Below, piece after piece: positions 1 through 64,000 of a stretch of DNA of 64,000 bases. Location of the stretch: assembly GCF_900102215.1 (NCBI RefSeq), contig NZ_FNBG01000017.1, positions 1 through 64,000 of the forward strand, written 5' to 3'. Within the stretch, counting starts at the first letter, position 1. Every line of letters begins with the position of its first letter. This DNA is from Fontibacillus panacisegetis. Its GTDB lineage: Bacteria; Bacillota; Bacilli; Paenibacillales; Paenibacillaceae. A program made the position numbers and the translations under genes. Below the pieces are notes generated by a model. The model was not told where the DNA came from, made no database searches, and was given only the letters and a program-made list of their open reading frames with translations.

Positions 1-312
1 GAAAAAGTAGCAAAATACCGGCAAAGTGATGCAGGAAAAGCCGCTTACGCCATACGATGCCAAACTATAGAGCGAAGCTTCGCGGATGCCAAAGTGCTCC
101 ACGGGCTTCGCTATTGCCGGTTTCGGGGCAGAGAAAATGTACAGATTCAAGCGTTGCTAACCGCAACTGCACAGAACATTAAGAAGATAGCCCTCCACCT
201 TTCCAGAAGGACTATCTCGAATATGCACAAGATTTCGTATAGTATTTTACATCTTCATTTTCATTTTTCTTTCGATACTAAGTTTAAAAGTAGGGGTATC
301 TCAACAGCCTGA
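1..312 (+). mobile_element. IS1182-family transposase, C-terminal end (partial)
   Basis: Frame 1 is open from the first base to a TGA at 310-312. It reads as the carboxy end of an IS1182-type DDE transposase: an IERSFADAK segment, then [10 protein letters not shown], then an alanine/threonine-rich stretch ending in QNIKKIA. In this family the glutamate of the IERSFADAK segment belongs to the catalytic triad. The rest of the element lies to the left of the window. The stop codon sits almost exactly where the neighbouring exporter loses similarity to its family, so the right tip of the element is near 308-312. The left tip and any target duplication cannot be seen. The family call is from motif memory and is fairly sure. 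Confidence 0.8.
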
Positions 313-1367
313 AGTACTGTAGTAATCACAAAACCCGGAATGACGAGATATTTCGGCCCATATTTGTCAAACAGCCGCCCAGTTATCGGTGACATAATTC
401 CGTTGACAATTCCGCCGGGCAACAGGACGAGGCCCGCTGCGAAGGCTGTTATCAAAAGACTGCCCTTGAGGTACATAGGCAGCAAAATAGATACCGACAG
501 AATTAACATCATACATAGAAATACCATAAGCAGCCCAATCGTGAACATCGAAAATTTAAAAACACGCAAGTTGAGCATAGGCTGCTCCATTTTAAATTGT
601 CGAATTGAAAATAAAACGAGGCCGATCACACCAGCGATTAAAGGAACAAGCACACCCGGCTCCCCCCAAGCGCCTGCGCCCTCTCCAGCATTACTGAAAC
701 CAAAGACGATTCCCCCAAACCCAATGCTTGATAAAATAATGGATAAAATATCAATCCCCGGTTTTGTGATGGTTGATACGTTTTGCATATACACCAGACC
801 AAAGCAGAACGTAAATATAAGCAGTGGCAAACAAATCCAAAATATTGCATTCCAGCTAAAGCTATCTACGATAAGACCTGAAAGTGTCGGTCCAATAGCC
901 GGTGCACACATAATAACTAACCCCATCATTCCCATGATGGTTCCGCGCTTTTCAGGTGGAAAAACAATTAAAATAACGTTTGTCATTAACGGCAACAGCA
1001 ACCCTGTTCCGATCGCCTGGATTACACGAGCAATAAGAAGAATTTCAAAATTAGGCGATAAAGCAGCAACTACTGTACCTGCAATAGAAAAAATAAGTGA
1101 TGCGCTAAATAATTGCCTTGTTGAGAACCATTGAAGTAATAAAGCTGAAATAGGGACAAGAATGCCTAATACAAGTAAATAACCTGTAGTCAACCACTGC
1201 ACGGCGGAGGCGTCAATGTGAAAATCCTCCATAATATTCGTGAAAGCCATATTTAGAGCTGTTTCACTAAAAAGACCGATAAATGATCCAATCATAATCG
1301 CAATAGCAATCGGTATAGGTTTGATTTGCTGCTGTTTTGTTTGTTTTGTCTGTGTGTTGGTTTCCAA
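261..1367 (-). pseudogene. DHA2-type drug exporter (LmrB-like), 3' end removed by the IS element
   Basis: The protein starts with a short glutamine/threonine-rich tail, then has regularly spaced membrane helices and the MFS motif-C-like stretch GPTLSGLIVDSF, as in 14-helix DHA2 (EmrB/LmrB/QacA) exporters. Such proteins are usually about 470-500 residues, but this frame stops at 368. Roughly the first 353 residues look native, ending near ITTVLQ. The last 15 or so are read from the incoming IS element. The final three or so membrane helices and the C-terminus are missing, so the exporter is probably inactive. It lies 47 bp downstream of the tetR-type gene on the same strand, matching the lmrA-lmrB order of B. 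subtilis. Exporter family is sure; the LmrB identity is likely. Confidence 0.8.
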
Positions 1368-1414
1368 ATTAACACTCCTTTATGTCTGAAAAATATGTAA
1401 GCTCCTCTTTATCT

Positions 1415-1984
1415 CTATCTCTTTAATAAAACAGGAATACATTCCGCCAATTGCTGCAGCGGTTGACTATCTTTATTAATTAATGACCTTGTAACTGCTC
1501 CTTCAATCATGGAGTTTATTGTGACCCCTAATTTTTTTGCTAAGTCAGGTTCAAATCCATCCCCAATCAGCTTGCTGCAATAAAGCTCCTCCCATCCTTC
1601 TACAGCGGCTTTGCACGTCTCTCTAATCGATTCACTTATCTGGGCAGTTTCAGCAACTAATATACCAATGGGCACACATTCTAATTTTTCATCATTAGTA
1701 AAGTCCGCTGCAATTTTTTGAATATGAATTTGGATAGCTTCAATTGCGCTCTCGTATTTCTCCAAGCTGCTCACTATATCATTTTTGATCAAAGCATCCA
1801 TACGCTTCACTGCTTCTATTGCGAGCTGCTCTTTACCATTAGGAAAATGATAGTACAACGAACCCTTTGGCGCTCCGCTTTCCTTCAGAATCTGATTCAA
1901 GCCTGTTGCGTGGTATCCCTGCAAATGAAAAAGACGCGTCGCAACTGACAAAATATTTTGTCTAGAGTCATTTTTACTACTCAC
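1415..1984 (-). CDS. lmrA: TetR-family repressor, LmrA/YxaF type
   Basis: The 189-residue protein has an N-terminal TetR helix-turn-helix at about residues 8-55 (ATGLNQILKESGAPKGSLYYHF is abbreviated here to its ends: ATGLNQ and GSLYYHF), followed by a helical ligand domain. The helix-turn-helix with KGSLYYHFPNGKEQL is typical of the LmrA/YxaF branch, which in B. subtilis represses drug-efflux genes and is released by ligands such as flavonoids or lincomycin-type drugs. It is the first gene of a two-gene unit with the exporter. A matching operator lies 24 bp before its start, implying autoregulation. Because the exporter is now truncated, the repressor may act only on itself or on sites elsewhere. 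Family is certain; symbol is by similarity. Confidence 0.8.
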   Translation of the reverse strand: MSSKNDSRQNILSVATRLFHLQGYHATGLNQILKESGAPKGSLYYHFPNGKEQLAIEAVKRMDALIKNDIVSSLEKYESAIEAIQIHIQKIAADFTNDEKLECVPIGILVAETAQISESIRETCKAAVEGWEELYCSKLIGDGFEPDLAKKLGVTINSMIEGAVTRSLINKDSQPLQQLAECIPVLLKR

Positions 1985-2007
1985 CTTAATTGCACCTCAG
2001 TTCAAAA

Positions 2008-2025
2008 ATATAACGACTGGTCTAC
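2008..2025 (-). promoter_or_regulatory. Probable LmrA/YxaF operator
   Basis: Read on the minus strand the site is GTAGACCAGTCGTTATAT. The LmrA/YxaF box as I remember it is AWAGACCRGTCDCTATWT, so the core AGACC-A-GTC and the TAT-T tail agree, with two differences overall. It sits 24 bp upstream of the lmrA-like start, where a repressor would block RNA polymerase. The consensus is from memory and binding has not been shown. Confidence 0.65.
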
Positions 2026-2102
2026 ATAAAAATAACAGCTTTTTTACTCTATACAATTTCCTCGTTAAAGTCAATCACCACTTTATATGCAAATTTATGA
2101 AT

Positions 2103-2141
2103 AAAAGGGTCCAGTCGGCAAGATGTCAACTGGACCCTTTT
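2103..2141. terminator. Bidirectional rho-independent terminator
   Basis: Perfect 13-bp arms AAAAGGGTCCAGT and ACTGGACCCTTTT enclose a 13-nt loop, with A/T-rich flanks on both sides. It lies downstream of the 2204-2599 gene on the minus strand and before the lmrA-like promoter, so it separates the two units. Confidence 0.85.
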
Positions 2142-2203
2142 ATTCTATATCAAAGCCGTTATTTCTATTAGCAAAAAGCTTGTTTCAACGATGCATATTC
2201 CGT

Positions 2204-2599
2204 TTAAATATAAATGGGTTGTGCAATCAGCCCACGCTGCAAATCCAGTTCCTTCTTAGCAGAATCAAACACCTCAAGAAGGTCAGAGCTCCAGAGCAGA
2301 TTCTCCTGTTTTATGTAAGACTGTAAATCTGCGCAGCTGCGATCAAATGTCTCAATGTACGTGCTCCCCGTCTCCACAAGAAAAGTTCTGGCTTCCTCGG
2401 CAATGATCATATAATCAGAGTACAATTTGATTTGTAGACATTTCAGATCCTCAGACAATTTAACCCAAGCAAAAGCGCCGCCTTCAACACATTCGGATGA
2501 TCCTTGAATGTATTCAATGTTCGAATGAATACATATGAACTCGCGCACCCGTTCTTCTATCCATTTGTAATGTTCTTTCAAGTAATCCATCATCTTCAT
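2204..2599 (-). CDS. Hypothetical protein, 131 residues
   Basis: I do not recognise a family. The product is a soluble, mostly helical, acidic protein without a signal peptide or membrane segment. It contains two cysteines near the middle (residues about 23 and 38) and another near 90. The start is supported by AAAGGAG seven bases before the ATG; a second ATG three codons later is possible. The gene stands alone, closed by a strong terminator at 2103-2141 and preceded by an AT-rich intergenic stretch. Reading frame, ribosome binding site and terminator make it a credible gene; function is unknown. Confidence 0.6.
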   Translation of the reverse strand: MKMMDYLKEHYKWIEERVREFICIHSNIEYIQGSSECVEGGAFAWVKLSEDLKCLQIKLYSDYMIIAEEARTFLVETGSTYIETFDRSCADLQSYIKQENLLWSSDLLEVFDSAKKELDLQRGLIAQPIYI

Positions 2600-2962
2600 C
2601 GATACACTCCTTTCTCATCAAGTATGAATAAATACGCTCACATATTAAACGCATTTAATAATCGGATTGGAAATTGCATCGCTTAATTTACAGTTAAGTA
2701 TAAGGGCTTTCAAAATCATTGTATATAAATAATGACAAAAAAGTTACTTTTGTATTAAGAAAACGTCACTTTTATAGGTCTATCATTCCTGTGCCTATCG
2801 TTCTGCCAACCAGGCCTATTTTCCCATTTCATCGGTATGAATTGCAGCACCTTCTCCCATCACCAATCTAAATAAAGCTGTACAACTCGGCATAAACAGG
2901 GTAACATATTTTCCAAATATTCTCAATATTTTAATTTCAATATTTTTCCAAACAAAAAATAA
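2600..2962. other. AT-rich intergenic stretch
   Basis: Apart from the probable promoter of the minus-strand gene ending the stretch at 2599, I see no coding frame, RNA or repeat here. The right-hand repeat element begins at about 2963. Confidence 0.5.
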
Positions 2963-3591
2963 GAGGCTGCCCCAAAAGTTATCTCAGATAACTTTGAGGG
3001 ACGCTTCTTGTTTAGCGGTGGAAAGGCAAGATATTTTTAGGAAAGCCTGCAAAAACAACTATGACTACCAGGCGTCACCACCTAGAATGAAAATATGAAC
3101 CTCCAAATTTCCAAATTGCGCTTTATCGAAATAGTACAGCTAGCTTATTCGTGAGAAGTCAGAGGAGTGCAGCTCGAATACAGTAGAGGAAAAAATCTCC
3201 TTTATTTTCAAAAATGGGATGATTTTAAAGAAAATAAAGGAAGTATTTTCCCTTATTCTTACTGAAATTGCCCTAAAATGCCAAAAACAAGCGTTTATCA
3301 CCAAAATAGAGGAATGAAGTTCCTTTATTTTATGATCTTGAGCGAATTCTGATGGAATAGAGGAACTTTTTCCTTTATTGCTACCGAAGTGCTGAGATAG
3401 GCTGAAAACGCCCAACTGTAGCCCATGATGCTTCTGTTTAACACGACACGATCCTAATCACGATTACTTGTGGCATACTCTTTATTTTCGTATAAAATGC
3501 AGGAATATGGCGGGATCAAGCGGCGCAGAGATCGTCTTCCTTGCACTGCTATTTCTAGTTTTGACAGTAAACCTACTTTTGGGACAGCCCC
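2963..3591 (-). repeat. Hairpin-array repeat, copy A (chimaeric)
   Basis: The outer ends match copies B and C in reverse orientation: GAGGCTGCCCCAAAAGTTAT at the left and, read on the minus strand, GGGGCTGTCCCAAAAGTAGG at the right. The middle does not match B or C. It holds four hairpins of another sequence type (core AGAGGAA...TTCCTTTATT) starting near 3185, 3230, 3305 and 3356. Remnants of the B/C-type hairpin (AGCCTGCAAAAACA near 3044 and ATGCAGGAATAT near 3498) flank this block, as if a second array had replaced the first inside one frame. It ends 62 bp past the stop of the HD-domain gene. No convincing protein is encoded. Confidence 0.8.
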
Positions 3592-3653
3592 TTGTTAACT
3601 TAATCGTTTCTTCCTATCGTGTTTTACTGTTGGACATCCTTACCCTCACATTA

Positions 3654-4250
3654 TCACTCTGCCAGGTATCCTTTGACCACAGCATCATGAATCAATCCTG
3701 AAGCATACTCATGAAGCTCAGGAACAACTTCGCTTAATTTGGAAATTCGGGCAAGCACCTGTGAGCTCTTAACACCGTGTTTTCTCCAAGCAGCTCCCTC
3801 TGTATAATAGTTATGCAGTAGCGGTTGCAAACGATCGATTGCTGCTGCGTAACGCGACTCTGCGGTGCGTTCACTTTCAAATTCTTCCCAGAGTTCAAGC
3901 ATCTCTTCCTTCTGATCCAATGGCAAGAGACCAAATATCCGGTTTGCTGCTTGCTCCTCCCGCTCTCTTTTATCAAGATACCCTTTTTCATCATAGGCAA
4001 ACGTATCTCCGGCATCGATCTCGACAATATCGTGAATGAGCAGCATTTTCAAAATACGGGTCATATCGGATAACGGTTCCTTTGCATACTCTTGCAGCAA
4101 TACAGCCATTACTGCCAGATGCCATGTATGCTCGGCATCATTTTCCTGTCTCGAAGCATCCATCAGCAGTGATTGTCTCAATACCGATTTTAATTTATCG
4201 ATTTCCCTAATATACTCAACCTGCTGTTGTAGACGCATTATACGATTCAT
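3654..4250 (-). CDS. HD-domain phosphohydrolase (YfbR/HDDC2-like)
   Basis: The protein carries the HD metal site: a histidine in ENDAEHTWH at about residue 42 and the HD pair in LLIHDIVEID at about residue 74, followed by a conserved acidic DRLQPLLHNY helix. This order is typical of YfbR/HDDC2-type 5'-nucleotidases, which remove phosphate from deoxynucleotides and limit dNTP pools; the exact substrate here is not known. I chose the ATG at 4250 because AAAGGAG stands nine bases before it; an upstream frame start at 4289 has no such site. The gene is monocistronic and divergent from the TPR-protein gene. Confidence 0.8.
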   Translation of the reverse strand: MNRIMRLQQQVEYIREIDKLKSVLRQSLLMDASRQENDAEHTWHLAVMAVLLQEYAKEPLSDMTRILKMLLIHDIVEIDAGDTFAYDEKGYLDKREREEQAANRIFGLLPLDQKEEMLELWEEFESERTAESRYAAAIDRLQPLLHNYYTEGAAWRKHGVKSSQVLARISKLSEVVPELHEYASGLIHDAVVKGYLAE

Positions 4251-4351
4251 TACTATATGCTCCTTTGCTTTTAAAATCTCTGTAACCATTCTATCGTACG
4301 ATTTATTTTTTTTATGCTATAATTGGAAAAAATAAAAAAGTGGGGGACCAA

Positions 4352-5026
4352 ATGAGTAAGATTATGTTGTTCTTTCTATTATCTTGGCTAACTGGTAGTC
4401 CGATAGTCGCCATTATAGTATTGCTCGTCATTGTGTATTTTCTCGATCGTCGATTTGTTGGAATATTTCCTAGCGTCACTAAACCCTTTCGGCGTTCACG
4501 ACAAATTTCCAAACTCCGCCAACAGCTAATCGCCAGCCCCTTTGATGTTTCTTCCAAGCGTGAATTGGCTCGACTTCTTTTAGAGAGAAAAAAATTTAGC
4601 GAGGCGTATCATCTTCTTCAAGAAGTAAAAGAACACTCCGAGTCTTCAGCCGAATTTTGGAGTGATCTTGGTACAGCGTCCATCGGACTTGGCCGTATCG
4701 ATGAAGGTGAGGAGCAAATGCTTCAGGCGCTTAGTTTGAATGAACGTGTAAAGTATGGTCAACCTTATCTGCAGCTTGCCTCTGCTTATAGAGACAGCGA
4801 CACTCAGAAGGCGCTTCATTATGCTTCCAAATTTGGTGAAATACAATCGTCATCCAGTGAAGCATATTATTTGCTGGGAAGTCTGTACCAATCCCTGGGT
4901 CACAAACAGGAAGCGAAGCAGGCACTTGATGAGGCATTATCTGTCTACAGAAGTCTTCCGAAATACAAAAAACGTCATGAACGCAAATGGGCTTTACTCA
5001 CCTTTTTCAAAAAGCAGACAATATAA
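4352..5026 (+). CDS. Membrane-anchored tetratricopeptide-repeat protein
   Basis: A hydrophobic helix at residues 1-30 is followed by a basic loop (DRR, KPFRRSR) and then four or so TPR-like helix pairs from residue 55 to the end (for example FWSDLGTASIGLGRIDEGEE and AYYLLGSLYQSLGHKQEAKQ). The TPR part should lie in the cytoplasm and bind a protein partner. ATG at 4352 follows GTGGGGG by six bases; the earlier GTG at 4340 is within that site. A TATAAT-like box at about 4317-4322 may be its promoter, shared in a divergent region with the HD gene. Partner and role unknown. Confidence 0.75.
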   Translation: MSKIMLFFLLSWLTGSPIVAIIVLLVIVYFLDRRFVGIFPSVTKPFRRSRQISKLRQQLIASPFDVSSKRELARLLLERKKFSEAYHLLQEVKEHSESSAEFWSDLGTASIGLGRIDEGEEQMLQALSLNERVKYGQPYLQLASAYRDSDTQKALHYASKFGEIQSSSSEAYYLLGSLYQSLGHKQEAKQALDEALSVYRSLPKYKKRHERKWALLTFFKKQTI

Positions 5027-5062
5027 ATTGTCTGCTTGTTTTGTTGCTTTACACAAAACAAG
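5012..5062 (+). terminator. Tandem hairpins overlapping the TPR stop codon
   Basis: The first stem pairs AAGCAGACAAT with ATTGTCTGCTT (5012-5037) around the TAA and is followed by TTTTGTT. A second stem, CTTGTTTTGT with ACAAAACAAG (5035-5062), shares its left arm with the end of the first, so the two are mutually exclusive. The first is a good rho-independent terminator. Confidence 0.75.
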
Positions 5063-5104
5063 CAGGCCAACAGGCCCGCCAGTTGAAACTGCGATAATTC
5101 ATAA

Positions 5105-5536
5105 CTACTCAGCTTCTTCTTCAGCTCGATACACACTGCGAAAAAGCTCTCTCCCGTTTTCTAGCCCCTCTGTAAAGCTAGTTACTTCAAAACCAACATT
5201 ACGATAGAAGTCTGCTCCATCTTCATCTGTCACAGCAAATAGAATATCCGGGTTTTTCTTGTCCAAAATTTCCAATAACAATCCTCGACCGTACCCTTTT
5301 AAACGATCCTCAGGTCGAACTGCAAGATGTAAAATCTCCAAATCATTGGAATGATACCTGCACCCAACCACACCGATGATTTCCCCTTCATCCTCCAGAG
5401 CATAGAGCTCGTTATCGTTCGTCAATTTATACAAATTGCATACATGTTCCAATTGATCCGTATCAAAAAACACAGCGTATTCTAAAAGCTCTCGTATTTG
5501 AGAATCAGTAATTTTATCATTCACTTGCACTAACAT
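5105..5536 (-). CDS. GNAT-family N-acetyltransferase
   Basis: The 143-residue protein has the acetyl-CoA loop RLKGYGRGLL at about residue 79 (family pattern Q/R-x-x-G-x-G/A) after the strand ILHLAVRPE, and a C-terminal FYRNVGFEV motif typical of GNAT folds. The substrate cannot be read from sequence. AGGAGG precedes the ATG by seven bases. It starts 11 bp after rpiA on the same strand and so is probably co-transcribed with it, though no functional link is evident. Confidence 0.85.
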   Translation of the reverse strand: MLVQVNDKITDSQIRELLEYAVFFDTDQLEHVCNLYKLTNDNELYALEDEGEIIGVVGCRYHSNDLEILHLAVRPEDRLKGYGRGLLLEILDKKNPDILFAVTDEDGADFYRNVGFEVTSFTEGLENGRELFRSVYRAEEEAE

Positions 5537-5547
5537 GGTATTGCCTC

Positions 5548-6222
5548 CTACTTCTTCTCGATAACTTCGGTACGACCATCCTCATAGCCTACAACTACCG
5601 TGTGTGCTATATCTACGAATAGTCCATGTTCAACTACACCCGTCATCGCTTTTAATTCATCGCCTAACTGCCCAGGTGAAAGAATTTGTCCAAAAGCACC
5701 ATCGACAATGTAATTTCCGTTATCGGTAACGTAGAGTTCTCCGTCACGCATACGCATTTCGAAAGCAACATCGTAACGGTTCTTCAGTTGCCCCAGCGTC
5801 CATTCGTAGCAGTATGGTACAAGCTCAATAGGAAGCTTGAATTTGCCCAAATGCGAAACCATTTTACCACTGTCTGCAATAACAATAAAACGATCACTAT
5901 TAATCGCAACAAGCTTTTCTCTAAGCAGGGCCCCGCCTCCGCCCTTAATAAGAGCCATCCCGGGATCTACCTCATCAGCTCCATCGATAGCGAGATCAAG
6001 ACGATTGACATCACCCGCCGTAATGAGCGGGATATTGTATTTCACAGCCAGCTCCTCCGATGCATTGGAAGTTGCAATAGCCTTAATTTTTAGACCTTGA
6101 CTTACTCGTTCACCGATTTTTTCAATCGCATAAAAAGCTGTGGAGCCCGTCCCGAGTCCCACAATCATTCCATCTTTAACCCACTCCGCTGCACGGTAAC
6201 CCGCCGCTTGCTTTGCATTCAT
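5548..6222 (-). CDS. rpiA: Ribose-5-phosphate isomerase A
   Basis: This enzyme interconverts ribose 5-phosphate and ribulose 5-phosphate in the non-oxidative pentose phosphate pathway. The signature blocks are all present: GLGTGSTA at about residue 22, DGADEVDP at about 79 with catalytic aspartates, and KGGGGALLREK at about 92 with the catalytic glutamate. Length (224) is normal for RpiA. The start has AGGAGGC eight bases upstream. It is the first gene of a short unit with the GNAT gene. Confidence 0.95.
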   Translation of the reverse strand: MNAKQAAGYRAAEWVKDGMIVGLGTGSTAFYAIEKIGERVSQGLKIKAIATSNASEELAVKYNIPLITAGDVNRLDLAIDGADEVDPGMALIKGGGGALLREKLVAINSDRFIVIADSGKMVSHLGKFKLPIELVPYCYEWTLGQLKNRYDVAFEMRMRDGELYVTDNGNYIVDGAFGQILSPGQLGDELKAMTGVVEHGLFVDIAHTVVVGYEDGRTEVIEKK

Positions 6223-6332
6223 GTTATACGCCTCCTGTAGGTATGTACTTCAAGTCTGTCAGGGAAACAATCAGCTTATATCATACCAAAAATGCACATA
6301 AAAAAGAACAGCGACCGATCCGGTATTCCCGA

Positions 6333-7532
6333 TTACGAGGCACTGGACTGTGGCTGTACCATGAGTAGAAGCAACACAACAGCAACGATAGATACGCAAG
6401 CAAAACTAATAAACATTGTCATATGACCTGCGCCCATCAACAGCGACATAATTGGAGGACCCAGAGATACCCCGATAAAACGCATACTGCTATAGATTGA
6501 TGTAACCGTTCCGCGAAGTCCCTTCTCAATACCTTCAGTAATCAGGGCGTCTGAGCTTGGAAGTACTGTCCCAATCCCAATCCCGCACACAATGAGACAG
6601 CCGATTACATAATAAATGTTATTAAAAAAACTAATTCCGAACAAAGCGGCACTAGACATAACAAGACCGATTACACCGCACCATTTCATGAGCAGTTTGT
6701 TTTTACCGATTTTTTTACCTGTAAAATAAGAGGCCAGACATAATGCAGCCAATGGGATTGCCAGCACCAGACCCTTTACGATTCCGTCCAGATGATGCTT
6801 CTTTTCCAGTGTTTCTGACAAATAGAACAGAACCCCAAAGAGCAGAAACATACAGATACCACCGATTGCAAAAATAGCGTACAACCAGCGGCCTTTTTCC
6901 TTGAACACTTCTTTGACCGAATGAATAAACTCTTTCAAGGCTAGTGAAGCTTTACGCTCCGGTTCTTGAACAAGGAAGCTGACAAGCAGCAGAGAAATCA
7001 AGCACAGTACAGGGATAGCCAGAAACGGCATATACCAAATCCATGTCCCGAGCAATGCACCAAATATCGGACTCAGTACCTTGCCAAACGTATTGGATGT
7101 TTCAATGATCCCAAGACTGTGACTTATCTGCTTTTCATCATCAAACATATCTCCAACCAGCGGTAAAACGATAGGAAAGGCTCCCGCCGCACCAATGCCT
7201 TGAAGGAAACGCCCGGCAAGAATAATCCAGTATACGCCCGTTCCATCCATTAACCATGATGCCGCTCCCGAAACCCCTCCGCCAATTCCTGCAATGATTA
7301 GGCTCGGAATAATGACAACTTTACGTCCAAATTTATCTGATAAATACCCCGCAACCGGGATCAACAATATAGCGACTACAGCATATACCGTAATCAACAT
7401 ACTAACCTGTAGAGAAGATATCTTGAGCTCCCTTGCAATTTCAGGCAAAATCGGAATCAGCATGGAATTGCCAAGGGTCATTATCAACGGGATTGATGCC
7501 AAGGCGAACATGTCGCCTTTTTTGTTATCCAT
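6333..7532 (-). CDS. MFS exporter, DHA1 type
   Basis: The protein has 12 predicted helices and the DHA1 signature elements: motif A DKFGRKVVI at about residue 74 after helix 2, and GRFLQGIGAAGAFPIV in helix 4 (motif B). The motif C region NTFGKVLSPIFG follows in helix 5. These belong to proton-driven drug exporters of the Bmr/NorA/TetA group; substrate unknown. I place the start at the ATG at 7532 because GGGAAGGGTGG precedes it by about seven bases; an in-frame TTG at 7556 lies upstream of that site. It stands alone between rpiA and helD. Confidence 0.85.
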   Translation of the reverse strand: MDNKKGDMFALASIPLIMTLGNSMLIPILPEIARELKISSLQVSMLITVYAVVAILLIPVAGYLSDKFGRKVVIIPSLIIAGIGGGVSGAASWLMDGTGVYWIILAGRFLQGIGAAGAFPIVLPLVGDMFDDEKQISHSLGIIETSNTFGKVLSPIFGALLGTWIWYMPFLAIPVLCLISLLLVSFLVQEPERKASLALKEFIHSVKEVFKEKGRWLYAIFAIGGICMFLLFGVLFYLSETLEKKHHLDGIVKGLVLAIPLAALCLASYFTGKKIGKNKLLMKWCGVIGLVMSSAALFGISFFNNIYYVIGCLIVCGIGIGTVLPSSDALITEGIEKGLRGTVTSIYSSMRFIGVSLGPPIMSLLMGAGHMTMFISFACVSIVAVVLLLLMVQPQSSAS

Positions 7533-7627
7533 AGTACTGCCACCCTTCCCAGTCAACTTATCTCTAGTCTAGGATAGTGTGGTTGTTTCTTAAAAAAATA
7601 TTCTTTTCGTATCGTTCAAACATAACA

Positions 7628-9970
7628 TCAATTTTCCTCATACGTTGACTGATCAGCCTCAGAAATGAAGCGACTTGGTAAGCCTAGTGAAAAAATATGA
7701 AGCAAATGCATTGCCCTTGTGCATGCAGTGTAGAACAGCTTACGTTCGGCTTCGCGTGTATATTTTTCATTAGAGCCATCATAAATAAATACTGCATCAA
7801 ACTCGACCCCTTTGGCCAAATAAGCAGGGATGATATGCACCCCTTTTTCAAAGGAAAGCGTCGTCTTCTTAATCAGCTTTACCTGCAGACTAGGTGATAG
7901 TGCTTCGTATGCAGCCAGGCTTTCTGCAGCGGTCTTACATATGACTGCAATCATTTCGTAGCCTTCAGATTTAAGGTTGAAAATTTGTCGAATGAGCTCC
8001 TCATGCAGTTCAGCCGCATGATTGATCAGTTGAACCACTGGTTTTTCTCCATCTCGGTTAAAAGGTACAATCACCTCTCCCCCCGGTATCATGGAACGTG
8101 TAAATTCAACAATTTCCCGAGTGGAGCGATAGCTCTGTACCAGAGTAATCAGTTCGCTCTCTTCCTCGCCGTACAATTCACTCAATGTTGTTGATTGCTG
8201 CAGAACAGAGGCATGAGCATAAATCGCCTGATTGAGATCTCCGAGCGCCGTCATGCGTGCACGTGGAAACAGCTTCTTCAAGAAATACAGCTGGAAAGGA
8301 GAGTAATCCTGTGCTTCATCAATGATGACATGGCGGATCGTAGTATTGGAACGAAAGCCCAATATAAGCTCCTTCAGATATAGAAATGGAGTCGTATCCT
8401 CATAGAACAACTCTCCAGCCCGAATTTTCATAAGAGTCTGCTCACAAATGATATCCCAATCTTCCGGGAGATGCTCTGTGCTTAATTCCTGTATCAGTTC
8501 CTGATTTTGAAACAGTTGGCTGTACAGCTTAGTCACATCAACAAAACGCAAATACTTCACCCATCTGCGTAGCGGCTTTAGCCGGTCACTGACTACCATT
8601 TTAGCCAAAATTGTCTTCTCATCCTCGTAATCATTAAAGGAATCGCCTTTTCCTCTCTGTTTACGTTTCATACGCTGATATGCTCTCTGATACTCTTCAA
8701 CATCGAGCAGTTGAATCTGCTCTTCAACCCATGGCTCATCAAGCTCGTTTCTGCCAAAAGCCACTAGTTCTTTTAGGAGCCATTCCTTTAATAATTCACA
8801 ACGATTTGCCAACGTGATGGCCGGATCAAAGGCATAAAATTTGTGTGCAATCATTTCAGCGCTAACAACTTCCTTCCCTTGAAAACGCAAAGGTCTGAAC
8901 TTCATTTCCTTACGCTCCAAAAGCCCCCTGTATCGACTTACTACATCCAAGTAGGAGGAAGACGACTTATACCGAATACCGCTAACTCTTGCAGCATAAT
9001 CGTCATCCATTTCACTCGAAAGTACATATTCAATTTGAATAAACGGGTCCTCAAGCTGGAACTCCCGACCCAGACGATGCTCCAAATATTCCTGAAATGT
9101 CGTCTGCTGCATATTTTCTTCGCCCAGCTCCGGCAGAACGGTAGAAACATAGCTGTTAAACATCGGATTAGGTGAGAACAGGATCATTTGATCTGCTTGT
9201 AAAGTATCACGATGCTTATATAGCAAATAGGCTACACGCTGAAGCGCAGCTGATGTTTTGCCACTGCCAGCAGCACCTTGAACGATCAGCATACGGCTTT
9301 TATCGTTGCGAATGATCCGGTTTTGTTCTCGCTGGATCGTCGCTACAATACTCTTCATTTGAGCATCAGAGCTGCGACTGAGCACTTGCTGCAGCAATCC
9401 ATCACCAATCGTTACACCTGTATCGAACATCAGTTTAATGTCACGCCCACGGATGACGAATTGTCGTTTTAACGACATCGTCCCTTCAATCGTACCCGAA
9501 GGTGTCATGTACGAAGTTGGACCAGGCACGCTATCGTAATACAAATTCGAAATGGGTGCGCGCCAGTCATATACAAGAAATGTCTCGTCTCCTTCTTCAA
9601 GAAGCGAGGCGATCCCGAGATAGATAGCTTCTGCTGGTTCACCATTCTCGGCAAAATCAATTCTTGCAAAATAAGGAGATTGCAGCAGTCGTTTCATTTT
9701 GCCTAATTCTGCAGATGCATGCTGATGGCTCTTTTCCCGTTCAGAGAGTACCTGGGATTGCTGGCGCAAGCTGGTTGAGGTCTCCCCCACGTCATCTGCC
9801 TCACTAAAGTTCATCGTAACCTCATCCCAGAAATCCTTACGCATGGAAACAACGTCGGTTCGAACTTTGCCGACTTCTTGCTCAAGTGTAGATATCTTTC
9901 GCAGAATTCGGTCATTAACATACTCTACCCGCAGCTGTTCTTCCTGCCATACTTTATCCTCATTACTCAA
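7628..9970 (-). CDS. helD: RNA polymerase recycling helicase HelD
   Basis: HelD is a UvrD-like ATPase that removes stalled RNA polymerase from DNA in Gram-positive bacteria. The sequence has an N-terminal helical arm (EEQLRVEYVNDRI onwards, reaching into the polymerase secondary channel in known structures), Walker A GAAGSGKTSA at about residue 230, the DEAQDYSP Walker B/motif II near 580, and a UvrD-type motif IV-VI C-terminal region (QSYRSTREI, YTACTRAMHLLHI). Length near 780 matches class I HelD. The frame opens with a TTG at 10015 but no ribosome site; a TTG at 9970 follows AGAGGGG by nine bases and is preferred. Confidence 0.93.
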   Translation of the reverse strand: MSNEDKVWQEEQLRVEYVNDRILRKISTLEQEVGKVRTDVVSMRKDFWDEVTMNFSEADDVGETSTSLRQQSQVLSEREKSHQHASAELGKMKRLLQSPYFARIDFAENGEPAEAIYLGIASLLEEGDETFLVYDWRAPISNLYYDSVPGPTSYMTPSGTIEGTMSLKRQFVIRGRDIKLMFDTGVTIGDGLLQQVLSRSSDAQMKSIVATIQREQNRIIRNDKSRMLIVQGAAGSGKTSAALQRVAYLLYKHRDTLQADQMILFSPNPMFNSYVSTVLPELGEENMQQTTFQEYLEHRLGREFQLEDPFIQIEYVLSSEMDDDYAARVSGIRYKSSSSYLDVVSRYRGLLERKEMKFRPLRFQGKEVVSAEMIAHKFYAFDPAITLANRCELLKEWLLKELVAFGRNELDEPWVEEQIQLLDVEEYQRAYQRMKRKQRGKGDSFNDYEDEKTILAKMVVSDRLKPLRRWVKYLRFVDVTKLYSQLFQNQELIQELSTEHLPEDWDIICEQTLMKIRAGELFYEDTTPFLYLKELILGFRSNTTIRHVIIDEAQDYSPFQLYFLKKLFPRARMTALGDLNQAIYAHASVLQQSTTLSELYGEEESELITLVQSYRSTREIVEFTRSMIPGGEVIVPFNRDGEKPVVQLINHAAELHEELIRQIFNLKSEGYEMIAVICKTAAESLAAYEALSPSLQVKLIKKTTLSFEKGVHIIPAYLAKGVEFDAVFIYDGSNEKYTREAERKLFYTACTRAMHLLHIFSLGLPSRFISEADQSTYEEN

Positions 9971-10110
9971 GTCGGATCGCCCCTCTTCATGTATCCCGAA
10001 ATTAAATGTTGACAAATAATTTTGGATGTGTTATATTTATATTGATTGTTTTTTATCCAATTACCTTTGTCTGTTTTTATATTGTACCAATTTTCCATTC
10101 TAATTTCAAT

Positions 10111-10143
10111 AAAAGTCCCGCCTCTTTGGCAGGACTTTTTTTT
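10111..10143. terminator. Rho-independent terminator after the aromatic-acid exporter
   Basis: AAAAGTCCCGCC pairs with GGCAGGACTTTT around a TCTTT loop, one mismatch, with T-runs on both strands. It closes the minus-strand gene ending at 10160 and insulates helD. Confidence 0.85.
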
Positions 10144-10159
10144 AGTTCTAAAAAGGCCG

Positions 10160-11182
10160 TTATTTATCCGATACTGCTTGAGAATGGTCAGCCAGACGAT
10201 TTAATCTTTCCAATTGATGGCCGTATTCATACATTTCAGCCGAAACAATAGATAATCTGAGTACTCCCTCTCGCTGCTCTGCATATCGATCCAGCATTCT
10301 GCGCAAAAACTGATCATTTTCGGCTTCGAACTGCTCTGCTTCATCCAAATTTGGCTTTAGCTTATTGTCAAACTTTAGCATGATATGCTCATGGAATTTC
10401 GTTAACTTCTCCAGATGCTGGTCGAACTCGTTGTTAAGTTCCGGTGATCGTACCGCCTGAAAATAATGCTGCTCCACCGTATCCAATACTTCATAACCTT
10501 TTCGCAGCGTTTTTAACATTTGTTTATAAACAACAAGCTGTCTGCTCTCGCTAAACTTAGGTGTTTTTAGCTGCTTCTGATCCTCTTCCATCAGCTTGAA
10601 CTTGTCCGCCAGTTTATTAATCGTATCCTCAAGCTCCCTCTTCTCATTCCGAAACACATTTTCCTTGATTTCATCAGATATCGCTGTCCGGAGCAGCAGA
10701 GATAATTGATCAAAAGTATCGTGAATTTGCTTCTCATACTGTACTTTTGGCTTTGGAGGATATACGACAATGTTTATTACGAATGCAGATAAAATACCGA
10801 TAAGTATTAAAACAAAACGGTTAAGTGCAAATTCCCATTGTCCGGACGCTTCCATAATAACGACGACAGTAACAAGCGTAACTCCGATCGTCTTCCCCAT
10901 TTTTAATCTTAAACAAATCATAATAACCAAAATGCAAACAAGCCCTACTGCTATCGGCTCATTAGAGAATAATGAACCGCCAAGCACCGCCAGTATGGCT
11001 CCTAAAGTGTTCGTTTGCAATTGATCCGTTAAATATTTCCATGACCTGTATATGGATGGCTGCATCGCAAATATCGCAGCTACTGCCGCAATGACGGGTG
11101 AGGGCAAATGAAGCCAAGTTGCAATATATAGAGCCAAGGTCACTGAAATTCCCGTTTTCAACATTCTGGCCCCAAATGTCAT
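10160..11182 (-). CDS. Aromatic-acid exporter family protein (ArAE/DUF939)
   Basis: The N-terminal 145 residues form about four to five membrane helices beginning with MTFGARMLKTGISVTLALY and an AIFAMQPSIYRS motif, as in ArAE_1 (DUF939, YqjA-like) proteins. The remaining 190 residues form a soluble helical domain with heptad-like patterns. Family members are half-size relatives of FUSC/AaeB exporters; the substrate is unproven. The gene is alone, ends in a strong terminator, and is divergent from the secreted protein at 11311. Confidence 0.8.
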   Translation of the reverse strand: MTFGARMLKTGISVTLALYIATWLHLPSPVIAAVAAIFAMQPSIYRSWKYLTDQLQTNTLGAILAVLGGSLFSNEPIAVGLVCILVIMICLRLKMGKTIGVTLVTVVVIMEASGQWEFALNRFVLILIGILSAFVINIVVYPPKPKVQYEKQIHDTFDQLSLLLRTAISDEIKENVFRNEKRELEDTINKLADKFKLMEEDQKQLKTPKFSESRQLVVYKQMLKTLRKGYEVLDTVEQHYFQAVRSPELNNEFDQHLEKLTKFHEHIMLKFDNKLKPNLDEAEQFEAENDQFLRRMLDRYAEQREGVLRLSIVSAEMYEYGHQLERLNRLADHSQAVSDK

Positions 11183-11310
11183 AATAATCCCCCTCTATCT
11201 TTCTGTCATCATTATTGATTAACCTAACAACCTGTTATCGTTTCATCTTTTTGTCCAAACTATAGAATGTAAGGCCCAAATAATTCTAAACGAAGAGGTG
11301 AAAAAAGTCT

Positions 11311-11787
11311 ATGTATCATCTGAAAACCGCTGCTGTGGCAGGTGGTTTGGCCCTATTTCTAGCTATTGGCCTAACTCCTGCAAGCATCGCTTCCGCACAC
11401 TCGCAGCTTGATCAGTTTCATCCTCAGCATCACCAAGGCCATTTTCGTGGCGGTCACATTATCAAGGACACTGCAGATTTGACAGGGATCGATTCCAAAA
11501 CTATCGTAGAGGAAATGAAAAAAGGCAAAACCCTTCAACAAATCGTTCAGACCAATAAAGGCTGGACCGAGGATGAATACATGAAAAAATTGACTGAGAC
11601 AGTCTCCCGAAATGTTGACAAAGCTTTGAGTGAAGGTAAAATTGATCAAACCAAAGCTAAGCAAATAAAGGCGGAACTGCCAGCAAAGCTAAAAAAAGTA
11701 ATTAATCGTCCCTGGAAAAGCTCGCCTCCGGGTCATCCTGCAACGGAATACCAGAATAACAAAATCAACTGGTCACAAGCCAAATAA
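11311..11787 (+). CDS. Small secreted histidine-rich protein, unknown function
   Basis: A Sec signal peptide spans residues 1-29 (hydrophobic AVAGGLALFLAIGL then ASA with a likely cut before HSQ). A histidine-rich stretch follows (QFHPQHHQGHFRGGH), which could bind metal. Residues 50-130 are a repeated helical region with a DLTGIDSKTIVEEMKKGKT pattern resembling short lumenal helical repeats seen in Bacillota secreted proteins; a second, diverged copy may begin near ETVSRNVDKALSEGKID. I do not know a function. GAGGTG precedes the ATG. Confidence 0.7.
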   Translation: MYHLKTAAVAGGLALFLAIGLTPASIASAHSQLDQFHPQHHQGHFRGGHIIKDTADLTGIDSKTIVEEMKKGKTLQQIVQTNKGWTEDEYMKKLTETVSRNVDKALSEGKIDQTKAKQIKAELPAKLKKVINRPWKSSPPGHPATEYQNNKINWSQAK

Positions 11788-11798
11788 AATGAATAAAA

Positions 11799-11839
11799 GA
11801 CGAGAGATTATCCAAACAAGGATACTTTCTCGTCTTTTT
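11799..11839 (+). terminator. Rho-independent terminator
   Basis: GACGAGAGATTATCC pairs with GGATACTTTCTCGTC, followed by TTTTT. It lies between convergent genes (secreted protein and AI-2E permease). Confidence 0.85.
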
Positions 11840-11866
11840 GTTCATAGATGCTTGCAAATCGAACGT

Positions 11867-12934
11867 TTACTCAACTATCGATTTCTTCTTAGTTTTTGAT
11901 TTTGGAGAATCGGCTACAACAGGCACTTCGATAATATCGAGGAAAAACATAAATATCGGAACTCCGACAATCAATCCCCATACCCCAAGGAAATGCTCGG
12001 AGAACAACAAGATCAGAAACGTATAGAAGATCGGTAAATGCGTTTTATTCGACATAAATTTAGGATTCAAGAAATAAGTTTCTACCGCATGTACGACAGC
12101 GATCATAATGAGAACATAGATAATTTTGATCAGACCGCCGATTTTAAAAGCAATGGCACATAACGGAATTAATGAAATAATTACGCCCATTACAGGTATA
12201 AGGCCTAGAAGAAAGATCATGATCGCGAGCGCAAACAAATTAGGGAATCCAAAGATCCACAGAAAAATAGTCGATAATATCGAATTGACTAGTGCAATCA
12301 AAAACTGCACCTCAATTACTTTACCAAAAGAATGAACGAATTTTTTACCGAAAAATTCGAGTTCAACAAACAGGCCCGATAAACGGCTGGCTTTGAATTT
12401 GGAAGTGAAATTCGTTACCTTCTCTTTTTCCAACAGGAAGAACAAGCTAAGAACAATAGCAACAAACAAATTCAAGCTCCATTTGCCAATATCGGACACG
12501 GTTTTGAGCAAAAAGTCAAACCCTTGGCCAATATAACTCGACAGATCGATATCTTTGAACGAATCCACCAGGAAATTCAGTATCAAGTTATCAGGGAGAT
12601 TTGTTGGTGGATTATCATAAAAAGAAAGAACCTGATTCACCAAATCGTTCAGTTCTGCAATTAAAACAGGTAAATAGTAATAAATTGCTGTCACTATCAA
12701 AGTAACTAAAATGATGTATATGAGCAACACCGTTATCGTCTTGTTTATTCGAACGATTTTATTTACTTTTCGAGTAATAAAATTATGCAGACGATTAATC
12801 AAATACGTCAAAATAAACGTAATCAGAACCATATTCAGCATACTTCGAGAATAGTACAGTAGGATTATGACAAACAGTAAAGCCAGAACTCTTCGAACAC
12901 TGGGGATTTGAAACAATTCTCTGAAAAATGACAT
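11867..12934 (-). CDS. AI-2E family transporter (UPF0118 permease)
   Basis: Seven to eight hydrophobic segments surround a central soluble loop, with the family features NLFVAIVLSLFFLLEKEK near residue 150 and the C-terminal FLILLFSEHFLGVWGLIVG block with its conserved GxxGxxxG spacing. Despite the name, most characterised relatives transport ions or osmolytes (for example Na+/H+ exchange) rather than autoinducer 2, so no substrate is assigned. Start is uncertain: ATG at 12934 or an in-frame TTG at 12943, with AAAGGAG positioned awkwardly between the two options. The C-terminus is lysine-rich. Confidence 0.85.
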   Translation of the reverse strand: MSFFRELFQIPSVRRVLALLFVIILLYYSRSMLNMVLITFILTYLINRLHNFITRKVNKIVRINKTITVLLIYIILVTLIVTAIYYYLPVLIAELNDLVNQVLSFYDNPPTNLPDNLILNFLVDSFKDIDLSSYIGQGFDFLLKTVSDIGKWSLNLFVAIVLSLFFLLEKEKVTNFTSKFKASRLSGLFVELEFFGKKFVHSFGKVIEVQFLIALVNSILSTIFLWIFGFPNLFALAIMIFLLGLIPVMGVIISLIPLCAIAFKIGGLIKIIYVLIMIAVVHAVETYFLNPKFMSNKTHLPIFYTFLILLFSEHFLGVWGLIVGVPIFMFFLDIIEVPVVADSPKSKTKKKSIVE

Positions 12935-13064
12935 TATTAGCAACCTGCTCCTTTGTTAGGTAGACTCGACAATTCACCTTAGAATTTAATCTTAAGTCAC
13001 TGTAGGAAACAAAGCAAGATTTAATGAAATCTATGCTGAAAAATGAGTCCCCTAAATGTAAAAT

Positions 13065-13103
13065 CGGCGGAAACACCCAAAATAGCCATTGGGCATTCCG
13101 CCG
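13065..13103 (-). terminator. Terminator after the lactonase gene
   Basis: CGGCGGAA pairs with TTCCGCCG, and the interior CACCCAA/TTGGGCA extends the stem. On the minus strand it is followed by ATTTTAC. It separates the lactonase from the AI-2E gene. Confidence 0.75.
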
Positions 13104-13133
13104 AATACATATCTATTTGCTTCAATGACGTTT

Positions 13134-14216
13134 TTAATACTTAACAGGCTGAATGCATACAGGCTTGGATACTGATGCTGTTGCACCCGTAAACTTCAGC
13201 TTTCCGGTTTGTTGATCGACTGAAAACAATACAAGATTGTTGGAGTCGCGATTGGCGACAATCAAATAATCGCCGTCAGGAGTTAATGCAAAATGACGTG
13301 GATGCCCGCCTTCAGTGGATACACGCTCTACAAATGTCAGCTTGCCGTTCTCTGCATCAATAGTATATTGAGCAATGCTATCATGACCACGATTCGAAAC
13401 ATACAGGTAGCGTCCACCCTTTGAAATTGCGATTTCAGCTGTCGTATTCTCACCTTCAAAATCCTCAGGTAATGTTGTTACTGTCTGTACTGATGCGAGG
13501 TCACCTGTATTTGTATCGTAATTGAACAACGTAATTGTTGAATCCACTTCATTAATGGAATACAAATATTGGCCATTCGGATGAAAAGCGAGATGCCGTG
13601 GCCCTGCTCCAGGAGGAGTGACTCCTTCACCTTGATATACCAGCTTATCATTTGTTTCGTCGAGAGCGTACACCTTGATCTTATCCAGCCCTAGATCAGC
13701 TACTAAAGCAAAACGGTTATCAGGACTAAATTGTGCTGAATGCGGATGAGGACGATCTTGTCTTTCCGCATGTGGTCCGTGTCCTTCATGTTGCTGCTCA
13801 TCAACGAGCTTAATCGATTTACCACCATCTGTAAGCTTTAGCAGACCTACGTTTCCTCCATGATATCCGGACACTACGAGATATTTACTGTTATGGTCTC
13901 TTTGAATGTGAGATGTAGACGGTTTAATTGAATCTGCGCGATTCAGCTCGGTAAGGCGTCCTGCTTCAGGATCAATATCAAAGGTTACTACTTGACCCAT
14001 TTTACCGCCATCACCAACGTTTTTTTCTTCAATCGCATACAATTTATTGTTCACTCCATCAGTATTCAGAAATGTAGGGTTCTTAAGACCTGACACCTCG
14101 TCCAGACGACGCAATTGTTTATTGGTACGATCTAACTCATAAACATATATTCCGGTATTTGCAGCTTCAGCATATGAACCTACAAAGAGTAACAATCGTT
14201 GTTGTGATTTTGACAA
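13134..14216 (-). CDS. Lactonase family beta-propeller (6-phosphogluconolactonase-like)
   Basis: The protein has seven repeating propeller blades, visible as repeats such as GPHAERQDRPHPHSAQFSPD, GAGPRHLAFHPNGQYLY and GHPRHFALTPDGDYLIVANR. These match the YkgB/Pgl (PF10282) family whose members hydrolyse 6-phosphogluconolactone in the oxidative pentose phosphate pathway; a broader sugar-lactone role is possible. Length 360 is typical. The start is a TTG eight bases after TAAGGAGG, the only good ribosome site. It is a single-gene unit closed by the terminator at 13065. Confidence 0.88.
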   Translation of the reverse strand: MSKSQQRLLLFVGSYAEAANTGIYVYELDRTNKQLRRLDEVSGLKNPTFLNTDGVNNKLYAIEEKNVGDGGKMGQVVTFDIDPEAGRLTELNRADSIKPSTSHIQRDHNSKYLVVSGYHGGNVGLLKLTDGGKSIKLVDEQQHEGHGPHAERQDRPHPHSAQFSPDNRFALVADLGLDKIKVYALDETNDKLVYQGEGVTPPGAGPRHLAFHPNGQYLYSINEVDSTITLFNYDTNTGDLASVQTVTTLPEDFEGENTTAEIAISKGGRYLYVSNRGHDSIAQYTIDAENGKLTFVERVSTEGGHPRHFALTPDGDYLIVANRDSNNLVLFSVDQQTGKLKFTGATASVSKPVCIQPVKY

Positions 14217-14354
14217 CTTATATTCCTCCTTAAATTGTTGGTTATTCCATCTCCTTATTTTTCCGTACTTTCTCTCAAAAGTCCAGACTCCATTACATAT
14301 TTATTTTGATTTTTAATCAATTCCTCTACACAAACTTCATAAAATATGTTATAC

Positions 14355-14368
14355 TGCAAGCGCTTCCA
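14355..14368 (+). promoter_or_regulatory. Weak cre-like site at the lytTR promoter
   Basis: TGCAAGCGCTTCCA follows directly after a likely -10 box TATACT (14350-14355). It resembles the CcpA operator TGWAANCGNTNWCA but differs at two conserved positions, so carbon-catabolite control is only a possibility. Confidence 0.3.
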
Positions 14369-14394
14369 CAACATCATCTAAAGGGGGATTTGGA

Positions 14395-14757
14395 ATGATG
14401 CATGTCGGACTGAATTTGAAGGACGTTTACGAAGATCTTGATCCTTTAAGTGCGTATTTCTTCAAAATTGGAGCTCACGGGCTGGTTTGTTTTCACGGTA
14501 GAAATTACAGTATAAAACAGAGACTTACTGCCGAACAAACCTCAAAGCTGATCTCAAACCCTGTGTATTACCGCATCAGCACCAACTGCTACGTCAACCT
14601 GAACCAAATTTACGACATTCGGGATCATGTCATTTTGTTTCGGGATGAGACGCACGGTATTAAAACCATTAATGTCCCAAGACGCAATCTGGAACAAATT
14701 AAAACTCTGCTTCGCAGCTCTAATCGGCGCATTAACGGGGTAGATCAGGTGGTGTAA
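14395..14757 (+). CDS. Stand-alone LytTR DNA-binding protein
   Basis: Residues 20-115 form a LytTR domain: FFKIGAHGLVCFHG, then YYRISTNCYVNLNQI (family pattern F-x-R-x-H/N-x-S/C-x-x-V-N), then VPRRNLEQIKTLL. There is no receiver domain, so it is not a classical response regulator; stand-alone LytTR proteins often act with a membrane partner or respond directly to a signal. None is adjacent. AAGGGGG precedes the ATG by about eight bases. Target genes are unknown. Confidence 0.85.
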   Translation: MMHVGLNLKDVYEDLDPLSAYFFKIGAHGLVCFHGRNYSIKQRLTAEQTSKLISNPVYYRISTNCYVNLNQIYDIRDHVILFRDETHGIKTINVPRRNLEQIKTLLRSSNRRINGVDQVV

Positions 14758-14801
14758 ACCTGCTACACTGATCGCGGTTGATTACAGATTACAATGCAGA
14801 G

Positions 14802-14850
14802 ATAAGCAGCCGGTTCTGTGCTCCTTCTGAGCACAAGACCGGCTGCTTAT
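14802..14850. terminator. Long bidirectional terminator between convergent genes
   Basis: ATAAGCAGCCGGT...TGTGCTC and GAGCACA...ACCGGCTGCTTAT pair around a short CTTCT loop. It serves both the lytTR gene and the epimerase gene. Confidence 0.9.
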
Positions 14851-14861
14851 CTTTTGTATAT

Positions 14862-15854
14862 TTATTTTACATAGAAGCGAGCTGTCTCTTCCCATACTTC
14901 TCCAGGTGCGAGACTGAATAATCCGATTTCATCAACAGGCAAATCAACATTTGGCGCATTCACCAGGTTTATTTGCGGTTCGGGGCAGAAGAAGTCTCCT
15001 CTAGCCTCATTGTTCCAAATCATCCACTGCTTATAGGAGGTACCCACATCGTACACAAAAGTAACTCCCAGCTTAGTATCTGTCAGCTCCATCCGGTTTC
15101 TCCCGTTTTGAGGAACTGCCGTATAGTGATTGTCCATCTCTTCGAAAAACGGATTTACACCTTCTCCTTGCAGCTTCTTCTCATCCTCCGAGAGGGGTTG
15201 GAAGGAACCTGTAGGCAACATACGACTATCTAATTCCCAACGTTGTCCGATCGTAGCCTTAACAAGATAATCCTTCTCCTCACTATCTGGAGCAAATGGC
15301 GCATTGATTGCAGTATGGAAAGCAAATAAACAAGGCATTTCCTTATCTCCGTTATTGTGCACGAACAGCTGTTGTAATAGACCGTGGTCGCTCAATGAAT
15401 ATTTCAGCTTAACAGTAAATTTAAAAGGTAAATATTTATAGGTTTCGCTATTCTCATCAATTACATTTTTGACTGTTACATAGCTTTCTTGTTTTGTTTG
15501 TCCATAATCCTCAACCTGCCAAGGGGAAGTATGTAAATATCCGTGCAGATGATTTCCTGTTTTTGCTTCATTTACAGGCAGGCGATATTCTTCACCCTTC
15601 CAAAGAAAACGTCCGTCCTCATAGCGATTTGGCGGATAAAGCACAGGGATTCCGAAGACGACAGGCGCTGCCTTAAACAGGTCTATTTTCCCTTCCTCAG
15701 GTTCTCTTAAAAAACGATATCCTTTTTCAGTATCACGAAACGCAATCAGATTTCCACCAATTTCGGGAATAATAGCTGCTTCATAACTCCCCCATCTTAG
15801 CCATACCGCATGTTCTCCTTGATACGTACCTTCAAATGCTGTGTTTTGTGTCAT
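14862..15854 (-). CDS. Aldose 1-epimerase family protein
   Basis: A galactose-mutarotase-like beta-sandwich of 330 residues. Family blocks visible are the early IPEIGGNLIAFRD strand, NHLHGYLHTSPW with the catalytic-type histidine near residue 100, LFAFHTAINAPF with the second histidine near 178, and FFCPEPQINLVNAPN near 285 with the catalytic glutamate. It should interconvert alpha and beta anomers of a hexose; which hexose is not clear. It lies away from the other sugar genes. AAGGGAG lies upstream of the ATG. Confidence 0.85.
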   Translation of the reverse strand: MTQNTAFEGTYQGEHAVWLRWGSYEAAIIPEIGGNLIAFRDTEKGYRFLREPEEGKIDLFKAAPVVFGIPVLYPPNRYEDGRFLWKGEEYRLPVNEAKTGNHLHGYLHTSPWQVEDYGQTKQESYVTVKNVIDENSETYKYLPFKFTVKLKYSLSDHGLLQQLFVHNNGDKEMPCLFAFHTAINAPFAPDSEEKDYLVKATIGQRWELDSRMLPTGSFQPLSEDEKKLQGEGVNPFFEEMDNHYTAVPQNGRNRMELTDTKLGVTFVYDVGTSYKQWMIWNNEARGDFFCPEPQINLVNAPNVDLPVDEIGLFSLAPGEVWEETARFYVK

Positions 15855-16104
15855 TTCGATGTATCTCCCTTCATGTCTCTAAAGCTCAGGCACAATCCCT
15901 CTGAATTATACAAAATATAGATTTAAAAATCATCTTTTATACTTTGAAGTCAATCTGTTGACTAGTTATTCCCTCTCATCCCGTAAAATTAAGTCCCATA
16001 GGAAAAAGAAAAAAATGTACTGCTCATACATAAAAATGATGCTTTTTTACATACTTGAAAATAATTAAAAATACGCAAGCAAACGAATGGAGTGTAGCTA
16101 AAGA
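15855..16104. other. Divergent AT-rich promoter region
   Basis: This 250-bp gap separates the minus-strand epimerase from the plus-strand NlpC/P60 gene and should hold both promoters. No RNA structure or repeat was recognised. Confidence 0.4.
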
Positions 16105-17013
16105 ATGCCCAGATTACTGAGTGTAAAGACAATTGTCATTATCTTTACGGGAATTTTGCTCATTACAACAGCAGTCTCCTGCAATCAGCGCAACCAAGGC
16201 CCTGAGGTAAAATCCCTTCCCAAAAAAGTTAATCCCCCTGTTCATGCGGAATATGTCAAGGAATCTGACGGAACAGTGTGGATTCCTCTTGATCAGGTAG
16301 CAAGATCCTTTGGCCTTCGTCATAAAGAGCAGGATCACAAAATCAAGATTGGTTATACTGATGTCATGCTCGAAATTGAGTCAGGCAGCAAAAACGCAAA
16401 AGCATTTGGCAAAGCGGTGACGTTGTCGAAAGCTCCGATTACCAGGAAAGGAATAGTCTATGTTGATGAAGCCTCCCTATCCAGATTGCTTAATACAAAC
16501 GTTCAGTTTGACCATAAAAATCAGCTTCTGCACGTAGAGTCACTGTATTCACCTGAAGATGATACAGTTGTCGACCATTCCAAAGACAGCAAGCTGAAAC
16601 GGTACAAACTTCTTAGCGTCGCAGATAATCAGGATCAGCTTGTATCCTTCGCTAAACAATATTTAGGTGTCCCCTATGAGTTCGGTGCCGATCCATATGA
16701 GCAATCCAAAACGTTTGACTGCTCCTCCTTCACCCAGCATGTATACAAAAGGTTCGGTCAAAGCCTGCCAAGACTGGCTCGGGATCAAGCGAAGCTCGGA
16801 AAAAGGGTCGAACGCTCAGAGCTGCAGGTCGGGGATCTCATCTTCTTCACAGTGCCAGGTCGATTTGAGAACGACAAAGTCGCTGGTCATGTAGGCATAT
16901 ATATTGGAGATGGCCGATTTATCCACACGTGGGGAGAGCCCGGAGTACAGATTAGCCCATTGGACAGTGGATACTGGAACAAAATGATTCTTTCCATGCG
17001 CCGAATAAGCTGA
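16105..17013 (+). CDS. Lipoprotein NlpC/P60 (C40) peptidase with copper-amine-oxidase-like domain
   Basis: A lipoprotein signal ends in the lipobox TAVSC, so the mature protein is attached to the outer face of the membrane. Residues 45-150 resemble the short copper-amine-oxidase N-terminal domain common in secreted Paenibacillus proteins (VWIPLDQVARSFG, IVYVDEASLSRLL), likely a wall-binding module. Residues 185-302 are NlpC/P60: catalytic cysteine in TFDCSSFTQHVY, histidine in AGHVGIYIGDG and a third polar residue near FIHTWG. It should cleave peptidoglycan peptides, typically gamma-D-Glu-diamino acid bonds. GGAG lies 12 bases before the ATG. Confidence 0.88.
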   Translation: MPRLLSVKTIVIIFTGILLITTAVSCNQRNQGPEVKSLPKKVNPPVHAEYVKESDGTVWIPLDQVARSFGLRHKEQDHKIKIGYTDVMLEIESGSKNAKAFGKAVTLSKAPITRKGIVYVDEASLSRLLNTNVQFDHKNQLLHVESLYSPEDDTVVDHSKDSKLKRYKLLSVADNQDQLVSFAKQYLGVPYEFGADPYEQSKTFDCSSFTQHVYKRFGQSLPRLARDQAKLGKRVERSELQVGDLIFFTVPGRFENDKVAGHVGIYIGDGRFIHTWGEPGVQISPLDSGYWNKMILSMRRIS

Positions 17014-17032
17014 TCAACTTCCTAACAAAATG

Positions 17033-17064
17033 CGCTCAGGGACATCCCTGGGCGTTATTTTTTT
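17033..17064 (+). terminator. Rho-independent terminator
   Basis: CGCTCAGGGA and TCCCTGGGCG pair around CA, followed by TTATTTTTTT. It ends the NlpC/P60 unit. Confidence 0.9.
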
Positions 17065-17245
17065 GTCAGAATTGTGTCGATCCAACCATGTTTCCCTTCA
17101 TTACAAATACACAGTATAATAAAAGCAAGTCCTACTTTCCATACAATTTCTTAACATGATTCTTCAAGAAATCAACTAAATTTATGACAGTTTTGATCGT
17201 AGGATTATGCATGAATACTTCACAGAAAACTAGAGGAGAATTAGG

Positions 17246-18154
17246 ATGGATGAATTAAAGAAAGCTTATGAACTGCTGGGTCTACCCGAGAACGCTTCCA
17301 GAGAGGAAGTTGAGAAGGCTTTTGACATTGAGCTCAGGAAATCAAGATCTCGGCAAAACACGAATAGCACTGAAGCAAGCGGTGAGTCTGAATTCGATCA
17401 AAAACTGAAGGCATATAAACTCATTACGGGTCATGAGGATCGTCAAAAGATTGAGACTATGAGCCGCGAGAGATTTGAAAAATGGGGAAAGCATGCTGGA
17501 ACAGCGCAGAAATTGGATGATTTCTTCCGCATTTATAAATCACGCGTTATTATTGGCGTTTTAGCTGCTATTATCTTGATCGTTGGCTTGACCACATATT
17601 TGAATCATCGTGAAGAGCAGCAACGACTTGCTTCATTACCTCCGATCGATTTATCTATGATGTTCATAGGCAATTTCACTAGCGATCCAAAATATGAAAA
17701 TGAAGAAGCATTAGGATTTGCTATGGCTGAGCCTTTCCCAGAATGGTCCAGATTTGAAACGACTATAACCTACCTTCCTTCAAAAACTGAGAACATGACC
17801 TCTGCAGATTTAGCTTACCAGCAAAAAGCAATGGCTCTATTGTCTACCGAGGAGCCAGACATCTATATCCTGGATCAAGCAAGTTTCGATTGGCTCTCTG
17901 ATGGTGGTATTCTGGAAAATCTGGATACTGAGTACAATGACCAGCTTAAAACTCTCATCACTAACGATTCCGATGTTAAGAAAGCTCAAACTAAGGAGGA
18001 TACTCAGCCCCATGTGTATGGTATTCGAGTAGCAGATACTACGTTGGCTGGGCAACTGCCTGTAGCCAAAGAGGATATGATCATTTCTCTACGAATCGGA
18101 TCATCAGAAAATAAAAATAAGGCAATTCAATTCATAAAACATTTTTTTGAGTAA
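17246..18154 (+). CDS. Membrane protein with a J-domain-like N-terminus
   Basis: Residues 1-70 look like a DnaJ fold (KKAYELLGLPENASREEVEKAF), but the HPD loop required to stimulate DnaK is missing; the helix II to III connection reads RKSRSRQNTNSTEASG. A membrane helix at about 107-122 (IIGVLAAIILIVGLTTYL) follows, and residues 130-302 should lie outside. That part has DIYILDQASFDWLSDGGILENL, reminiscent of extracellular solute-binding folds. The protein probably is not a DnaK co-chaperone. AGAGGAG precedes the ATG. Role unknown. Confidence 0.7.
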   Translation: MDELKKAYELLGLPENASREEVEKAFDIELRKSRSRQNTNSTEASGESEFDQKLKAYKLITGHEDRQKIETMSRERFEKWGKHAGTAQKLDDFFRIYKSRVIIGVLAAIILIVGLTTYLNHREEQQRLASLPPIDLSMMFIGNFTSDPKYENEEALGFAMAEPFPEWSRFETTITYLPSKTENMTSADLAYQQKAMALLSTEEPDIYILDQASFDWLSDGGILENLDTEYNDQLKTLITNDSDVKKAQTKEDTQPHVYGIRVADTTLAGQLPVAKEDMIISLRIGSSENKNKAIQFIKHFFE

Positions 18155-18200
18155 TATACTAACTATTGATTTATAGATAATCATGAACTACAATAGGGCT

Positions 18201-18216
18201 ATAAACGCGCGTTCAT
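18201..18216. promoter_or_regulatory. LacI-type operator, copy 1
   Basis: ATAAACGCGCGTTCAT contains the perfect palindrome AACGCGCGTT. The same 15-bp sequence recurs before the cellobiose phosphorylase gene. It lies 20 bp before the repressor start, implying autoregulation. Confidence 0.8.
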
Positions 18217-18235
18217 AGAAAGTAGGGAACTTAAT

Positions 18236-19285
18236 ATGCGCAGCGAAGATATTGCCAAGCTGGCCGGGGTGTCACGCAGTACGGTATCCCGCGTCATCAA
18301 CAACTATTCCAACGTTCCTGAAGCTACCCGAGCGAAGGTACTGAGAATTATTGAACAGTATCATTACGAACCTAACAGCTTTGCAAGGGCATTAGCGGGC
18401 AAAAGAACCGATACAATCGGTCTGTTCGCCATCAGTATGAACGAGAAGGCAGACGCGAGTCGCATTTATCAGAACAGCTACTTTGCTCCGATTGTCGACC
18501 TCGTCGTCGACACGGCGAATGCCAGAGGATTTTATGTACTCATCCATACCGTTTATTCACCAAGTGATTTTCAGAAGATCAAGCAGGCTTTTCAGCAGAA
18601 AAGAATTGATGGAGGTATTTTGGTCGGAACTCAGAAGGATATTGAACTGGTGCGTGAATTGGTCAGTCAAGATTCTCCTCTCGTTCTCATCGACTATGAC
18701 ATCTCCGAGATTATGGCCGAAAGACTCAACAAAAATCACCTTGCCGTCATTAACTCGATGGACTACGAAGGAACGGTTCAGGCTATTGAATACTTGATCA
18801 AGCTTGGACACCGTGAAATCGGAATCATTAAGGGAAGAATAAACACTTTTTCAGGCCGCGAGCGGTATATGGCATTTGAGAATACATTGCAAAGCCACGG
18901 ATTACCTGTTCGTGACGAGTTTATTCTTGAAGGTGATTTTCTTAAAGAAACTGCCTACCTTGAAACAGCCAAGCTGGCTAACAGCGGAAATTTGCCAACC
19001 GCCCTCTTCTGCTCCAATGATGACATGGCCATCTCTGCAATGGAAGCGTTCGCCGCACAGGGCATTAGCGTTCCGGATCAAGTGTCTATCATCGGCTTTG
19101 ACGATGTAGAGCTCGCTTCTAGAATTAATCCAAAGCTGACCACGGTCCGCCTGCCGATTGATGAAATGGCTAAAGCTTCTGTAGAAAAAGTAATCAGCTT
19201 ATGCGATGCTGTCGAGCCAACATTCAGTACGGTTAGTTTCCCTGCCCATCTCGTTATTCGGGATTCATGCAAGTCGCTTCTGTGA
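18236..19285 (+). CDS. LacI-family regulator, probable repressor of the cellobiose phosphorylase gene
   Basis: The N-terminal helix-turn-helix is complete (DIAKLAGVSRSTVSRVINNY, residues 4-23), followed by the hinge helix with SFARALAGKRT and a periplasmic-binding-protein-like effector domain to residue 349. Matching palindromes before this gene and before the GH94 gene, and direct adjacency, point to local control with a sugar as inducer, probably cellobiose or a derivative. The C-terminal domain has the usual PTALFCSNDDMAISAMEAF and VSIIGFDDVELAS blocks, so it should be functional. AGTAGGGA precedes the ATG. Confidence 0.9.
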   Translation: MRSEDIAKLAGVSRSTVSRVINNYSNVPEATRAKVLRIIEQYHYEPNSFARALAGKRTDTIGLFAISMNEKADASRIYQNSYFAPIVDLVVDTANARGFYVLIHTVYSPSDFQKIKQAFQQKRIDGGILVGTQKDIELVRELVSQDSPLVLIDYDISEIMAERLNKNHLAVINSMDYEGTVQAIEYLIKLGHREIGIIKGRINTFSGRERYMAFENTLQSHGLPVRDEFILEGDFLKETAYLETAKLANSGNLPTALFCSNDDMAISAMEAFAAQGISVPDQVSIIGFDDVELASRINPKLTTVRLPIDEMAKASVEKVISLCDAVEPTFSTVSFPAHLVIRDSCKSLL

Positions 19286-19365
19286 GATCATAGCGGCCAT
19301 GACTTATTTACTTGGTTACAAAATGCCTTACTCCTTAAAGGATAAGGCGTATATTTTTCAATAAA

Positions 19366-19380
19366 ATAAACGCGCGTTCA
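19366..19380. promoter_or_regulatory. LacI-type operator, copy 2
   Basis: ATAAACGCGCGTTCA is identical over 15 bp to the site before the repressor gene. It lies 24 bp upstream of the cellobiose phosphorylase start, in the position expected for a repressor blocking transcription. Confidence 0.8.
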
Positions 19381-19404
19381 CAAACGAAGGGAGAGCTATT
19401 ATTT

Positions 19405-21846
19405 ATGAAATTCGGACAATTCGATGACGTTCGCAAAGAGTATGTGATTAACACTCCACAAACTCCTTATCCCTGGATTAACTATCTTGGTAATGAGCAA
19501 TTTTTTGGACTGATTTCCAACACAGCAGGCGGTTATACTTTTTACCGTGACGCTCGTCTTCGCAGATTGACTCGTTATCGGTACAACAATATTCCACTCG
19601 ATACTGGGGGTCGTTACTACTATCTTCGCGACCATGATAACAACGATTTCTGGACTCCAGGCTGGATGCCTGTTAAACGTGAGCTTGATTTCTATGAATG
19701 CCGTCACGGCCTTGGATATACATCAATTACTGGCGAACGTGGCGGAATCTCCGTAAACCAGCTCGCATTTATTCCGCTCGGCTACAATGGTGAAGTACAT
19801 CGTTTAACAGTTAAAAATACTAGCAATGCCAACAAAACGGTATCTCTCTTCTCTTTTGCTGAATTCTGTCTCTGGAATGCTCAAGATGATATGACCAACT
19901 TCCAGCGTAACCTTAGTACTGGTGAAGTTGAAGTACAAGATTCCGTTATTTATCACAAAACTGAATACCGCGAGCGCAGAAATCACTATGCCTTCTATTC
20001 CTTAAACCGTAAAATTGACGGTTTTGATACAGATCGTGAATCATTTGTAGGGCTGTATAACGGACTTCATGAGCCACAAGTTGTAGTAGCTGGTAAAGCT
20101 TCCAACTCCGTTGCAAGTGGCTGGTCTCCTATCGGCTCTCACGAAGTGAAGCTTACTCTTGCTCCAGGGGAAGAACAAAGCCTCGTTTTCATTCTTGGTT
20201 ATGTGGAAGTTCCTGAAGAGGAGAAATGGGAGGCTCCTAGCGTAATCAACAAAAAGCCAGCGCTCGCTATGATTGAGCAGTTCACAACAGATGCTGATGT
20301 AGATCGTGCTCTTCAAGAGCTGGCTGCATATTGGGAGAACCTGTTGTCCAAGTATCAAATTAACAGCGGCGATGACAAACTGAACCGTATGGTGAACATT
20401 TGGAATCCATATCAATGTATGGTTACGTTCAACATGTCACGTTCCGCATCCTATTTTGAATCCGGTATCGGTCGTGGTATGGGCTTCCGTGACTCTAACC
20501 AGGATTTGCTAGGTTTCGTACATCAAATTCCTGAAAGAGCAAAAGAACGGATTCTTGATATTGCTGCAACACAGTTTGAAGATGGCAGTGCTTATCACCA
20601 ATATCAACCACTTACTAAAAAAGGCAACAACGAAGTAGGTACAGGGTTCAACGATGATCCGCTCTGGCTCATTTTGGGTACAGCTGCTTACATCAAAGAA
20701 ACTGGCGATACTAGTATTTTGGATGAGCAGGTTCCATTCGATAGCAATCCAAACAACACAGCGACCCTGTTCGAGCATTTGAAGCGTTCCTTCTACCATG
20801 TCATTAACAATCTTGGACCACACGGCTTGCCGCTCATCGGCCGCGCGGACTGGAATGACTGTCTCAACCTGAACTGCTTCTCCAATGAGCCAGGCGAGTC
20901 GTTCCAAACCACTGCCAACATTGAGGGACGTGTTGCAGAATCCGTATTTATCGCAGGTTTGTTCGTATTTGTTGGTCCTGATTTTGCTGAGCTCTGCCGT
21001 ATGCGCGGACTTGAAGCAGAAGCAAACGAAGCGGTATCCCATATCGATAATATGCGTGCTACAACACTTAATCACGGCTTTGATGGAGACTGGTTCCTAC
21101 GCGCGTATGACCACTACGGCGAAAAAATCGGCAGCAAGGAAAATGAAGAAGGACAAATCTTTATCGAGCCTCAAGGTATGTGCGTTATGGCTGGTATCGG
21201 GGTTGAAGAAGGTCTTGCCGATAAAGCGATGGTGTCTGTACAAGAACGTCTAGACACTAAATATGGTATCGTGCTGCAACAGCCGCCCTATTCCAAATAT
21301 TATTTGAACCTTGGAGAAATTTCGACTTATCCTCCAGGTTACAAAGAAAATGCAGGTATTTTCTGTCACAACAATCCTTGGATTATGATCGCTGAAACTG
21401 TACTTGGACATGGTAACAGAGCATTTGAAGTTTACTCTAAGATCGCTCCGGCTTATCTGGAGGATATCAGCGAGATTCACCGTATGGAGCCTTATGTATA
21501 CTCCCAAATGATCGCGGGTAAAGACGCAGTCCGTCACGGTGAAGCTAAAAACTCCTGGTTGACAGGTACAGCTGCATGGAACTATGTTGCCATTACTCAA
21601 GCTATACTTGGGATTCAGGCGGATTTTAACGGCCTGAAAGTAGATCCTTGTATTCCTTCAGCATGGGATGGATTCGAAATCACACGCGTATTCCGTGGCG
21701 ACACCTATGTGATTAAGATCAGCAATCCAAATCACGTATCCAAAGGTGTTAAGAGCATTACTCTTAACGGAGCTGCCGTTGAAGGCATTGTAATTCCTCC
21801 AGTAAGAGATGGCGGTACACATGAGGTTGTTGTAGTACTTGGTTAA
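19405..21846 (+). CDS. GH94 cellobiose phosphorylase
   Basis: The enzyme splits cellobiose with phosphate into glucose and glucose 1-phosphate in the cytoplasm, saving one ATP. The whole 813-residue protein follows clostridial cellobiose phosphorylases closely: start [19 protein letters not shown]-type block [20 protein letters not shown], catalytic acid in [13 protein letters not shown] at about residue 482, phosphate-site region [15 protein letters not shown], and [20 protein letters not shown]. Conservation of the disaccharide-binding regions favours cellobiose over chitobiose or longer dextrins. AAGGGAG precedes the ATG by about 12 bases. No cellobiose importer is in the window. Confidence 0.93.
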
Positions 21847-21877
21847 ATTGACACGATATAGCTAGTTTTCAATAAAT

Positions 21878-21946
21878 AAGTCTTGTTCTGGTGAATCTAC
21901 ATTTTTTTCTTCTGTAACTCTGTAGAACACAGGACAAGACTTTTTC
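21878..21946 (+). terminator. Terminator after the GH94 gene
   Basis: AAGTCTTGTTCTG and an arm ending in AGGACAAGACTT pair across a 40-nt interior, followed by TTTTT. Confidence 0.75.
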
Positions 21947-22102
21947 CATCCAAACAATGATTAATTATAGTTGTAATTCCTGAATTAGTTATATTATTTG
22001 AATTACGTGATACTATTTTCATAATTCGATGTATCCCCTTTCTTCTGTCGATGTTATAATCATGGTAGAATTATCCTAACTTCTAAGGAGGTCGCATATC
22101 CT

Positions 22103-23353
22103 ATGTCATGGTTCAACAGACTCCCTATTTCTACCAAGTTAACTGCTGCAAGCTATATTATTGCTGCTTTGTTCGCAGTTCCTGTTCTAGTAACTTTCAT
22201 TGTAGTGGGGAAATTTCTAGTAGGCGTTATTTTGATCGTTCTGCTGGGAGCGCTTACTTATCCGCTTGCACGTTTTTTGCGTAACAAGCTGTTAGAATCT
22301 TTTGACGACATCACCAGTGCTTCTGCTAAGATTGCCAAAGGTGATTTCACTGTGAGAATGATGGAAACCGCTGGAATGGAAAGCTTGAATCGGTCATTTA
22401 ATAACATGGTGGACAAGCTGCGTAAAATTTTACAGGAAACCTCAGACATCACTCGTAAGGTGATGGACTCCAGCCGATCGATTGCGGATCGAAATAAAGA
22501 TCTCATTGAGGTAATGACCCAAGTAACACATTCCTCCAATGAACTTGCACTAGGAGCTAACGAAATTTCTGAAGATGTCGCTGACATGAAGGACTCTATT
22601 GAAGGTATTGAATTCAAAATCTCCAATTATGCTGAATCAACAAGAGAAATGAATTACCGCTCTGCAGAAGCTCTAAAGATCGTCGAGAAAGGCCTTGAAT
22701 CTGTATCTACCCAAACAGCAGGAATGCGCCGTAATATTGAAGCTACGGAAAAAGTGGCTGATTCGATTAAGGCTCTATCCATCAATGCTCAAGGGATTAC
22801 TAAAATTACAGCTACAATTTCTGAAATCGCAGAGCAGACGAACCTTCTCTCACTGAATGCCTCCATCGAAGCGGCTCGTGCAGGAGAGCATGGAGCCGGA
22901 TTCGCTGTCGTAGCTCAAGAAGTACGCAAGCTTGCCGAAGAAGCTACTACTTCAACAAAAGAAGTATTTAGTCTGGTACGCGGTATTGAACAAGATGTTA
23001 AAAATGCCGGACAAAACATAAAAATCAATGAAGAGGTCGTGCGTGAGCAAAGTAAAATGATCTCGGAAGCCGAACAAATTTTCCAGGAAATCGTTCAAAG
23101 TGTACAATATATTACGGATCAGATCGCAACGTTCTCTCAAGAAATTGAATCTATGCTTGAAAGTGCTCGCAGTATCTCTTCTTCGATCCAGAACATCTCT
23201 GCGATTACTCAGCAATCTGCTGCCGGCACTGAACAAGTATCCGCTTCTATGAATGAACAGATTACTTCCATCAAGGCGATGGCTGACGATGCAGAAGCAA
23301 TGAAGAACGAAGTGTTCCAACTGCAAAAAACAATACATATCTTTAAGATTTAA
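22103..23353 (+). CDS. Methyl-accepting chemotaxis protein without an extracellular sensor
   Basis: Two membrane helices at residues 14-35 and 38-55 are joined by only a few residues, so there is no outer ligand domain. A HAMP domain follows ([20 protein letters not shown]), then the long signalling coiled coil. The hairpin tip is intact ([19 protein letters not shown], then [15 protein letters not shown]), so it should bind CheW/CheA. At 416 residues it is short for the family. It may sense the membrane state or a cytoplasmic signal. AAGGAGG precedes the ATG. The stop codon is three bases from repeat copy B. Confidence 0.9.
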
Positions 23354-23356
23354 TAA

Positions 23357-23758
23357 GGGGCTGTCCCAAAAGTAGGTTTACTGTCAAAACTAGAAATAGC
23401 GGTGCAAGGAAGACGATCCCTGCACCGCTTGATCCGCCACACATTCTATGACCGTATTTCATGTGTAATAGTGTCATGATGCGGAATTCCTGAAATTCCT
23501 GCAAATGTGCAGGCTTTGTTTATGTAAAGCCCCTAAATGCCCTAAATTGCTGCGAATGTGCAGGCTTTCTCTAAGGATTCTCTTCAAACTAGTCTATTCT
23601 GAACCATATTCCTGCATTTTTGCAGGCTTTTGTTCATCCTTTCATGGCCGCTTTTAAAAAACTGCATTTTTACATGTTTTTCCTGATATCTTGCCTTTCC
23701 ACTGCTAAACAAGAAGCGTCCCTCAAAGTTATCTAAGATAACCTTGAGGGACAGCCTC
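23357..23758 (+). repeat. Hairpin-array repeat, copy B
   Basis: A 402-bp element with inverted ends GGGGCTGTCCCAAAAGTAGG and, on the other strand, GAGGCTGTCCCTCAAGGTTA. Inside are four short hairpins built on TGCA...TGCAGG starting near 23498, 23549, 23611 and 23661, spaced 51, 62 and 50 bp. The right end itself holds a strong stem, GTCCCTCAAAGTTATC with GATAACCTTGAGGGAC, followed by an eight-T run, a likely terminator for the chemoreceptor gene. It sits between convergent genes and is almost identical to copy C. Confidence 0.9.
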
Positions 23759-23782
23759 TTTTTTTTGCATTCGGATAACTAA

Positions 23783-25972
23783 TTATTTTACAGCTTTTAG
23801 TCGTATTAGGGTACTGGAGAAATCTCCATGCACAGAGGTTACAGAAAGACCTGCAGACATTAAGCGATCCCCACCGTAAATTCCCCCACGATCGATCATC
23901 TCATAGTCTTTATCTGGATCGAGCCCTTCCAGCTTAACATAACGGAGTGGACCGTTAGGTTCAGCGAGAACCCGAAAATAGAACAGCAGCGCTTCCTCCT
24001 GATCACGACTTACAAACATCCATGCCGTCTCATTGCCTTCAAACGGACTGAGCAGTCTGTACAAGTCTCCCTGCTGTACTAGTCCTCTGATTTGTTTGTA
24101 CAGCGCGATTTGATCCTTAGCTGTAGCTCTCTCCCCTTCAGTGAATTTAGTCAGGTCTAGCTCATAACCAAAATTGCCTGACATCGCTACATCTCCCCGG
24201 AATTCAAGGGAAGTGACCCGTTCTACCTGATGATTAGGTACAGCGGAGATATGTGCTCCCATAGTCGAGACCGGGTACACAATACTTGTTCCATATTGAA
24301 TTTTTAGACGTTCTATCCCATCCGTATCGTCACTAGTCCATGTCTGAGGCATGTAATAGAGCATGCCGGGATCGAAACGCCCACCGCCGCCGGAACAGCT
24401 CTCAAACAGGATATGTGGAAACTCGGATGTTATACGTTCTAGGAGTTCATAAAGTCCAAGCATATAACGATGTGCTGTCTCTGCTTGACGCTCAGCAGGA
24501 GCTGTCGCAGAGCCAATCTCCGTCATATTCCGATTCATGTCCCATTTGACATACGATATCGGCACACTTGAGAAGATGTCGCTTAATCGTTCATACAAAT
24601 AATCAAGTACATCTGCCCGAGACATATCAAGAACAAGCTGATCACGAGCCAGCGTCCTGCGATGTCCGGGTACATGCAAACACCAGTCCGGATGAGTCTG
24701 GTACAAATCACTATCCGGAGATATCATTTCCGGCTCAACCCAAAGACCGAATTGAAGTCCGGTATCTTTCACCCGATTTGCAAGATCGTTCAGTCCTTGA
24801 GGCAGCTTTCGTCTATCCTCAAACCAATCGCCCAAGGAGGAATTATCTGAGTCTCTGTGTCCAAACCAGCCGTCATCGAGTACAAACAGCTCTACACCAA
24901 GCTCGCTTCCGGCTTTGGCAATCGCCTCGATGCTATCTGCATTAAAATTAAAATATGTGGCTTCCCAATTGTTGACCAGAATAGGACGTTCCTGATCTCG
25001 ATGCTGACCTCTACATAAACGTGTACGATACAATTCATGGAATGTTCTGGACATGCCGCCCAGACCTTCTCTGGAGTAGACCATGACAGCTTCCGGCGCC
25101 TGAAAGGTCTCACCAGGCTCAAGCCGCCATGAGAAATCAAATGGATTAATACCCATTGATACACGTGTCATTCCATATTGCTCTACTTCCGCTTCAGCAA
25201 TAAAATTGCCACTGTAGATTAAACTAAAACCATAAACTTCTCCTTGTTTCTCATTCGCTTCCGGTGCGAGCAGAGCCAAAAATGGATTCATATGATGGGA
25301 GCTAGCGCCGCGGCGACTACCGATCCCTGTAACCCCAGTTCCGAGACGTCTGCGCTGAACATGACGTTCTCTGGCCCAGGAACCAGACAAATATAAAGCA
25401 TCGAAGTTGCTATGTTCAAAATCAACGGATGCGCTTAATGCACGTTCCAGTTGAAGCACCTGATCTCCTTGATTCAGGAACCTTGCGGATCTTGCAATAG
25501 CATCAAACTTCTCAAACACTGTGTAATTTAGCACAACAGTAAGGCCCGATACAGCATCAAACATTTCGAGCTCAAGGGTCTCTGCTTCTTTAGCATGCTC
25601 CACATAAAGTGCTGGAAGCCCTTCCAATTTGGGTTTGCCAGAAAAAATGCGATGCGATCTATATTGAAGCTCTGTCGTACGAGTTCCGTTAGCTAGCTTG
25701 ACTTGGTAAGCTGGATTACGGTAATCACTTGTACCATATTGAGGATATTCTTGTGGTAAGGTGTCCAGCGAGAAAGTTTTCATTTCCGGAATGGGATTCG
25801 GACTGAAGGAAGGCCGTTCTTTAAGGTTAAGTAACCCTTCTAAATTCGCATGTCTAATCCTCGATCCGAAGTACACATGAGCAGCATATCCATGAAACAC
25901 TTGAATGATGTAACTTGTCCGACGTGATTGCAGGTGGAATAGTTGCTTATCTTCATCAAAAACAATGGGCAT
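23783..25972 (-). CDS. GH36 alpha-galactosidase
   Basis: The 729-residue protein has the GH36 layout: an N-terminal beta-sandwich (residues 1-320), a TIM barrel with FVLDDGWFGHRDSDNSSLGDW near 365, nucleophile aspartate in KWDMNRNMTE near 477, SCSGGGGRFD near 525, and the acid/base aspartate in TSDDTDGIERL near 548. It should release galactose from melibiose, raffinose and related sugars in the cytoplasm, since no signal peptide is present. AGGAGG lies six bases before the ATG and is part of a 12-bp inverted repeat. No sugar transporter is next to it. Confidence 0.93.
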   Translation of the reverse strand: MPIVFDEDKQLFHLQSRRTSYIIQVFHGYAAHVYFGSRIRHANLEGLLNLKERPSFSPNPIPEMKTFSLDTLPQEYPQYGTSDYRNPAYQVKLANGTRTTELQYRSHRIFSGKPKLEGLPALYVEHAKEAETLELEMFDAVSGLTVVLNYTVFEKFDAIARSARFLNQGDQVLQLERALSASVDFEHSNFDALYLSGSWARERHVQRRRLGTGVTGIGSRRGASSHHMNPFLALLAPEANEKQGEVYGFSLIYSGNFIAEAEVEQYGMTRVSMGINPFDFSWRLEPGETFQAPEAVMVYSREGLGGMSRTFHELYRTRLCRGQHRDQERPILVNNWEATYFNFNADSIEAIAKAGSELGVELFVLDDGWFGHRDSDNSSLGDWFEDRRKLPQGLNDLANRVKDTGLQFGLWVEPEMISPDSDLYQTHPDWCLHVPGHRRTLARDQLVLDMSRADVLDYLYERLSDIFSSVPISYVKWDMNRNMTEIGSATAPAERQAETAHRYMLGLYELLERITSEFPHILFESCSGGGGRFDPGMLYYMPQTWTSDDTDGIERLKIQYGTSIVYPVSTMGAHISAVPNHQVERVTSLEFRGDVAMSGNFGYELDLTKFTEGERATAKDQIALYKQIRGLVQQGDLYRLLSPFEGNETAWMFVSRDQEEALLFYFRVLAEPNGPLRYVKLEGLDPDKDYEMIDRGGIYGGDRLMSAGLSVTSVHGDFSSTLIRLKAVK

Positions 25973-25978
25973 ATAATT

Positions 25979-26050
25979 GTCCTCCTGATATGTTCTTATC
26001 TGACCTCAATTTATTAGAACACCTATATTCTACTATTAATATCAGGAGGA
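25979..26050. repeat. Inverted repeat across the GH36 leader
   Basis: TCCTCCTGATAT (25979-25990) and ATATCAGGAGGA (26039-26050) are exact inverted copies 48 bp apart. The left arm contains the ribosome binding site of the GH36 gene. An inner TAGAA...TTCTA pair lies between them. In mRNA the two arms could pair only if transcription starts beyond 26050, which would hide the ribosome site; as DNA it may be an operator. Confidence 0.5.
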
Positions 26051-26095
26051 GTAACGATAATAAAGTGATCTTATATATGGATTTTTGTGTCCTAT

Positions 26096-26722
26096 TTATA
26101 ACTCGGACTCACTATTATCTTTATAGTTGTTACTAAACACGCAATATCTGTTTTTGCCCAGTCTCTTGGCGTGGTACATCGCAGCATCAGCTTCCTTGAA
26201 CATTTTTGTCCGGTCGACCCTAGCACCTTGACTCATGCTAATCCCTATACTTCCAGTGACGGATATATCTCTACCTTGAATGTAATACGGTCTACTAATA
26301 TTATCTAGAATGAGTCCTGCAAGTATTTCTACTTTGTTGGCATCAAAATTTTTCATGATGAACAAAAATTCATCACCACCCATTCGATAAGCAAGCTGAT
26401 TTTTATTAGTTACTTGTTTCAAATGCTTGCTAATCTCTCGTAATAATTGGTCCCCAGCCTGATGTCCGTAAGTATCGTTAACTTCTTTAAACTGATCCAA
26501 ATCCAGACTCAACAAGGCCAGATTTTCTTTCTTCTTATAAGTGGACCAGAAAAAATCCAAGCCATGACGATTCAGCAGTCCAGTTACCGGATCGCGATAG
26601 GCAAGTTCATACAGCTTTGCTCTTTCAGAACGCAGCTTTCTAATATAGAAAGCTCCAATAATCAATACTGTAATTATGATTCCCCAAAACAGGTACATAT
26701 AAATTGGATTTGTAAACGTCAT
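26096..26722 (-). CDS. Membrane-bound diguanylate cyclase (GGDEF)
   Basis: One N-terminal helix (YMYLFWGIIITVLIIGAFYI) is followed directly by a GGDEF domain from about residue 40. The active-site loop reads MGGDEFLF, the substrate region is LLSLDLDQFKEVNDTYGHQAG, and all look intact, so it should make c-di-GMP from two GTP. An inhibitory RxxD site is not obvious. I prefer the ATG at 26722 with GGTGAT before it; an upstream TTG at 26740 is possible. It is the last gene of the long minus-strand surface locus, 46 bp after the hybrid kinase, and could feed the PilZ glycosyltransferase and the c-di-GMP riboswitch nearby. Confidence 0.9.
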   Translation of the reverse strand: MTFTNPIYMYLFWGIIITVLIIGAFYIRKLRSERAKLYELAYRDPVTGLLNRHGLDFFWSTYKKKENLALLSLDLDQFKEVNDTYGHQAGDQLLREISKHLKQVTNKNQLAYRMGGDEFLFIMKNFDANKVEILAGLILDNISRPYYIQGRDISVTGSIGISMSQGARVDRTKMFKEADAAMYHAKRLGKNRYCVFSNNYKDNSESEL

Positions 26723-26768
26723 TTGCTTATCACCAACCAAATTTCATACTATTGTTGTTATATTATCA

Positions 26769-29700
26769 TCAGGTCATTTTTGGAATCCTAAAAGATACCG
26801 ACGTACCTTCACCAGAACGACTTACTATCTTTAACCCTTGTCCAAAAATTTGATTAAGTCTTCGATCGGTATTTTTAAGTCCGATTCCTTTGGTATGGTA
26901 AGTATGATCGTCAAGCAATTTATCCAGCTTTTCCTTACTCATCCCGATACCGTTGTCTTGTATAATAACATCTATATGCTTCGGTTCATCTTTGAAAGTA
27001 ATCTTTACCGTTCCTCCGCTAGAGCGTGGAAGAATACCGTGACTAACTGCATTTTCTACTATGGTCTGTATAGATAGAGGAGGCAGCCATATCGAAATAT
27101 TGTCAGGTATTTCCCACTCCACAACCAGTCTGTCACCAAACCGCTCTTGTTCAATATATAAGTATGATCGCAGTAAATCAAGCTCATGTTCCAAAGGAAC
27201 CAGACGTTGCAAATTCTTCTCACTAATGCTTATTCGCAAATAGTTTCCAAACTCTTCAAGTAATCGGAGCATTCGAGTTGGATCACTATCACTTAGCGAG
27301 GCGATAGAATTCAGTGTATTGAACAGAAAATGTGGTTGAATTTGTGCGTGAAGCCATGCAGCCTCCATAAGCATTCGTTCTCGAACAGATTGTTTGAGAT
27401 TAATCAAAGCATGCACTCTTGATTTGAATTCAACATAGCTGATGGGCTTCATAACATAATCATTAGCCCCCGCTATAAAGCCAGCGTAAACATCCTCTGG
27501 ACGGGTTCTCGCAGTAACAAGCAGAACGGGAAGCTCAGAGATCGTGAACTTGGAGCGTATTTTTTTTGCAAGCTCAAATCCAGAAACATTTGGCATCATA
27601 ACGTCAGAAATGACAAGATCCCATTCCCCATCCTCCAGCTTCTTTAAAGCATCCTCAGCCTTCGTTACTGTAGTCAAATTAAAGCGCTCAGATGGCAGCA
27701 TATTGCTAATCACCTTCAAATTAATGGGATCATCATCAACTGCAATTACTCTAGGTCTATTCTCTTGTGCAATCTCACAACGATACCACGCCTCATCCTC
27801 ATCGTTTAATGAAGAATCCCACATAGGATTATCATTACTGGTTTGAGAAATAGCGGGCTCAAAGCTGGAATTACCTTGATCTAACATTAATGAATTTATC
27901 TCATTATGCTCCAAAGCCAAAGTAAACGTAAAAGTAGAGCCCTGATAGACCTTAGTCTGTACTTCGAGCCTTCCACCATGGAGTTCAACAAGCTGTTTGC
28001 AAATACTCAAGCCAAGTCCTAATCCACTAATAGAACCCGTTAACCCGACATCTCCTTGCTCGTAAGGTTGAAAAATGCGTTGAACCGTCTCTTCATCCAT
28101 ACCAACCCCGCTATCCTTAACATGAACAAATGCTATACCTTGCTTGATCTCGGCATCCAGCACAATTTCGCCTTCGTGGGTATATTTAATAGCATTATGA
28201 ATTAAATTGAACAGAATTTGAATCAAACGATTTTCGTCTGCCATCACGCGAGGAAATGAAGCTGGTACATTCATTACAAGCTCAACCTGCTTGCCCTCTG
28301 TCAAATAGCGAAGCATGTCCAATACACCAGTTGCAACCGCTTGTAGACTCAAGCCTTGCTTATTTAACCTGATCGCTTTTTCTTTTAATAGAGTAACATC
28401 AATCAGATCATTTAATAGCAGCGACATTCTCTGTCCTACGGTAATAATTAATTTCAAATCCTTTTTCTGCTGAGACTCCAGCCTATCCTTTGATTCATCC
28501 AATACATTTTGAGCAATATTGATCATCCCATGCAGAGGATTTCTTAATTCATGCGACGTATTTGCGAGAAAATCATCTTTTACTTTATCAGCCTGTGTAA
28601 GTTTGGTCGTAAGCGTTTGGGCTCGGTAAGTCACTTTAAAAAACTTTAAAATCCAATAGGAAGCTAAACAGATTAATGAAATAATTAGATCAAACGGATA
28701 ATATGGCATGTCAAACCAGAACGAGGTTTTAATAATACCGCCAATGGTGAAATTCATCGAAAGTGCGAAACCAGACAAAAAAATTAAAAAAGCTCCATCT
28801 TTGCCTTGAACAATTCCTCGTAGCGCAAATAAAGGAACATACAGAATAGGGACCAGCACAACAAACAGTAAAAAATATCTTAAATATATAAAGGCATCCA
28901 AAGAACAAACTGCAATCACTACACAATAAATGCTGCAGATTATCGCAAATAGTCTATCTTTTTTACTTTTGGCTGTTTCGAACATTGCTTTATAGCAAAG
29001 TGTTAAAAAAAAGCAAACTCCCACATAAGCAATGATCATGATCTTGGATGACCACTCAAAATCTATAGGAATCCATGTGAACAGAAGTTTATCATCATCA
29101 CTTAATACACAAACGATCGTGCAAATAAAAGCAGCTGCAAAATAAATAATCTCGATTTGACGAAAGCCTAGTATGTAAATTACACATGAGTATATTAAGT
29201 GAAGTAATATAATGAAACACACCAAAAGCTGCATCGACTCTGACAAATATTTCTCTTTCATCACTGCAGAAGTCGTACCAAACTTAATAGAATTAGTAAA
29301 TCCGCCCGCTTCTGAAGCCTGAAAATTAGACACATGAAGCATGATGTCTATTTCTTTCGAATTTGTATGAAAAGCAGCAGTATAAGGTATACTTGCTGCT
29401 TTATTGAGCTCTTTTGTTTCAGTTGGATGGCCCATTTCATGCAGTAATTCCCCATTTATATACAATCTGAACGAGGTATTAATATTTTTAATGCGTATAC
29501 CATACAATATTGAACTATCCTTAACTAACACTTTTAAACGATAAGTTCCATATCCGTATGGAGAGTCCATGACGTTCTTATCATTGTGCCAAGACCCAGG
29601 AACCTTTACGAAAGAATTATGAGACAAGGCCGCTTCTGTCTTATCCTCATTCGGATCAATAAAAATGCCGGGATAGAACTCCCAATCTCCATTCAATGAA

Positions 29701-29891
29701 ATAGTACGTTTGTCGTCCAATCTCCATTTCTGAAGATCCATAACTCCTTGCGTAACCTTAGGCTGGCCTAGCTCTACTCTATAGCTGATCCATATTAAGC
29801 GGAAGCATAAAAGCAACAGCACAAACAGCACAAAATACAGCAGCATTTTCTTTTTTGACATTGTCTTAACTGGGGGTTTAAGTAAGTTCAT
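26769..29891 (-). CDS. 7TM-DISM hybrid sensor with two different histidine kinase cores
   Basis: Order along 1040 residues: one helix (18-37), an outer jelly-roll sensor of the DISM/glycoside-binding type (NGDWEFYPG, YRLKVLVKD), seven helices (about 215-420), a HisKA domain with SHELRNPLHGM near 446, its ATPase domain (NLIHNAIKYT, GLGLGLSICKQL), a receiver with DVMMPNVSGFE near 764, and then a second, LytS-type kinase with QIQPHFLFNTLNS near 852 and its own ATPase domain (VENAVSHGI, DNGIGMSKE). Both cores look active. Its ATG lies one base after the sortase stop codon, so translation is probably coupled. A partner may be the response regulator at 43127-44269. Confidence 0.92.
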   Translation of the reverse strand: MNLLKPPVKTMSKKKMLLYFVLFVLLLLCFRLIWISYRVELGQPKVTQGVMDLQKWRLDDKRTISLNGDWEFYPGIFIDPNEDKTEAALSHNSFVKVPGSWHNDKNVMDSPYGYGTYRLKVLVKDSSILYGIRIKNINTSFRLYINGELLHEMGHPTETKELNKAASIPYTAAFHTNSKEIDIMLHVSNFQASEAGGFTNSIKFGTTSAVMKEKYLSESMQLLVCFIILLHLIYSCVIYILGFRQIEIIYFAAAFICTIVCVLSDDDKLLFTWIPIDFEWSSKIMIIAYVGVCFFLTLCYKAMFETAKSKKDRLFAIICSIYCVVIAVCSLDAFIYLRYFLLFVVLVPILYVPLFALRGIVQGKDGAFLIFLSGFALSMNFTIGGIIKTSFWFDMPYYPFDLIISLICLASYWILKFFKVTYRAQTLTTKLTQADKVKDDFLANTSHELRNPLHGMINIAQNVLDESKDRLESQQKKDLKLIITVGQRMSLLLNDLIDVTLLKEKAIRLNKQGLSLQAVATGVLDMLRYLTEGKQVELVMNVPASFPRVMADENRLIQILFNLIHNAIKYTHEGEIVLDAEIKQGIAFVHVKDSGVGMDEETVQRIFQPYEQGDVGLTGSISGLGLGLSICKQLVELHGGRLEVQTKVYQGSTFTFTLALEHNEINSLMLDQGNSSFEPAISQTSNDNPMWDSSLNDEDEAWYRCEIAQENRPRVIAVDDDPINLKVISNMLPSERFNLTTVTKAEDALKKLEDGEWDLVISDVMMPNVSGFELAKKIRSKFTISELPVLLVTARTRPEDVYAGFIAGANDYVMKPISYVEFKSRVHALINLKQSVRERMLMEAAWLHAQIQPHFLFNTLNSIASLSDSDPTRMLRLLEEFGNYLRISISEKNLQRLVPLEHELDLLRSYLYIEQERFGDRLVVEWEIPDNISIWLPPLSIQTIVENAVSHGILPRSSGGTVKITFKDEPKHIDVIIQDNGIGMSKEKLDKLLDDHTYHTKGIGLKNTDRRLNQIFGQGLKIVSRSGEGTSVSFRIPKMT

Positions 29892-29892
29892 T

Positions 29893-30561
29893 TCATTCCT
29901 CTAATTCTGCTTGTACAATCAGACGGTGAGTAGACTTGTTTAACGGAGTACAAGTAATTAAAGTAAGCCACTTATCATTATTGTTGCTGTTCAATACTGA
30001 AATGTCCGTTGGTTCTACAACCGATATTTTAATCACCTTATAGGTGTATTTTTCGCGTTTAGTAGTTATTTTGACCAAATCTCCTAGTTCTACTTCATCC
30101 AGCCGATTAAATAAACGACCTTCTTTTCGAGCTCTGTGCGCTGCTATTGCCGCGTTACCTACCTCACCTAAAGGCGTTGTATCAGACATATGTGTAGCTG
30201 CATGCCGCATGTTCTCTTTTGTCGCTCCTTCAAGCACAGGGAGCTTCAAATCAATCTTATCTATTTCAATAACTGCTATCGGTGTCTCGCCGTTAACCTC
30301 TTCTAATGGTTCAATAGCGACCGATTCCTCTTCTTCACCCTGATCGAGCAATGTAGAAACTTGCGCATAGCTCCTCTGTATATCGGTATTAGATCTTACA
30401 GATTCCTGTGTCAGCTCCAACTGTTCGGCATCCTCTAACAATTGATTCTGTTCGTAATCCGCTTTCCATTCCAGAAGTTTGGGAGTCAACATAATCAGTA
30501 ACCCTAGTAAAATTAAAATGTACGGAATCTTGTTACGCACTATGCCACTCCCTCTCTTCAT
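29893..30561 (-). CDS. Sortase, probably class D type
   Basis: A membrane helix near the N-terminus (IPYILILLGLLIMLTPKLL) is followed by a linker and the sortase barrel. The catalytic triad is present: histidine in IAAHRARKEG near 141, cysteine in TLITCTP near 204, arginine in THRLIVQA near 213. It should join LPxTG-type proteins to the wall on the outside. I place the start at ATG 30561, which overlaps the stop of the GH18-like gene as TAATG; the frame extends further upstream without a ribosome site. It sits between GH18 and kinase genes, and an LPKTG adhesin is encoded 8 kb upstream. The class assignment is tentative. Confidence 0.85.
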   Translation of the reverse strand: MKRGSGIVRNKIPYILILLGLLIMLTPKLLEWKADYEQNQLLEDAEQLELTQESVRSNTDIQRSYAQVSTLLDQGEEEESVAIEPLEEVNGETPIAVIEIDKIDLKLPVLEGATKENMRHAATHMSDTTPLGEVGNAAIAAHRARKEGRLFNRLDEVELGDLVKITTKREKYTYKVIKISVVEPTDISVLNSNNNDKWLTLITCTPLNKSTHRLIVQAELEE

Positions 30562-31634
30562 TAAGGACTCAAAGTCTGTAAAGTACCTTCGCCAATCTCG
30601 CCTAATCTCCAAAGCGCAATGTTATAAATTCCTGCTTTCGCCGCGACATTCATCCATTGCGTCAACGTCTCGTTATCTGCATACCATACAGTATGCTGAG
30701 TTCCGTTTTCATCCTTATATTTGTAATATAAGGACCCGCTTTTTTTATCGCGAGCCGGAATTGAGAGAGTAGACTGTACAAGCATGGAAGCCTGCTTTTC
30801 TGTTAATGCCTTTACTTCACCGTTAGCAGACCAGTCAAATCCACCTAAGGACAAGGCGATCATGTGATTGCCAGGGAGCTTTTTCATCTTTTTCGCTAAA
30901 TCAGTAATCAATGCATTGTCCGCTTTAGGTCCAGGACCACTATGTGTTCCATACAGATTGTAAGCCATCATGACATATACAGGACCCTTCGGTAAAGGGA
31001 GAGATCCCACTTTCGCCTTTGGTTCAAGCACGATTCTTAAGGTTTTTCCCGAGGCATGCAATCGTTGGTACAATTCCTTATAGAAAAGGCACACATTTTT
31101 CCAATCTTTATCAGAAATCTGTTCATAGTCGATCTCCAAGCCGCCAAAACCGTAATTATTGACCGTTTCCACCAGTTCATCAATATGCTGTGTCCGACTT
31201 GTTTTCGAAGATACCAGCCTAGTTACAAGATTGGGATCTTTCTGAACCACTTTACCTTGACTATCAAAACGATCATTAACCACAGTTAGCGTTACGTCGG
31301 CCAGCCCGTTATTTCCAGTAGTAACCAGAATCTGAGGCATGCCTTCAATCATTTTTTCGGTAAAATACAACTTATCCTGATCGTTAAAATAAGCCGCAAA
31401 CAACTGCAAACTATCTATATGGTCGCCCAGCTGCTGCAAGTCCTCTAACCCCGATTCCCATTGCCAATCCGTTATCCAAGCTGATAATTTCGGCTCAGGT
31501 GTCTTTGTCATAGGCATATCCTTCATATATATATTGTCTTTCTTCACAATAGATATCAAAATAGCACCTAAAATAACAAGACTTAGTACAGCTGCGACTG
31601 CGATCCCGTTTCGTGTTCGCCTTTTTCTTGGCAC
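30561..31634 (-). CDS. GH18-like membrane-anchored glycosidase
   Basis: An N-terminal helix (AVAAVLSLVILGAILISIV) anchors an outer TIM barrel of the GH18 type. The active-site strand reads FGGLEIDYEQ near residue 168: the last aspartate and the catalytic glutamate fit D-x-x-D-x-D-x-E, but the first aspartate is glycine and the second is glutamate. YVMMAYNLYG near 225 and the end LWRLGEIGEG fit SleL/YaaH-type proteins. It may cut or trim the polymer made by the nearby synthase. The start is a GTG nine bases after AAGGGA. Activity is likely but altered catalysis is possible. Confidence 0.8.
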   Translation of the reverse strand: MPRKRRTRNGIAVAAVLSLVILGAILISIVKKDNIYMKDMPMTKTPEPKLSAWITDWQWESGLEDLQQLGDHIDSLQLFAAYFNDQDKLYFTEKMIEGMPQILVTTGNNGLADVTLTVVNDRFDSQGKVVQKDPNLVTRLVSSKTSRTQHIDELVETVNNYGFGGLEIDYEQISDKDWKNVCLFYKELYQRLHASGKTLRIVLEPKAKVGSLPLPKGPVYVMMAYNLYGTHSGPGPKADNALITDLAKKMKKLPGNHMIALSLGGFDWSANGEVKALTEKQASMLVQSTLSIPARDKKSGSLYYKYKDENGTQHTVWYADNETLTQWMNVAAKAGIYNIALWRLGEIGEGTLQTLSP

Positions 31635-31659
31635 TGCGTACAGTCCCTTCTATCCATGA

Positions 31660-33429
31660 TTAGAACGTATCCATCGTCCAGTTTACAGCAGTATTCACAG
31701 CCTTTTTCACACGACTGACCACACCTTCAATCCCTGAAAGCTTCAGGCTGTACTTAAAGGATGAATCGTCACTTTCATTTCCAGGTGACGTAACCTGTAG
31801 ATCCTCAAATACCCCATCATAAATATCATCTTTTTCGTTCTGTTCATTATATTTAGCTTCAAGAGCGATTCCACCGATTGATATAGAAGGATCAACCTGC
31901 AGATTCTCAACCAGCAGCTGATCGTCAACAATGATTTTCAAGGATTGTCCCACAAGCTCAACTTCGAAATTTCTCGAATTGCGAATGTTAACAGGGTAAT
32001 CATGCTTATCACTCGTGACGCCTGATGCTGTCTGTTCCTTCGTGTAGACGGAAGCCTTGTCAAATGCCAAATCTTCTTCCTTCCATTGTAGCTCATCTAA
32101 TGGCTGACTGAATACTGGCTTATCCGTTGATCCTGGCTTTTGTTCCTCTACAATAATATTGTTATTTTCTAAGTAGACGTGCAGTGATGTTTTCTTAACT
32201 TTATCATATCGTAAGTAAACGCCCTGTTTACCTATAACATTACCGGAAGCTTTAAATGACACCTTGACATCGCGCTGATCGCTGCTTCCATTAAGATACA
32301 TTTTACCTGATCCTGCAGGCGGTGATGTTAATATGATCATATTCTCGTCAAACTCGGCTACACCGCCAAGCATATTCCATTTCCCGGCTTCATCTTCATC
32401 TCCACGAACAAATTGCATCGTATTCCCGGTATCCTTTCTTATTTTCATAAGAAGGTGATTGGTAGACCAGTAGGAAGCGGGTTGGATTCTGGTCAGGTCA
32501 TAAATATCATCATCCTTGCTGTTTAGAGTCTGACCCTCCCGATTAAAATGCATCTGGAACATGTTGTGAATATTACTCGAATTCGCATTCAGCACAAGGG
32601 GATTCATTCCTTCTCCTAGTGCATTGGAGTGCATTATCATATAAACCGATGGAACATATCCCAAAGTATCTGTATATATATCCTGCATCAATTTATAGTC
32701 ACCCTGAATACGTGCTTCCATTTCATCACGATCCTCAATCGGAATCATGTTCTCATCACGAATAAAATCCATTAGATAGTGGTTGTAATACTCAATGTTT
32801 TCTTTGTCCGTCAGCTCGTTCTCATCCTTGACCCCAATATAACGCCCTTCTTTATCGAAGACATTAATGTAGGTTAGACGATACCCATTCGTTCCGAGCT
32901 CCCAGTACCCGGTCTTGGCCATCTTCAACATGTCTTTCGGCTGCAAAAATTTTCTGTCGCTGTTCCCCATTTTATTCGCGTAAGACAAAAAAGTTGCTTT
33001 ATAATTATATTTTTCTAGCAAGGGCTGCGCAAACAAACTGGAATCATTGCGACCATCTTCAAAAGATAAAAATAATGCTTTTGGCGGCAACGGCTTTCCC
33101 TTCGTATAAAAATCAGTAATATCTTGTTGAGAGATCGTACGATATCCTTGATCATACAATGCCCCCAGTTGTTCATCCAACTGATTCTTGGCAACGAGCT
33201 TTGAGCTCGCACTGCGCCCTACTCCAAAATATGAGATTGCAATAAAGCCCTGATCCTCCTGCATCCATGCAGTCTTGTCCGGCTCCTCGTATCTCTGCAC
33301 ATCAAAAACCGCATCAATTAACAAGGCGATCAGCGCGAGCAAAATGACGGTTTGGATAATAGTTTTGATTACTTTATTAATATTTTTCTTCCGCACATTC
33401 AAGGCAGAATTTGTTTGCTTTTTTACCAT
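31660..33429 (-). CDS. Membrane-anchored polysaccharide-deacetylase-like protein
   Basis: After one membrane helix (VIKTIIQTVILLALIALLI), residues 65-350 resemble a NodB-type deacetylase: LFLSFEDGRNDSS replaces the usual TFDD, and TGYWELGTNGYRL lies where an HxxxH metal site is expected, but the histidines are absent. Residues 350-560 are beta-rich and may bind sugar (GGIALEAKYN). The enzyme may be inactive or use another mechanism. PgaB-type partners of exopolysaccharide synthases pair deacetylase and hydrolase domains; here the GH18-like partner is encoded next door. I prefer ATG 33429, with GTGAGG nine bases before it, over upstream starts overlapping the glycosyltransferase stop. Confidence 0.7.
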   Translation of the reverse strand: MVKKQTNSALNVRKKNINKVIKTIIQTVILLALIALLIDAVFDVQRYEEPDKTAWMQEDQGFIAISYFGVGRSASSKLVAKNQLDEQLGALYDQGYRTISQQDITDFYTKGKPLPPKALFLSFEDGRNDSSLFAQPLLEKYNYKATFLSYANKMGNSDRKFLQPKDMLKMAKTGYWELGTNGYRLTYINVFDKEGRYIGVKDENELTDKENIEYYNHYLMDFIRDENMIPIEDRDEMEARIQGDYKLMQDIYTDTLGYVPSVYMIMHSNALGEGMNPLVLNANSSNIHNMFQMHFNREGQTLNSKDDDIYDLTRIQPASYWSTNHLLMKIRKDTGNTMQFVRGDEDEAGKWNMLGGVAEFDENMIILTSPPAGSGKMYLNGSSDQRDVKVSFKASGNVIGKQGVYLRYDKVKKTSLHVYLENNNIIVEEQKPGSTDKPVFSQPLDELQWKEEDLAFDKASVYTKEQTASGVTSDKHDYPVNIRNSRNFEVELVGQSLKIIVDDQLLVENLQVDPSISIGGIALEAKYNEQNEKDDIYDGVFEDLQVTSPGNESDDSSFKYSLKLSGIEGVVSRVKKAVNTAVNWTMDTF

Positions 33430-33443
33430 TTCTGCCATCCTCA

Positions 33444-35333
33444 CTATATCGAATTCGTTCGATTTTTATTTCGTTGTTGCTTTCTGGCTTCCTTCTTCAG
33501 TCTTGCCTCAATATCCTGCGGCGTTTCTCTAGTACCCCATGTAGACTTCCAGAAGGTAACCCATGCTACTGGCATTTGCCACAACAATACAAACTCATAG
33601 AAAATACAGAAGACAAAACCAAATACCCACAGCTTACTTTTGCGGAAGAGCAAATGTGCCAGACTCATGAGCAGCGCCATCAACAAAAGTCCCATGAGAA
33701 AAGTACCTGGAAAAACACCATAAACTAACGGAACAAAAACGAGATTATACAACACGACAACGGGTGCTGCGATCGGTACAATGAGACCAATGTAGAAAAA
33801 CAACGCCATAAACGGCTCTTTTTTCCAAATAAATCCTGCCGCTCGAAGTGATTCTCTTAGCCATGAGCGTTTCCAACGCATCTGCTGTTTTAAGAACACT
33901 TTGTTATCCGAAGGAACAATCGTTGAACAGATCGCCGAATCTTGATATCCGGTACGATGCGTCTTAAGGATAAAGTTCGTCATACTCCGATCATCACCAA
34001 AGGTAGCAGGCTGACCAAGGAATTTCTGGTTCAACCAAGCATCTTTATGTTTAAGAATCAAATCTTTGCGGTAACAAGATAACGGACCAGAGAGACAACT
34101 TACACTATCGAACCAAGACTCTGCAGCCTTCATAATACGAAATGCAATATAATATCGCACAGTCTGAAGTTTCGTCAATGAATTGGTATATTTGTTCTCT
34201 ACATCGGTACGACCAGCAACACCGCCCATTTTAGGATCTTGGAAAGGTTGTACGAGATGCCGGATTGCATCCGGCTCAAGGAAGCTGTCTGAATCGACGA
34301 ATACGACCAAATCATGACGGGCTACTTCTACCCCTTTGACCAAAGCTTCGCGTTTTCCTGCATTTTGCTGCTGAACAATAACCTTGAGCCGATCTCTAGT
34401 GTTATAACGCTCCGCTTCATTATGAATGGTCTCAATCATTCGCTCAATCTGTTCGACAGAACGGTCAGTTGATCGGTCATCTACAACGATAACTTCAAGC
34501 TTATCAACCGGATAATCCTGATTCATGCAGCTTAAAATGGTTCGGTGAATCCATTGCTCCTCATTAAAACAAGGGATAACTATAGATACACCTGGAGTAT
34601 AATCCGGATTCACAGGAACATCCCTGAACAATGCTCCGAATAAATATCGGGTCAACAGAAACAAGGCTGCAATCAGACTATACAGATACAAAACAATATT
34701 GTACTTAAAATAAATAATGCTCTCGATACGCATGAGCATGATAAAAAGCACTGAGAATAACAAGAACGTACTTGCTGCATACACAGAATAACCCCAGCGT
34801 TTCTTCTGAAAATACTCCGTTAACGGCTTAACAAACTCTACGGCGATCATTAGTTGTTCTTTGTGATCGCCTTCCTCAGTCTCATGTTGCTGCATAAACA
34901 AACGGACAACAGTTGCATCAGTCTGCACCAATGATTCGAAACCTTCCGGCATTGTGCCCGGTGGAATGCGAAATTTCACCTTTATTTTATTACCGACAGT
35001 CAATTCAGGAGATGGCTCGTTAACAACAACCAATAGCCCAGTAGACGAAATATCCGCTGCCTTGCCCTTTATCCCATTTTTTTTGGTGCGTCCTTCAGGG
35101 ATAATATGCACATCAAAATCGGCAACGTATCTGAGACTAAGCATTCTCATTTTGTTGAGGTATTCGGCATCCAATGTGGCCGAATCCTGCTCAGATCCCC
35201 GAATACCTCTTCGGTCTGCAACGTGACGAATTTGTTCCGGATCAGGTACATATGACAGCGTCCGCCGATCTGGTCGCGTAACGGTCAGTTTCTCCTCAGT
35301 AACTTTTTTATTTTTTTTTCTGAACACGATCAA
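33444..35333 (-). CDS. Processive family-2 glycosyltransferase with N-terminal PilZ domain
   Basis: Residues 60-165 form a PilZ domain with the DISSTGLLV turn (D-x-S-x-x-G) and an arginine pair upstream (RRGIR near 42 and RMLSLR near 63), so c-di-GMP binding is possible but spacing is unusual. Two helices (183-235) lead into a cytoplasmic GT-A domain with VVDDRS near 284, VDSDSF near 344, the GDDR acceptor motif near 445, and QQMRW (Q-x-x-R-W) near 483, followed by four or five helices. This is the layout of cellulose, hyaluronan and PNAG synthases. It should build and export a beta-linked polymer, with c-di-GMP as activator. Start is TTG 35333 or GTG 35327. Confidence 0.9.
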   Translation of the reverse strand: MIVFRKKNKKVTEEKLTVTRPDRRTLSYVPDPEQIRHVADRRGIRGSEQDSATLDAEYLNKMRMLSLRYVADFDVHIIPEGRTKKNGIKGKAADISSTGLLVVVNEPSPELTVGNKIKVKFRIPPGTMPEGFESLVQTDATVVRLFMQQHETEEGDHKEQLMIAVEFVKPLTEYFQKKRWGYSVYAASTFLLFSVLFIMLMRIESIIYFKYNIVLYLYSLIAALFLLTRYLFGALFRDVPVNPDYTPGVSIVIPCFNEEQWIHRTILSCMNQDYPVDKLEVIVVDDRSTDRSVEQIERMIETIHNEAERYNTRDRLKVIVQQQNAGKREALVKGVEVARHDLVVFVDSDSFLEPDAIRHLVQPFQDPKMGGVAGRTDVENKYTNSLTKLQTVRYYIAFRIMKAAESWFDSVSCLSGPLSCYRKDLILKHKDAWLNQKFLGQPATFGDDRSMTNFILKTHRTGYQDSAICSTIVPSDNKVFLKQQMRWKRSWLRESLRAAGFIWKKEPFMALFFYIGLIVPIAAPVVVLYNLVFVPLVYGVFPGTFLMGLLLMALLMSLAHLLFRKSKLWVFGFVFCIFYEFVLLWQMPVAWVTFWKSTWGTRETPQDIEARLKKEARKQQRNKNRTNSI

Positions 35334-35349
35334 ATCCCCAATCCTTTAA

Positions 35350-36663
35350 TTACAGACTCCAGTATGTGTAGCCTTGACTCTCATACTGTGATTTGGAAAA
35401 TGCACCCTTGATATCAAACAAAATTTTTGATTGTTCGCGATGGAACATTCCGTCAAAATCAGAAATGCCCATTTGCAAAAATTGTTGATGAGCAACAGCG
35501 ACTACAACAACGTTAAGGTCCTTCAAGGATGACATCTCGGTCAACTCTATTTCATATTCATGATGAGCTTGTTCAGAATCTACCAAAGGATCAGCTATAA
35601 GCGGAGAAATACCGTAATCCTGTAATTCTCTCACGATGTCTATAACTTTAGAATTGCGTATGTCAGGACAGTCTTCCTTAAAAGAAAGTCCCAGAATACC
35701 GATTCTAGTATTTCTGAAATCAAGTTGTTGCCGCACAAGCATTTTTATAATGTGCTGTGCAATAAATTTACCCATCCCATCGTTAATATGTCGACCTGCC
35801 AAAATGATTTTGGAATGATATCCCGTATCTTCAGCTTTATAAGTTAAATAATATGGATCGATTCCGATGCAATGTCCTCCAACCAGACCGGGTTTGAAAT
35901 TCAGAAAATTCCATTTTGTTCCTGCGGCACCAAGCACAGCGTTAGTATCAATATTCATTTCATGAAACAACATCGACAATTCATTCATAAAAGCAATATT
36001 AATATCGCGCTGTGCATTCTCAATGACTTTAGCTGCTTCAGCCACTCTGATACTGTCCGCTCTGTATACACCTGCTTCGATGATCAGTTCATAGATTCGG
36101 GATACTAGATCAAGTGCTTCCTCATCATTTCCAGATACAATCTTGACGATATTTTCAAGGCGATGAACTTTGTCCCCCGGGTTTATTCGTTCCGGCGAAT
36201 ACCCAACCTTAAAATCCTGCCCACACTTTAGCCCAGATTCAGCTTCCAAAATCGGGATGCACACTTCTTCCGTTACTCCTGGGTAAACTGTTGATTCATA
36301 CACAACTACTGATCCCTTGCTTAATTTGCTGGCAACTACCCGGCTTGCGCTCTGTACAAATTGCAGATCCGGAACATTGCCGCTTTGCACAGGAGTAGGA
36401 ACAGCAACGATGAAGCAGCGCACTCCCTGAAGCTGATCTGCATCTGCAGTAAATGATACGTTACAATCCCGGATAACCTCGTCACCAACATCACCTGTTA
36501 CATCAATACCGCTGAGATATTTATTAACCTTTTCCTGGCTGGCATCATAACCAATTACGTTCAATTTTCTCGAAAATGCTACAGCTAGTGGCAAACCGAC
36601 ATATCCCAGTCCGACTACCCCTATTTTCTCCTCATGATTTGCAATACGATCATACAGATTCAT
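35350..36663 (-). CDS. Nucleotide-sugar 6-dehydrogenase (UDP-HexNAc type, TviB/WbpO-like)
   Basis: An N-terminal Rossmann fold (VVGLGYVGLPLAVAF) binds NAD. The catalytic cysteine is in GGHCIGIDPYYLTYKA near residue 263, and the loop GYHSKIILAGRHINDGM is typical of the branch that oxidises UDP-GlcNAc or UDP-GalNAc to the uronic acid, rather than UDP-glucose. Length 437 is normal. It lies between the deacetylase lipoprotein and the synthase (gaps of about 20 bp), so it probably supplies an acidic amino-sugar donor for the polymer. GGGGA precedes the ATG by nine bases. Substrate choice is inference. Confidence 0.88.
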   Translation of the reverse strand: MNLYDRIANHEEKIGVVGLGYVGLPLAVAFSRKLNVIGYDASQEKVNKYLSGIDVTGDVGDEVIRDCNVSFTADADQLQGVRCFIVAVPTPVQSGNVPDLQFVQSASRVVASKLSKGSVVVYESTVYPGVTEEVCIPILEAESGLKCGQDFKVGYSPERINPGDKVHRLENIVKIVSGNDEEALDLVSRIYELIIEAGVYRADSIRVAEAAKVIENAQRDINIAFMNELSMLFHEMNIDTNAVLGAAGTKWNFLNFKPGLVGGHCIGIDPYYLTYKAEDTGYHSKIILAGRHINDGMGKFIAQHIIKMLVRQQLDFRNTRIGILGLSFKEDCPDIRNSKVIDIVRELQDYGISPLIADPLVDSEQAHHEYEIELTEMSSLKDLNVVVVAVAHQQFLQMGISDFDGMFHREQSKILFDIKGAFSKSQYESQGYTYWSL

Positions 36664-36683
36664 ATCTATTCATCCCCGTTTTT

Positions 36684-38138
36684 TTAAGAATCCTGTTCCT
36701 TGATCAATTCAGACATTTTCACAAAGGTGAACCCTTTGTCCTCCAAGCCATCCAGCACACGTGGTAAAGCCTCAATAGTGTGGATATTATCTAACATATG
36801 CAACAAAATAACACTTCCATTTTCCGTTTTTTCCATAATTTTATTCACAATATCATCCGCAGTATTAGATACATCCCAATCCAGTGTAGTAACGTCATAC
36901 ATGGCAATCACCGGATACCCGACAGCAGCGACAGCCTTCGCTCTTTCATCATCAATGACTCCGGTTGGTGGACGAAACAGCATAACCGGCTGCTCTTGAA
37001 TCGCCTCTGTGATTACTTGATGCGCTTTTACCACATCTTCCTGCAGCTCTTCTGGAGTAATGGTCGTAGAAACAGAATGGGCATAGGTATGATTCGCTAC
37101 CTCATGTCCCTCCGCTACCATTGCTCTTGCTAGATTCGGATTATCTTCTACGCCTTTAGCTCTTAGGAAGAATGTTACTTTTACATCATGTTCCGCTAAA
37201 ATATCAAGAATCTCCGTTACAGTCTTGTCACTGCCAAAATCATCAAACGTAAGTGCAATATGACGTTTCTTGGTATTCACTTTATAAATCAACTCATAAT
37301 CTGCATTCTCATAATCGTTGTTAAACTTGGATGCATCGTAACCTGGAATTTGCTCTAACGGTTTTCTTACCCCGCCATTTTCAACCAATTCATCCAGTGT
37401 GATCAGCTTATATCCAATCTCCTTGGCAGCACTTGCAATGTACTGGATGGAAGAAATTACTTCTGGATTTATATCCGTATTTAATGTGATGATGCCGCCT
37501 CTGGATATATACCTCTTCACATAATCTCCGATTTCCTTGGCAGATTTCATATCGCGGTCCTTCGGATTAATGTTATAGCTTACTACAGCTTTCATTCCTA
37601 ATTGTGCTGTAACGAGAAGAAGATCATCTGAATGATCGCCCGATTTACTGCGAACATATTTGGGGCGTTTTCCTGTCTCTTTTTCAATGACTTCATTACT
37701 TAACTTTATTTCTTTATAAATTTGTTGATAATCCAGATTAGTCAGATCAAGCTGATTCAGCGTGTTGTTCTCAATTTCATGGCCTCTTGCTACAATGTCA
37801 TTTGCAATATCCGGCTCCTCTGCAACTCTCATTCCTGGCAGAAAAAAAGTAGCCTTGATTCCATACTTGTCTAGTTCATCTAATAGCTTGGTCATTGTTT
37901 CCTTGTCACCCATTCCATTAAAGGTAAGTGACAGTTCTTTTTTAGCGGTATATACGTAAGTAATCTCTCTACTTTTCTCTCCGGTGTATGTATCAACCTT
38001 TTGCTCAGTAGTCTTATTGGTGGTGTTTTCATTACCAGATTCGCTTTTTCCTCCAATCCAGCCACAGCCTGAAAGCATTGAAATGATGAGAATTAATATC
38101 CCTACTCGCAACAACCTATCCACACGATACACTTTCAT
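36684..38138 (-). CDS. Lipoprotein with two NodB domains, only the second apparently active
   Basis: A lipoprotein signal with lipobox LSGC anchors it outside. The first NodB-like domain (residues 70-265) lacks the metal ligands: LTFNGMGD stands where TFDD should be and GHEIENNTLNQ lacks the second histidine. The second (residues 290-484) is complete: LTFDDFG near 297, GHEVANHTYAHS near 345, RPPTGV near 388, and a C-terminal LLHMLDN. It should remove acetyl groups from a cell-surface polysaccharide. It is the first gene of the minus-strand polymer locus; AAGGAG precedes the ATG by seven bases. Confidence 0.9.
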   Translation of the reverse strand: MKVYRVDRLLRVGILILIISMLSGCGWIGGKSESGNENTTNKTTEQKVDTYTGEKSREITYVYTAKKELSLTFNGMGDKETMTKLLDELDKYGIKATFFLPGMRVAEEPDIANDIVARGHEIENNTLNQLDLTNLDYQQIYKEIKLSNEVIEKETGKRPKYVRSKSGDHSDDLLLVTAQLGMKAVVSYNINPKDRDMKSAKEIGDYVKRYISRGGIITLNTDINPEVISSIQYIASAAKEIGYKLITLDELVENGGVRKPLEQIPGYDASKFNNDYENADYELIYKVNTKKRHIALTFDDFGSDKTVTEILDILAEHDVKVTFFLRAKGVEDNPNLARAMVAEGHEVANHTYAHSVSTTITPEELQEDVVKAHQVITEAIQEQPVMLFRPPTGVIDDERAKAVAAVGYPVIAMYDVTTLDWDVSNTADDIVNKIMEKTENGSVILLHMLDNIHTIEALPRVLDGLEDKGFTFVKMSELIKEQDS

Positions 38139-38287
38139 TACTTAACTCCTTCAACTAGTATAGGAAAAAAGCCTTGATTTTCTCAAAATCTACTATAACA
38201 TACCATTTTTATAATTTAAATTCTAGACAATTGTACTAAGTTGTTCTTAACAATTTCTAAACAAGAAATTTGTAATCGCTTTAATTG

Positions 38288-38328
38288 AAAAAAGCGTTCT
38301 CCAAGACCAATAAAGTCTTAAAGAACGC
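38288..38328 (-). terminator. Terminator after the adhesin gene
   Basis: On the minus strand GGCGTTCTTTAAGAC pairs with GTCTTGGAGAACGC, followed by TTTTTTC. It separates the adhesin from the downstream polymer operon, which must have its own promoter between 38139 and 38290. Confidence 0.85.
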
Positions 38329-38345
38329 CTGAAATACAGATTAAA

Positions 38346-41300
38346 CTACTTTTTGTTGATTAGAAATTTTCTTCTCAACATGACTGCTCCAGCTACGATT
38401 AGCACAGCTCCAACTACTTGCACAAGCCAAGGGCTATTTTCCCCAGTTTTTGGAAGAACAGGTACATTAGTACCATCTTGCTTAGCCTTGTCTCCTTTAG
38501 AACCGCCTAATGGATTACCGTTCTCATCCAATTCAATATCAGATGGATTAGAAGTTTTTCCTGGTTTAGTCTTGTCTCCATTGGTTCCGTCTGACGGAAC
38601 CGGCTCTTCCGGAGCAGTATACTCTTCATCCTTCTCAACCGGTTTTGTCGGAGTTGGTACTTCTTCCTTTGGAGTCACTGGATTTGTTGGTGTTCCTGGA
38701 TTTGTTGGTGTTCCTGGGTTACCTGGGTTACCTGGGTTACCTGGGTTACCTGGGTTACCTGAATTATCTGGGTTACCTGGATCAACCCTTTTGGAATTTG
38801 TTACTGTAATACCCAAAACTCCTCCGGTCAACTCAACTCCAGAATCAATAGTAATGGTTTGATTCGGACTGTCTATTGTATATCCTCGTGGTGCAGCTGT
38901 CTCTGTCAAAACATACTCACCATACAGCAGGTCTGTAAACACTGCTTTACCGTCTGCATCTGTAACCACTGAAATTGGAGCTCTCAAGTTGCCTTTGTCT
39001 TGCAGAACAAAAGTAGCTCCTTCCAGCGTCTTGGATACATTGGCTTTATCAACTTTGGTTATTTCAAGTTGACCTTTAGGTGTTACAGGAGTAGTAGATT
39101 TTTCATTTACTGCCGTAACTTTCTTGACACCGCTCGTTTGCTTGATAGAGCTATCAATTACGATAGAAGTTCCAGTTTGATCAAGGTCATATCCTTGCGG
39201 AGCTTCCGTTTCAATTAACGTATAAGTACCATATAGCAATTTCGTAAAGGTAATCACACCATTAGGATCCGTCACCTTTTCCCCTATAAGGGTACCGCTA
39301 CTATTAATTAATTTAAACTTAGCACCTTCAAGCTTGTTACTATGATCATCTTTATCAACCTTAGTAATTTCAAGGTTACCAAGTACGCCTGTACCAGTAC
39401 CCGATCCTATAGTCGATTGAACTCGTACAATTTTTTCATGCTCTAATGTACCCTTCGTAATTCCATTACCTTCAAATTCAACTCTATTTGTTACATTCTC
39501 ATCATCTGTAGTCACAGCGATCTTTGAAGAATATTCCAAAATATAAGCTTCTTCAATAGGATTTAAGAAGGTCAGTTCAAACATCTCTTTATCCGTTTGA
39601 GGATCAGTAGTAAGTACTAGGCTGTAATCAACATCCTTCGTTTGCAAAGCATCCTTTGTTAGAACCAATACATTTTGGTTCCCTGAATTAGATGCCTTAG
39701 CTAGATAAAGCTTAAAGGAACTAGTATCGAGGATCTGATTCGTGCTCGGATAGTCGATGATCTTCGCACCTTCAACGTAGGATTGACCTTCATTGATCTT
39801 GATCGTCCAATCGATATTTGAACCATTCTTTGTACCCGCTTTGTCAACGTAAAATTCACCACGCGGGATAGTTAATGACTTATTCCAGCTCCAGCTATCA
39901 TCAGTATTGCCTGTCAAAGTCGCTTCGTTGTTTACTTTGTCTACAACTACTGTTTTGTCAAGCTTTGTAACAAAGGTAACTATATGCGGTACAGTAATAT
40001 TACCTAAATCAATCGAAAGTGTGTTATTAACATAAGTAATTTTACTAGGATCGATAGTGACTGGACTACCTTTAATTACTGCTCCTGATGAGTTAACAGA
40101 TGCTTCATACACTTCGACTGTAACCGGTACTAATGTCTGATGATCCTTCAGTTCATCAGTAAATACAGCATTGTTTACTGTATTACCATTGTAATTGGCT
40201 ACAATCTCCCAAGTAATCTCTTTCTTGCTAGCGTCGTATTTACCATCTTTACGACCGTTGTTCTTAGTTTCATTATTAGGATTGAAATCTTTCGTCAGGT
40301 TAATGTTGCCACTATACTCTGTCTTTTTCTCATCCCAAACAATGTTAGCGGTATTTCTATAACCCGCACTCTCTGGAATGAAGTTGGTTTTATAAGTAAT
40401 AGTATACGTATCTGTGAACTGTCCTTGGAATTCTATCTTAAGTCCTTTTGTCAGATCACTTTGGTCAACAGTATACGGTATTACTGTTCCAGATGAGCTA
40501 GTTATTGTGTAGGAATCTTTAATCAATTTCAGACCACTGCCACTAAATGTGTCAGTTACAATCAAGTTAGTCATTGGTTTTTTGTCGCTATTGACTACAA
40601 TTTCCCAAGTATTGGTCTTTGTACTATAGTCAACAGACGTATCACGTTTTACACCAATGTTGCTGTAGAAGTAGCTTGTTGCCGTCCTATCGATTCGATT
40701 CCCACTATAAGTGGTATATACATCATTAGTAACTGTTGTATTTTGGTAAATTCGGTTGTCCGTGTAGGTCTTATATTCAATATCGTATTTGGTATCCGCA
40801 GGAATCGCTGCATTAAAAATCAGATCGTATCCACTTTTACCATCTACTCCATTAATATAATTTACCGTGTAATCTTGACCATCAGTTAGTGTTGTTCTAC
40901 TACCCTGATCGGTTACTTTATAGACTACAAAGCTGTTCGGAACAATCTTCATGTTGTCATTAAACCGATCGTGAACTACAGCTTCTGCTTGAGTAATTTC
41001 TTTCCCAGCATAATTGTATTTCACTTTCCAAGCAATGTTCTGATTAGTTCGATCGCTACCTGAAGCCGCGCCTTCTTTTGTTAAAAGCTCTTCACGAACA
41101 ATATTGATGGTTTTCTTGTCAGTCTGAGTTGTAATATTTGATCCCGTCAATTTAGCATCGTTTGTGAAGCTGTTCATGGCTTCGTTATCAGTAACTGCTG
41201 TAGAATACTGAATTCGGTATGCTTTAGACAGCGTCGTCTCCTTGAACAGAATCTCAAACCCTAGTCCATCAGGCTGAAAATTTACTGTATAGACATTATC

Positions 41301-42062
41301 GGTTACTGAAACCTCAGAGCCTAGTGTAGGTGGATGATCCAGATTCACCTGAAGATTAGAAACCCTAATTGAATTCGGATCTAAAATCAAGCCGTTAGGT
41401 AAAGTATCAGACAATACTGCACCGTTAATCTTCTGTAACGATGTATTAACATCAATTGTCCAGTCGATTTTCTTAGCCTTGTCAGCTACACCGTTCTTCG
41501 TAAGCAATTTTCCATCCTTCGGTGTAAAATTAACGATAACGACTTGTGTTCCACCGCGAATTGGGAAAGGAATCTTCACTTCTGTACTACCGGTGATCTT
41601 AGTCTCACTGAACTTGGTGGTTAGTTGCACCGTACCAGAAACCTCTGAATACTGTTCAACATTGCTATTGAAGGTAATGGTTACATGACCATTAGTATCA
41701 ACAACAAAATCACCGACATCTGTAAAAGAACCGCCGTCCACATTAAGTTTTCCATCTACTTGATTGAAGATTTCAAACTCCTGGGGAACATTAAACTCAA
41801 CAGTATCACCGGCCTTATAAGCATGACCATTCTCCAAAGCCCAATCATACTTGATAACAACTTTGTCTCCTAGCTTAGAAGTATCGACTCGATCAGGCTT
41901 ATACACAGCATCAATCACATTCCCTGCTTCATCTTCAAGAGTAACTTTCGTAATGATATTATCGCCAGGTAATGAAGCTGCTAGTGCCTGAATCAATCCT
42001 GTCCCAAACACCCCTTGAAGGACAAGGATTAAAGCTAGAAACATTTTTAAGTTTTTCTTCAT
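38346..42062 (-). CDS. LPKTG wall-anchored adhesin with Cna/SpaA-type domains
   Basis: A signal peptide (MFLALILVLQGVFGTGLIQA, cut near ALAA) is followed by an MSCRAMM-like N2/N3 adhesin region (to about 330). Then come four or five Cna collagen-binding-like modules, each opening with I-x-W-x-I/V-x-x-N (IDWTIDVN, IAWKVKYN, NTWEIVVN, ITWEIVAN, IDWTIKIN). Two SpaA/Cna-B modules follow, each starting LEITKVDK and ending E-T-A-P-x-G-Y with the lysine and glutamate that form isopeptide bonds. A proline/glycine spacer then leads to LPKTG near 1202, a helix and a positive tail. ATG 42062 is chosen because the signal peptide begins there. It should be fixed to the wall by a sortase. Confidence 0.92.
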   Translation of the reverse strand: MKKNLKMFLALILVLQGVFGTGLIQALAASLPGDNIITKVTLEDEAGNVIDAVYKPDRVDTSKLGDKVVIKYDWALENGHAYKAGDTVEFNVPQEFEIFNQVDGKLNVDGGSFTDVGDFVVDTNGHVTITFNSNVEQYSEVSGTVQLTTKFSETKITGSTEVKIPFPIRGGTQVVIVNFTPKDGKLLTKNGVADKAKKIDWTIDVNTSLQKINGAVLSDTLPNGLILDPNSIRVSNLQVNLDHPPTLGSEVSVTDNVYTVNFQPDGLGFEILFKETTLSKAYRIQYSTAVTDNEAMNSFTNDAKLTGSNITTQTDKKTINIVREELLTKEGAASGSDRTNQNIAWKVKYNYAGKEITQAEAVVHDRFNDNMKIVPNSFVVYKVTDQGSRTTLTDGQDYTVNYINGVDGKSGYDLIFNAAIPADTKYDIEYKTYTDNRIYQNTTVTNDVYTTYSGNRIDRTATSYFYSNIGVKRDTSVDYSTKTNTWEIVVNSDKKPMTNLIVTDTFSGSGLKLIKDSYTITSSSGTVIPYTVDQSDLTKGLKIEFQGQFTDTYTITYKTNFIPESAGYRNTANIVWDEKKTEYSGNINLTKDFNPNNETKNNGRKDGKYDASKKEITWEIVANYNGNTVNNAVFTDELKDHQTLVPVTVEVYEASVNSSGAVIKGSPVTIDPSKITYVNNTLSIDLGNITVPHIVTFVTKLDKTVVVDKVNNEATLTGNTDDSWSWNKSLTIPRGEFYVDKAGTKNGSNIDWTIKINEGQSYVEGAKIIDYPSTNQILDTSSFKLYLAKASNSGNQNVLVLTKDALQTKDVDYSLVLTTDPQTDKEMFELTFLNPIEEAYILEYSSKIAVTTDDENVTNRVEFEGNGITKGTLEHEKIVRVQSTIGSGTGTGVLGNLEITKVDKDDHSNKLEGAKFKLINSSGTLIGEKVTDPNGVITFTKLLYGTYTLIETEAPQGYDLDQTGTSIVIDSSIKQTSGVKKVTAVNEKSTTPVTPKGQLEITKVDKANVSKTLEGATFVLQDKGNLRAPISVVTDADGKAVFTDLLYGEYVLTETAAPRGYTIDSPNQTITIDSGVELTGGVLGITVTNSKRVDPGNPDNSGNPGNPGNPGNPGNPGTPTNPGTPTNPVTPKEEVPTPTKPVEKDEEYTAPEEPVPSDGTNGDKTKPGKTSNPSDIELDENGNPLGGSKGDKAKQDGTNVPVLPKTGENSPWLVQVVGAVLIVAGAVMLRRKFLINKK
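38713..38775 (-). repeat. Nine-bp tandem repeat in the adhesin spacer
   Basis: Five exact CCTGGGTTA units (38713-38757, plus strand) and two changed ones encode Asn-Pro-Gly repeats before the wall anchor, followed toward the N-terminus of the strand by 12-bp units encoding Thr-Asn-Pro-Gly. Unit number can change by slippage without breaking the frame, altering spacer length. Confidence 0.85.
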
Positions 42063-42177
42063 AATTTGTTTTCTTTCACCCTCTTCCAATAAGTTTTAGA
42101 CCATCAAATAATGGTTCTCCGAACATTTGCTAGACCAAAATTCACCAAAAACAACAAGAATAGATTATTCTATCTGA

Positions 42178-42618
42178 CTATACAAATTCTCTACAAGCTG
42201 AAGACTGCTCATGAAGTGTGTAGAAAGCATAGAACTTTTTCTTCTTCACAGCGTTGGATAACCAGGCAAAAAAATCATTAACCCGGTCATCCTCCCATTT
42301 TCCTCCCTCACGATAAAGCAAGCGGTAATAGGAAATTTTATATTTTATAGTACCGTTCCATGAAAAATAAAATATATTTTTATCACGATATTGTTGAATG
42401 TAACAATCAAAATTACTGTTCTGCAGCGGGAATAAATTATCGTTATAAAAAAATAGCGGTCCATTGACCGTCGCAATTATTCCAATCTTATTCTCTTGAT
42501 AATCTATATAAAAACCTCTGCAGTACTGTTGCTTATGTTCTTTGCTCAGTTCAATTTCCTCATACGTGCTCACATCAATTCCTTTGGATAAATCACCGAA
42601 GTTTCTGAGTATAATCAT
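42178..42618 (-). CDS. Hypothetical protein, about 146 residues
   Basis: No family is recognised. The product is soluble and rich in aromatic residues and lysine, without a signal peptide. The frame is open from a TTG at 42690, but the ATG at 42618 is the first with any upstream purine site (AGGTG, too close; GGGGGA, somewhat far), so translation may be weak. It lies between repeat copy C and the adhesin gene on the same strand, and might be co-transcribed with the adhesin across an 88-bp gap. Confidence 0.45.
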   Translation of the reverse strand: MIILRNFGDLSKGIDVSTYEEIELSKEHKQQYCRGFYIDYQENKIGIIATVNGPLFFYNDNLFPLQNSNFDCYIQQYRDKNIFYFSWNGTIKYKISYYRLLYREGGKWEDDRVNDFFAWLSNAVKKKKFYAFYTLHEQSSACREFV

Positions 42619-42704
42619 GACACCTGAAATCCCCCATTCTTCACAATCTAACTTAAATATAATCAGAACACCTATACAATTTCTGTACAATTGTTCTCAA
42701 CTGA

Positions 42705-43107
42705 GGGGCTATCCCAAAAGTAGGTTTACTGTCAAAACTAGAAATAGCGGTGCAAGGAAGACGACCCCTGCACCGCTTGATCCGCCACATATTCTATGAC
42801 CGTATCTCATGTGTAATAGTGTCATGATGCGGAATTCCTGAAATTCCTGCATATGTGCAGGCTTTGTTTATGTAAAGCCCCTAAATGCCCTAAATTGCTG
42901 CAAATGTGCAGGCTTTCTCTAAGGATTCTCTTCAAACTAGTCTATTCTGAACCCTATTCCTGCATTTTTGCAAGCTTTTGTTCATCCTTTCATGGCTGCT
43001 TTTAAAAAACTGCATTTTTGCATCCTTTTCCTGATATCTTGCCTTTCCACTGCTAAACAAGAAGCGTCCCTCAAAGTTATATTACATAACTTTTGGGACA
43101 GCCTCTT
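42705..43107 (+). repeat. Hairpin-array repeat, copy C
   Basis: About 95 percent identical by eye to copy B over its full length, with the same orientation and the same four TGCA-type hairpins (starts near 42846, 42897, 42959, 43009; spacing 51, 62 and 50 bp). Ends are GGGGCTATCCCAAAAGTAGG and, reversed, GAGGCTGTCCCAAAAGTTAT. The right end lies 20 bp from the stop of the response-regulator gene. No target duplication was seen. Confidence 0.9.
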
Positions 43108-43126
43108 CCTGTTAATCCTGGTTTTA

Positions 43127-44269
43127 TTAATTTTGCATAGTAGTTTTCTTCGCCCAAAGCTCATACCACTCGCTTATGTGATTGCTTGGAGAAACACTTA
43201 CTTCTTCTTGTAATGAATTCAAAAGTAAATTGAACTGTCTTTCAACCATTGAATGACGATCCATACTTGCGTACATTTTCATTAGTGAAAAATGTGCCTC
43301 TTCCTCAAGCGGGTATTGATTGCAAATATTAACATAACATATGATCGCTTGATCAATAAGCTGCTGTTGTTGATACCAATCCGCAATGGAGTAGGACGTA
43401 AACAACCACATTCCTTTGAGGCGCTGGCGTTCACTTTCAGTCCACCAATAGTCAAACTCCTGCAAGTAATCACCAGTATACAGCTTCATAGTTTCTACAT
43501 ATTCATCTATAAATTCCTCATTAATGCGCGGCAGTTGGGTAAGCTTGTCCTCCCATTCCACTATATCCAGAATGACATTATTCATGTTAAGTATATACCC
43601 TTCAGTCGTATTGGAGATTTGAAATCTTTCACCATAAGGCTGTAAAGTCTTCCGGATATGATAGACCGCTGTATACAATTGAGAGTACACTTTGTCAGAT
43701 TCATATTCAGGCCATAATAGATCAATAAGTACGGATTTACGCACAAGCTGTCCCCGATGCTGCAGCAAAAATAAAAAAAGCTCCTGTGCTTTCGAAGTTC
43801 TCCACTGCAAAAGAGTAAATTGACCCTTAGGCAACTCTACCGAAACTTGCTTTAATAGATGCAGACGAAGATCATGATCCTCTTCAACAGCTTCATCCTC
43901 CACGATCGAATGCTGTAACTTTCGAATCCGATCTACGGTTTTTGTTAGTCGTTCAGCTCTAGTTGGCTTCACGATATAATCAATTGCATTAAGTTCAAAG
44001 GCTTTTATCGCATATTCGTTATATGCTGTTACAAATACGATATTCAACTGAGGTTTGAACCCAAGTAATTGATCAGCAAGTTCAATTCCATTGATTTCAG
44101 GCAAACTTATATCTAAAAAAACAGCATCTACATCCTTGCGAAGTATTTCTTCTCTCGCTACAAGCGGATCAGAGAAAAGACCTACAATCTCAATATTGTC
44201 AAATTTAAGAAGTTGACGCTCTAAGTATTCCAATGCTAACCTCTCGTCATCAACCAGAATGACTTTCAT
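43127..44269 (-). CDS. Response regulator with BTAD (SARP-like) output domain
   Basis: Residues 1-120 are a receiver with DDE near 7-9, the phospho-acceptor in VFLDISLPE near 54 and lysine in DYIVKPTRA near 104. A winged helix (about 140-225, with VRKSVLIDLLWPEYESDKVYSQLYTAVYHIR, shortened here to VRKSVLIDLLWPE) and a helical bacterial transcriptional activation domain (240-375) follow. This output is common in Paenibacillus regulators paired with DISM hybrid kinases. The hybrid kinase of this locus, whose second core is LytS-like, is the natural candidate partner, though 13 kb away. AAGGAG precedes the ATG. Confidence 0.9.
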   Translation of the reverse strand: MKVILVDDERLALEYLERQLLKFDNIEIVGLFSDPLVAREEILRKDVDAVFLDISLPEINGIELADQLLGFKPQLNIVFVTAYNEYAIKAFELNAIDYIVKPTRAERLTKTVDRIRKLQHSIVEDEAVEEDHDLRLHLLKQVSVELPKGQFTLLQWRTSKAQELFLFLLQHRGQLVRKSVLIDLLWPEYESDKVYSQLYTAVYHIRKTLQPYGERFQISNTTEGYILNMNNVILDIVEWEDKLTQLPRINEEFIDEYVETMKLYTGDYLQEFDYWWTESERQRLKGMWLFTSYSIADWYQQQQLIDQAIICYVNICNQYPLEEEAHFSLMKMYASMDRHSMVERQFNLLLNSLQEEVSVSPSNHISEWYELWAKKTTMQN

Positions 44270-44330
44270 TTCGGCACTCCTTTAAATAATTATTATCTAA
44301 TATATCTTATTATATAATCGGCATTACAAT

Positions 44331-44367
44331 AAAAAAAATAAGCCTCGAACTGGTAAAGTTCAAGGCT
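44331..44367 (-). terminator. Terminator after the transglutaminase-like gene
   Basis: AGCCTCGAAC pairs with GTTCAAGGCT (one mismatch) around TGGTAAA. On the minus strand it is followed by TATTTTTTTT. Confidence 0.9.
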
Positions 44368-44385
44368 CACAGACCTAAATCCCTA

Positions 44386-45195
44386 TTAATATTGTCTAGC
44401 AGGTGTGTATTTCGAAGCTTCTTTTATCATTTCAAAAGCAGTTGTAGTACCTTTCCATCCTGAGTCAACCGTTGTATCGATAATCACCCACGAGCCGTTC
44501 AGGTAAACCTCATTCCAAGCATGATAAGTGGTTACATATTCCGTGTTCCCCATGACAAGCTTGGCAGGAATATCGACACTCCGCAGCATAGCTGCAAAAA
44601 GTGCAGAATATCCATAGCAGATATCTTTTTTCGTAATAAATGTACGCTCGATTTGCGGTATATAATCATTTGGTGATTTTACTGCCAGTTGATTATCGTA
44701 TTTGATATTGCTAATTACGAAGTCGTAAATAGCTTTTACTTTTTCAGCATCTGTTGTCTTATTTTGAGTGAGCTCTTTCGCTTTAAGAACTGCTTTGCTG
44801 GAATCGTTCCAGCTTACATTTTGTACAGAATTAAGGAAAACAATTGAGCTGTCTTTAAGATTCAGATTCACAGTTTCCTTATGGACCAATCGATATTTAT
44901 TTCCACTCGTTTGTTCCAGTAGACTTATCGTGTAATCACCATTACCAAGCTGAAGAGAGAATGTATTATCCTCACTGTCAGCTAATAAATTATAGGTATA
45001 TTGCTCTTCGCCCTTCACAACTAACAGCTTTGTCTTCAAATCAGGATTGACTTTATATTGAATGCTAACAGAGCCATTATCAATGTTCCCTAAATCCAAC
45101 CAATCCTTGCTATCCGCCGCATAAGCAGAATTAGCTCCAGTAATCCATGGCAATAGTGTCATGAACGCAATTACAACAATAATAAATCTACGCAC
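44386..45195 (-). CDS. Secreted transglutaminase-like protein under c-di-GMP riboswitch
   Basis: A signal peptide (IIVVIAFMTLLPWITGANS, cut near AYA) precedes a beta-rich region, then a transglutaminase-like core: cysteine in KKDICYGYSALFAAML near 193, histidine in TTYHAWNEVYLNG near 228, aspartate in WVIIDTTVD near 245. Such folds act as cysteine proteases or cross-linkers; which applies is unknown. The start is a GTG (45195), with AAAGGGG eight bases upstream at the 3' edge of a c-di-GMP-I riboswitch. It may modify or cross-link surface proteins when c-di-GMP changes, fitting the neighbouring polymer and adhesin genes. Confidence 0.88.
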   Translation of the reverse strand: MRRFIIVVIAFMTLLPWITGANSAYAADSKDWLDLGNIDNGSVSIQYKVNPDLKTKLLVVKGEEQYTYNLLADSEDNTFSLQLGNGDYTISLLEQTSGNKYRLVHKETVNLNLKDSSIVFLNSVQNVSWNDSSKAVLKAKELTQNKTTDAEKVKAIYDFVISNIKYDNQLAVKSPNDYIPQIERTFITKKDICYGYSALFAAMLRSVDIPAKLVMGNTEYVTTYHAWNEVYLNGSWVIIDTTVDSGWKGTTTAFEMIKEASKYTPARQY

Positions 45196-45203
45196 ATATA
45201 AAA

Positions 45204-45300
45204 CCCCTTTCGGTAACTGGCTACCATCTCTGACTAAGAGGAAGGCCCTTTAGCTTTGCGTCACTGTCTTTCGACAGTTTTGCCATTGTCGTATAAGTTC
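45204..45300 (-). promoter_or_regulatory. Class I cyclic di-GMP riboswitch (GEMM-I)
   Basis: Read on the minus strand this leader contains the GEMM-I core in order: TGGCAAAACTGTCGAAAGAC (P2 with its GAAA tetraloop), GTGACGCAAAGCTAAAGGGC (the conserved ACGCAAAGC and tetraloop-receptor side), then CTCT...AGAG (P3) and ATGGTAGCCAGTTACCGA. The ribosome binding site AAAGGGG directly follows the aptamer, with no terminator-like stem before the GTG start, so control is probably at translation. It senses c-di-GMP and governs the transglutaminase-like gene. Confidence 0.9.
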
Positions 45301-45410
45301 TATGGATGTATATATTTCTTTATTAGATAACAATTGGATGGTTCTTAATTACTAGATTCAGGTTATCATAGATCAAAGTATTTTTAAAGTCTCAATTTTA
45401 GAATAATACA

Positions 45411-46394
45411 TTATTCATTAGATGACTTACCCCTATTTTTTCTTCTTCGAAGCACCCATACGATACCAAAAGCTACACCTGTGATTAATAGGATCGGAAG
45501 AGCTGCAGATAATACAATGACAATCCATTGGAAAAATATACTAATCACATTCATACTTCCACTTAATGCATCCTTAGCTCGTTCGAACAGAGAGGCATTC
45601 GTCTTCTCAGTAAGAATTATGGTATCTGGTTGATATAACCGAATCTCAATGGTTGAGAAGGATACACTATTATCGATAAATCGCATTCTCCCCCGAATTT
45701 GCTCAATTTCAGTCTGAATTCGTTCAAGTTCATTAACGAACTCCACGATCTGATCTGTCTTGGTAGCCTCATTTAAAAACTTCAAATATCTTTCTTCCAT
45801 CGCCAGCTTTACTTTAAGACGCGACTCTAGATCAACGTATTCCTCGGAGACGTCCTGACCTTGAATGCTGCGCTGCATGTCTTCATGATCAAATTTCTCC
45901 AATCGATCCAAAAAGGTGGAAAATCCGCTGGCAGGCACTTTAATTGTAAAATCACCCCCTTTTTCGTTGTGAGAGAAACCTTCGGAGAACTCTACTATAT
46001 ATCCACCTGCTAATGTAACCAAATTACGAATATCGGATTGTGCCTTACCATAGTCTTTGACCTCCATCGTAACGTTGGCTGTATAAATCAGTTTCTTATT
46101 CAGTCCGGCAATACTGTCAGCTGCGCTGAAGCCCGTACTCGTTATGAAATTTCCACCTTTTGATTCAGAGCTTGGTAAAGCTTCAGTTGTATTTGCGGAT
46201 GCACTATCAAACTTAACTTGTTCTGTAGACTCCTCTTTTGCGCTCTCACTTGTACCTGTATCTGACGCAAAATCGCTAGTACTGGAGCTGTTGGCCATAG
46301 GTGCACTATTACTATTGTCTTTCGCGCTTCCACACCCACTCAGTACTAAAAGAAAAATCATGCTTACTACCAGCCAATTCCCCCATTTGTTCAT
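45411..46394 (-). CDS. DUF4349 lipoprotein
   Basis: A lipoprotein signal (VVSMIFLLVLSGCG, lipobox LSGC) is followed by a serine-rich linker, a DUF4349 domain (LIYTANVTMEVKDYGKAQSD near 90, then a long coiled coil including EERYLKFLNEATKTDQIVEF shortened at both ends), and a C-terminal membrane helix (WIVIVLSAALPILLITGVAF) with a basic tail. DUF4349 proteins are membrane-spanning surface proteins of unknown function. ATG 46394 has GGGGG eight bases upstream. It lies upstream of the riboswitch, on the same strand as the transglutaminase-like gene. Confidence 0.85.
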   Translation of the reverse strand: MNKWGNWLVVSMIFLLVLSGCGSAKDNSNSAPMANSSSTSDFASDTGTSESAKEESTEQVKFDSASANTTEALPSSESKGGNFITSTGFSAADSIAGLNKKLIYTANVTMEVKDYGKAQSDIRNLVTLAGGYIVEFSEGFSHNEKGGDFTIKVPASGFSTFLDRLEKFDHEDMQRSIQGQDVSEEYVDLESRLKVKLAMEERYLKFLNEATKTDQIVEFVNELERIQTEIEQIRGRMRFIDNSVSFSTIEIRLYQPDTIILTEKTNASLFERAKDALSGSMNVISIFFQWIVIVLSAALPILLITGVAFGIVWVLRRRKNRGKSSNE

Positions 46395-46514
46395 AAAATC
46401 AGCCCCCATAGCTCTCATTATTTAGGGTCATTTTTATTTTTTTCGCTTTCCAAATGCCCCATATCATAATGACGTTGCCAGAGTTTGGAAGGTTGCTGTA
46501 GCCTGGAATATTTA

Positions 46515-47753
46515 TTACTCGCTATATTTCTTCAGAATAATAGCCGCGTTATGACCGCCGAATCCAAAAGAATTAGACAAGCCGATTTCGAGATCTGCTT
46601 TCCTCGCTGTATTCGGAACATAATCGAGATCACAAGCTGGATCGGGATGTTCCAAATTAATCGTTGGCGGGATAATCCCCTCCTTTAGAGACTCAACCAA
46701 AGCGATAGCCTCAGCCCCTCCTGACGCACCGAACATATGACCAAGCATCGATTTGTTTGCGGTAATTGGCACCCTCGGCGCATGATCTCCGAATAACCTT
46801 TTTAACGCTTTCGTCTCCGCGAGATCTCCTACCTCGGTGCTTGTAGCATGAGCGCTCACTACATCGATATCGTGAGGGGAAATACCTGCCGAATGAATCG
46901 CTCTTTTCATCGCTAAAAGCGCCCCGTCTCCTTCCGGATGAGAAGCAACAATATGATACGCATCTGAGCTCGCCCCGTATCCGATCACTTCACCGTGAAT
47001 GTTTGCTCCTCTTGCCAGGGCATGATCCAATGATTCCATGACTACAATTCCTGCGCCTTCCCCCATAACAAAACCGTCACGCGTTGCATCAAATGGTCGG
47101 CTTGCCTGCTCCGGGGCATCATTGCGTCTAGACAATGCAGTAGCATTGCCAAAGCTTGCCAACGACAATGGATGGATTGCTGCTTCGGTTCCTCCGGCAA
47201 TGATTACATCGGCTTCTCCGGTTCGGATCATCCGAAACGCTTCTCCAATTGCAGTATTTCCAATCGAGCAAGCTGTAACTGGAGATAAAGTCGGACCTAA
47301 AGCGCCAAAATGGATGCTGATTTGTGCAGCCGCCATATTCGAGATCATCATAGGCACCAAGCTAGGACTTACTCGACCAGGCCCACGTTTAAGATATGCG
47401 TCATAATTATCTGTAAGCGTCCCAATACCGCCAATTCCTGTACCGACATATACACCAAAGCGTTCCCGATCGATTCTGTCCAATGGAAGCTCAGCATCTT
47501 CAACAGCCTTCTTAGCCGCGTAAAGCCCAAATTGGCAAAATCGATCCATCTTCCGTGCATCCTTCCGTCCAAAAAGTGCTTCAGCATCAAAGCTGCGAAC
47601 CAATCCTGCGATTTTGGTTCCGAATTCCGAGACGTCAAATAAATCGATAATTGTAATTCCTGATTTCCCTTCCTTCAAGCTGTTCCAGAACAGTTCAATT
47701 TCATTGCCTAGCGGGGATGCAATCCCCCTGCCAGTAATCACAACTCTCTGCAT
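46515..47753 (-). CDS. fabF: 3-oxoacyl-ACP synthase II (FabF-like ketosynthase)
   Basis: The thiolase-fold ketosynthase has the full catalytic triad: cysteine in SPVTACSIGNTAIGE near 160, histidine in SAHATSTEVGD near 300, and histidine in NKSMLGHMFGASG near 337. It should extend acyl-ACP with malonyl-ACP in fatty acid synthesis. No acyl carrier protein, FabD or FabG is beside it, so it is probably a second FabF copy used for a special lipid or under special conditions. ATG 47753 is seven bases after AAGGAGG; the ATG one codon earlier is closer than ideal. It is divergent from an MmyB-type regulator. Confidence 0.9.
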   Translation of the reverse strand: MQRVVITGRGIASPLGNEIELFWNSLKEGKSGITIIDLFDVSEFGTKIAGLVRSFDAEALFGRKDARKMDRFCQFGLYAAKKAVEDAELPLDRIDRERFGVYVGTGIGGIGTLTDNYDAYLKRGPGRVSPSLVPMMISNMAAAQISIHFGALGPTLSPVTACSIGNTAIGEAFRMIRTGEADVIIAGGTEAAIHPLSLASFGNATALSRRNDAPEQASRPFDATRDGFVMGEGAGIVVMESLDHALARGANIHGEVIGYGASSDAYHIVASHPEGDGALLAMKRAIHSAGISPHDIDVVSAHATSTEVGDLAETKALKRLFGDHAPRVPITANKSMLGHMFGASGGAEAIALVESLKEGIIPPTINLEHPDPACDLDYVPNTARKADLEIGLSNSFGFGGHNAAIILKKYSE

Positions 47754-47817
47754 CATGATTCCTCCTTCTTTTAGTACCAAGTATTAAAAATACGTTTTCC
47801 TATATTCTACCCTCAAG

Positions 47818-47853
47818 TTATCCTATTACCAGTTTTCAGTTATACTAGGATAA
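47818..47853. promoter_or_regulatory. Candidate operator between fabF-like and mmyB-like genes
   Basis: TTATCCTA (47818-47825) and TAGGATAA (47846-47853) are exact inverted 8-mers, 28 bp apart start to start, in the divergent promoter region. They may bind the adjacent XRE regulator. Inference from position and symmetry only. Confidence 0.4.
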
Positions 47854-47938
47854 GGAGTAATATGATATTTAAATTTAATCCCTTTATAATGATATTTAGG
47901 ACCAGATCTTAATGTCTAATTTCTCTTTGGAGGTAAGC

Positions 47939-48778
47939 ATGAAGCAAGAGCCAAGACTAAAGGCGCTATCAGACTTTTTAAAAACTCATCGTGCCAAAAT
48001 TGATCCCCAAAGTGTAGGAATGCCCGTCGGTTCCCGCCGCCGAACTCCTGGTTTACGCAGAGAGGAAATCGCTCAATTGGCAGGGGTTAGTACTAGTTGG
48101 TATACATGGCTTGAGCAGGGACGAGACATTAAAGTATCCGCTTCTGTATTGGATGCCATATCAGGAGCTCTTAAACTGAACAGCGACGAGAGAAAATATC
48201 TGTTTGACCTCGCGTTAGACAACGCTTTTCATCCAAATTTTGCGGTTAAAGAACCTACCGTGATCAGCCCTTCCATGCTTAAAATATTGCAGGAGCTTAA
48301 ATATTGCCCGACCATTATTTCAGATCGTCATTGCAACATTGTTGGCTGGAACGAAGCAGCATGCCATGTATTTATCGATTTTCGGCAAATTCCTGAACAA
48401 GAACGAAATATGATCTCTCTTCTTTTTACGAAAAAGGAATTTCGCGCTCTTGCAGTGAATTGGGCACATTTCGTCAAAGGGTTTCTTGCGATCTTTCGCG
48501 CCTATTACGGACAATATGTCGCTGATCCTTGGTATTCGGAGTTCATTTCACATATGGAGCACAATTATCCTGATTTTAAAGGCCTATGGAATCAGAGTGA
48601 AGTCAGTGCTGCACCTGAGGTTATGATAGAATTTCGCCATGCCAAGGCTGGTAAAATGCTCTTTAATCTGTTATCCCTTCAGGCACAGGGTGATGCAGAC
48701 TTGAGATTAAGCATCTATACGCCGGTAGACAAATCATCAACGGAAATGAAACTGCAAAAACTGCTTGAAGGACAATAA
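47939..48778 (+). CDS. XRE regulator with MmyB-like ligand domain
   Basis: An N-terminal helix-turn-helix (LRREEIAQLAGVSTSWYTWL near 45-64, preceded by the family arginine motif GSRRRTPG) is joined to an MmyB-like ligand-binding domain (residues 100-279, with CPTIISDRHCNIVGWNEA shortened to IISDRHCNIVGWNEA and the CHVFIDF block). Domains of this type can bind fatty acids. Divergence from a FabF-like ketosynthase supports a role in lipid homeostasis, by inference. ATG 47939 is five bases after TTTGGAGG; an earlier ATG at 47912 has no such site. Confidence 0.88.
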   Translation: MKQEPRLKALSDFLKTHRAKIDPQSVGMPVGSRRRTPGLRREEIAQLAGVSTSWYTWLEQGRDIKVSASVLDAISGALKLNSDERKYLFDLALDNAFHPNFAVKEPTVISPSMLKILQELKYCPTIISDRHCNIVGWNEAACHVFIDFRQIPEQERNMISLLFTKKEFRALAVNWAHFVKGFLAIFRAYYGQYVADPWYSEFISHMEHNYPDFKGLWNQSEVSAAPEVMIEFRHAKAGKMLFNLLSLQAQGDADLRLSIYTPVDKSSTEMKLQKLLEGQ

Positions 48779-48781
48779 AAA

Positions 48782-48812
48782 GGCGGAAAACCGTAATATA
48801 CGGAATTCCGCC
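48782..48812. terminator. Convergent terminator hairpin
   Basis: GGCGGAA pairs with TTCCGCC, with an inner ACCGTAATATACGGA stem. It separates the regulator from the acetyltransferase pseudogene. Confidence 0.8.
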
Positions 48813-48826
48813 ATGCTACTACACAA

Positions 48827-49176
48827 CTATTTTTGGTTAGCCCGATACTCTTCTGCTAAAACGCTCATTACAATGACATCGCAGTATTTGCCGTTTTTGA
48901 ACATTTTTTGCCGCAGCCGTCCTTCTTCCTTAAAACCGCAGCTGGCGTAACATCGACGACCTCTCTCGTTAAAATCATAAACCTCCAGCTCAAGACGGTT
49001 TAGGTTCAACGTTTCAAAAGCAAATTTCTGCAGAAGGGAGAGAGCTTCTCTGCCGTAGCCCTGTCCGAGCAAATTCTTGCGCCCAATCACGATTCCGATA
49101 ATAGCTGAACGATTCAGCCAGTATCTTCCTTCCGGTATTCCCGTAAAGTAATTCTATCCCCAACGATATGCGGCAT
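48827..49176 (-). pseudogene. GNAT acetyltransferase, internally deleted and frameshifted
   Basis: The N-terminus reads MPHIVGDRITLREYRKED and then stops after two codons. In another frame the sequence resumes as WLNRSAIIGIVIGRKN, then LLGQGYGREALSLLQKFAF with the acetyl-CoA loop, and continues to a normal RimJ/RimL-type C-terminus. In intact relatives about 60-70 residues separate these parts, so an internal deletion with frameshift is the best reading. The remaining downstream frame from GTG 49090 might still be translated but would lack half the fold. Confidence 0.8.
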
Positions 49177-49201
49177 AACTGTCAGCTGCCTTTCTAAATG
49201 C

Positions 49202-49846
49202 TTAAACCCAATTTTCCAATTTAATATCTGATATTTTCTTAACAACTTCATCGGCCTGTGACAGATCCTGATTGCCAGAGTTTAGATTCACATAGCCTAT
49301 ACATCCCATCCCCGCTGCTTTGGCAGCTATTATGCCATTACGGGAATCTTCAAGCACGAGGCAATCCTGAGGCTCTACTCCAAGTTGAAGGGCTGCTTCG
49401 AGGTATACATCCGGCGCCGGTTTACCTTTTGCCACTTCCTCACCGCTCACAATGCAATCAAAATGTTCAGCAATCCCGAACTTAGAAACAACTTCCTCTA
49501 TGAATATTCTAGGAGAGGAGGAAGCAATACCAACTAACAATTCCCTATTTTTAATATTCTGAATAAGCTCCCTGATACCTTCAATAGGCTCGATATCTAG
49601 TAAACGAAGACCACTAATTTTACGGGCAAGCTGATATTCAATAATTTCTTCCACACTCTGCATTACCTGATACTCTACTCTAATCGATTTCCACATCTCA
49701 GGGTTCGTCATGCCCACATATTTATCAAGCTGCTCGTGCTCTATAACATGTCCAAAATAATTCATCGTCTCTATGTCTACCTCATAGTGGAGCGGTTCAC
49801 TGTCAATGATGACACCATCCATATCAAAAATAAAAGCTTTCAGCAT
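49202..49846 (-). CDS. HAD-family hydrolase, beta-phosphoglucomutase/phosphatase type
   Basis: Motif I is FDMDGVIIDSEP near residue 7 with both catalytic aspartates, motif II is GIASSSPR near 107, motif III is GKPAPDVY near 143, and motif IV is LVLEDSRNG near 165. A helical cap lies between motifs I and II. Proteins of this subgroup are sugar-phosphate phosphatases or phosphomutases; the substrate is unknown. The start at ATG 49846 follows GGAGAGGAGAG; the frame extends far upstream without a ribosome site and overlaps the AraC gene. Confidence 0.88.
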   Translation of the reverse strand: MLKAFIFDMDGVIIDSEPLHYEVDIETMNYFGHVIEHEQLDKYVGMTNPEMWKSIRVEYQVMQSVEEIIEYQLARKISGLRLLDIEPIEGIRELIQNIKNRELLVGIASSSPRIFIEEVVSKFGIAEHFDCIVSGEEVAKGKPAPDVYLEAALQLGVEPQDCLVLEDSRNGIIAAKAAGMGCIGYVNLNSGNQDLSQADEVVKKISDIKLENWV

Positions 49847-49901
49847 GATCTCTCTCCTCTCCTCATCCAATAGGATCTCTAATTCAAATTGTTGTATCTC
49901 C

Positions 49902-50852
49902 TTATCCATGCTCCCTGATCGGTACATATAAATCAATCTTGCATTTCCCCTCTGGATCAGTTGCCGGATCATTCATGCAAAATTCAAGACAATATCTATC
50001 ATCTGGATCGTACTGACTGTTTGGCAGCCATTGACCGAATAAGCTCGAATAAGCAATCGCTAGTTGATCTGCCTTATCGTAGAATGAATACAGTGCATAA
50101 GTTCCTCCCGGTAATGTTGCAAATTCAATATCTCCGAGGTGGTCCGAATTGTTTTCACCAGTATTATACTCTTTTCGAAAGCCAGGCGGTAGCGTTACAC
50201 ATGCATCATATCGACATTCAAATTCATCGACGGTCGATGGATCATCCAGAGAAGTTCCAATAAAATACTGATCAGGTGAAAACAGCCCGTTTTTTGCGGC
50301 CCACTCACCTATTTTACCCCATGCATGATAAGTGTCCAAATAGCTACCGACGTGTCTTACATAGGCTACCTCATAATTTGGCAGTTCATGAATCGAAATT
50401 TTCATATTCCAAATCCTCCTCAGAAAGTTATTGTTACTTCCTTCAGCATATCGATTTGGATTCGCTGCTTCTTCGTTTTTATTGCGATCAACTAATGAGT
50501 AATTGCTATAATTGCAATTCTTAATCAAGTCATTTCTAATCTCGGAAGGAGTTGAGTTAAAGTACTTTTTAAAGGCGGCATTAAAGCTGGACAGGGATTC
50601 AAAGCCACAAAGCAGAGATATCTGCAGAATGGCGAGATCTGAATTGCCTAAATAAGATACAGCTTTCTCTAAACGTATTCGAGTCAAAAACACGACCGGA
50701 GTTACACCGATAATCGAGGTGAAAATCCTGGAAAAATGATACTTGGAAAAGCTTGCGATCCCAGCCAGATCATCCAGTGTGAGCTTTTGCGAAAAATGCT
50801 CCTCAATATATGTAATCACTCGATCTATTCTATTTCTATATTCCTGATTCAT
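49902..50852 (-). CDS. AraC-family regulator with GyrI-like effector domain
   Basis: Residues 1-105 hold two helix-turn-helix motifs of the AraC/XylS type (LTLDDLAGIASFSKYHFSRI and LQISLLCGFESLSSFNAAFK), followed by a GyrI-like small-molecule binding domain (MKISIHELPNYEVAYVRHVG shortened at the end, then a C-terminal KIDLYVPI). This combination is found in SbmC/Rob-like regulators of drug responses. The nearest gene downstream is the HAD hydrolase, with a 55-bp gap. The start is preceded by GAGGGGG. Confidence 0.9.
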   Translation of the reverse strand: MNQEYRNRIDRVITYIEEHFSQKLTLDDLAGIASFSKYHFSRIFTSIIGVTPVVFLTRIRLEKAVSYLGNSDLAILQISLLCGFESLSSFNAAFKKYFNSTPSEIRNDLIKNCNYSNYSLVDRNKNEEAANPNRYAEGSNNNFLRRIWNMKISIHELPNYEVAYVRHVGSYLDTYHAWGKIGEWAAKNGLFSPDQYFIGTSLDDPSTVDEFECRYDACVTLPPGFRKEYNTGENNSDHLGDIEFATLPGGTYALYSFYDKADQLAIAYSSLFGQWLPNSQYDPDDRYCLEFCMNDPATDPEGKCKIDLYVPIREHG

Positions 50853-50885
50853 CCTCAGACCCCCTCAGCCTCCATGAAGCAGTTG

Positions 50886-51401
50886 CTAGACCAGTTCAAT
50901 AAATTCATTTAAATGCTGACTCACATAGGCATTCATTATCTCGATGAGGCGCGGAGACGCAGTTACATATTTGTCGTAAACCGCTTGAATCGCCTGAGAC
51001 AGACCTTCATCCTGCTCCAAATCAGAAGGCTTTGCTTCACACCAGCTTCCATCCTCCTTCCGGTTTCGTTGTACAACAATCCCTTCAGCTTCTTCCAATA
51101 TATCAGACATTACCTGGTCACTATAAAAGCGTACGCCAGCCTTGATAGCGGGCCAAGCCTTAATATCAGTAATGTAATACTGAGTGAACCAATATAGCTC
51201 TGCCGCGGACCCAATATGATTATGATAGACGTAGAACATAAATGTAGATAATTGGGCCTCATTTAATTGATCAACCAATGCCTTCTTTACTTCAAAATTT
51301 TGTCCTCGTACTTGCATCGTTAACGGTTGCACACATTGCCAGCTTATGCTTTGCTTATCCAACGTACGAAACTCAGCAAAACTCATTTTAACACGTATCA
51401 A
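50886..51401 (-). CDS. Conserved hypothetical protein, 171 residues
   Basis: The protein is soluble and helical with several tryptophan/tyrosine pairs (YWFTQYYITDIKAWPAI). I do not assign a family; a DMP19-like fold is a guess only. It follows the disrupted amj gene on the same strand by 21 bp and precedes the araC gene by 33 bp. A TTG start at 51401 lies about ten bases after AGGAGG; an ATG five codons later has no ribosome site. Confidence 0.6.
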   Translation of the reverse strand: MIRVKMSFAEFRTLDKQSISWQCVQPLTMQVRGQNFEVKKALVDQLNEAQLSTFMFYVYHNHIGSAAELYWFTQYYITDIKAWPAIKAGVRFYSDQVMSDILEEAEGIVVQRNRKEDGSWCEAKPSDLEQDEGLSQAIQAVYDKYVTASPRLIEIMNAYVSQHLNEFIELV

Positions 51402-51422
51402 TCATCCTCAGCCTCCTCAGAT

Positions 51423-51870
51423 CTATCCAGATAATATTTGTACAGCCATACCAATAAAATAAGCAGCTGGAACTATAATGACTTGAGCCAGCATAGTACC
51501 AAAAAATCGAGAAATCATTAATAGAACATATATTTTTCCTAACAGAGGTTTGGATTGATCTTGATGGATCGCTTGATCAGTGATAAGACCTAATTGAGGA
51601 TCAATAAAAATAGTTAACAGAATAGTAGCAATCCCGTTAATTAGGCCAGAGGCTTGTGAAGCTGTTGTACTTAAGTGTGGCAAGAGGTGTGCCGCATATA
51701 GTGAAGAAAGAACGCCAACGGTGTATATTGCGGTAACCAAAACATTCAGAAAAATAAACCTTTTGGAAATGCCCAGATACCTGAATTGCCGAAGGTTTAA
51801 GTTAGGATAAAGTCTCAGCCGTATGTATAACCATCGTTAACACGAATACGATGATCAGATTGGTCATCAT
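51423..51870 (-). pseudogene. amj: amj lipid II flippase gene, internally deleted
   Basis: An N-terminal fragment MMTNLIIVFVLTMVIHTAET is followed by a stop two codons later. The other frame then carries NLRQFRYLGISKRFIFLNV and VTAIYTVGVLSSLYAAHLL through to the end, which resemble the C-terminal half of Amj (YdaH), the alternative lipid II flippase of about 260-270 residues in B. subtilis. About 100 central residues are missing and the two parts are out of frame. Both ends of the gene remain, as in the two GNAT pseudogenes nearby. Confidence 0.75.
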
Positions 51871-51963
51871 AACGATTCATCTCCGTACTTCTGTCATAAG
51901 GGATGAAGCAGCCCATTCAACACTGAATGTACTGCTTCATCTAATTCATAGCCTCAGCTATAC

Positions 51964-52275
51964 TTAAGAAACTGAGTGAGATACAACCAATTCGTATTTA
52001 TTTAGTGACGCTCCTAGCATAAATTCTTTCGTCTCCCCGCCCCCACGATGAGATTCCCGGAATGCTTCACTCGAAGTCCAGCCTCGGAATGACTCTTCGT
52101 TCTCCCACAGGGTAGACACTTTCAATTCTTCTTCTCCATCTTTACCTTCGCCAAGCCATACTTCCAAACGAATAAATCCAGGCATTTGCTGAACCCCTTT
52201 AGACTCTGCAAAACGAGCAGCCACCTGTTTTCCATGACCGGCTTTAATTCGAATCGTGTTCGTTACTACAAGCAT
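51964..52275 (-). CDS. IsdG-type heme-degrading monooxygenase (ABM family)
   Basis: The 103-residue ferredoxin-like protein has the residues forming the IsdG catalytic triad: asparagine in VVTNTIRI near 6, tryptophan in FRGWTSSEAF near 66, and histidine in RESHRGG near 76. These enzymes split heme to release iron. LEVWLGEGKDG and the second strand pair agree with the ABM fold. AGGAGG precedes the ATG by seven bases. No heme importer is nearby, so the gene probably acts alone. Confidence 0.8.
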   Translation of the reverse strand: MLVVTNTIRIKAGHGKQVAARFAESKGVQQMPGFIRLEVWLGEGKDGEEELKVSTLWENEESFRGWTSSEAFRESHRGGGETKEFMLGASLNKYELVVSHSVS

Positions 52276-52476
52276 CTCTGCTCCTCCTGTTCAGGTGAGA
52301 TTATAATTGTCCTTATATTATTATAAATGAGTATCATGGCTTCACCAAATGATGTTCAGTTAGACAGTACGGTATACGACAGTTATCTTTTGTGACCATA
52401 AACATATAGCCACTTACTTTGTTCAATCACAACTACTTCGTGAAATCCCGTTTCTTTAAGCAAACTTCTCACATTT

Positions 52477-52815
52477 CTAATTTACCAAAACTCTATCATT
52501 TCTAGTATTAGGTTGTGAAATTACTAAAAACTCTGTATCCTGCTGCGAGGAATTAAATGCTCTATGAGCAACAAAAGGTGAAATTTCAATCCCTTCTTGT
52601 TCTCTAAGGGTGTGCTCCACCCCATCAATTTCGATGTTTAGCGTGCCAGACAATACAAAGAAAAACTGAATGGATTTCTGATGATAATGTCTTGCCTCAC
52701 TTGTTGCTGCGGGCATCTTCTCATGAATAATGCTTCTATTCTCTTGATCAACTAGACGCCATCCATCACAACGCTCACCCCAAATGTAATGCTCCGCGTT
52801 ATGTTTACTAATCAT
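52477..52815 (-). CDS. Small cupin-domain protein
   Basis: A single cupin barrel: motif 1 begins near ARHYHQKSIQFFFVLSG (residues 42-58, two histidines and glutamine as possible metal ligands), and motif 2 is ISPFVAHRAFNSS near 78-90 with a third histidine. Small proteins of this sort may be isomerases, dioxygenases or sugar-binding regulators; no choice is possible here. Its ribosome site GGAGG lies in the last codons of the upstream GNAT remnant, suggesting the two were an operon. Confidence 0.85.
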   Translation of the reverse strand: MISKHNAEHYIWGERCDGWRLVDQENRSIIHEKMPAATSEARHYHQKSIQFFFVLSGTLNIEIDGVEHTLREQEGIEISPFVAHRAFNSSQQDTEFLVISQPNTRNDRVLVN

Positions 52816-52818
52816 TTC

Positions 52819-53155
52819 CTATCCTCCAAAATATTTGATAAATCCCGTCTTTTTCCCCTTCTCTAGCCCACATGCCTCGTAAAACCTCAAGGTCTCTTCT
52901 TTTTTAGAACTTGTCATTAGCATCACTTTATAACAGTTACTCTGTTCCGCTATATGAATGGCCTCTTTTTTGTCCGTCCTGCTCAAGAACAATGATTTTC
53001 ATTTTGGGGTCATCAAGCATTTCACGCCAAAGCGATATTATCTGTACGTCTGTAGTATTCAGCTCAGAGTCATCAGGCTGTAAATACTTATACAGATGTA
53101 ATAAGCCCTGTAATTCATGCTCTTGGATTAGCCGTACCTGATCGTTGTTCAACAT
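52819..53155 (-). pseudogene. Second GNAT acetyltransferase remnant, internally deleted
   Basis: The N-terminal frame (MLNNDQVRLIQEHELQGLLH to IIVLEQDGQ) ends at a stop near 52937. Another frame starting KKEAIHIAEQSNCYKVMLMT then reads to the expected GNAT end (SSKKEETLRFYEACGLEKG, GFIKYFGG, stop at 52819). The central acetyl-CoA binding part (about 40 residues) is gone. The junction falls in a run of adenines (GGACAAAAAAGAGGCC), which suits slippage or short-homology deletion. Confidence 0.82.
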
Positions 53156-53176
53156 TCCCTTATCATCCTCATCGTT

Positions 53177-53839
53177 TCATATAAATAAAGCGTACAGCTC
53201 CTCAACTGATTCAACATAATATTTAGGGCTGCTTTCCATCAGTTCATTCTTGCTACCATATCCATACCCTACGGCGATTGCATCAACACCTTGATGATTT
53301 GCACCGATAATGTCAAATTTCCGATCACCAATCATAACGGCGGCATCATTACCGATCTGCTGATGTTCTAGAATATAATGGATGATTTCTGCTTTATCAG
53401 ACCGTGTACCATCCAATTCACTTCCACATACAACATCAAAAAAAGAATCCATATGAAAATAAGATAATATCTGCTCAGTAAAAACGGTTGGTTTGGAAGT
53501 CGCGACCACTAGCGTCCGATTCTGCTTTTTCAATAAACTCAACAATTCTATCATTCCATTATACAATTCATTCTCGTACATACCTTGGTCTTGAAAATAC
53601 TCTCTGTAATAACGAATGGCCTGATTCGCATCACCTTCTGTGAAACCATACAAATCCCGAAAGGAAAGCATTAGAGGTGGCCCGATAAAAGAGTTCAATT
53701 GATCCAAATCATTCACTTCAATCCCGAATTTATGCAGAGCATATTGCACTGACTTCGTTATCCCAAGCTTCGGATCTGTCAAAGTTCCATCCAAATCGAA
53801 CAATACATGTGAATAAAATCTATCCAGTGTCGTTCTCAA
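53177..53839 (-). CDS. HAD-family hydrolase, phosphoglycolate-phosphatase type
   Basis: Motif I FDLDGTLTDP near residue 14 has both catalytic aspartates; motif II VATSKPT near 113; motif III lysine in RSDKAEII near 148; motif IV VMIGDRKFDIIGA near 169. A C1-type helical cap with GFTEGDANQAIRYYREYF lies between I and II. The group includes Gph and YjjG-type nucleotidases. The frame begins with TTG at 53839, nine bases after AGGAGG. It follows the NUDIX gene by 29 bp. Confidence 0.87.
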   Translation of the reverse strand: MRTTLDRFYSHVLFDLDGTLTDPKLGITKSVQYALHKFGIEVNDLDQLNSFIGPPLMLSFRDLYGFTEGDANQAIRYYREYFQDQGMYENELYNGMIELLSLLKKQNRTLVVATSKPTVFTEQILSYFHMDSFFDVVCGSELDGTRSDKAEIIHYILEHQQIGNDAAVMIGDRKFDIIGANHQGVDAIAVGYGYGSKNELMESSPKYYVESVEELYALFI

Positions 53840-53868
53840 AATGCTGGACCTCCTGTTTTTGGTTACTG

Positions 53869-54312
53869 TTATAAGTATCCCGTCTTCTTTAGTACATATT
53901 CTGTTGAGGGGTTCAAATTGGGTAGAGCCGTTTCAAGGCAAAAAAACTTACATTCGATGCCTTGGTCAACATGATTATGGAGTTCACCTTCTACTTCCTT
54001 GGCCACAAAAATAGCCCTTACATTGTACACATCTTCATGGGGATACTCATCATTCGTAGCATTACCCGATAGAACTGTCACTAACTGATACGTTTTAGCT
54101 CTTAATCCGGTTTCCTTAAATAACCCTCTAGCTGCGGTCTCTTCCAAAGATTCTCCTGGCTCCATAACACCTTCAATAAGGCTCCAATCGAGATTTTCGT
54201 TCTGTCTTTGAAGTAATAGATGTCCTAAAGAATTAAAAACCAGCACACATGAGCCAGCCATTATTATCGGCTCCGTTCCGACTTTCGTTCCTAAACCCGT
54301 AATGGTTCCCAT
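53869..54312 (-). CDS. NUDIX-family hydrolase with a changed Nudix box
   Basis: The Nudix loop-helix-loop is visible as EGVMEPGESLEETAARGLFK and ETG (residues about 47-69), but the consensus R-E-U-x-E-E-x-G reads R-G-L-F-K-E-T-G. Two of the glutamates, including a usual magnesium ligand, are replaced by glycine and lysine. The protein may be weakened or act on a non-nucleotide substrate. The rest of the fold (CVLVFNSLGHLLLQRQ, VYNVRAIFVAKEV) is normal. AGGGG-type purines precede the ATG. Confidence 0.8.
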   Translation of the reverse strand: MGTITGLGTKVGTEPIIMAGSCVLVFNSLGHLLLQRQNENLDWSLIEGVMEPGESLEETAARGLFKETGLRAKTYQLVTVLSGNATNDEYPHEDVYNVRAIFVAKEVEGELHNHVDQGIECKFFCLETALPNLNPSTEYVLKKTGYL

Positions 54313-54475
54313 GAAATTAAAGAATCACCCCATCATGTGGTATGTATTTCAGATTATACCATTATACTCCAGTCATTTAAAAATTCTCATCATCTCCTCC
54401 AATAAAAAAAGAAAACAAACCTCTTAATTAAAAGAAGTTTGCCTTATAAAATCTAATCTATTGAATATCAACATA

Positions 54476-54886
54476 TCAAATAAACCTTACATTTCTCGAC
54501 TCTATTCTTCGATGAAAATCTTTGAATCTGGTTCCTTGATAGGTTAGCGTCCCGCGATCACCAACAGATATTAATCCATAATGGTTGTATTTAACATAAA
54601 GCTCAATACGGGAACTATCATCCTCGAATTCAAAAGTAATGTAGTAGTTCGTGTTGGTACTTGAATCATCTCCGCCGCCCCATATTTCAGTCCTCTTATC
54701 AACCACTTTACAGCTCTTTTGGACAATTTCAGCAGCGTTATTCGACATCCAAATATACAAGCTCTTAATCGTTATATAAATTAATACCCCTAATACAAAC
54801 AAGATAAGTAATACACCAAGTATTATAAAAAATAATGGGACCTCACTAATAAAATCAAAGAAACCACCTGGTCCACCAAATGCCAT
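54476..54886 (-). CDS. DUF2500 family membrane protein
   Basis: A membrane helix (FFIILGVLLILFVLGVLIYI) lies at about residues 18-38, followed by a beta-rich domain with VVDKRTEIWGGGDDSST, YYITFEFEDDSSRIEL and GDRGTLTYQGTRFKDF, the signature of DUF2500. Function of the family is unknown. ATG 54886 has AAGGGG ten bases upstream; a TTG at 54934 has no ribosome site. Confidence 0.82.
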   Translation of the reverse strand: MAFGGPGGFFDFISEVPLFFIILGVLLILFVLGVLIYITIKSLYIWMSNNAAEIVQKSCKVVDKRTEIWGGGDDSSTNTNYYITFEFEDDSSRIELYVKYNHYGLISVGDRGTLTYQGTRFKDFHRRIESRNVRFI

Positions 54887-54948
54887 TCCAATCAATCCCC
54901 TTATTGATTGATAAAAACATTTATGCTCCCTCAATGCTGACTGGTTAA

Positions 54949-55206
54949 CTATCTCTTCCGATTTTGAGTTGGTTTTTCAAGCACATACAATTCATCCTCT
55001 AATTGAAGCATTTTTTCGTTAATTACTTGCCGAGAGTCATCTAGTGCCTTGTTATATATGAAAGGACCTAGCGCTTCAATCATAAAATCAACAAGTTGAT
55101 CAGCGGCTAGTTCACCAATACTCTCTGACCGCTCTTCCTCAAAATAAGCCTGAACACTGCGGATAATTTCTGCTTTTTCTTCCTTTGGCAATTTAATAGT
55201 CAACAT
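54949..55206 (-). CDS. DUF2164 family protein
   Basis: An 85-residue protein with LPKEEKAEIIRSVQAYFEEE, SIGELAADQLVDFMIEALGP and FIYNKALDDSRQVINEKM, the three conserved blocks of DUF2164. Function is unknown; the family is small, helical and widespread in Bacillota. It lies between the VOC and DUF2500 genes with short gaps (12 bp and about 60 bp), so all three may be co-transcribed. Confidence 0.85.
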   Translation of the reverse strand: MLTIKLPKEEKAEIIRSVQAYFEEERSESIGELAADQLVDFMIEALGPFIYNKALDDSRQVINEKMLQLEDELYVLEKPTQNRKR

Positions 55207-55218
55207 TATTTCTATCTC

Positions 55219-55575
55219 CTAACATTTGCAGAGCATCAGATGATTACCGTCGGGATCTTTAAAATTGAACCATTGTCCATCCTGAATCCCGGTAGTAGGC
55301 TCTATGTTTTTACTTTTTATAAATTCATAAGCGTCTTCTATATTATCCGTATCAAAATGAAAAACAGGCTTTTTGAAAACAGTATCCTCTGCATAAATTT
55401 TACTATCCAAAACAATATTCAATCCATTCAAAGGCAATACATACAAATGACCGTGAAAAATTTCGCCATCAGTTGGTAGATCTAAAAGATCACAATACCA
55501 ATCTCTTGACTTTTCTAAATTGCTAACAGGTAAAAAAATACTTCCTACCTTTTTAGAAAACGGGTTATTTATCAT
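55219..55575 (-). CDS. VOC/glyoxalase-like protein
   Basis: One beta-alpha-beta-beta-beta repeat pair of the vicinal oxygen chelate fold: GSIFLPVSNLEKSRDWYCDL at the start, PVFHFDTDNIEDAYEFIKSK in the middle and FNFKDPDGNHLMLCKC at the end. The expected metal ligands are partly present (glutamate replaced by other residues), so it could be a binding or resistance protein rather than glyoxalase I. GGGAGG precedes the ATG by five bases. Confidence 0.83.
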   Translation of the reverse strand: MINNPFSKKVGSIFLPVSNLEKSRDWYCDLLDLPTDGEIFHGHLYVLPLNGLNIVLDSKIYAEDTVFKKPVFHFDTDNIEDAYEFIKSKNIEPTTGIQDGQWFNFKDPDGNHLMLCKC

Positions 55576-55577
55576 TA

Positions 55578-56062
55578 CTACCTCCCAACAATCGCGTTAT
55601 TTTCCCTAATTATACAATTATACCCATTAAGTATCCATATGAAAATTATGTTCCCGTGTCTCTCCTTATCGTATACTAGCACTTTATTGCTATCATTCCA
55701 TAATTCTCCGCAACTGCCTGAAATCCCTCTATCCAATCTCTTCAATGATTGAATATCCTTTAGAATCGTCTTTGCAGGTCCACTCCCATTCCTCATGTAT
55801 TCTTAATCTGCCATCTGCCAACAATTCCGGCTTGGAGCTACAAATTCCAGATGTTAAATTAGTAGTTTAAGTTGTGCATACAAAAAAAGAGACCACCGTT
55901 TCAAGGCAGTCCCAAAAAATTTTGGAAGAAATGTATAAAGAAACAGATTTTCTTGAATTGATCATATTCGAAACGAAGGAAGTTCTGCTGTGACATAATT
56001 AACGCCCTGTACAAAAAAATCATTTAATGCTAACCTAATGCAAAATATACATTTAGGGTGAC
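55578..56062. other. Stretch with degraded coding fragments
   Basis: No intact gene was found. On the minus strand near 55700-55840 a frame reads RLRIHEEWEWTC and GYSIIEEI, then breaks near 55740, while another frame from 55796 continues for 72 codons; this may be one broken gene of unknown family. On the plus strand, 55890-55992 carries an open frame ending in ELIIFETKEVLL and a stop. Neither has a good ribosome site. The right end includes the promoter of the lacI-type gene. Confidence 0.35.
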
Positions 56063-56068
56063 TTGACT

Positions 56069-57034
56069 TTGAAAAAAACAACCATGAAAGATATAGCTCA
56101 AAAAGCTAATGTATCAATCGCAACCGTAAGCTACGTGCTAAACAGTGTAAATAATCAGACCATTCCAGAAGCAACACGCAAGCATATTTTACAAATCGCC
56201 AAGGAGCTTCATTATATCCCTAATCTTACGGCTCGCTCCCTTGCGAAGAAAAAAACAGGTCTCATCGGGATTCTTCTGAACAAATCATCCCATACACCTT
56301 ACTGGAAACGGCAGGGTTATTTAGCTGTTGTGGAAAGTCTGGAAAAATTGCTGACTGCTGCCGGTTACCATACCCTTCTTCTTTCACTGAATGCCGAGAA
56401 ACCTTCGCTGGATATCATTGTAGAAAGAGAGCTGGACGCCGCCTTCCTGATCGATGTAAGGGATGAAACCTTCTACTCCATTTCTATCAACTTCACAATC
56501 GGTGTTCCGTTAATTCTAATCGACAGCAAAATTAAGGATAAGATGTTCAAACAGATTTTTTACAATTATCAGGAAGCCATACAGGTCGCCTTGACTAAAG
56601 CTGATGATACTAATAGCGATGCTCTAAAAACTTCTTCAGAAGAAGTCTGTTTCATTATGGAGAATTTCAACAATCAATCGCTAGTTGCTCATATTTTGCA
56701 GGGAATCCATGATCTTGGTTTTTCTAGAGATCATATCTTTATCATCGATGACCTTCACCAGTTGGATTCAATTTCACAATCGGGTTCCTACAAGAAAGCG
56801 ATCGTGATCAATGAATTCTTGGGAAATCATATTGAAAAAATGAATATGTTCGATAAACTGACTGTCATCTGTACCTGCAACTGCCCGGAAATTCTTGTGA
56901 ATAAGAACACTCAGGTAATAACCTTCAAGGAGGATAAATCAACCAGTGCTTTTAGTATTATGGAAAATTTGATAAATCATATTGACTTTTTTAAACAATC
57001 AAATAATATATATAGTATCGGAGTAAAGCGCTAG
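56069..57034 (+). CDS. LacI-family regulator of the adjacent MFS exporter
   Basis: The helix-turn-helix is at residues 6-26 (TMKDIAQKANVSIATVSYVL), followed by the hinge (LTARSLAKKKTGLIGILLNK). The effector domain is present but diverged: the usual GFD(D) and late blocks are not clear, and at 321 residues it is a little short. A perfect palindrome lies between this gene and the MFS gene, so it probably controls the exporter. The start is a TTG eight bases after AGGGTG. Confidence 0.83.
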   Translation: MKKTTMKDIAQKANVSIATVSYVLNSVNNQTIPEATRKHILQIAKELHYIPNLTARSLAKKKTGLIGILLNKSSHTPYWKRQGYLAVVESLEKLLTAAGYHTLLLSLNAEKPSLDIIVERELDAAFLIDVRDETFYSISINFTIGVPLILIDSKIKDKMFKQIFYNYQEAIQVALTKADDTNSDALKTSSEEVCFIMENFNNQSLVAHILQGIHDLGFSRDHIFIIDDLHQLDSISQSGSYKKAIVINEFLGNHIEKMNMFDKLTVICTCNCPEILVNKNTQVITFKEDKSTSAFSIMENLINHIDFFKQSNNIYSIGVKR

Positions 57035-57043
57035 AAAAAAAAC

Positions 57044-57068
57044 TAACAGTTCGCTGTTAATTTTTTTT
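57044..57068 (+). terminator. Terminator after the LacI-type gene
   Basis: TAACAG-TTCG-CTGTTA stem with a stable UUCG-type loop, followed by AATTTTTTTT. Confidence 0.9.
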
Positions 57069-57072
57069 ACCG

Positions 57073-57094
57073 TTAACTTAAGCGCTTAAGTTAA
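57073..57094. promoter_or_regulatory. Perfect 22-bp palindrome, LacI-type operator
   Basis: TTAACTTAAG-CG-CTTAAGTTAA is fully symmetric around a CG centre, the hallmark of LacI-family sites. It starts five bases after the terminator T-run and lies 34 bp before the MFS start codon. Confidence 0.8.
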
Positions 57095-57128
57095 TAAGCC
57101 TGGATCATTTTTCTTATAGGAGGTTACT

Positions 57129-58403
57129 ATGTTCGATACACCAATGTCAGCTACAGCAACTGAAAACCAAGCGGTCATACGGTCATACCCTAGCGTCTGG
57201 AGGAATAAACAATTTCTCATGCTGCTTGCTTCATATTCAGCCTCTATTTTCGGCAACACCTTTCATAGCATCGCGCTGAATCTATGGGTTCTACAGACGA
57301 CAGGCAGCGCCAAAATGATGGCTACTCTCGTTATCACAAATCTAATACTAAGCTCAATATTAGGTTCAATTGCAGGAACATATGCTGACCGAATCAACCG
57401 CAGACAAATTATGCTTATTACGGATTTGATCAGTTTTGCGCTAGTTGCTATTATTGCTTTTCTCCTTACGATGTCTGTGACTCCATTTTTTATCATTGTC
57501 ATACTAACCGGACTTGTCACGACATCAGGACTGTTTAAATCCCCTGCTTATCATGCATCTCTTGTTAATGTAGTTGGCAAGGAGCATATTCAGAAGGCTG
57601 TCAGCTTGGTAAATTTATCAGAAAATATTTGCAGGACGATAGGCTTTTCGGCAGGCGGTATTTTTGTTGCTGCATTTGGAATATCCAGTGCCATTTTTTT
57701 TGACGGACTAACGTTTCTAGTCTCCTTTGTTTTGGTTATACTTGCCGGAGCCTTTCCTTCTCCAATGAGAGCGAATAATTTGTCTAAAGAGAAAAGAAAA
57801 TTTACCCAGGATTTGGCCTCCGGAATTTCATTTATTTGGAGGGACCCTTTTGCGAAATCAGTTATTATGATGTCTCCTACTCTGGCGCTTTTTTTTATGC
57901 CTTCGCTAATGTTAACTCAAGTAATGGCTGTTACAGAATGGAACTCCACTCCCTTTGAGTTCGGGCTTATGGAAGCTTGCATTCCGCTTGGATACATGTT
58001 CGGTTCTGGGCTCATTTTCATTTTTGGGTCCAGAATTAAAAAACGCGGCCACCTGATCATGTTCAGTCTTCTATTGCTTGGGCCTATGAACGTAGTGTTA
58101 TCATTTATGACGTCAGCTACTGCAGCAATTCCGTCTATTCTGATTATTGGATTCATGTTCTCCTTCTGCACACTACTCATTAACATCATTCTTCGGCTCG
58201 AGGTGTCTGAAGAGCTTCAAGGACGAGTATTCGGCGTGATGAGCTCAATCATGAGTGTTGCACCTTCCGTTGGACTTGCTATCGTATCGTATTACGCAGA
58301 TGTTTTTAGCCCAGGTGCAGTGATGTCGGTTAGCGGCTGCCTGCTCTTCTTATTCGCCATCTTTGCATTTTTTAAGCTTAGTGTCATCAGAAAATATAAT
58401 TAG
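57129..58403 (+). CDS. MFS exporter, DHA3 (macrolide-efflux-like) type
   Basis: The 424-residue protein has 12 predicted helices and the DHA3 hallmarks: WRNKQFLMLLASYSASIFGN at the start, ADRINRRQIML after helix 2, and LLINIILRLEVSEELQGRVF near 345 shortened at its ends to the same block. Members export macrolides, siderophores or other compounds; the substrate is unknown. AGGAGG precedes the ATG by five bases. Expression is probably controlled by the LacI-type regulator through the palindrome upstream. Confidence 0.88.
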   Translation: MFDTPMSATATENQAVIRSYPSVWRNKQFLMLLASYSASIFGNTFHSIALNLWVLQTTGSAKMMATLVITNLILSSILGSIAGTYADRINRRQIMLITDLISFALVAIIAFLLTMSVTPFFIIVILTGLVTTSGLFKSPAYHASLVNVVGKEHIQKAVSLVNLSENICRTIGFSAGGIFVAAFGISSAIFFDGLTFLVSFVLVILAGAFPSPMRANNLSKEKRKFTQDLASGISFIWRDPFAKSVIMMSPTLALFFMPSLMLTQVMAVTEWNSTPFEFGLMEACIPLGYMFGSGLIFIFGSRIKKRGHLIMFSLLLLGPMNVVLSFMTSATAAIPSILIIGFMFSFCTLLINIILRLEVSEELQGRVFGVMSSIMSVAPSVGLAIVSYYADVFSPGAVMSVSGCLLFLFAIFAFFKLSVIRKYN

Positions 58404-58430
58404 AGAGTGAGAAGCTCACTCTCTAATTAT
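58396..58430. terminator. Palindromic terminator overlapping the MFS stop
   Basis: ATAATTAGAGAGTGAG and CTCACTCTCTAATTAT pair perfectly around AAG. The stop codon is inside the left arm. It also serves the convergent acetyltransferase gene at 58434. Confidence 0.9.
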
Positions 58431-58433
58431 GAT

Positions 58434-58916
58434 TTATTTATCGATGTTATCCCTAGACATATGCTGCTTTTCCAAATAGATCATTGTTAATTGAGGATTA
58501 ACTTCAAGCTCTCTGGTTCTTTGATAGCCTAGTTTTTGGTACAAATAAATATTTTTCAAGCTTTTTTCACCAGTAAACAATTCGAACTTATTGCAGTGAA
58601 CAAACCTGAGCTCTATCTCGTTCATCAGCTTTGAACCAATTCCTCTATTCTGGTAGTCAGGATGAACGATCAGCTTTCCTATTTTGCAAATATCCCTGTC
58701 CTCGTACGCTCTAACAGAGCCTACAATCCTGTTATCCGCCACTACCTTAAGTATTATTTGTTTTTCAAATTCATCTTCTAAATCAGTGATCGTTTGTTTA
58801 AGAGGAGGAATATTATAATCATGATACATCTCAGCTTCGCTCTGATATGAAAGATACTGAAGCCGCAAAATTTCGTCTAAATCAGCCTTTTCTGCTAGCG
58901 CAATATGTATGTGCAT
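58434..58916 (-). CDS. GNAT-family N-acetyltransferase
   Basis: The acetyl-CoA loop is HPDYQNRGIGSKLMNEIEL near residue 90 (Q-x-x-G-x-G), after strand CKIGKLIV, with the C-terminal YQKLGYQRTRE motif. The start at ATG 58916 is ten bases after GGAGGT; the frame runs open upstream into a TATGTCTG simple repeat, which is unlikely to be coding. It is a complete single-domain acetyltransferase of unknown substrate, unlike the two broken GNAT genes at 49 and 53 kb. Confidence 0.87.
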   Translation of the reverse strand: MHIHIALAEKADLDEILRLQYLSYQSEAEMYHDYNIPPLKQTITDLEDEFEKQIILKVVADNRIVGSVRAYEDRDICKIGKLIVHPDYQNRGIGSKLMNEIELRFVHCNKFELFTGEKSLKNIYLYQKLGYQRTRELEVNPQLTMIYLEKQHMSRDNIDK

Positions 58917-59073
58917 CGTTAAATGTACCTCCATATTCAATTCGGTCTTGATCTTCATTCCAATATTATACATATTGGCAGAGATCGACAATAGTTTGAT
59001 TCGAATATCTTTTACTCTTGTACGTATGTCTGTATGTCTGTATGTGTATGTCTCCATGTGAAGCTACTGTAAT

Positions 59074-59262
59074 ACCTGCAAAAGTGCATCTTTTTTGTTG
59101 CTACATAAGCTCGTTCCATTTAATACCTGCAAAAGTGCATCTTTTGAAGTCCTAATCAACCATTCTTGCGTCTAATACAGTCAAAAGCCTGCGCTTTTGC
59201 AGGCTTTTGCTCAACTTGAACTGATATCATTGAAAAGGCTGTATTTTTGCATTTTTTTCAGT
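59074..59262 (+). repeat. Hairpin-array repeat, copy D (without transposon-like ends)
   Basis: Four TGCA-type hairpins start near 59075, 59126, 59182 and 59233, spaced 51, 57 and 51 bp. Units 1 and 2 share the exact CCTGCAAAAGTGCATCTTTT; unit 3 is a perfect stem CAAAAGCCTGC/GCAGGCTTTTG; unit 4 is a weaker copy. The order (purine loops first, pyrimidine loops last) is that of copies B and C, but the GGGGCTGTCCC ends are absent. It ends ten or so bases beyond the stop of the GGDEF gene at 59271. Confidence 0.85.
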
Positions 59263-59270
59263 TGGCGTTT

Positions 59271-60863
59271 TTAACTTTCAGCGACCACCGTCCTGTTTCT
59301 ACCTCTGCTTTTGGCCAAGTATAATGCCTGATCAGCCTTCTCTAGCAGCCCCTCACGCTCCAACGCATGTAAAGGATAATTTGCGATTCCCTGCGAGACC
59401 GTAACTTTTGTTGGAATGGGGGCCTTGCTTTGTTCCAGAGCCTGACGGACTTTTTCGGCTACGTCGAAGGCATCCTCGGAACCTGCACCGCCCAGCAAAA
59501 TGACAAACTCTTCCCCACCGTACCGATAACAACTTTCGTCCGGACGAAGTGAGGTCTCTATTACCTTGGCAACATGTTTCAACACTTCGTCACCGATGAG
59601 ATGACCATAGGTGTCGTTTACGAATTTAAATTTATCTACATCCAGCATAATGAGCGAAAACGGGAGACCAGAAGTTATCCATTGACTTATCGTATTTTCG
59701 AGAGACCTCCGGTTCATCAGGCCCGTTAGAGCATCTGTCGTGGCCTCATGGGTCAATTGATCAGTTTGCTTCTGAATATTGGCGACAGCAAGCAATACAG
59801 CTCTCGATAGCAAGTCGGCCTCACGGCTCCAATGCGGCTTAACTTCAGGCAATACAATCTTTTCATTTCCCATCTTGCTGACCAGATTCGCCAGATGGAC
59901 AAATGGCCAGGCAAATCTTCGCGCTATGACAATGATGCTCATCAACAGTATTATGAACGGAAGCAACGAGTATCCGATAATTGTCCGAATGTAGCTCATC
60001 AGTTCATTATGAATTAGACCTATCGGTGTGACAACCACAATTCCCCATCCGTTGGCTGAGACACTAGAAAACCCGGCAAGCATCTCGACGCCACGAGTGT
60101 TGCGGACCTGCTGTTCCCCGCTTTCCCCCTTCATCAGTTTCTGCACAACCTTATTGCTGCTGACGTCATTCCCAATGAGATTCTTATCCGGGTGATAAAG
60201 GAGACGTCCTTCGGAATCCACAATGTAATAATAAGAACCTGAGCCATCCACGTTGTTGTAGCCAAAAACCTCAGAAAGAATATTGTTCTTCTGGAGATAA
60301 AGTGTACCGCTTAAAATGCCGAGATATGAACCGTTACTGCTAAAAATCGGCTGACTCAAAAATACGATTAATCTCTTCGTATTTGAAGTCTTATAAGGAG
60401 ATGAAATGTAGGGCTTTTGGAGTGACAAAGCCTCCATACTAGCTTTAGATGTGATATGCCTACCAGCTGTTCCCAAGCTTGCCGGTGCTACATTACGGAT
60501 CACCCTGTTGGATTCAACCACTGCGATAGAATTAAAGAAATTGCTGCTGTTGCGCATCAGTTCTAAATAATCATCCACTTGCTTAGGTGTCATAGCTTTA
60601 AAATCAGAGAGTTTATCGGCACCGTGCTTCAAGCTACCGCGCATAGACTGAAATAAGGAATCCATCGTCTTGGACATGCGATCAGCGCTGATGTAATTTA
60701 GATGGAGCGTCGTCTTCGTCAAGGATTGTTTTTTGGACTGATAGGAGCCAACCAGAAGAATACTTGAGGTAAGCAGTACCACCAGAGTCACCAAACCCGT
60801 AAGCAGCCATGTAAGACTGAGCTTTTTACTTTGACGAAAACCATTCCCTTTCAGTTTAAACAA
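59271..60863 (-). CDS. dCache-GGDEF diguanylate cyclase
   Basis: Two membrane helices (LTWLLTGLVTLVVLLTSSIL near 20 and LLPFIILLMSIIVIARRFAW near 295) enclose an outer double-Cache sensor with YYIVDSEGRLLYHPDKNLIG. A short HAMP-like linker leads to the GGDEF domain (residues 365-528) with RYGGEEFVILL and LIMLDVDKFKFVNDTYGHL, an active-site set. It should make c-di-GMP in response to an external small molecule. The start is TTG 60863, eight bases after GGAGG. It is the second cyclase of the window. Confidence 0.92.
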   Translation of the reverse strand: MFKLKGNGFRQSKKLSLTWLLTGLVTLVVLLTSSILLVGSYQSKKQSLTKTTLHLNYISADRMSKTMDSLFQSMRGSLKHGADKLSDFKAMTPKQVDDYLELMRNSSNFFNSIAVVESNRVIRNVAPASLGTAGRHITSKASMEALSLQKPYISSPYKTSNTKRLIVFLSQPIFSSNGSYLGILSGTLYLQKNNILSEVFGYNNVDGSGSYYYIVDSEGRLLYHPDKNLIGNDVSSNKVVQKLMKGESGEQQVRNTRGVEMLAGFSSVSANGWGIVVVTPIGLIHNELMSYIRTIIGYSLLPFIILLMSIIVIARRFAWPFVHLANLVSKMGNEKIVLPEVKPHWSREADLLSRAVLLAVANIQKQTDQLTHEATTDALTGLMNRRSLENTISQWITSGLPFSLIMLDVDKFKFVNDTYGHLIGDEVLKHVAKVIETSLRPDESCYRYGGEEFVILLGGAGSEDAFDVAEKVRQALEQSKAPIPTKVTVSQGIANYPLHALEREGLLEKADQALYLAKSRGRNRTVVAES

Positions 60864-60965
60864 ACTCTAACCCTCCTTGATTCTATACACTTGATACCTC
60901 CATATTACTTCAATTTTTGATATTATTCGACAAAAAAATCATTACATTTCATGTTCTCTTTACAA

Positions 60966-60996
60966 AAAAAAGAAGACCGGGAAAGTACCGCCTTCT
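60966..60996 (-). terminator. Terminator after the Asp23-like gene
   Basis: On the minus strand GAAGAAGGCGG pairs with CCGGTCTTCTT (with a bulge) around TACTTTC, followed by TTTTTT. Confidence 0.8.
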
Positions 60997-61088
60997 TCAT
61001 TCATCCGAGCATATCATGATATCTCGCCTGTATGCTGCTAAACAACAGATATTCACCTAATTTAACGCAGAACTCTTCTTGCTTCCAA

Positions 61089-61478
61089 TTAGAATTGTAA
61101 TTGTACATTTAACAGCTTTTCTCTGGAATCTCGCTTTTTATTTAATATATTCTGAACCTTGACGTTAACAGTGCTGATAGATAACCCGGCTAACTTTTCA
61201 ACAGCCTCTCTTACATTGTGCTGCAATTCCCTGCAAACCTCATGCATTTTGACCCCATAATATACGATAATTTTTAAGTGGATCTCTAGTCCAGATTCTA
61301 CTATTCTAAGCTCAACTCCGTTTTGCAGGCTTTTTCCGTTTACCTTATTGGAAATTCTCTCGATGATTCCAGTTGACATGGAAGCAATACCGTTGGTAGA
61401 GATGGTTGTAAGTCCAATGATTTTAGATAAGACATCTTCAGATATTTTGATACTCCCCAGAACATTTTGAATTAACAT
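61089..61478 (-). CDS. Asp23/Gls24-family envelope stress protein
   Basis: The Asp23 fold is evident from LGSIKISEDVLSKIIGLTTI and the later KIIVYYGVKMHEVCRELQHN with VREAVEKLAGLSISTVNVKV. These proteins associate with the membrane and respond to envelope stress. The start is ATG 61478, eight bases after GGGAG; a GTG at 61496 lies within that site. It follows the tetR gene on the same strand by about 70 bp and may be controlled by it. Confidence 0.87.
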   Translation of the reverse strand: MLIQNVLGSIKISEDVLSKIIGLTTISTNGIASMSTGIIERISNKVNGKSLQNGVELRIVESGLEIHLKIIVYYGVKMHEVCRELQHNVREAVEKLAGLSISTVNVKVQNILNKKRDSREKLLNVQLQF

Positions 61479-61548
61479 ACAGTTCTCTCCCTTCACCTAT
61501 CCGCAAAGTACTTTTTGAAATAATTTAACGTTCTTTCCTAACAAGCCG

Positions 61549-62121
61549 TTAAGAGTCGTGTGCTAAAACCCCGTGATAAAACGTATCCACAACGAGAGCA
61601 GCTGCGGAGTTTATAGCAATATAACCCTTCTGTACCTGCTCCCATGTCAAAAACAGCAGCGAATAAAGCACATCTACAATCCACTTTTTACTGACCATGG
61701 ACTGGAAATAACCCTTCTGCTGCAATAGTCCGATTACGTGTATCACCGGTTCTCTCAGCCGCTTATCGGCTTCTTCAATTTCCTGATTATAATTTACTGA
61801 TGCATCATGGGCGAGAAAATATATTTTATCACCCAAAGGGATCAAGGCTTCGATCAGTTCTGGAATGTAGGCTTCGCAGTTTTCCTCGTCTAAATGTATC
61901 TGACCCATGGTTTCACCCACTACCTGAATAGCCCGGAATCCCAATTGAACCATCAATTGCTCCCTACTCTCAACATACCGATGCAAGGTAGCAATTCCAA
62001 TTCCAACATACTCCGCAATCTCAGACATTGAAGCACCGGGGTTCTCAATTAGAAGGGATGTGGCCTGATCAAGTATGGTATTAAGTTTCATTTGCTTCTT
62101 CTCTGACATGTCTTTATTCAT
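61549..62121 (-). CDS. TetR-family regulator
   Basis: An N-terminal TetR helix-turn-helix (MSEIAEYVGIGIATLHRYVE, residues 32-51) is joined to a helical domain of 140 residues with WIVDVLYSLLFLTWEQVQKG. It is divergent from the bceR-like gene and upstream of the Asp23-like gene on its own strand; inverted repeats in the shared promoter region may be its operator. Ligand unknown. AAAGGAA precedes the ATG. Confidence 0.85.
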   Translation of the reverse strand: MNKDMSEKKQMKLNTILDQATSLLIENPGASMSEIAEYVGIGIATLHRYVESREQLMVQLGFRAIQVVGETMGQIHLDEENCEAYIPELIEALIPLGDKIYFLAHDASVNYNQEIEEADKRLREPVIHVIGLLQQKGYFQSMVSKKWIVDVLYSLLFLTWEQVQKGYIAINSAAALVVDTFYHGVLAHDS

Positions 62122-62145
62122 ATAGCTGACAAGTTCCTTTCATTT

Positions 62146-62182
62146 ATGATATGTAAAAATATCATATGAGATAATAATATCA
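62146..62182. promoter_or_regulatory. Candidate TetR operator
   Basis: ATGATAT (62146-62152) and ATATCAT (62159-62165) are inverted, followed at once by a second ATGA...ATCAT-like arm to about 62182. It lies 25 bp before the tetR start and between it and the bceR-like promoter. Inferred from symmetry and place. Confidence 0.4.
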
Positions 62183-62322
62183 TTATTATTGGCATTTCAA
62201 CAATTATCAGAATACCGTCATCCCTTGTCTGCACTATTTTTATTTTGCCTGATCACAGCAAGACGTTTACTATATAATGAGTTCAGTTAATAATTTCAAT
62301 ATAAATTAGTGTGGTGAATCTA

Positions 62323-63006
62323 TTGTTCAAGATAATGTTAATCGAAGACGATGCAAGCCTTTTTGGAGCGATCAAAGAAAGATTCCAGCAGTGGTCTTAT
62401 GACGTATACGGAATTACCGATTTCAATAAAGTGTTTGGAGAGTTTACGAATGTAAAACCAGACCTGGTGGTCATTGATATACAGCTGCCAAAATACGATG
62501 GTTTTCATTGGTGTCGGATGATTCGCTCTCATTCCAATGTCCCAATTATCTTCCTGTCGTCACGCGACCATCCGACTGATATCGTGATGTCCATGCAGCT
62601 TGGTGCGGACGACTATGTACAGAAGCCTTTTCATTTCGACGTTCTAATCGCTAAAATTCAGGCCGTCCTGCGCCGCGTATATGATTACAACACCGAAGCT
62701 ATTTCACTTCGAACCTGGTGCGGAGCTACGATTGATTATGAAAAAAATATCGTTACCAGCGAGAAGGGAACAATTGAGCTCACCAAAAACGAACTCTTTA
62801 TTCTTAAGCTGCTCGTTGAACAGAAGAATAAAATTGTGTCCCGTGAAGAGCTGATCAAAAGCCTATGGGAGGATGATCGTTTTATTAGCGACAATACGCT
62901 CACCGTTAATGTAAATCGACTGCGGAAAAAACTAGAGGCGCTCAGTCTTGACACTATGGTAGAGACCAAAGTCGGACAAGGCTACGTAGCGATTGAAGAG
63001 GGATAA
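62323..63006 (+). CDS. OmpR-family response regulator (BceR-like)
   Basis: The receiver has EDD near 7-9, the phospho-acceptor in LVVIDIQLPKYDG near 50, and lysine in DDYVQKPFHFDV near 102. The OmpR winged helix is at residues 125-225 (VSREELIKSLWEDDRFISDN shortened to its first part, then LTVNVNRLRKKL). The BceR group regulates peptide-antibiotic exporters. It overlaps nothing and is followed three bases later by the kinase gene. A TTG at 62323 is favoured because BceR-type proteins begin with F/YKIMLIEDD, with GTGGTG before it. Confidence 0.87.
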   Translation: MFKIMLIEDDASLFGAIKERFQQWSYDVYGITDFNKVFGEFTNVKPDLVVIDIQLPKYDGFHWCRMIRSHSNVPIIFLSSRDHPTDIVMSMQLGADDYVQKPFHFDVLIAKIQAVLRRVYDYNTEAISLRTWCGATIDYEKNIVTSEKGTIELTKNELFILKLLVEQKNKIVSREELIKSLWEDDRFISDNTLTVNVNRLRKKLEALSLDTMVETKVGQGYVAIEEG

Positions 63007-63009
63007 TAC

Positions 63010-64000
63010 ATGATAATAAAATATTTGCGGGAGCGTCTTAGCTGGATAATGCTCGTTATTTGTTTGCAATTGCTTACTTTTTCCGTAGCATTTTTAGATC
63101 CGGAGATTCCGTTTCATTCCCTGCTGTACATCGTTTTTTTATCCACCGTCATCTTTGTGATCTTCCTCGTCCTGCGCTACCAGAAGGAAACTAAATTTTA
63201 TAAAAGCTTGGCAGAATGGGAGCCCCATCTCGATTTATCGAGCCTTGCTACGGCAGACAGCCCCTACGAGGAGATCATTAGTGAAAATCTCCTGCACCAG
63301 ACCAAACGACTTAAGGGGGAAGCTGAGTATAATCGAATCATGCTGGAGGAAGAAAAAGACGATTTGCTCTCCTGGGTTCATGAGGTGAAGACCCCGCTAA
63401 CAGCGATGCATCTCATGATAGAGCGTCTGGATGATGAGACCATCAAGACACAGTTAACCTACGAGTGGCTGCGCATCCATCTCCTGCTGGATCAACAGCT
63501 TCATCAAAAACGGATCGTCTTTATCGAGAACGATCTGTATGTCGAGCAGGTTCAATTAAAGCCGCTCATCTCTCAGGAGATTCGCACTCTGCGATCCTGG
63601 TGTATGCAGAAAGGAATTGGCTTTGACCTGGATCTTCAAGAGACCGAGGTATTAAGTGACGCCAAGTGGCTTGCATTTATCGTCAGACAACTGATAACGA
63701 ATGCTGTGAAATATAGTGAATCAGCAGATATTTATTTAAGGAGCTATTTTCAGGATGATGGAGTGATTCTGGAGGTACAAGATTACGGTCGCGGAATTGA
63801 TCCCAGAGACCTCCCTCGCATTTTTGATAAGGGGTTCACTTCTACACTCAACCATCGTGAACATATGGCAACCGGAATGGGCCTGTATTTGAGTAAAAAG
63901 GCTGCCGATTCGTTGATGATACATATCGATGTACATTCGAAGCCTGGAGAAGGAACAACAATGCGGCTCATTTTTCCCAAACGTAATGACTTCGTGCTCA
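63010..64000 (+). CDS. BceS-like intramembrane-sensing histidine kinase (runs off the window)
   Basis: Two helices near residues 12-30 and 38-55 with almost no outer loop are typical of intramembrane-sensing kinases. The phospho-acceptor histidine is in LLSWVHEVKTPLTAMHLM near 120, with N-box QLITNAVKYSES near 225 and the G boxes DYGRGIDP and ATGMGLYLSKKA. Relatives sense antimicrobial peptides through a BceAB-type ABC exporter, which would be expected just beyond the right edge. The reading frame is still open at 64000, at about residue 330. Confidence 0.88.
   Translation, partial: MIIKYLRERLSWIMLVICLQLLTFSVAFLDPEIPFHSLLYIVFLSTVIFVIFLVLRYQKETKFYKSLAEWEPHLDLSSLATADSPYEEIISENLLHQTKRLKGEAEYNRIMLEEEKDDLLSWVHEVKTPLTAMHLMIERLDDETIKTQLTYEWLRIHLLLDQQLHQKRIVFIENDLYVEQVQLKPLISQEIRTLRSWCMQKGIGFDLDLQETEVLSDAKWLAFIVRQLITNAVKYSESADIYLRSYFQDDGVILEVQDYGRGIDPRDLPRIFDKGFTSTLNHREHMATGMGLYLSKKAADSLMIHIDVHSKPGEGTTMRLIFPKRNDFVL

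Follow-up and report, generated by a model that had tools for sequence, protein, structure and literature searches.

Gene content of the locus

The window, a stretch of 64,000 nucleotides of Fontibacillus panacisegetis DNA analysed as a whole, carries between its cyclase and riboswitch a set of minus-strand features linked to c-di-GMP, cell-wall adhesion and polysaccharide synthesis (Table 1). All parts were checked against Pfam, NCBIfam and Rfam, and every one named in the original prediction was recovered in its place. Domains were confirmed for the diguanylate cyclase (E 1.4e-37), the dual-core hybrid kinase (HisKA plus HATPase_c, receiver, His_kinase), the BTAD regulator, the GH18-like protein (E 5.5e-12), the sortase (E 1.4e-35; best class model class C, below the class cut-off) and the adhesin, which combines Collagen_bind and SpaA domains with a C-terminal LPKTG. 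A sortase domain and a nearby LPXTG anchor gene are thus both present. The riboswitch expected on a secreted transglutaminase-like gene proved to be an RF03167 aptamer (67.5 bits; gathering score 59) ahead of a Transglut_core gene, hereafter TG. The small protein orf170 had no Pfam match at E 0.01.

Table 1. Positions in the window of the genes, RNA elements and motif discussed in the text
Feature	Position	Strand	Basis
c-di-GMP-I aptamer, Rfam RF03167 (c-di-GMP-I-GGC)	45208..45293	-	covariance-model match, 67.5 bits
Extended P1 helix, predicted translational OFF platform	45198..45303	-	pairing ATAGAAC/GTTTTAT
TG, transglutaminase-fold (PF01841), signal-peptide-like N-terminus, proposed adhesin-releasing cysteine endopeptidase	44386..45195	-	Pfam, fold model
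Terminator-like hairpin 3' of TG	44338..44370	-	hairpin scan
Response regulator, winged-helix and BTAD domains	43127..44269	-	profile search
orf170, small protein recurring in adhesin module	42178..42690	-	profile search, no Pfam match at E 0.01
LPKTG adhesin, 5 Collagen_bind stretches and 2 SpaA	38346..42089	-	Pfam/NCBIfam
Pre-anchor motif IELDENGNPLGG of adhesin, residues about 1185-1196	38502..38537	-	hand-computed coordinates
Terminator-like hairpin, gap between adhesin and polymer operon	38292..38330	-	hairpin scan
DAC2, tandem polysaccharide deacetylase, lipoprotein-like N-terminus	36684..38138	-	profile search
UDP-HexNAc 6-dehydrogenase, TviB-like	35350..36663	-	profile search
PilZ-GT2 processive synthase, NodC/chitin-synthase-like	33444..35333	-	profile search
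PgaB-like protein, deacetylase metal histidines absent	31660..33444	-	profile search, alignment
GH18-like protein, catalytic Glu kept	30561..31634	-	profile search, alignment
Sortase	29893..30612	-	profile search; likely start GTG 30540
7TMR-DISM hybrid histidine kinase, two kinase cores	26769..29891	-	profile search
Diguanylate cyclase, GGDEF motif intact	26096..26740	-	profile search; motif read from sequence

A scan for terminator-like hairpins returned 18 sites, compared with 11.4 in shuffles, and the hairpins at 44370-44338 and 38330-38292 suggest that TG is monocistronic and that the adhesin forms its own unit. From deacetylase to cyclase (38138-26096) the genes form a single tight run that may be co-transcribed, so that the sortase gene lies inside the polymer run, as had been predicted. 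One fixed 20-kb operon was ruled out by these hairpins and by the separate conservation of its modules, described below.

The polymer operon

The predicted PilZ-linked synthase is a PilZ domain fused N-terminally to a GT2 domain, the PilZ scoring only just above its cut-off (E 6.7e-5, 23.6 bits; cut-off 22.5); the whole genome holds only two PilZ domains. PilZ receptors bind c-di-GMP through the motifs RxxxR and D/NxSxxG, and processive GT2 synthases carry DxD, (T/G)ED-like and QxxRW motifs. DxSxxG was kept in 29/29 synthases, with R-x4-R standing for RxxxR and its first Arg missing in 4/29. VDSDS, GDD and QQMRW were likewise present in 29/29, the motif pattern of a processive GT2 enzyme; QxxRW is given as a GT2 synthase motif in excerpts of PMC7112194.

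The two predicted deacetylase-type proteins together contain three such domains, of which only DAC2 domain 2 is intact, with metal-site, TFDD and RPPTG motifs kept in 29/29 orthologues. In PgaB, the PNAG deacetylase, the deacetylase domain has metal-binding histidines; these are absent at the aligned place from DAC2 domain 1 and from the PgaB-like protein in 29/29, so that the latter, judged by alignment, lacks the metal site of PgaB. The UDP-HexNAc 6-dehydrogenase is TviB-like, in line with the prediction, though its 463 bits fall below the TviB cut-off of 592. The product would plausibly be an acidic N-acetylhexosamine polysaccharide. Synthase-dependent systems for PNAG, alginate and cellulose also combine a GT2 synthase, PilZ, deacetylase and glycoside hydrolase. 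The operon differs from them in its N-terminal fusion of PilZ to a NodC-like GT2, its added UDP-HexNAc dehydrogenase and a PgaB-like partner without metal histidines.

TG and the pre-anchor motif of its candidate substrate

At E 0.01, TG matched only Transglut_core (PF01841) and DUF553 in Pfam, and no LapG-family model. A Cys193-His225-Asp240 triad is invariant in 13/13 sequences. The best structural match of the TG model was Streptococcus pyogenes TglA (9crn; Z 15.2, 139 residues, rmsd 2.4). The model also matched other transglutaminase-like enzymes, among them a putative protease (3kd4, Z 12.9), a TGase (4xz7, Z 12.4) and LapG (Z 10.9, 133 residues, rmsd 3.1). Sequence-profile matches were 4xz7, 3isr (named a putative cysteine protease) and 9crn. 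As modelled, the fold is that of a transglutaminase and not the zinc metalloprotease fold of PPEP. TG is probably a cysteine endopeptidase that would be made at low c-di-GMP and release the adhesin, as a Gram-positive counterpart of LapG and PPEP-1.

The candidate cleavage site, IELDENGNPLGG, lies 15 residues ahead of LPKTG in the window adhesin and represents an acidic P-[LRK]-G-G motif located between the last domain and the LPXTG anchor. Residue P+1 is Leu in 21, Arg in 16 and Lys in 7 of 47, Leu being about as frequent as Arg/Lys, and no conserved Gln occurs in the aligned motif rows. The motif first came to notice on visual inspection of tails, among which were the later TG-positive test rows; only the TG-less rows (bar three loci), the second-genus rows and the rows of the genome-wide search were obtained after the idea. 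For scoring, we built a matrix from 14 genus proteins (3/20 windows are not the motif and fit the selection rule alone), drew background letters from training and test tails jointly, and set the threshold at the shuffled 99% level. Anchors in the matrix, tree, contrast and cluster tests were defined as LPxTG with E, D or S as the next residue, a pattern that overlooks anchors such as LPETGQ (L193); the genome-wide, own-genome and G009 scans relied on a broader pattern combined with a filter for hydrophobicity. A loose LPXTG pattern was dropped because it took MPPTGG, from a housekeeping gene, for an anchor, and PF00746, which found anchors in only 13/39 genus genomes, misses many.

The motif was present in 30/36 other TG-positive rows, or 30/34 without two polymer-locus rows of genome G007, both below threshold and one of them (361 aa) no true LPXTG protein. 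It exceeded the threshold in 23/28 TG-positive clusters and, by matrix scoring, in 0/29 TG-less rows and 0/14 TG-less clusters (cluster-level Fisher test, 2e-7). On the adhesin tree it occurred in 39/42 TG-linked and 0/24 other rows, and all 5/5 independent contrasts on well supported branches agreed with TG (sign-test p 0.0625 alone). G007 holds both states: its TG-linked adhesin has the motif, and its polymer-locus adhesin, with no TG there, does not. In 20 TG-positive genomes with unlinked TG, no LPXTG gene lay in the 14 kb around the sortase. Among anchored proteins searched genome-wide in 20 TG-positive genomes, mostly with unlinked TG, 18/29 carried the motif (15/26 of the unlinked) and 11/29 scored below threshold; the search covered 30 loci, one of which gave no protein, and its table has further weak rows without loci. 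The motif was absent from the readable part of the other LPXTG protein of the window's own genome, whose tail is partly masked, and from four unlinked LPXTG proteins of G009. Within 5 kb, 22/74 named TG loci have no sortase or LPXTG gene, some of them ending at a contig edge.

The best structural match, TglA, and human transglutaminases leave room for cross-linking: TG might instead be a genuine transglutaminase (or a ligase), made when c-di-GMP is low, which links the adhesin, close to its anchor, to itself or to another surface protein. The Transglut_core match, the closest solved folds (9crn, 3kd4, 4xz7) and the profile matches all agree with such an activity. We nevertheless consider it unlikely: no Gln that could serve as acyl donor is conserved in the TG-tracking motif (one could lie elsewhere in the adhesin), Leu is about as common there as Arg/Lys at P+1, and a cross-linker confined to low c-di-GMP would work against the ON switches that adhesin genes of relatives are predicted to have.

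Riboswitches of opposite predicted sign

Among the best 80 of 543 confirmed TG relatives, taken from named loci, the aptamer lies directly upstream of TG in 80/80 (6 of these loci belong to genomes also used for building the model); it was found in 0/34 sortase stretches from TG-less genomes. In the window, P1 can be extended by pairing of ATAGAAC (45303-45297) with GTTTTAT (45204-45198), and the TG Shine-Dalgarno sequence AAAGGGG (45210-45204) lies in or adjoins the 3' strand of the extended helix. Translational OFF control is predicted from this placement. The extended pairing is present in 13/14 genus loci and absent in genome G028. For the helix that buries the Shine-Dalgarno, self pairing gave -9.3 kcal/mol in the 14 genus loci, compared with -7.6 for cross-paired and -4.6 for shuffled arms (permutation p 5e-5), and -9.5, -7.5 and -5.1 kcal/mol, respectively, in 73 other loci (p 2e-4), both p values being the floor of the permutations run. 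In these other loci the helix was below -6 kcal/mol in 67/73, and a Shine-Dalgarno-like sequence was present in 73/73. On this reading the leader would bind c-di-GMP and act as an OFF switch.

In relatives, RF01051 aptamers lie ahead of LPXTG genes in 6 loci and ahead of the polymer operon in 3/29 loci, from three genomes. With the exception of L186, the 5' arm of the terminator in these leaders is the aptamer's own 3' strand. They are predicted to be ON switches, opposite in sign to TG.

The TG switch could itself be ON, with ligand freeing the Shine-Dalgarno so that TG and the adhesin act together while the cell is attached. Sign is unprovable from sequence, and excerpts of PMC6366702 describe the two class I switches of Vibrio cholerae as having opposing responses, neither acting via termination. 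An ON switch is nonetheless quite unlikely here, given that the Shine-Dalgarno sits in or beside a helix that continues P1, which ligand should stabilise, and that adhesin and polymer leaders of some relatives have the opposite architecture.

Two conserved modules with a facultative link

The region consists of two conserved modules and not of one fixed system. The first comprises the deacetylase, UDP-HexNAc dehydrogenase, PilZ-GT2 synthase, PgaB-like and GH18 genes; the second comprises riboswitch-TG, LPXTG adhesin and sortase, to which a BTAD regulator, a hybrid kinase and a cyclase are often added. In the window the first is nested between adhesin and sortase. Of the original prediction, a c-di-GMP-tuned polymer-plus-adhesin region is upheld, but its unity as a single system is not, and the expected co-conservation of sortase, synthase and riboswitch came out mixed. 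The most informative features lie outside that prediction: TG is tied to a motif beside the anchor of the adhesin, and its predicted OFF sign contrasts with the ON switches predicted for adhesin and polymer genes of some relatives. The synthase occurs in 50/295 sampled family genomes and in 16/40 genomes of the genus; the 16 genus loci hold a sortase in the run in only 3 and an adjoining TG in only 2. In contrast, riboswitch, TG, adhesin and sortase are conserved independently as a set. On the other side, a second genus has both modules joined again in a different gene order, and synthase and TG lie within 15 kb in 8/23 genomes with both, compared with about 0.1 expected under uniform placement, kinship uncorrected.

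These counts bear on the reading that the modules are chance neighbours without common function. Besides the sparse linkage within the genus, TG is missing from 27/50 synthase genomes and the synthase from 99/122 TG genomes (the 122 include two fragments, G127 and G277). Chance is still distinctly improbable in view of the differently ordered second joining, the excess of close pairs and the ON-type c-di-GMP aptamer that the polymer operon has of its own in three genomes.

The sortase family accompanies TG in 119/122 TG-positive genomes, compared with 37/173 TG-negative ones, a co-occurrence that would suit a motif serving as sortase or wall-export signal, with TG merely marking a clade; this is highly improbable, as sortase orthologues from TG-less genomes accompany motif-less anchored proteins (0/29 with motif), the adhesin-tree contrasts track TG, and loci L277, L281, L283 and L284 keep adhesin, sortase, BTAD regulator, kinase, cyclase and orf170 while TG, aptamer and motif are all absent.

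A proposed attachment switch and its known counterparts

Soil bacteria of the Paenibacillus type appear to use a single signal molecule to govern a wall adhesin, polymer synthesis and a probable adhesin-cutting enzyme. On balance we favour a c-di-GMP attachment switch built from two modules. While c-di-GMP is high (the module includes a cyclase), the PilZ-GT2 synthase would produce a polymer of amino sugars outside the cell, the adhesin would stay on the wall through its sortase-made anchor, and TG would remain untranslated, its Shine-Dalgarno being buried by the P1 helix that the ligand stabilises. After a drop in c-di-GMP, TG would be translated, then secreted, and would cut the adhesin at the acidic P-[LRK]-G-G between last domain and LPXTG anchor, thereby releasing it.

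The zmpI leader of Clostridioides difficile is itself a class I OFF switch. Its product PPEP-1 (ZmpI), according to excerpts of PMC6366702, is a secreted protease that frees the sortase-dependent adhesins CD630_28310 and CD630_32460 by cutting near the wall anchor; the adhesin genes are under c-di-GMP ON riboswitches and class I switches of this species are described as OFF. Release near the anchor, as proposed here, and ON switches on adhesin genes, as predicted in six relatives, would be shared. As far as these excerpts go, the differences are that TG is a cysteine enzyme of transglutaminase fold and PPEP-1 a zinc Pro-Pro endopeptidase; that the OFF platform is predicted to be translational here and is transcriptional there; that the motif is acidic PxGG here and proline-based there; that the adhesin switches of relatives are class I and those of C. 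difficile class II; and that in some cases the TG module is joined to a PilZ synthase operon. Pseudomonas LapG, a transglutaminase-fold cysteine protease, releases the large adhesin LapA at low c-di-GMP (excerpts of PMC3032545), the same outcome as proposed for TG. Compared with LapG/LapD/LapA as described there, control would act on enzyme synthesis via a riboswitch, the anchor is that of a Gram-positive wall, and TG matches PF01841 and, at E 0.01, no LapG-family model. The cap riboswitch Bc2 of Bacillus thuringiensis, a class I ON switch before a collagen-adhesion gene (excerpts of PMC6366702), resembles the adhesin leaders of relatives; in the window, it is the enzyme gene and not the adhesin gene that has the riboswitch.

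We found no c-di-GMP adhesin-release system described for Paenibacillus in the open-access literature searched. The evidence leaves evenly balanced the broader proposal that TG represents an undescribed family of riboswitch-controlled transglutaminase-fold endopeptidases with a dedicated acidic PxGG site and opposite-sign adhesin/polymer riboswitches, a third independent solution to adhesin release besides LapG and PPEP-1 whose coevolution could be read in Paenibacillaceae and Anaerocolumna genomes. If true, Paenibacillus-type bacteria would have their own biofilm-release switch, as known from Pseudomonas and Clostridioides, and c-di-GMP-controlled adhesin release would have had at least three origins with unrelated control points. 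Paenibacillus attachment would thereby gain a c-di-GMP logic. In Bacillota, COG1305 genes have been recorded as enriched among the targets of tandem c-di-GMP-I riboswitches (94% of pairs; excerpts of PMC12452182), a record that, as excerpted, comes without the adhesin, sortase, motif, sign or function proposed here for TG; transglutaminase-like genes under such switches, so far unexplained as targets, would become part of an enzyme-substrate pair that can be tested at a specified site. Separately, extra aptamer matches were seen in loci L184, L199, L201, L208, L219 and L235.

The region reads as a variant form of c-di-GMP-controlled adhesin release, in which cleavage, ligand and sign are predicted. 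A search of the open-access literature found no description of this system by title, abstract start or passage; it covered PilZ with Paenibacillus exopolysaccharide, PilZ in Bacillales, riboswitch/transglutaminase/sortase, PPEP with riboswitch, Paenibacillus riboswitches, TglA, transglutaminase/LPXTG and LapG/sortase.

Two modules with separate conservation

The minus strand holds, from 46418 to 26096, all genes listed by the original prediction, which had proposed one c-di-GMP-tuned polymer and adhesin system, and their family matches agree with expectation. The aptamer ahead of the secreted transglutaminase-fold protein (TG) is the sole Rfam match over the gathering score in the 64-kb window, where no tRNA genes were found, and one of the two PilZ domains in the genome belongs to the window's synthase. 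From deacetylase to cyclase, genes overlap or are separated by 1-28 bases, so the sortase, kinase and cyclase belong to the polymer run, which is presumably co-transcribed; the earlier placement of the sortase inside this run thus stands. The DUF4349 protein also adjoins genes of this region in the genus genomes G007, G011, G017, G022, G030, G031 and G032.

Coordinates of features in the window and in loci fetched from relatives (L061, L062 and L065; genomes G012, G013 and G015)
Feature	Sequence	Coordinates	Remark
DUF4349 protein	window	46418-45411	upstream of riboswitch
c-di-GMP-I aptamer	window	45293-45208	
TG	window	45195-44386 (-)	
Terminator-like hairpin	window	44370-44338	3' of TG
Strong hairpin and TGCAxATxTGCAG-like repeats	window	42777-42746 and 43030-42840	between BTAD gene and orf170
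LPKTG adhesin	window	42089-38346 (-)	
Terminator-like hairpin	window	38330-38292	3' of adhesin
Deacetylase-to-cyclase run	window	38138-26096	
Second GGDEF-type protein	window	59271-60863	extracellular sensor-like part (by eye); outside adhesin/polymer region
Polymer-operon c-di-GMP-I riboswitch	L061	3412-3499	aptamer-competing terminator
Polymer-operon c-di-GMP-I riboswitch	L062	15400-15547	aptamer-competing terminator
Polymer-operon c-di-GMP-I riboswitch	L065	3359-3482	aptamer-competing terminator

The synthase occurs in 16 of 40 genus genomes (identity at least 73%), and at all 16 loci it is accompanied by the deacetylase and PgaB-like genes. The dehydrogenase was called at 15 of them (G032 has no called frame), while the GH18 gene is adjacent at 10 and a few genes off at 3. 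Of these 16 loci, just three (window, G007 and G032) have a sortase within the polymer run and an adhesin next to it; TG is shared by the window and G032, and kinase plus cyclase by the window and G007. When TG and sortase were used as queries, the fetched loci showed the other module, as riboswitch-TG-BTAD-(orf170)-adhesin-sortase, in many cases with kinase and/or cyclase behind it. The adhesin lies a few genes after TG in 13 of 14 genus TG loci, the exception being G024, where anchored proteins elsewhere in the genome bear the pre-anchor motif described below (L270, scores 14.3 and 8.5). In G012, G013, G015 and G016 the module stands without polymer genes, ahead of the GH36 and MCP genes that it also precedes in the window; its flanks in G033 differ from the window's. 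Since the adhesin module stands without polymer genes in relatives, the polymer core is nested within it in the window. The region is real, functionally coherent and composed of two modules. The polymer core and the adhesin module are each conserved by themselves, and the joining of sortase to synthase is found at only 3 of the 16 loci.

All processive-GT2 motifs are present in 29/29 synthases, whose PilZ domains have DxSxxG (29/29) and lack the canonical RxxxR. The GH18 catalytic Glu is retained in 25/25, and only one of the three deacetylase-type domains looks active. The likely product, by prediction, is a HexNAc polymer with part of its N-acetyl groups removed; it may or may not contain HexNAc uronic acid.

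Among 295 sampled family genomes, TG was found in 122 (E 1e-40), the sortase in 156 (E 1e-35) and the synthase in 50 (E 1e-100). TG and synthase co-occur in 23 and lie at most 15 kb apart in 8: the window's genome, G032, and G167, G180, G243, G251, G267 and G271, the latter all from one other genus with gene order unlike the window's. That order is adhesin-riboswitches-TG-sortase (reversed)-polymer core in G180, G243, G251 and G267, and adhesin-sortase-riboswitches-TG-polymer in G167; the G271 contig starts at the TG leader. Uniform placement would give about 0.1 neighbours in 23, and because the binomial p of 1.8e-13 ignores kinship, the safer claim is that of two differently arranged joinings. 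Many of the loci L214-L247 (e.g. L226, L231, L243) have a sortase directly before TG and no LPXTG gene nearby, the pair being preceded by a GT2-like gene and by membrane proteins of very large size; this is possibly a third arrangement.

The riboswitch and the enzyme

The named TG loci are the best 80 of 543 relatives, mostly from Paenibacillus and also from Fontibacillus, Cohnella, Gorillibacterium and Anaerocolumna. With a model built from 14 genus aptamers, an aptamer was found directly upstream of TG in all of these best 80 of 543, and in 0 of 34 sortase stretches of TG-less genomes. Among the same best 80, a pattern scan placed an aptamer before TG in 73 of 74 loci and two aptamers in most (54/74); a sortase or strict LPXTG gene lies within 5 kb of TG in 52/74. 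The association itself is already known, since PMC12452182 counts COG1305 among the enriched targets of tandem c-di-GMP-I switches in Bacillota. At L186, L188, L191, L193 and L223 a 16S rRNA gene follows TG by a few hundred bases (starts about 11095-11348); in many other named loci the contig ends about as far from TG, and this probably has the same cause.

TG has a signal-peptide-like N-terminus (by eye), and C193, H225 and D240 are invariant in 13/13. Its structure model (mean pLDDT 78, 13 sequences) matches S. pyogenes TglA (Z 15.2), putative proteases and transglutaminases, as well as LapG (Z 10.9, 133 residues, rmsd 3.1), and its sequence matches the solved structures 4xz7, 3isr and 9crn; the LapG Pfam family gave no match. 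The modelled fold does not discriminate between protease and transglutaminase.

A pre-anchor motif that goes with TG

In LPXTG proteins encoded next to TG, the stretch that separates the last domain from the anchor holds one to three copies of the motif [VI][ED][IV][DE][DE][ED]x[IVNT]P[LRK]GG, a pattern drawn from 47 proteins scoring > 8. It contains no conserved Gln, which favours peptide cleavage over transglutamination as the proposed activity of TG. The motif was first spotted by eye in tails already including the named loci, most TG-less loci being fetched later. A matrix of 20 windows from 14 genus proteins was tested on proteins outside it, with the 99% level of shuffled tails as threshold. 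The motif was found in 30 of 36 TG-positive test rows (30/34 minus two G007 polymer-locus rows; 23/28 clusters) and, at the same level, in 0 of 29 TG-less sortase-linked rows (0/14 clusters).

In a tree of 66 adhesins, built with tails left out, the motif reaches the matrix threshold in 39 of 42 TG-linked rows versus 0 of 24 others, the latter including G007's polymer-locus adhesin. The second genus contributes five of the 42, of which four pass; L309, the remaining one, scores 9.0. Supported branches carry at least 5 changes of the TG label, and the motif changes along with it in 5/5; the sign test reaches only 0.0625 because there are only five contrasts. TG-less G017 has a decayed motif, TAQEDDGNPSGG, its tree sister G032 having IELDDDGNPLGG. 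G004, G008, G035 and G036 have no TG, and neither aptamer nor motif at the adhesin locus; the adhesin, sortase, BTAD, kinase, cyclase and orf170 genes are all retained.

In a genome-wide search of 20 TG-positive genomes, most with TG away from LPXTG genes, 18 of 29 anchored proteins have the motif, as do 15 of 26 unlinked ones, and several proteins below threshold bear motif variants. Because unlinked anchored proteins carry the motif, TG may act on them in trans, although the unlinked LPXTG proteins of G000, G009 and G016 do not score, which counts against such action.

Predicted sign of the switches

The TG Shine-Dalgarno lies immediately 3' of the aptamer, and the stretch holding or flanking it pairs with bases 5' of the aptamer in 13 of 14 genus loci (all except G028). 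Mean energies at these 14 were -9.3 kcal/mol for own pairs, -7.6 for between-species cross-pairs and -4.6 for shuffled sequences (permutation p 5e-5, the floor of the permutations run, kinship uncorrected). At 73 other loci the values were -9.5, -7.5 and -5.1 kcal/mol (p 2e-4, likewise the floor, kinship uncorrected), the pairing falling below -6 kcal/mol in 67/73 and an SD-like sequence being present in 73/73. Since the pairing involves this stretch, the TG riboswitch is predicted to turn translation OFF upon ligand binding.

Six of the best 80 of 543 loci have a class I aptamer of their own before the LPXTG gene (RF01051, 56.6-69.1 bits); at L173 the next frame after it is 188 aa and overlaps the LPXTG frame. 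The 5' arm of a terminator is the 3' strand of the aptamer in the leaders of L191, L193, L234 and L240, and the fold of the L173 leader has the same hairpin; inspection of the L186 leader found no such aptamer-competing terminator hairpin. The polymer operon is preceded by an aptamer and a terminator of this type in 3 of 29 polymer loci (G012, G013, G015, which cluster together in the adhesin tree), the Rfam check covering G015's. Because the terminator arm is the aptamer 3' strand, the adhesin-gene and polymer-operon switches are predicted to be ON, opposite to TG. Adhesins predicted to be ON, with TG as proposed releasing enzyme, resemble the C. difficile logic of adhesins turned ON and a protease that removes them, as given in PMC6366702.
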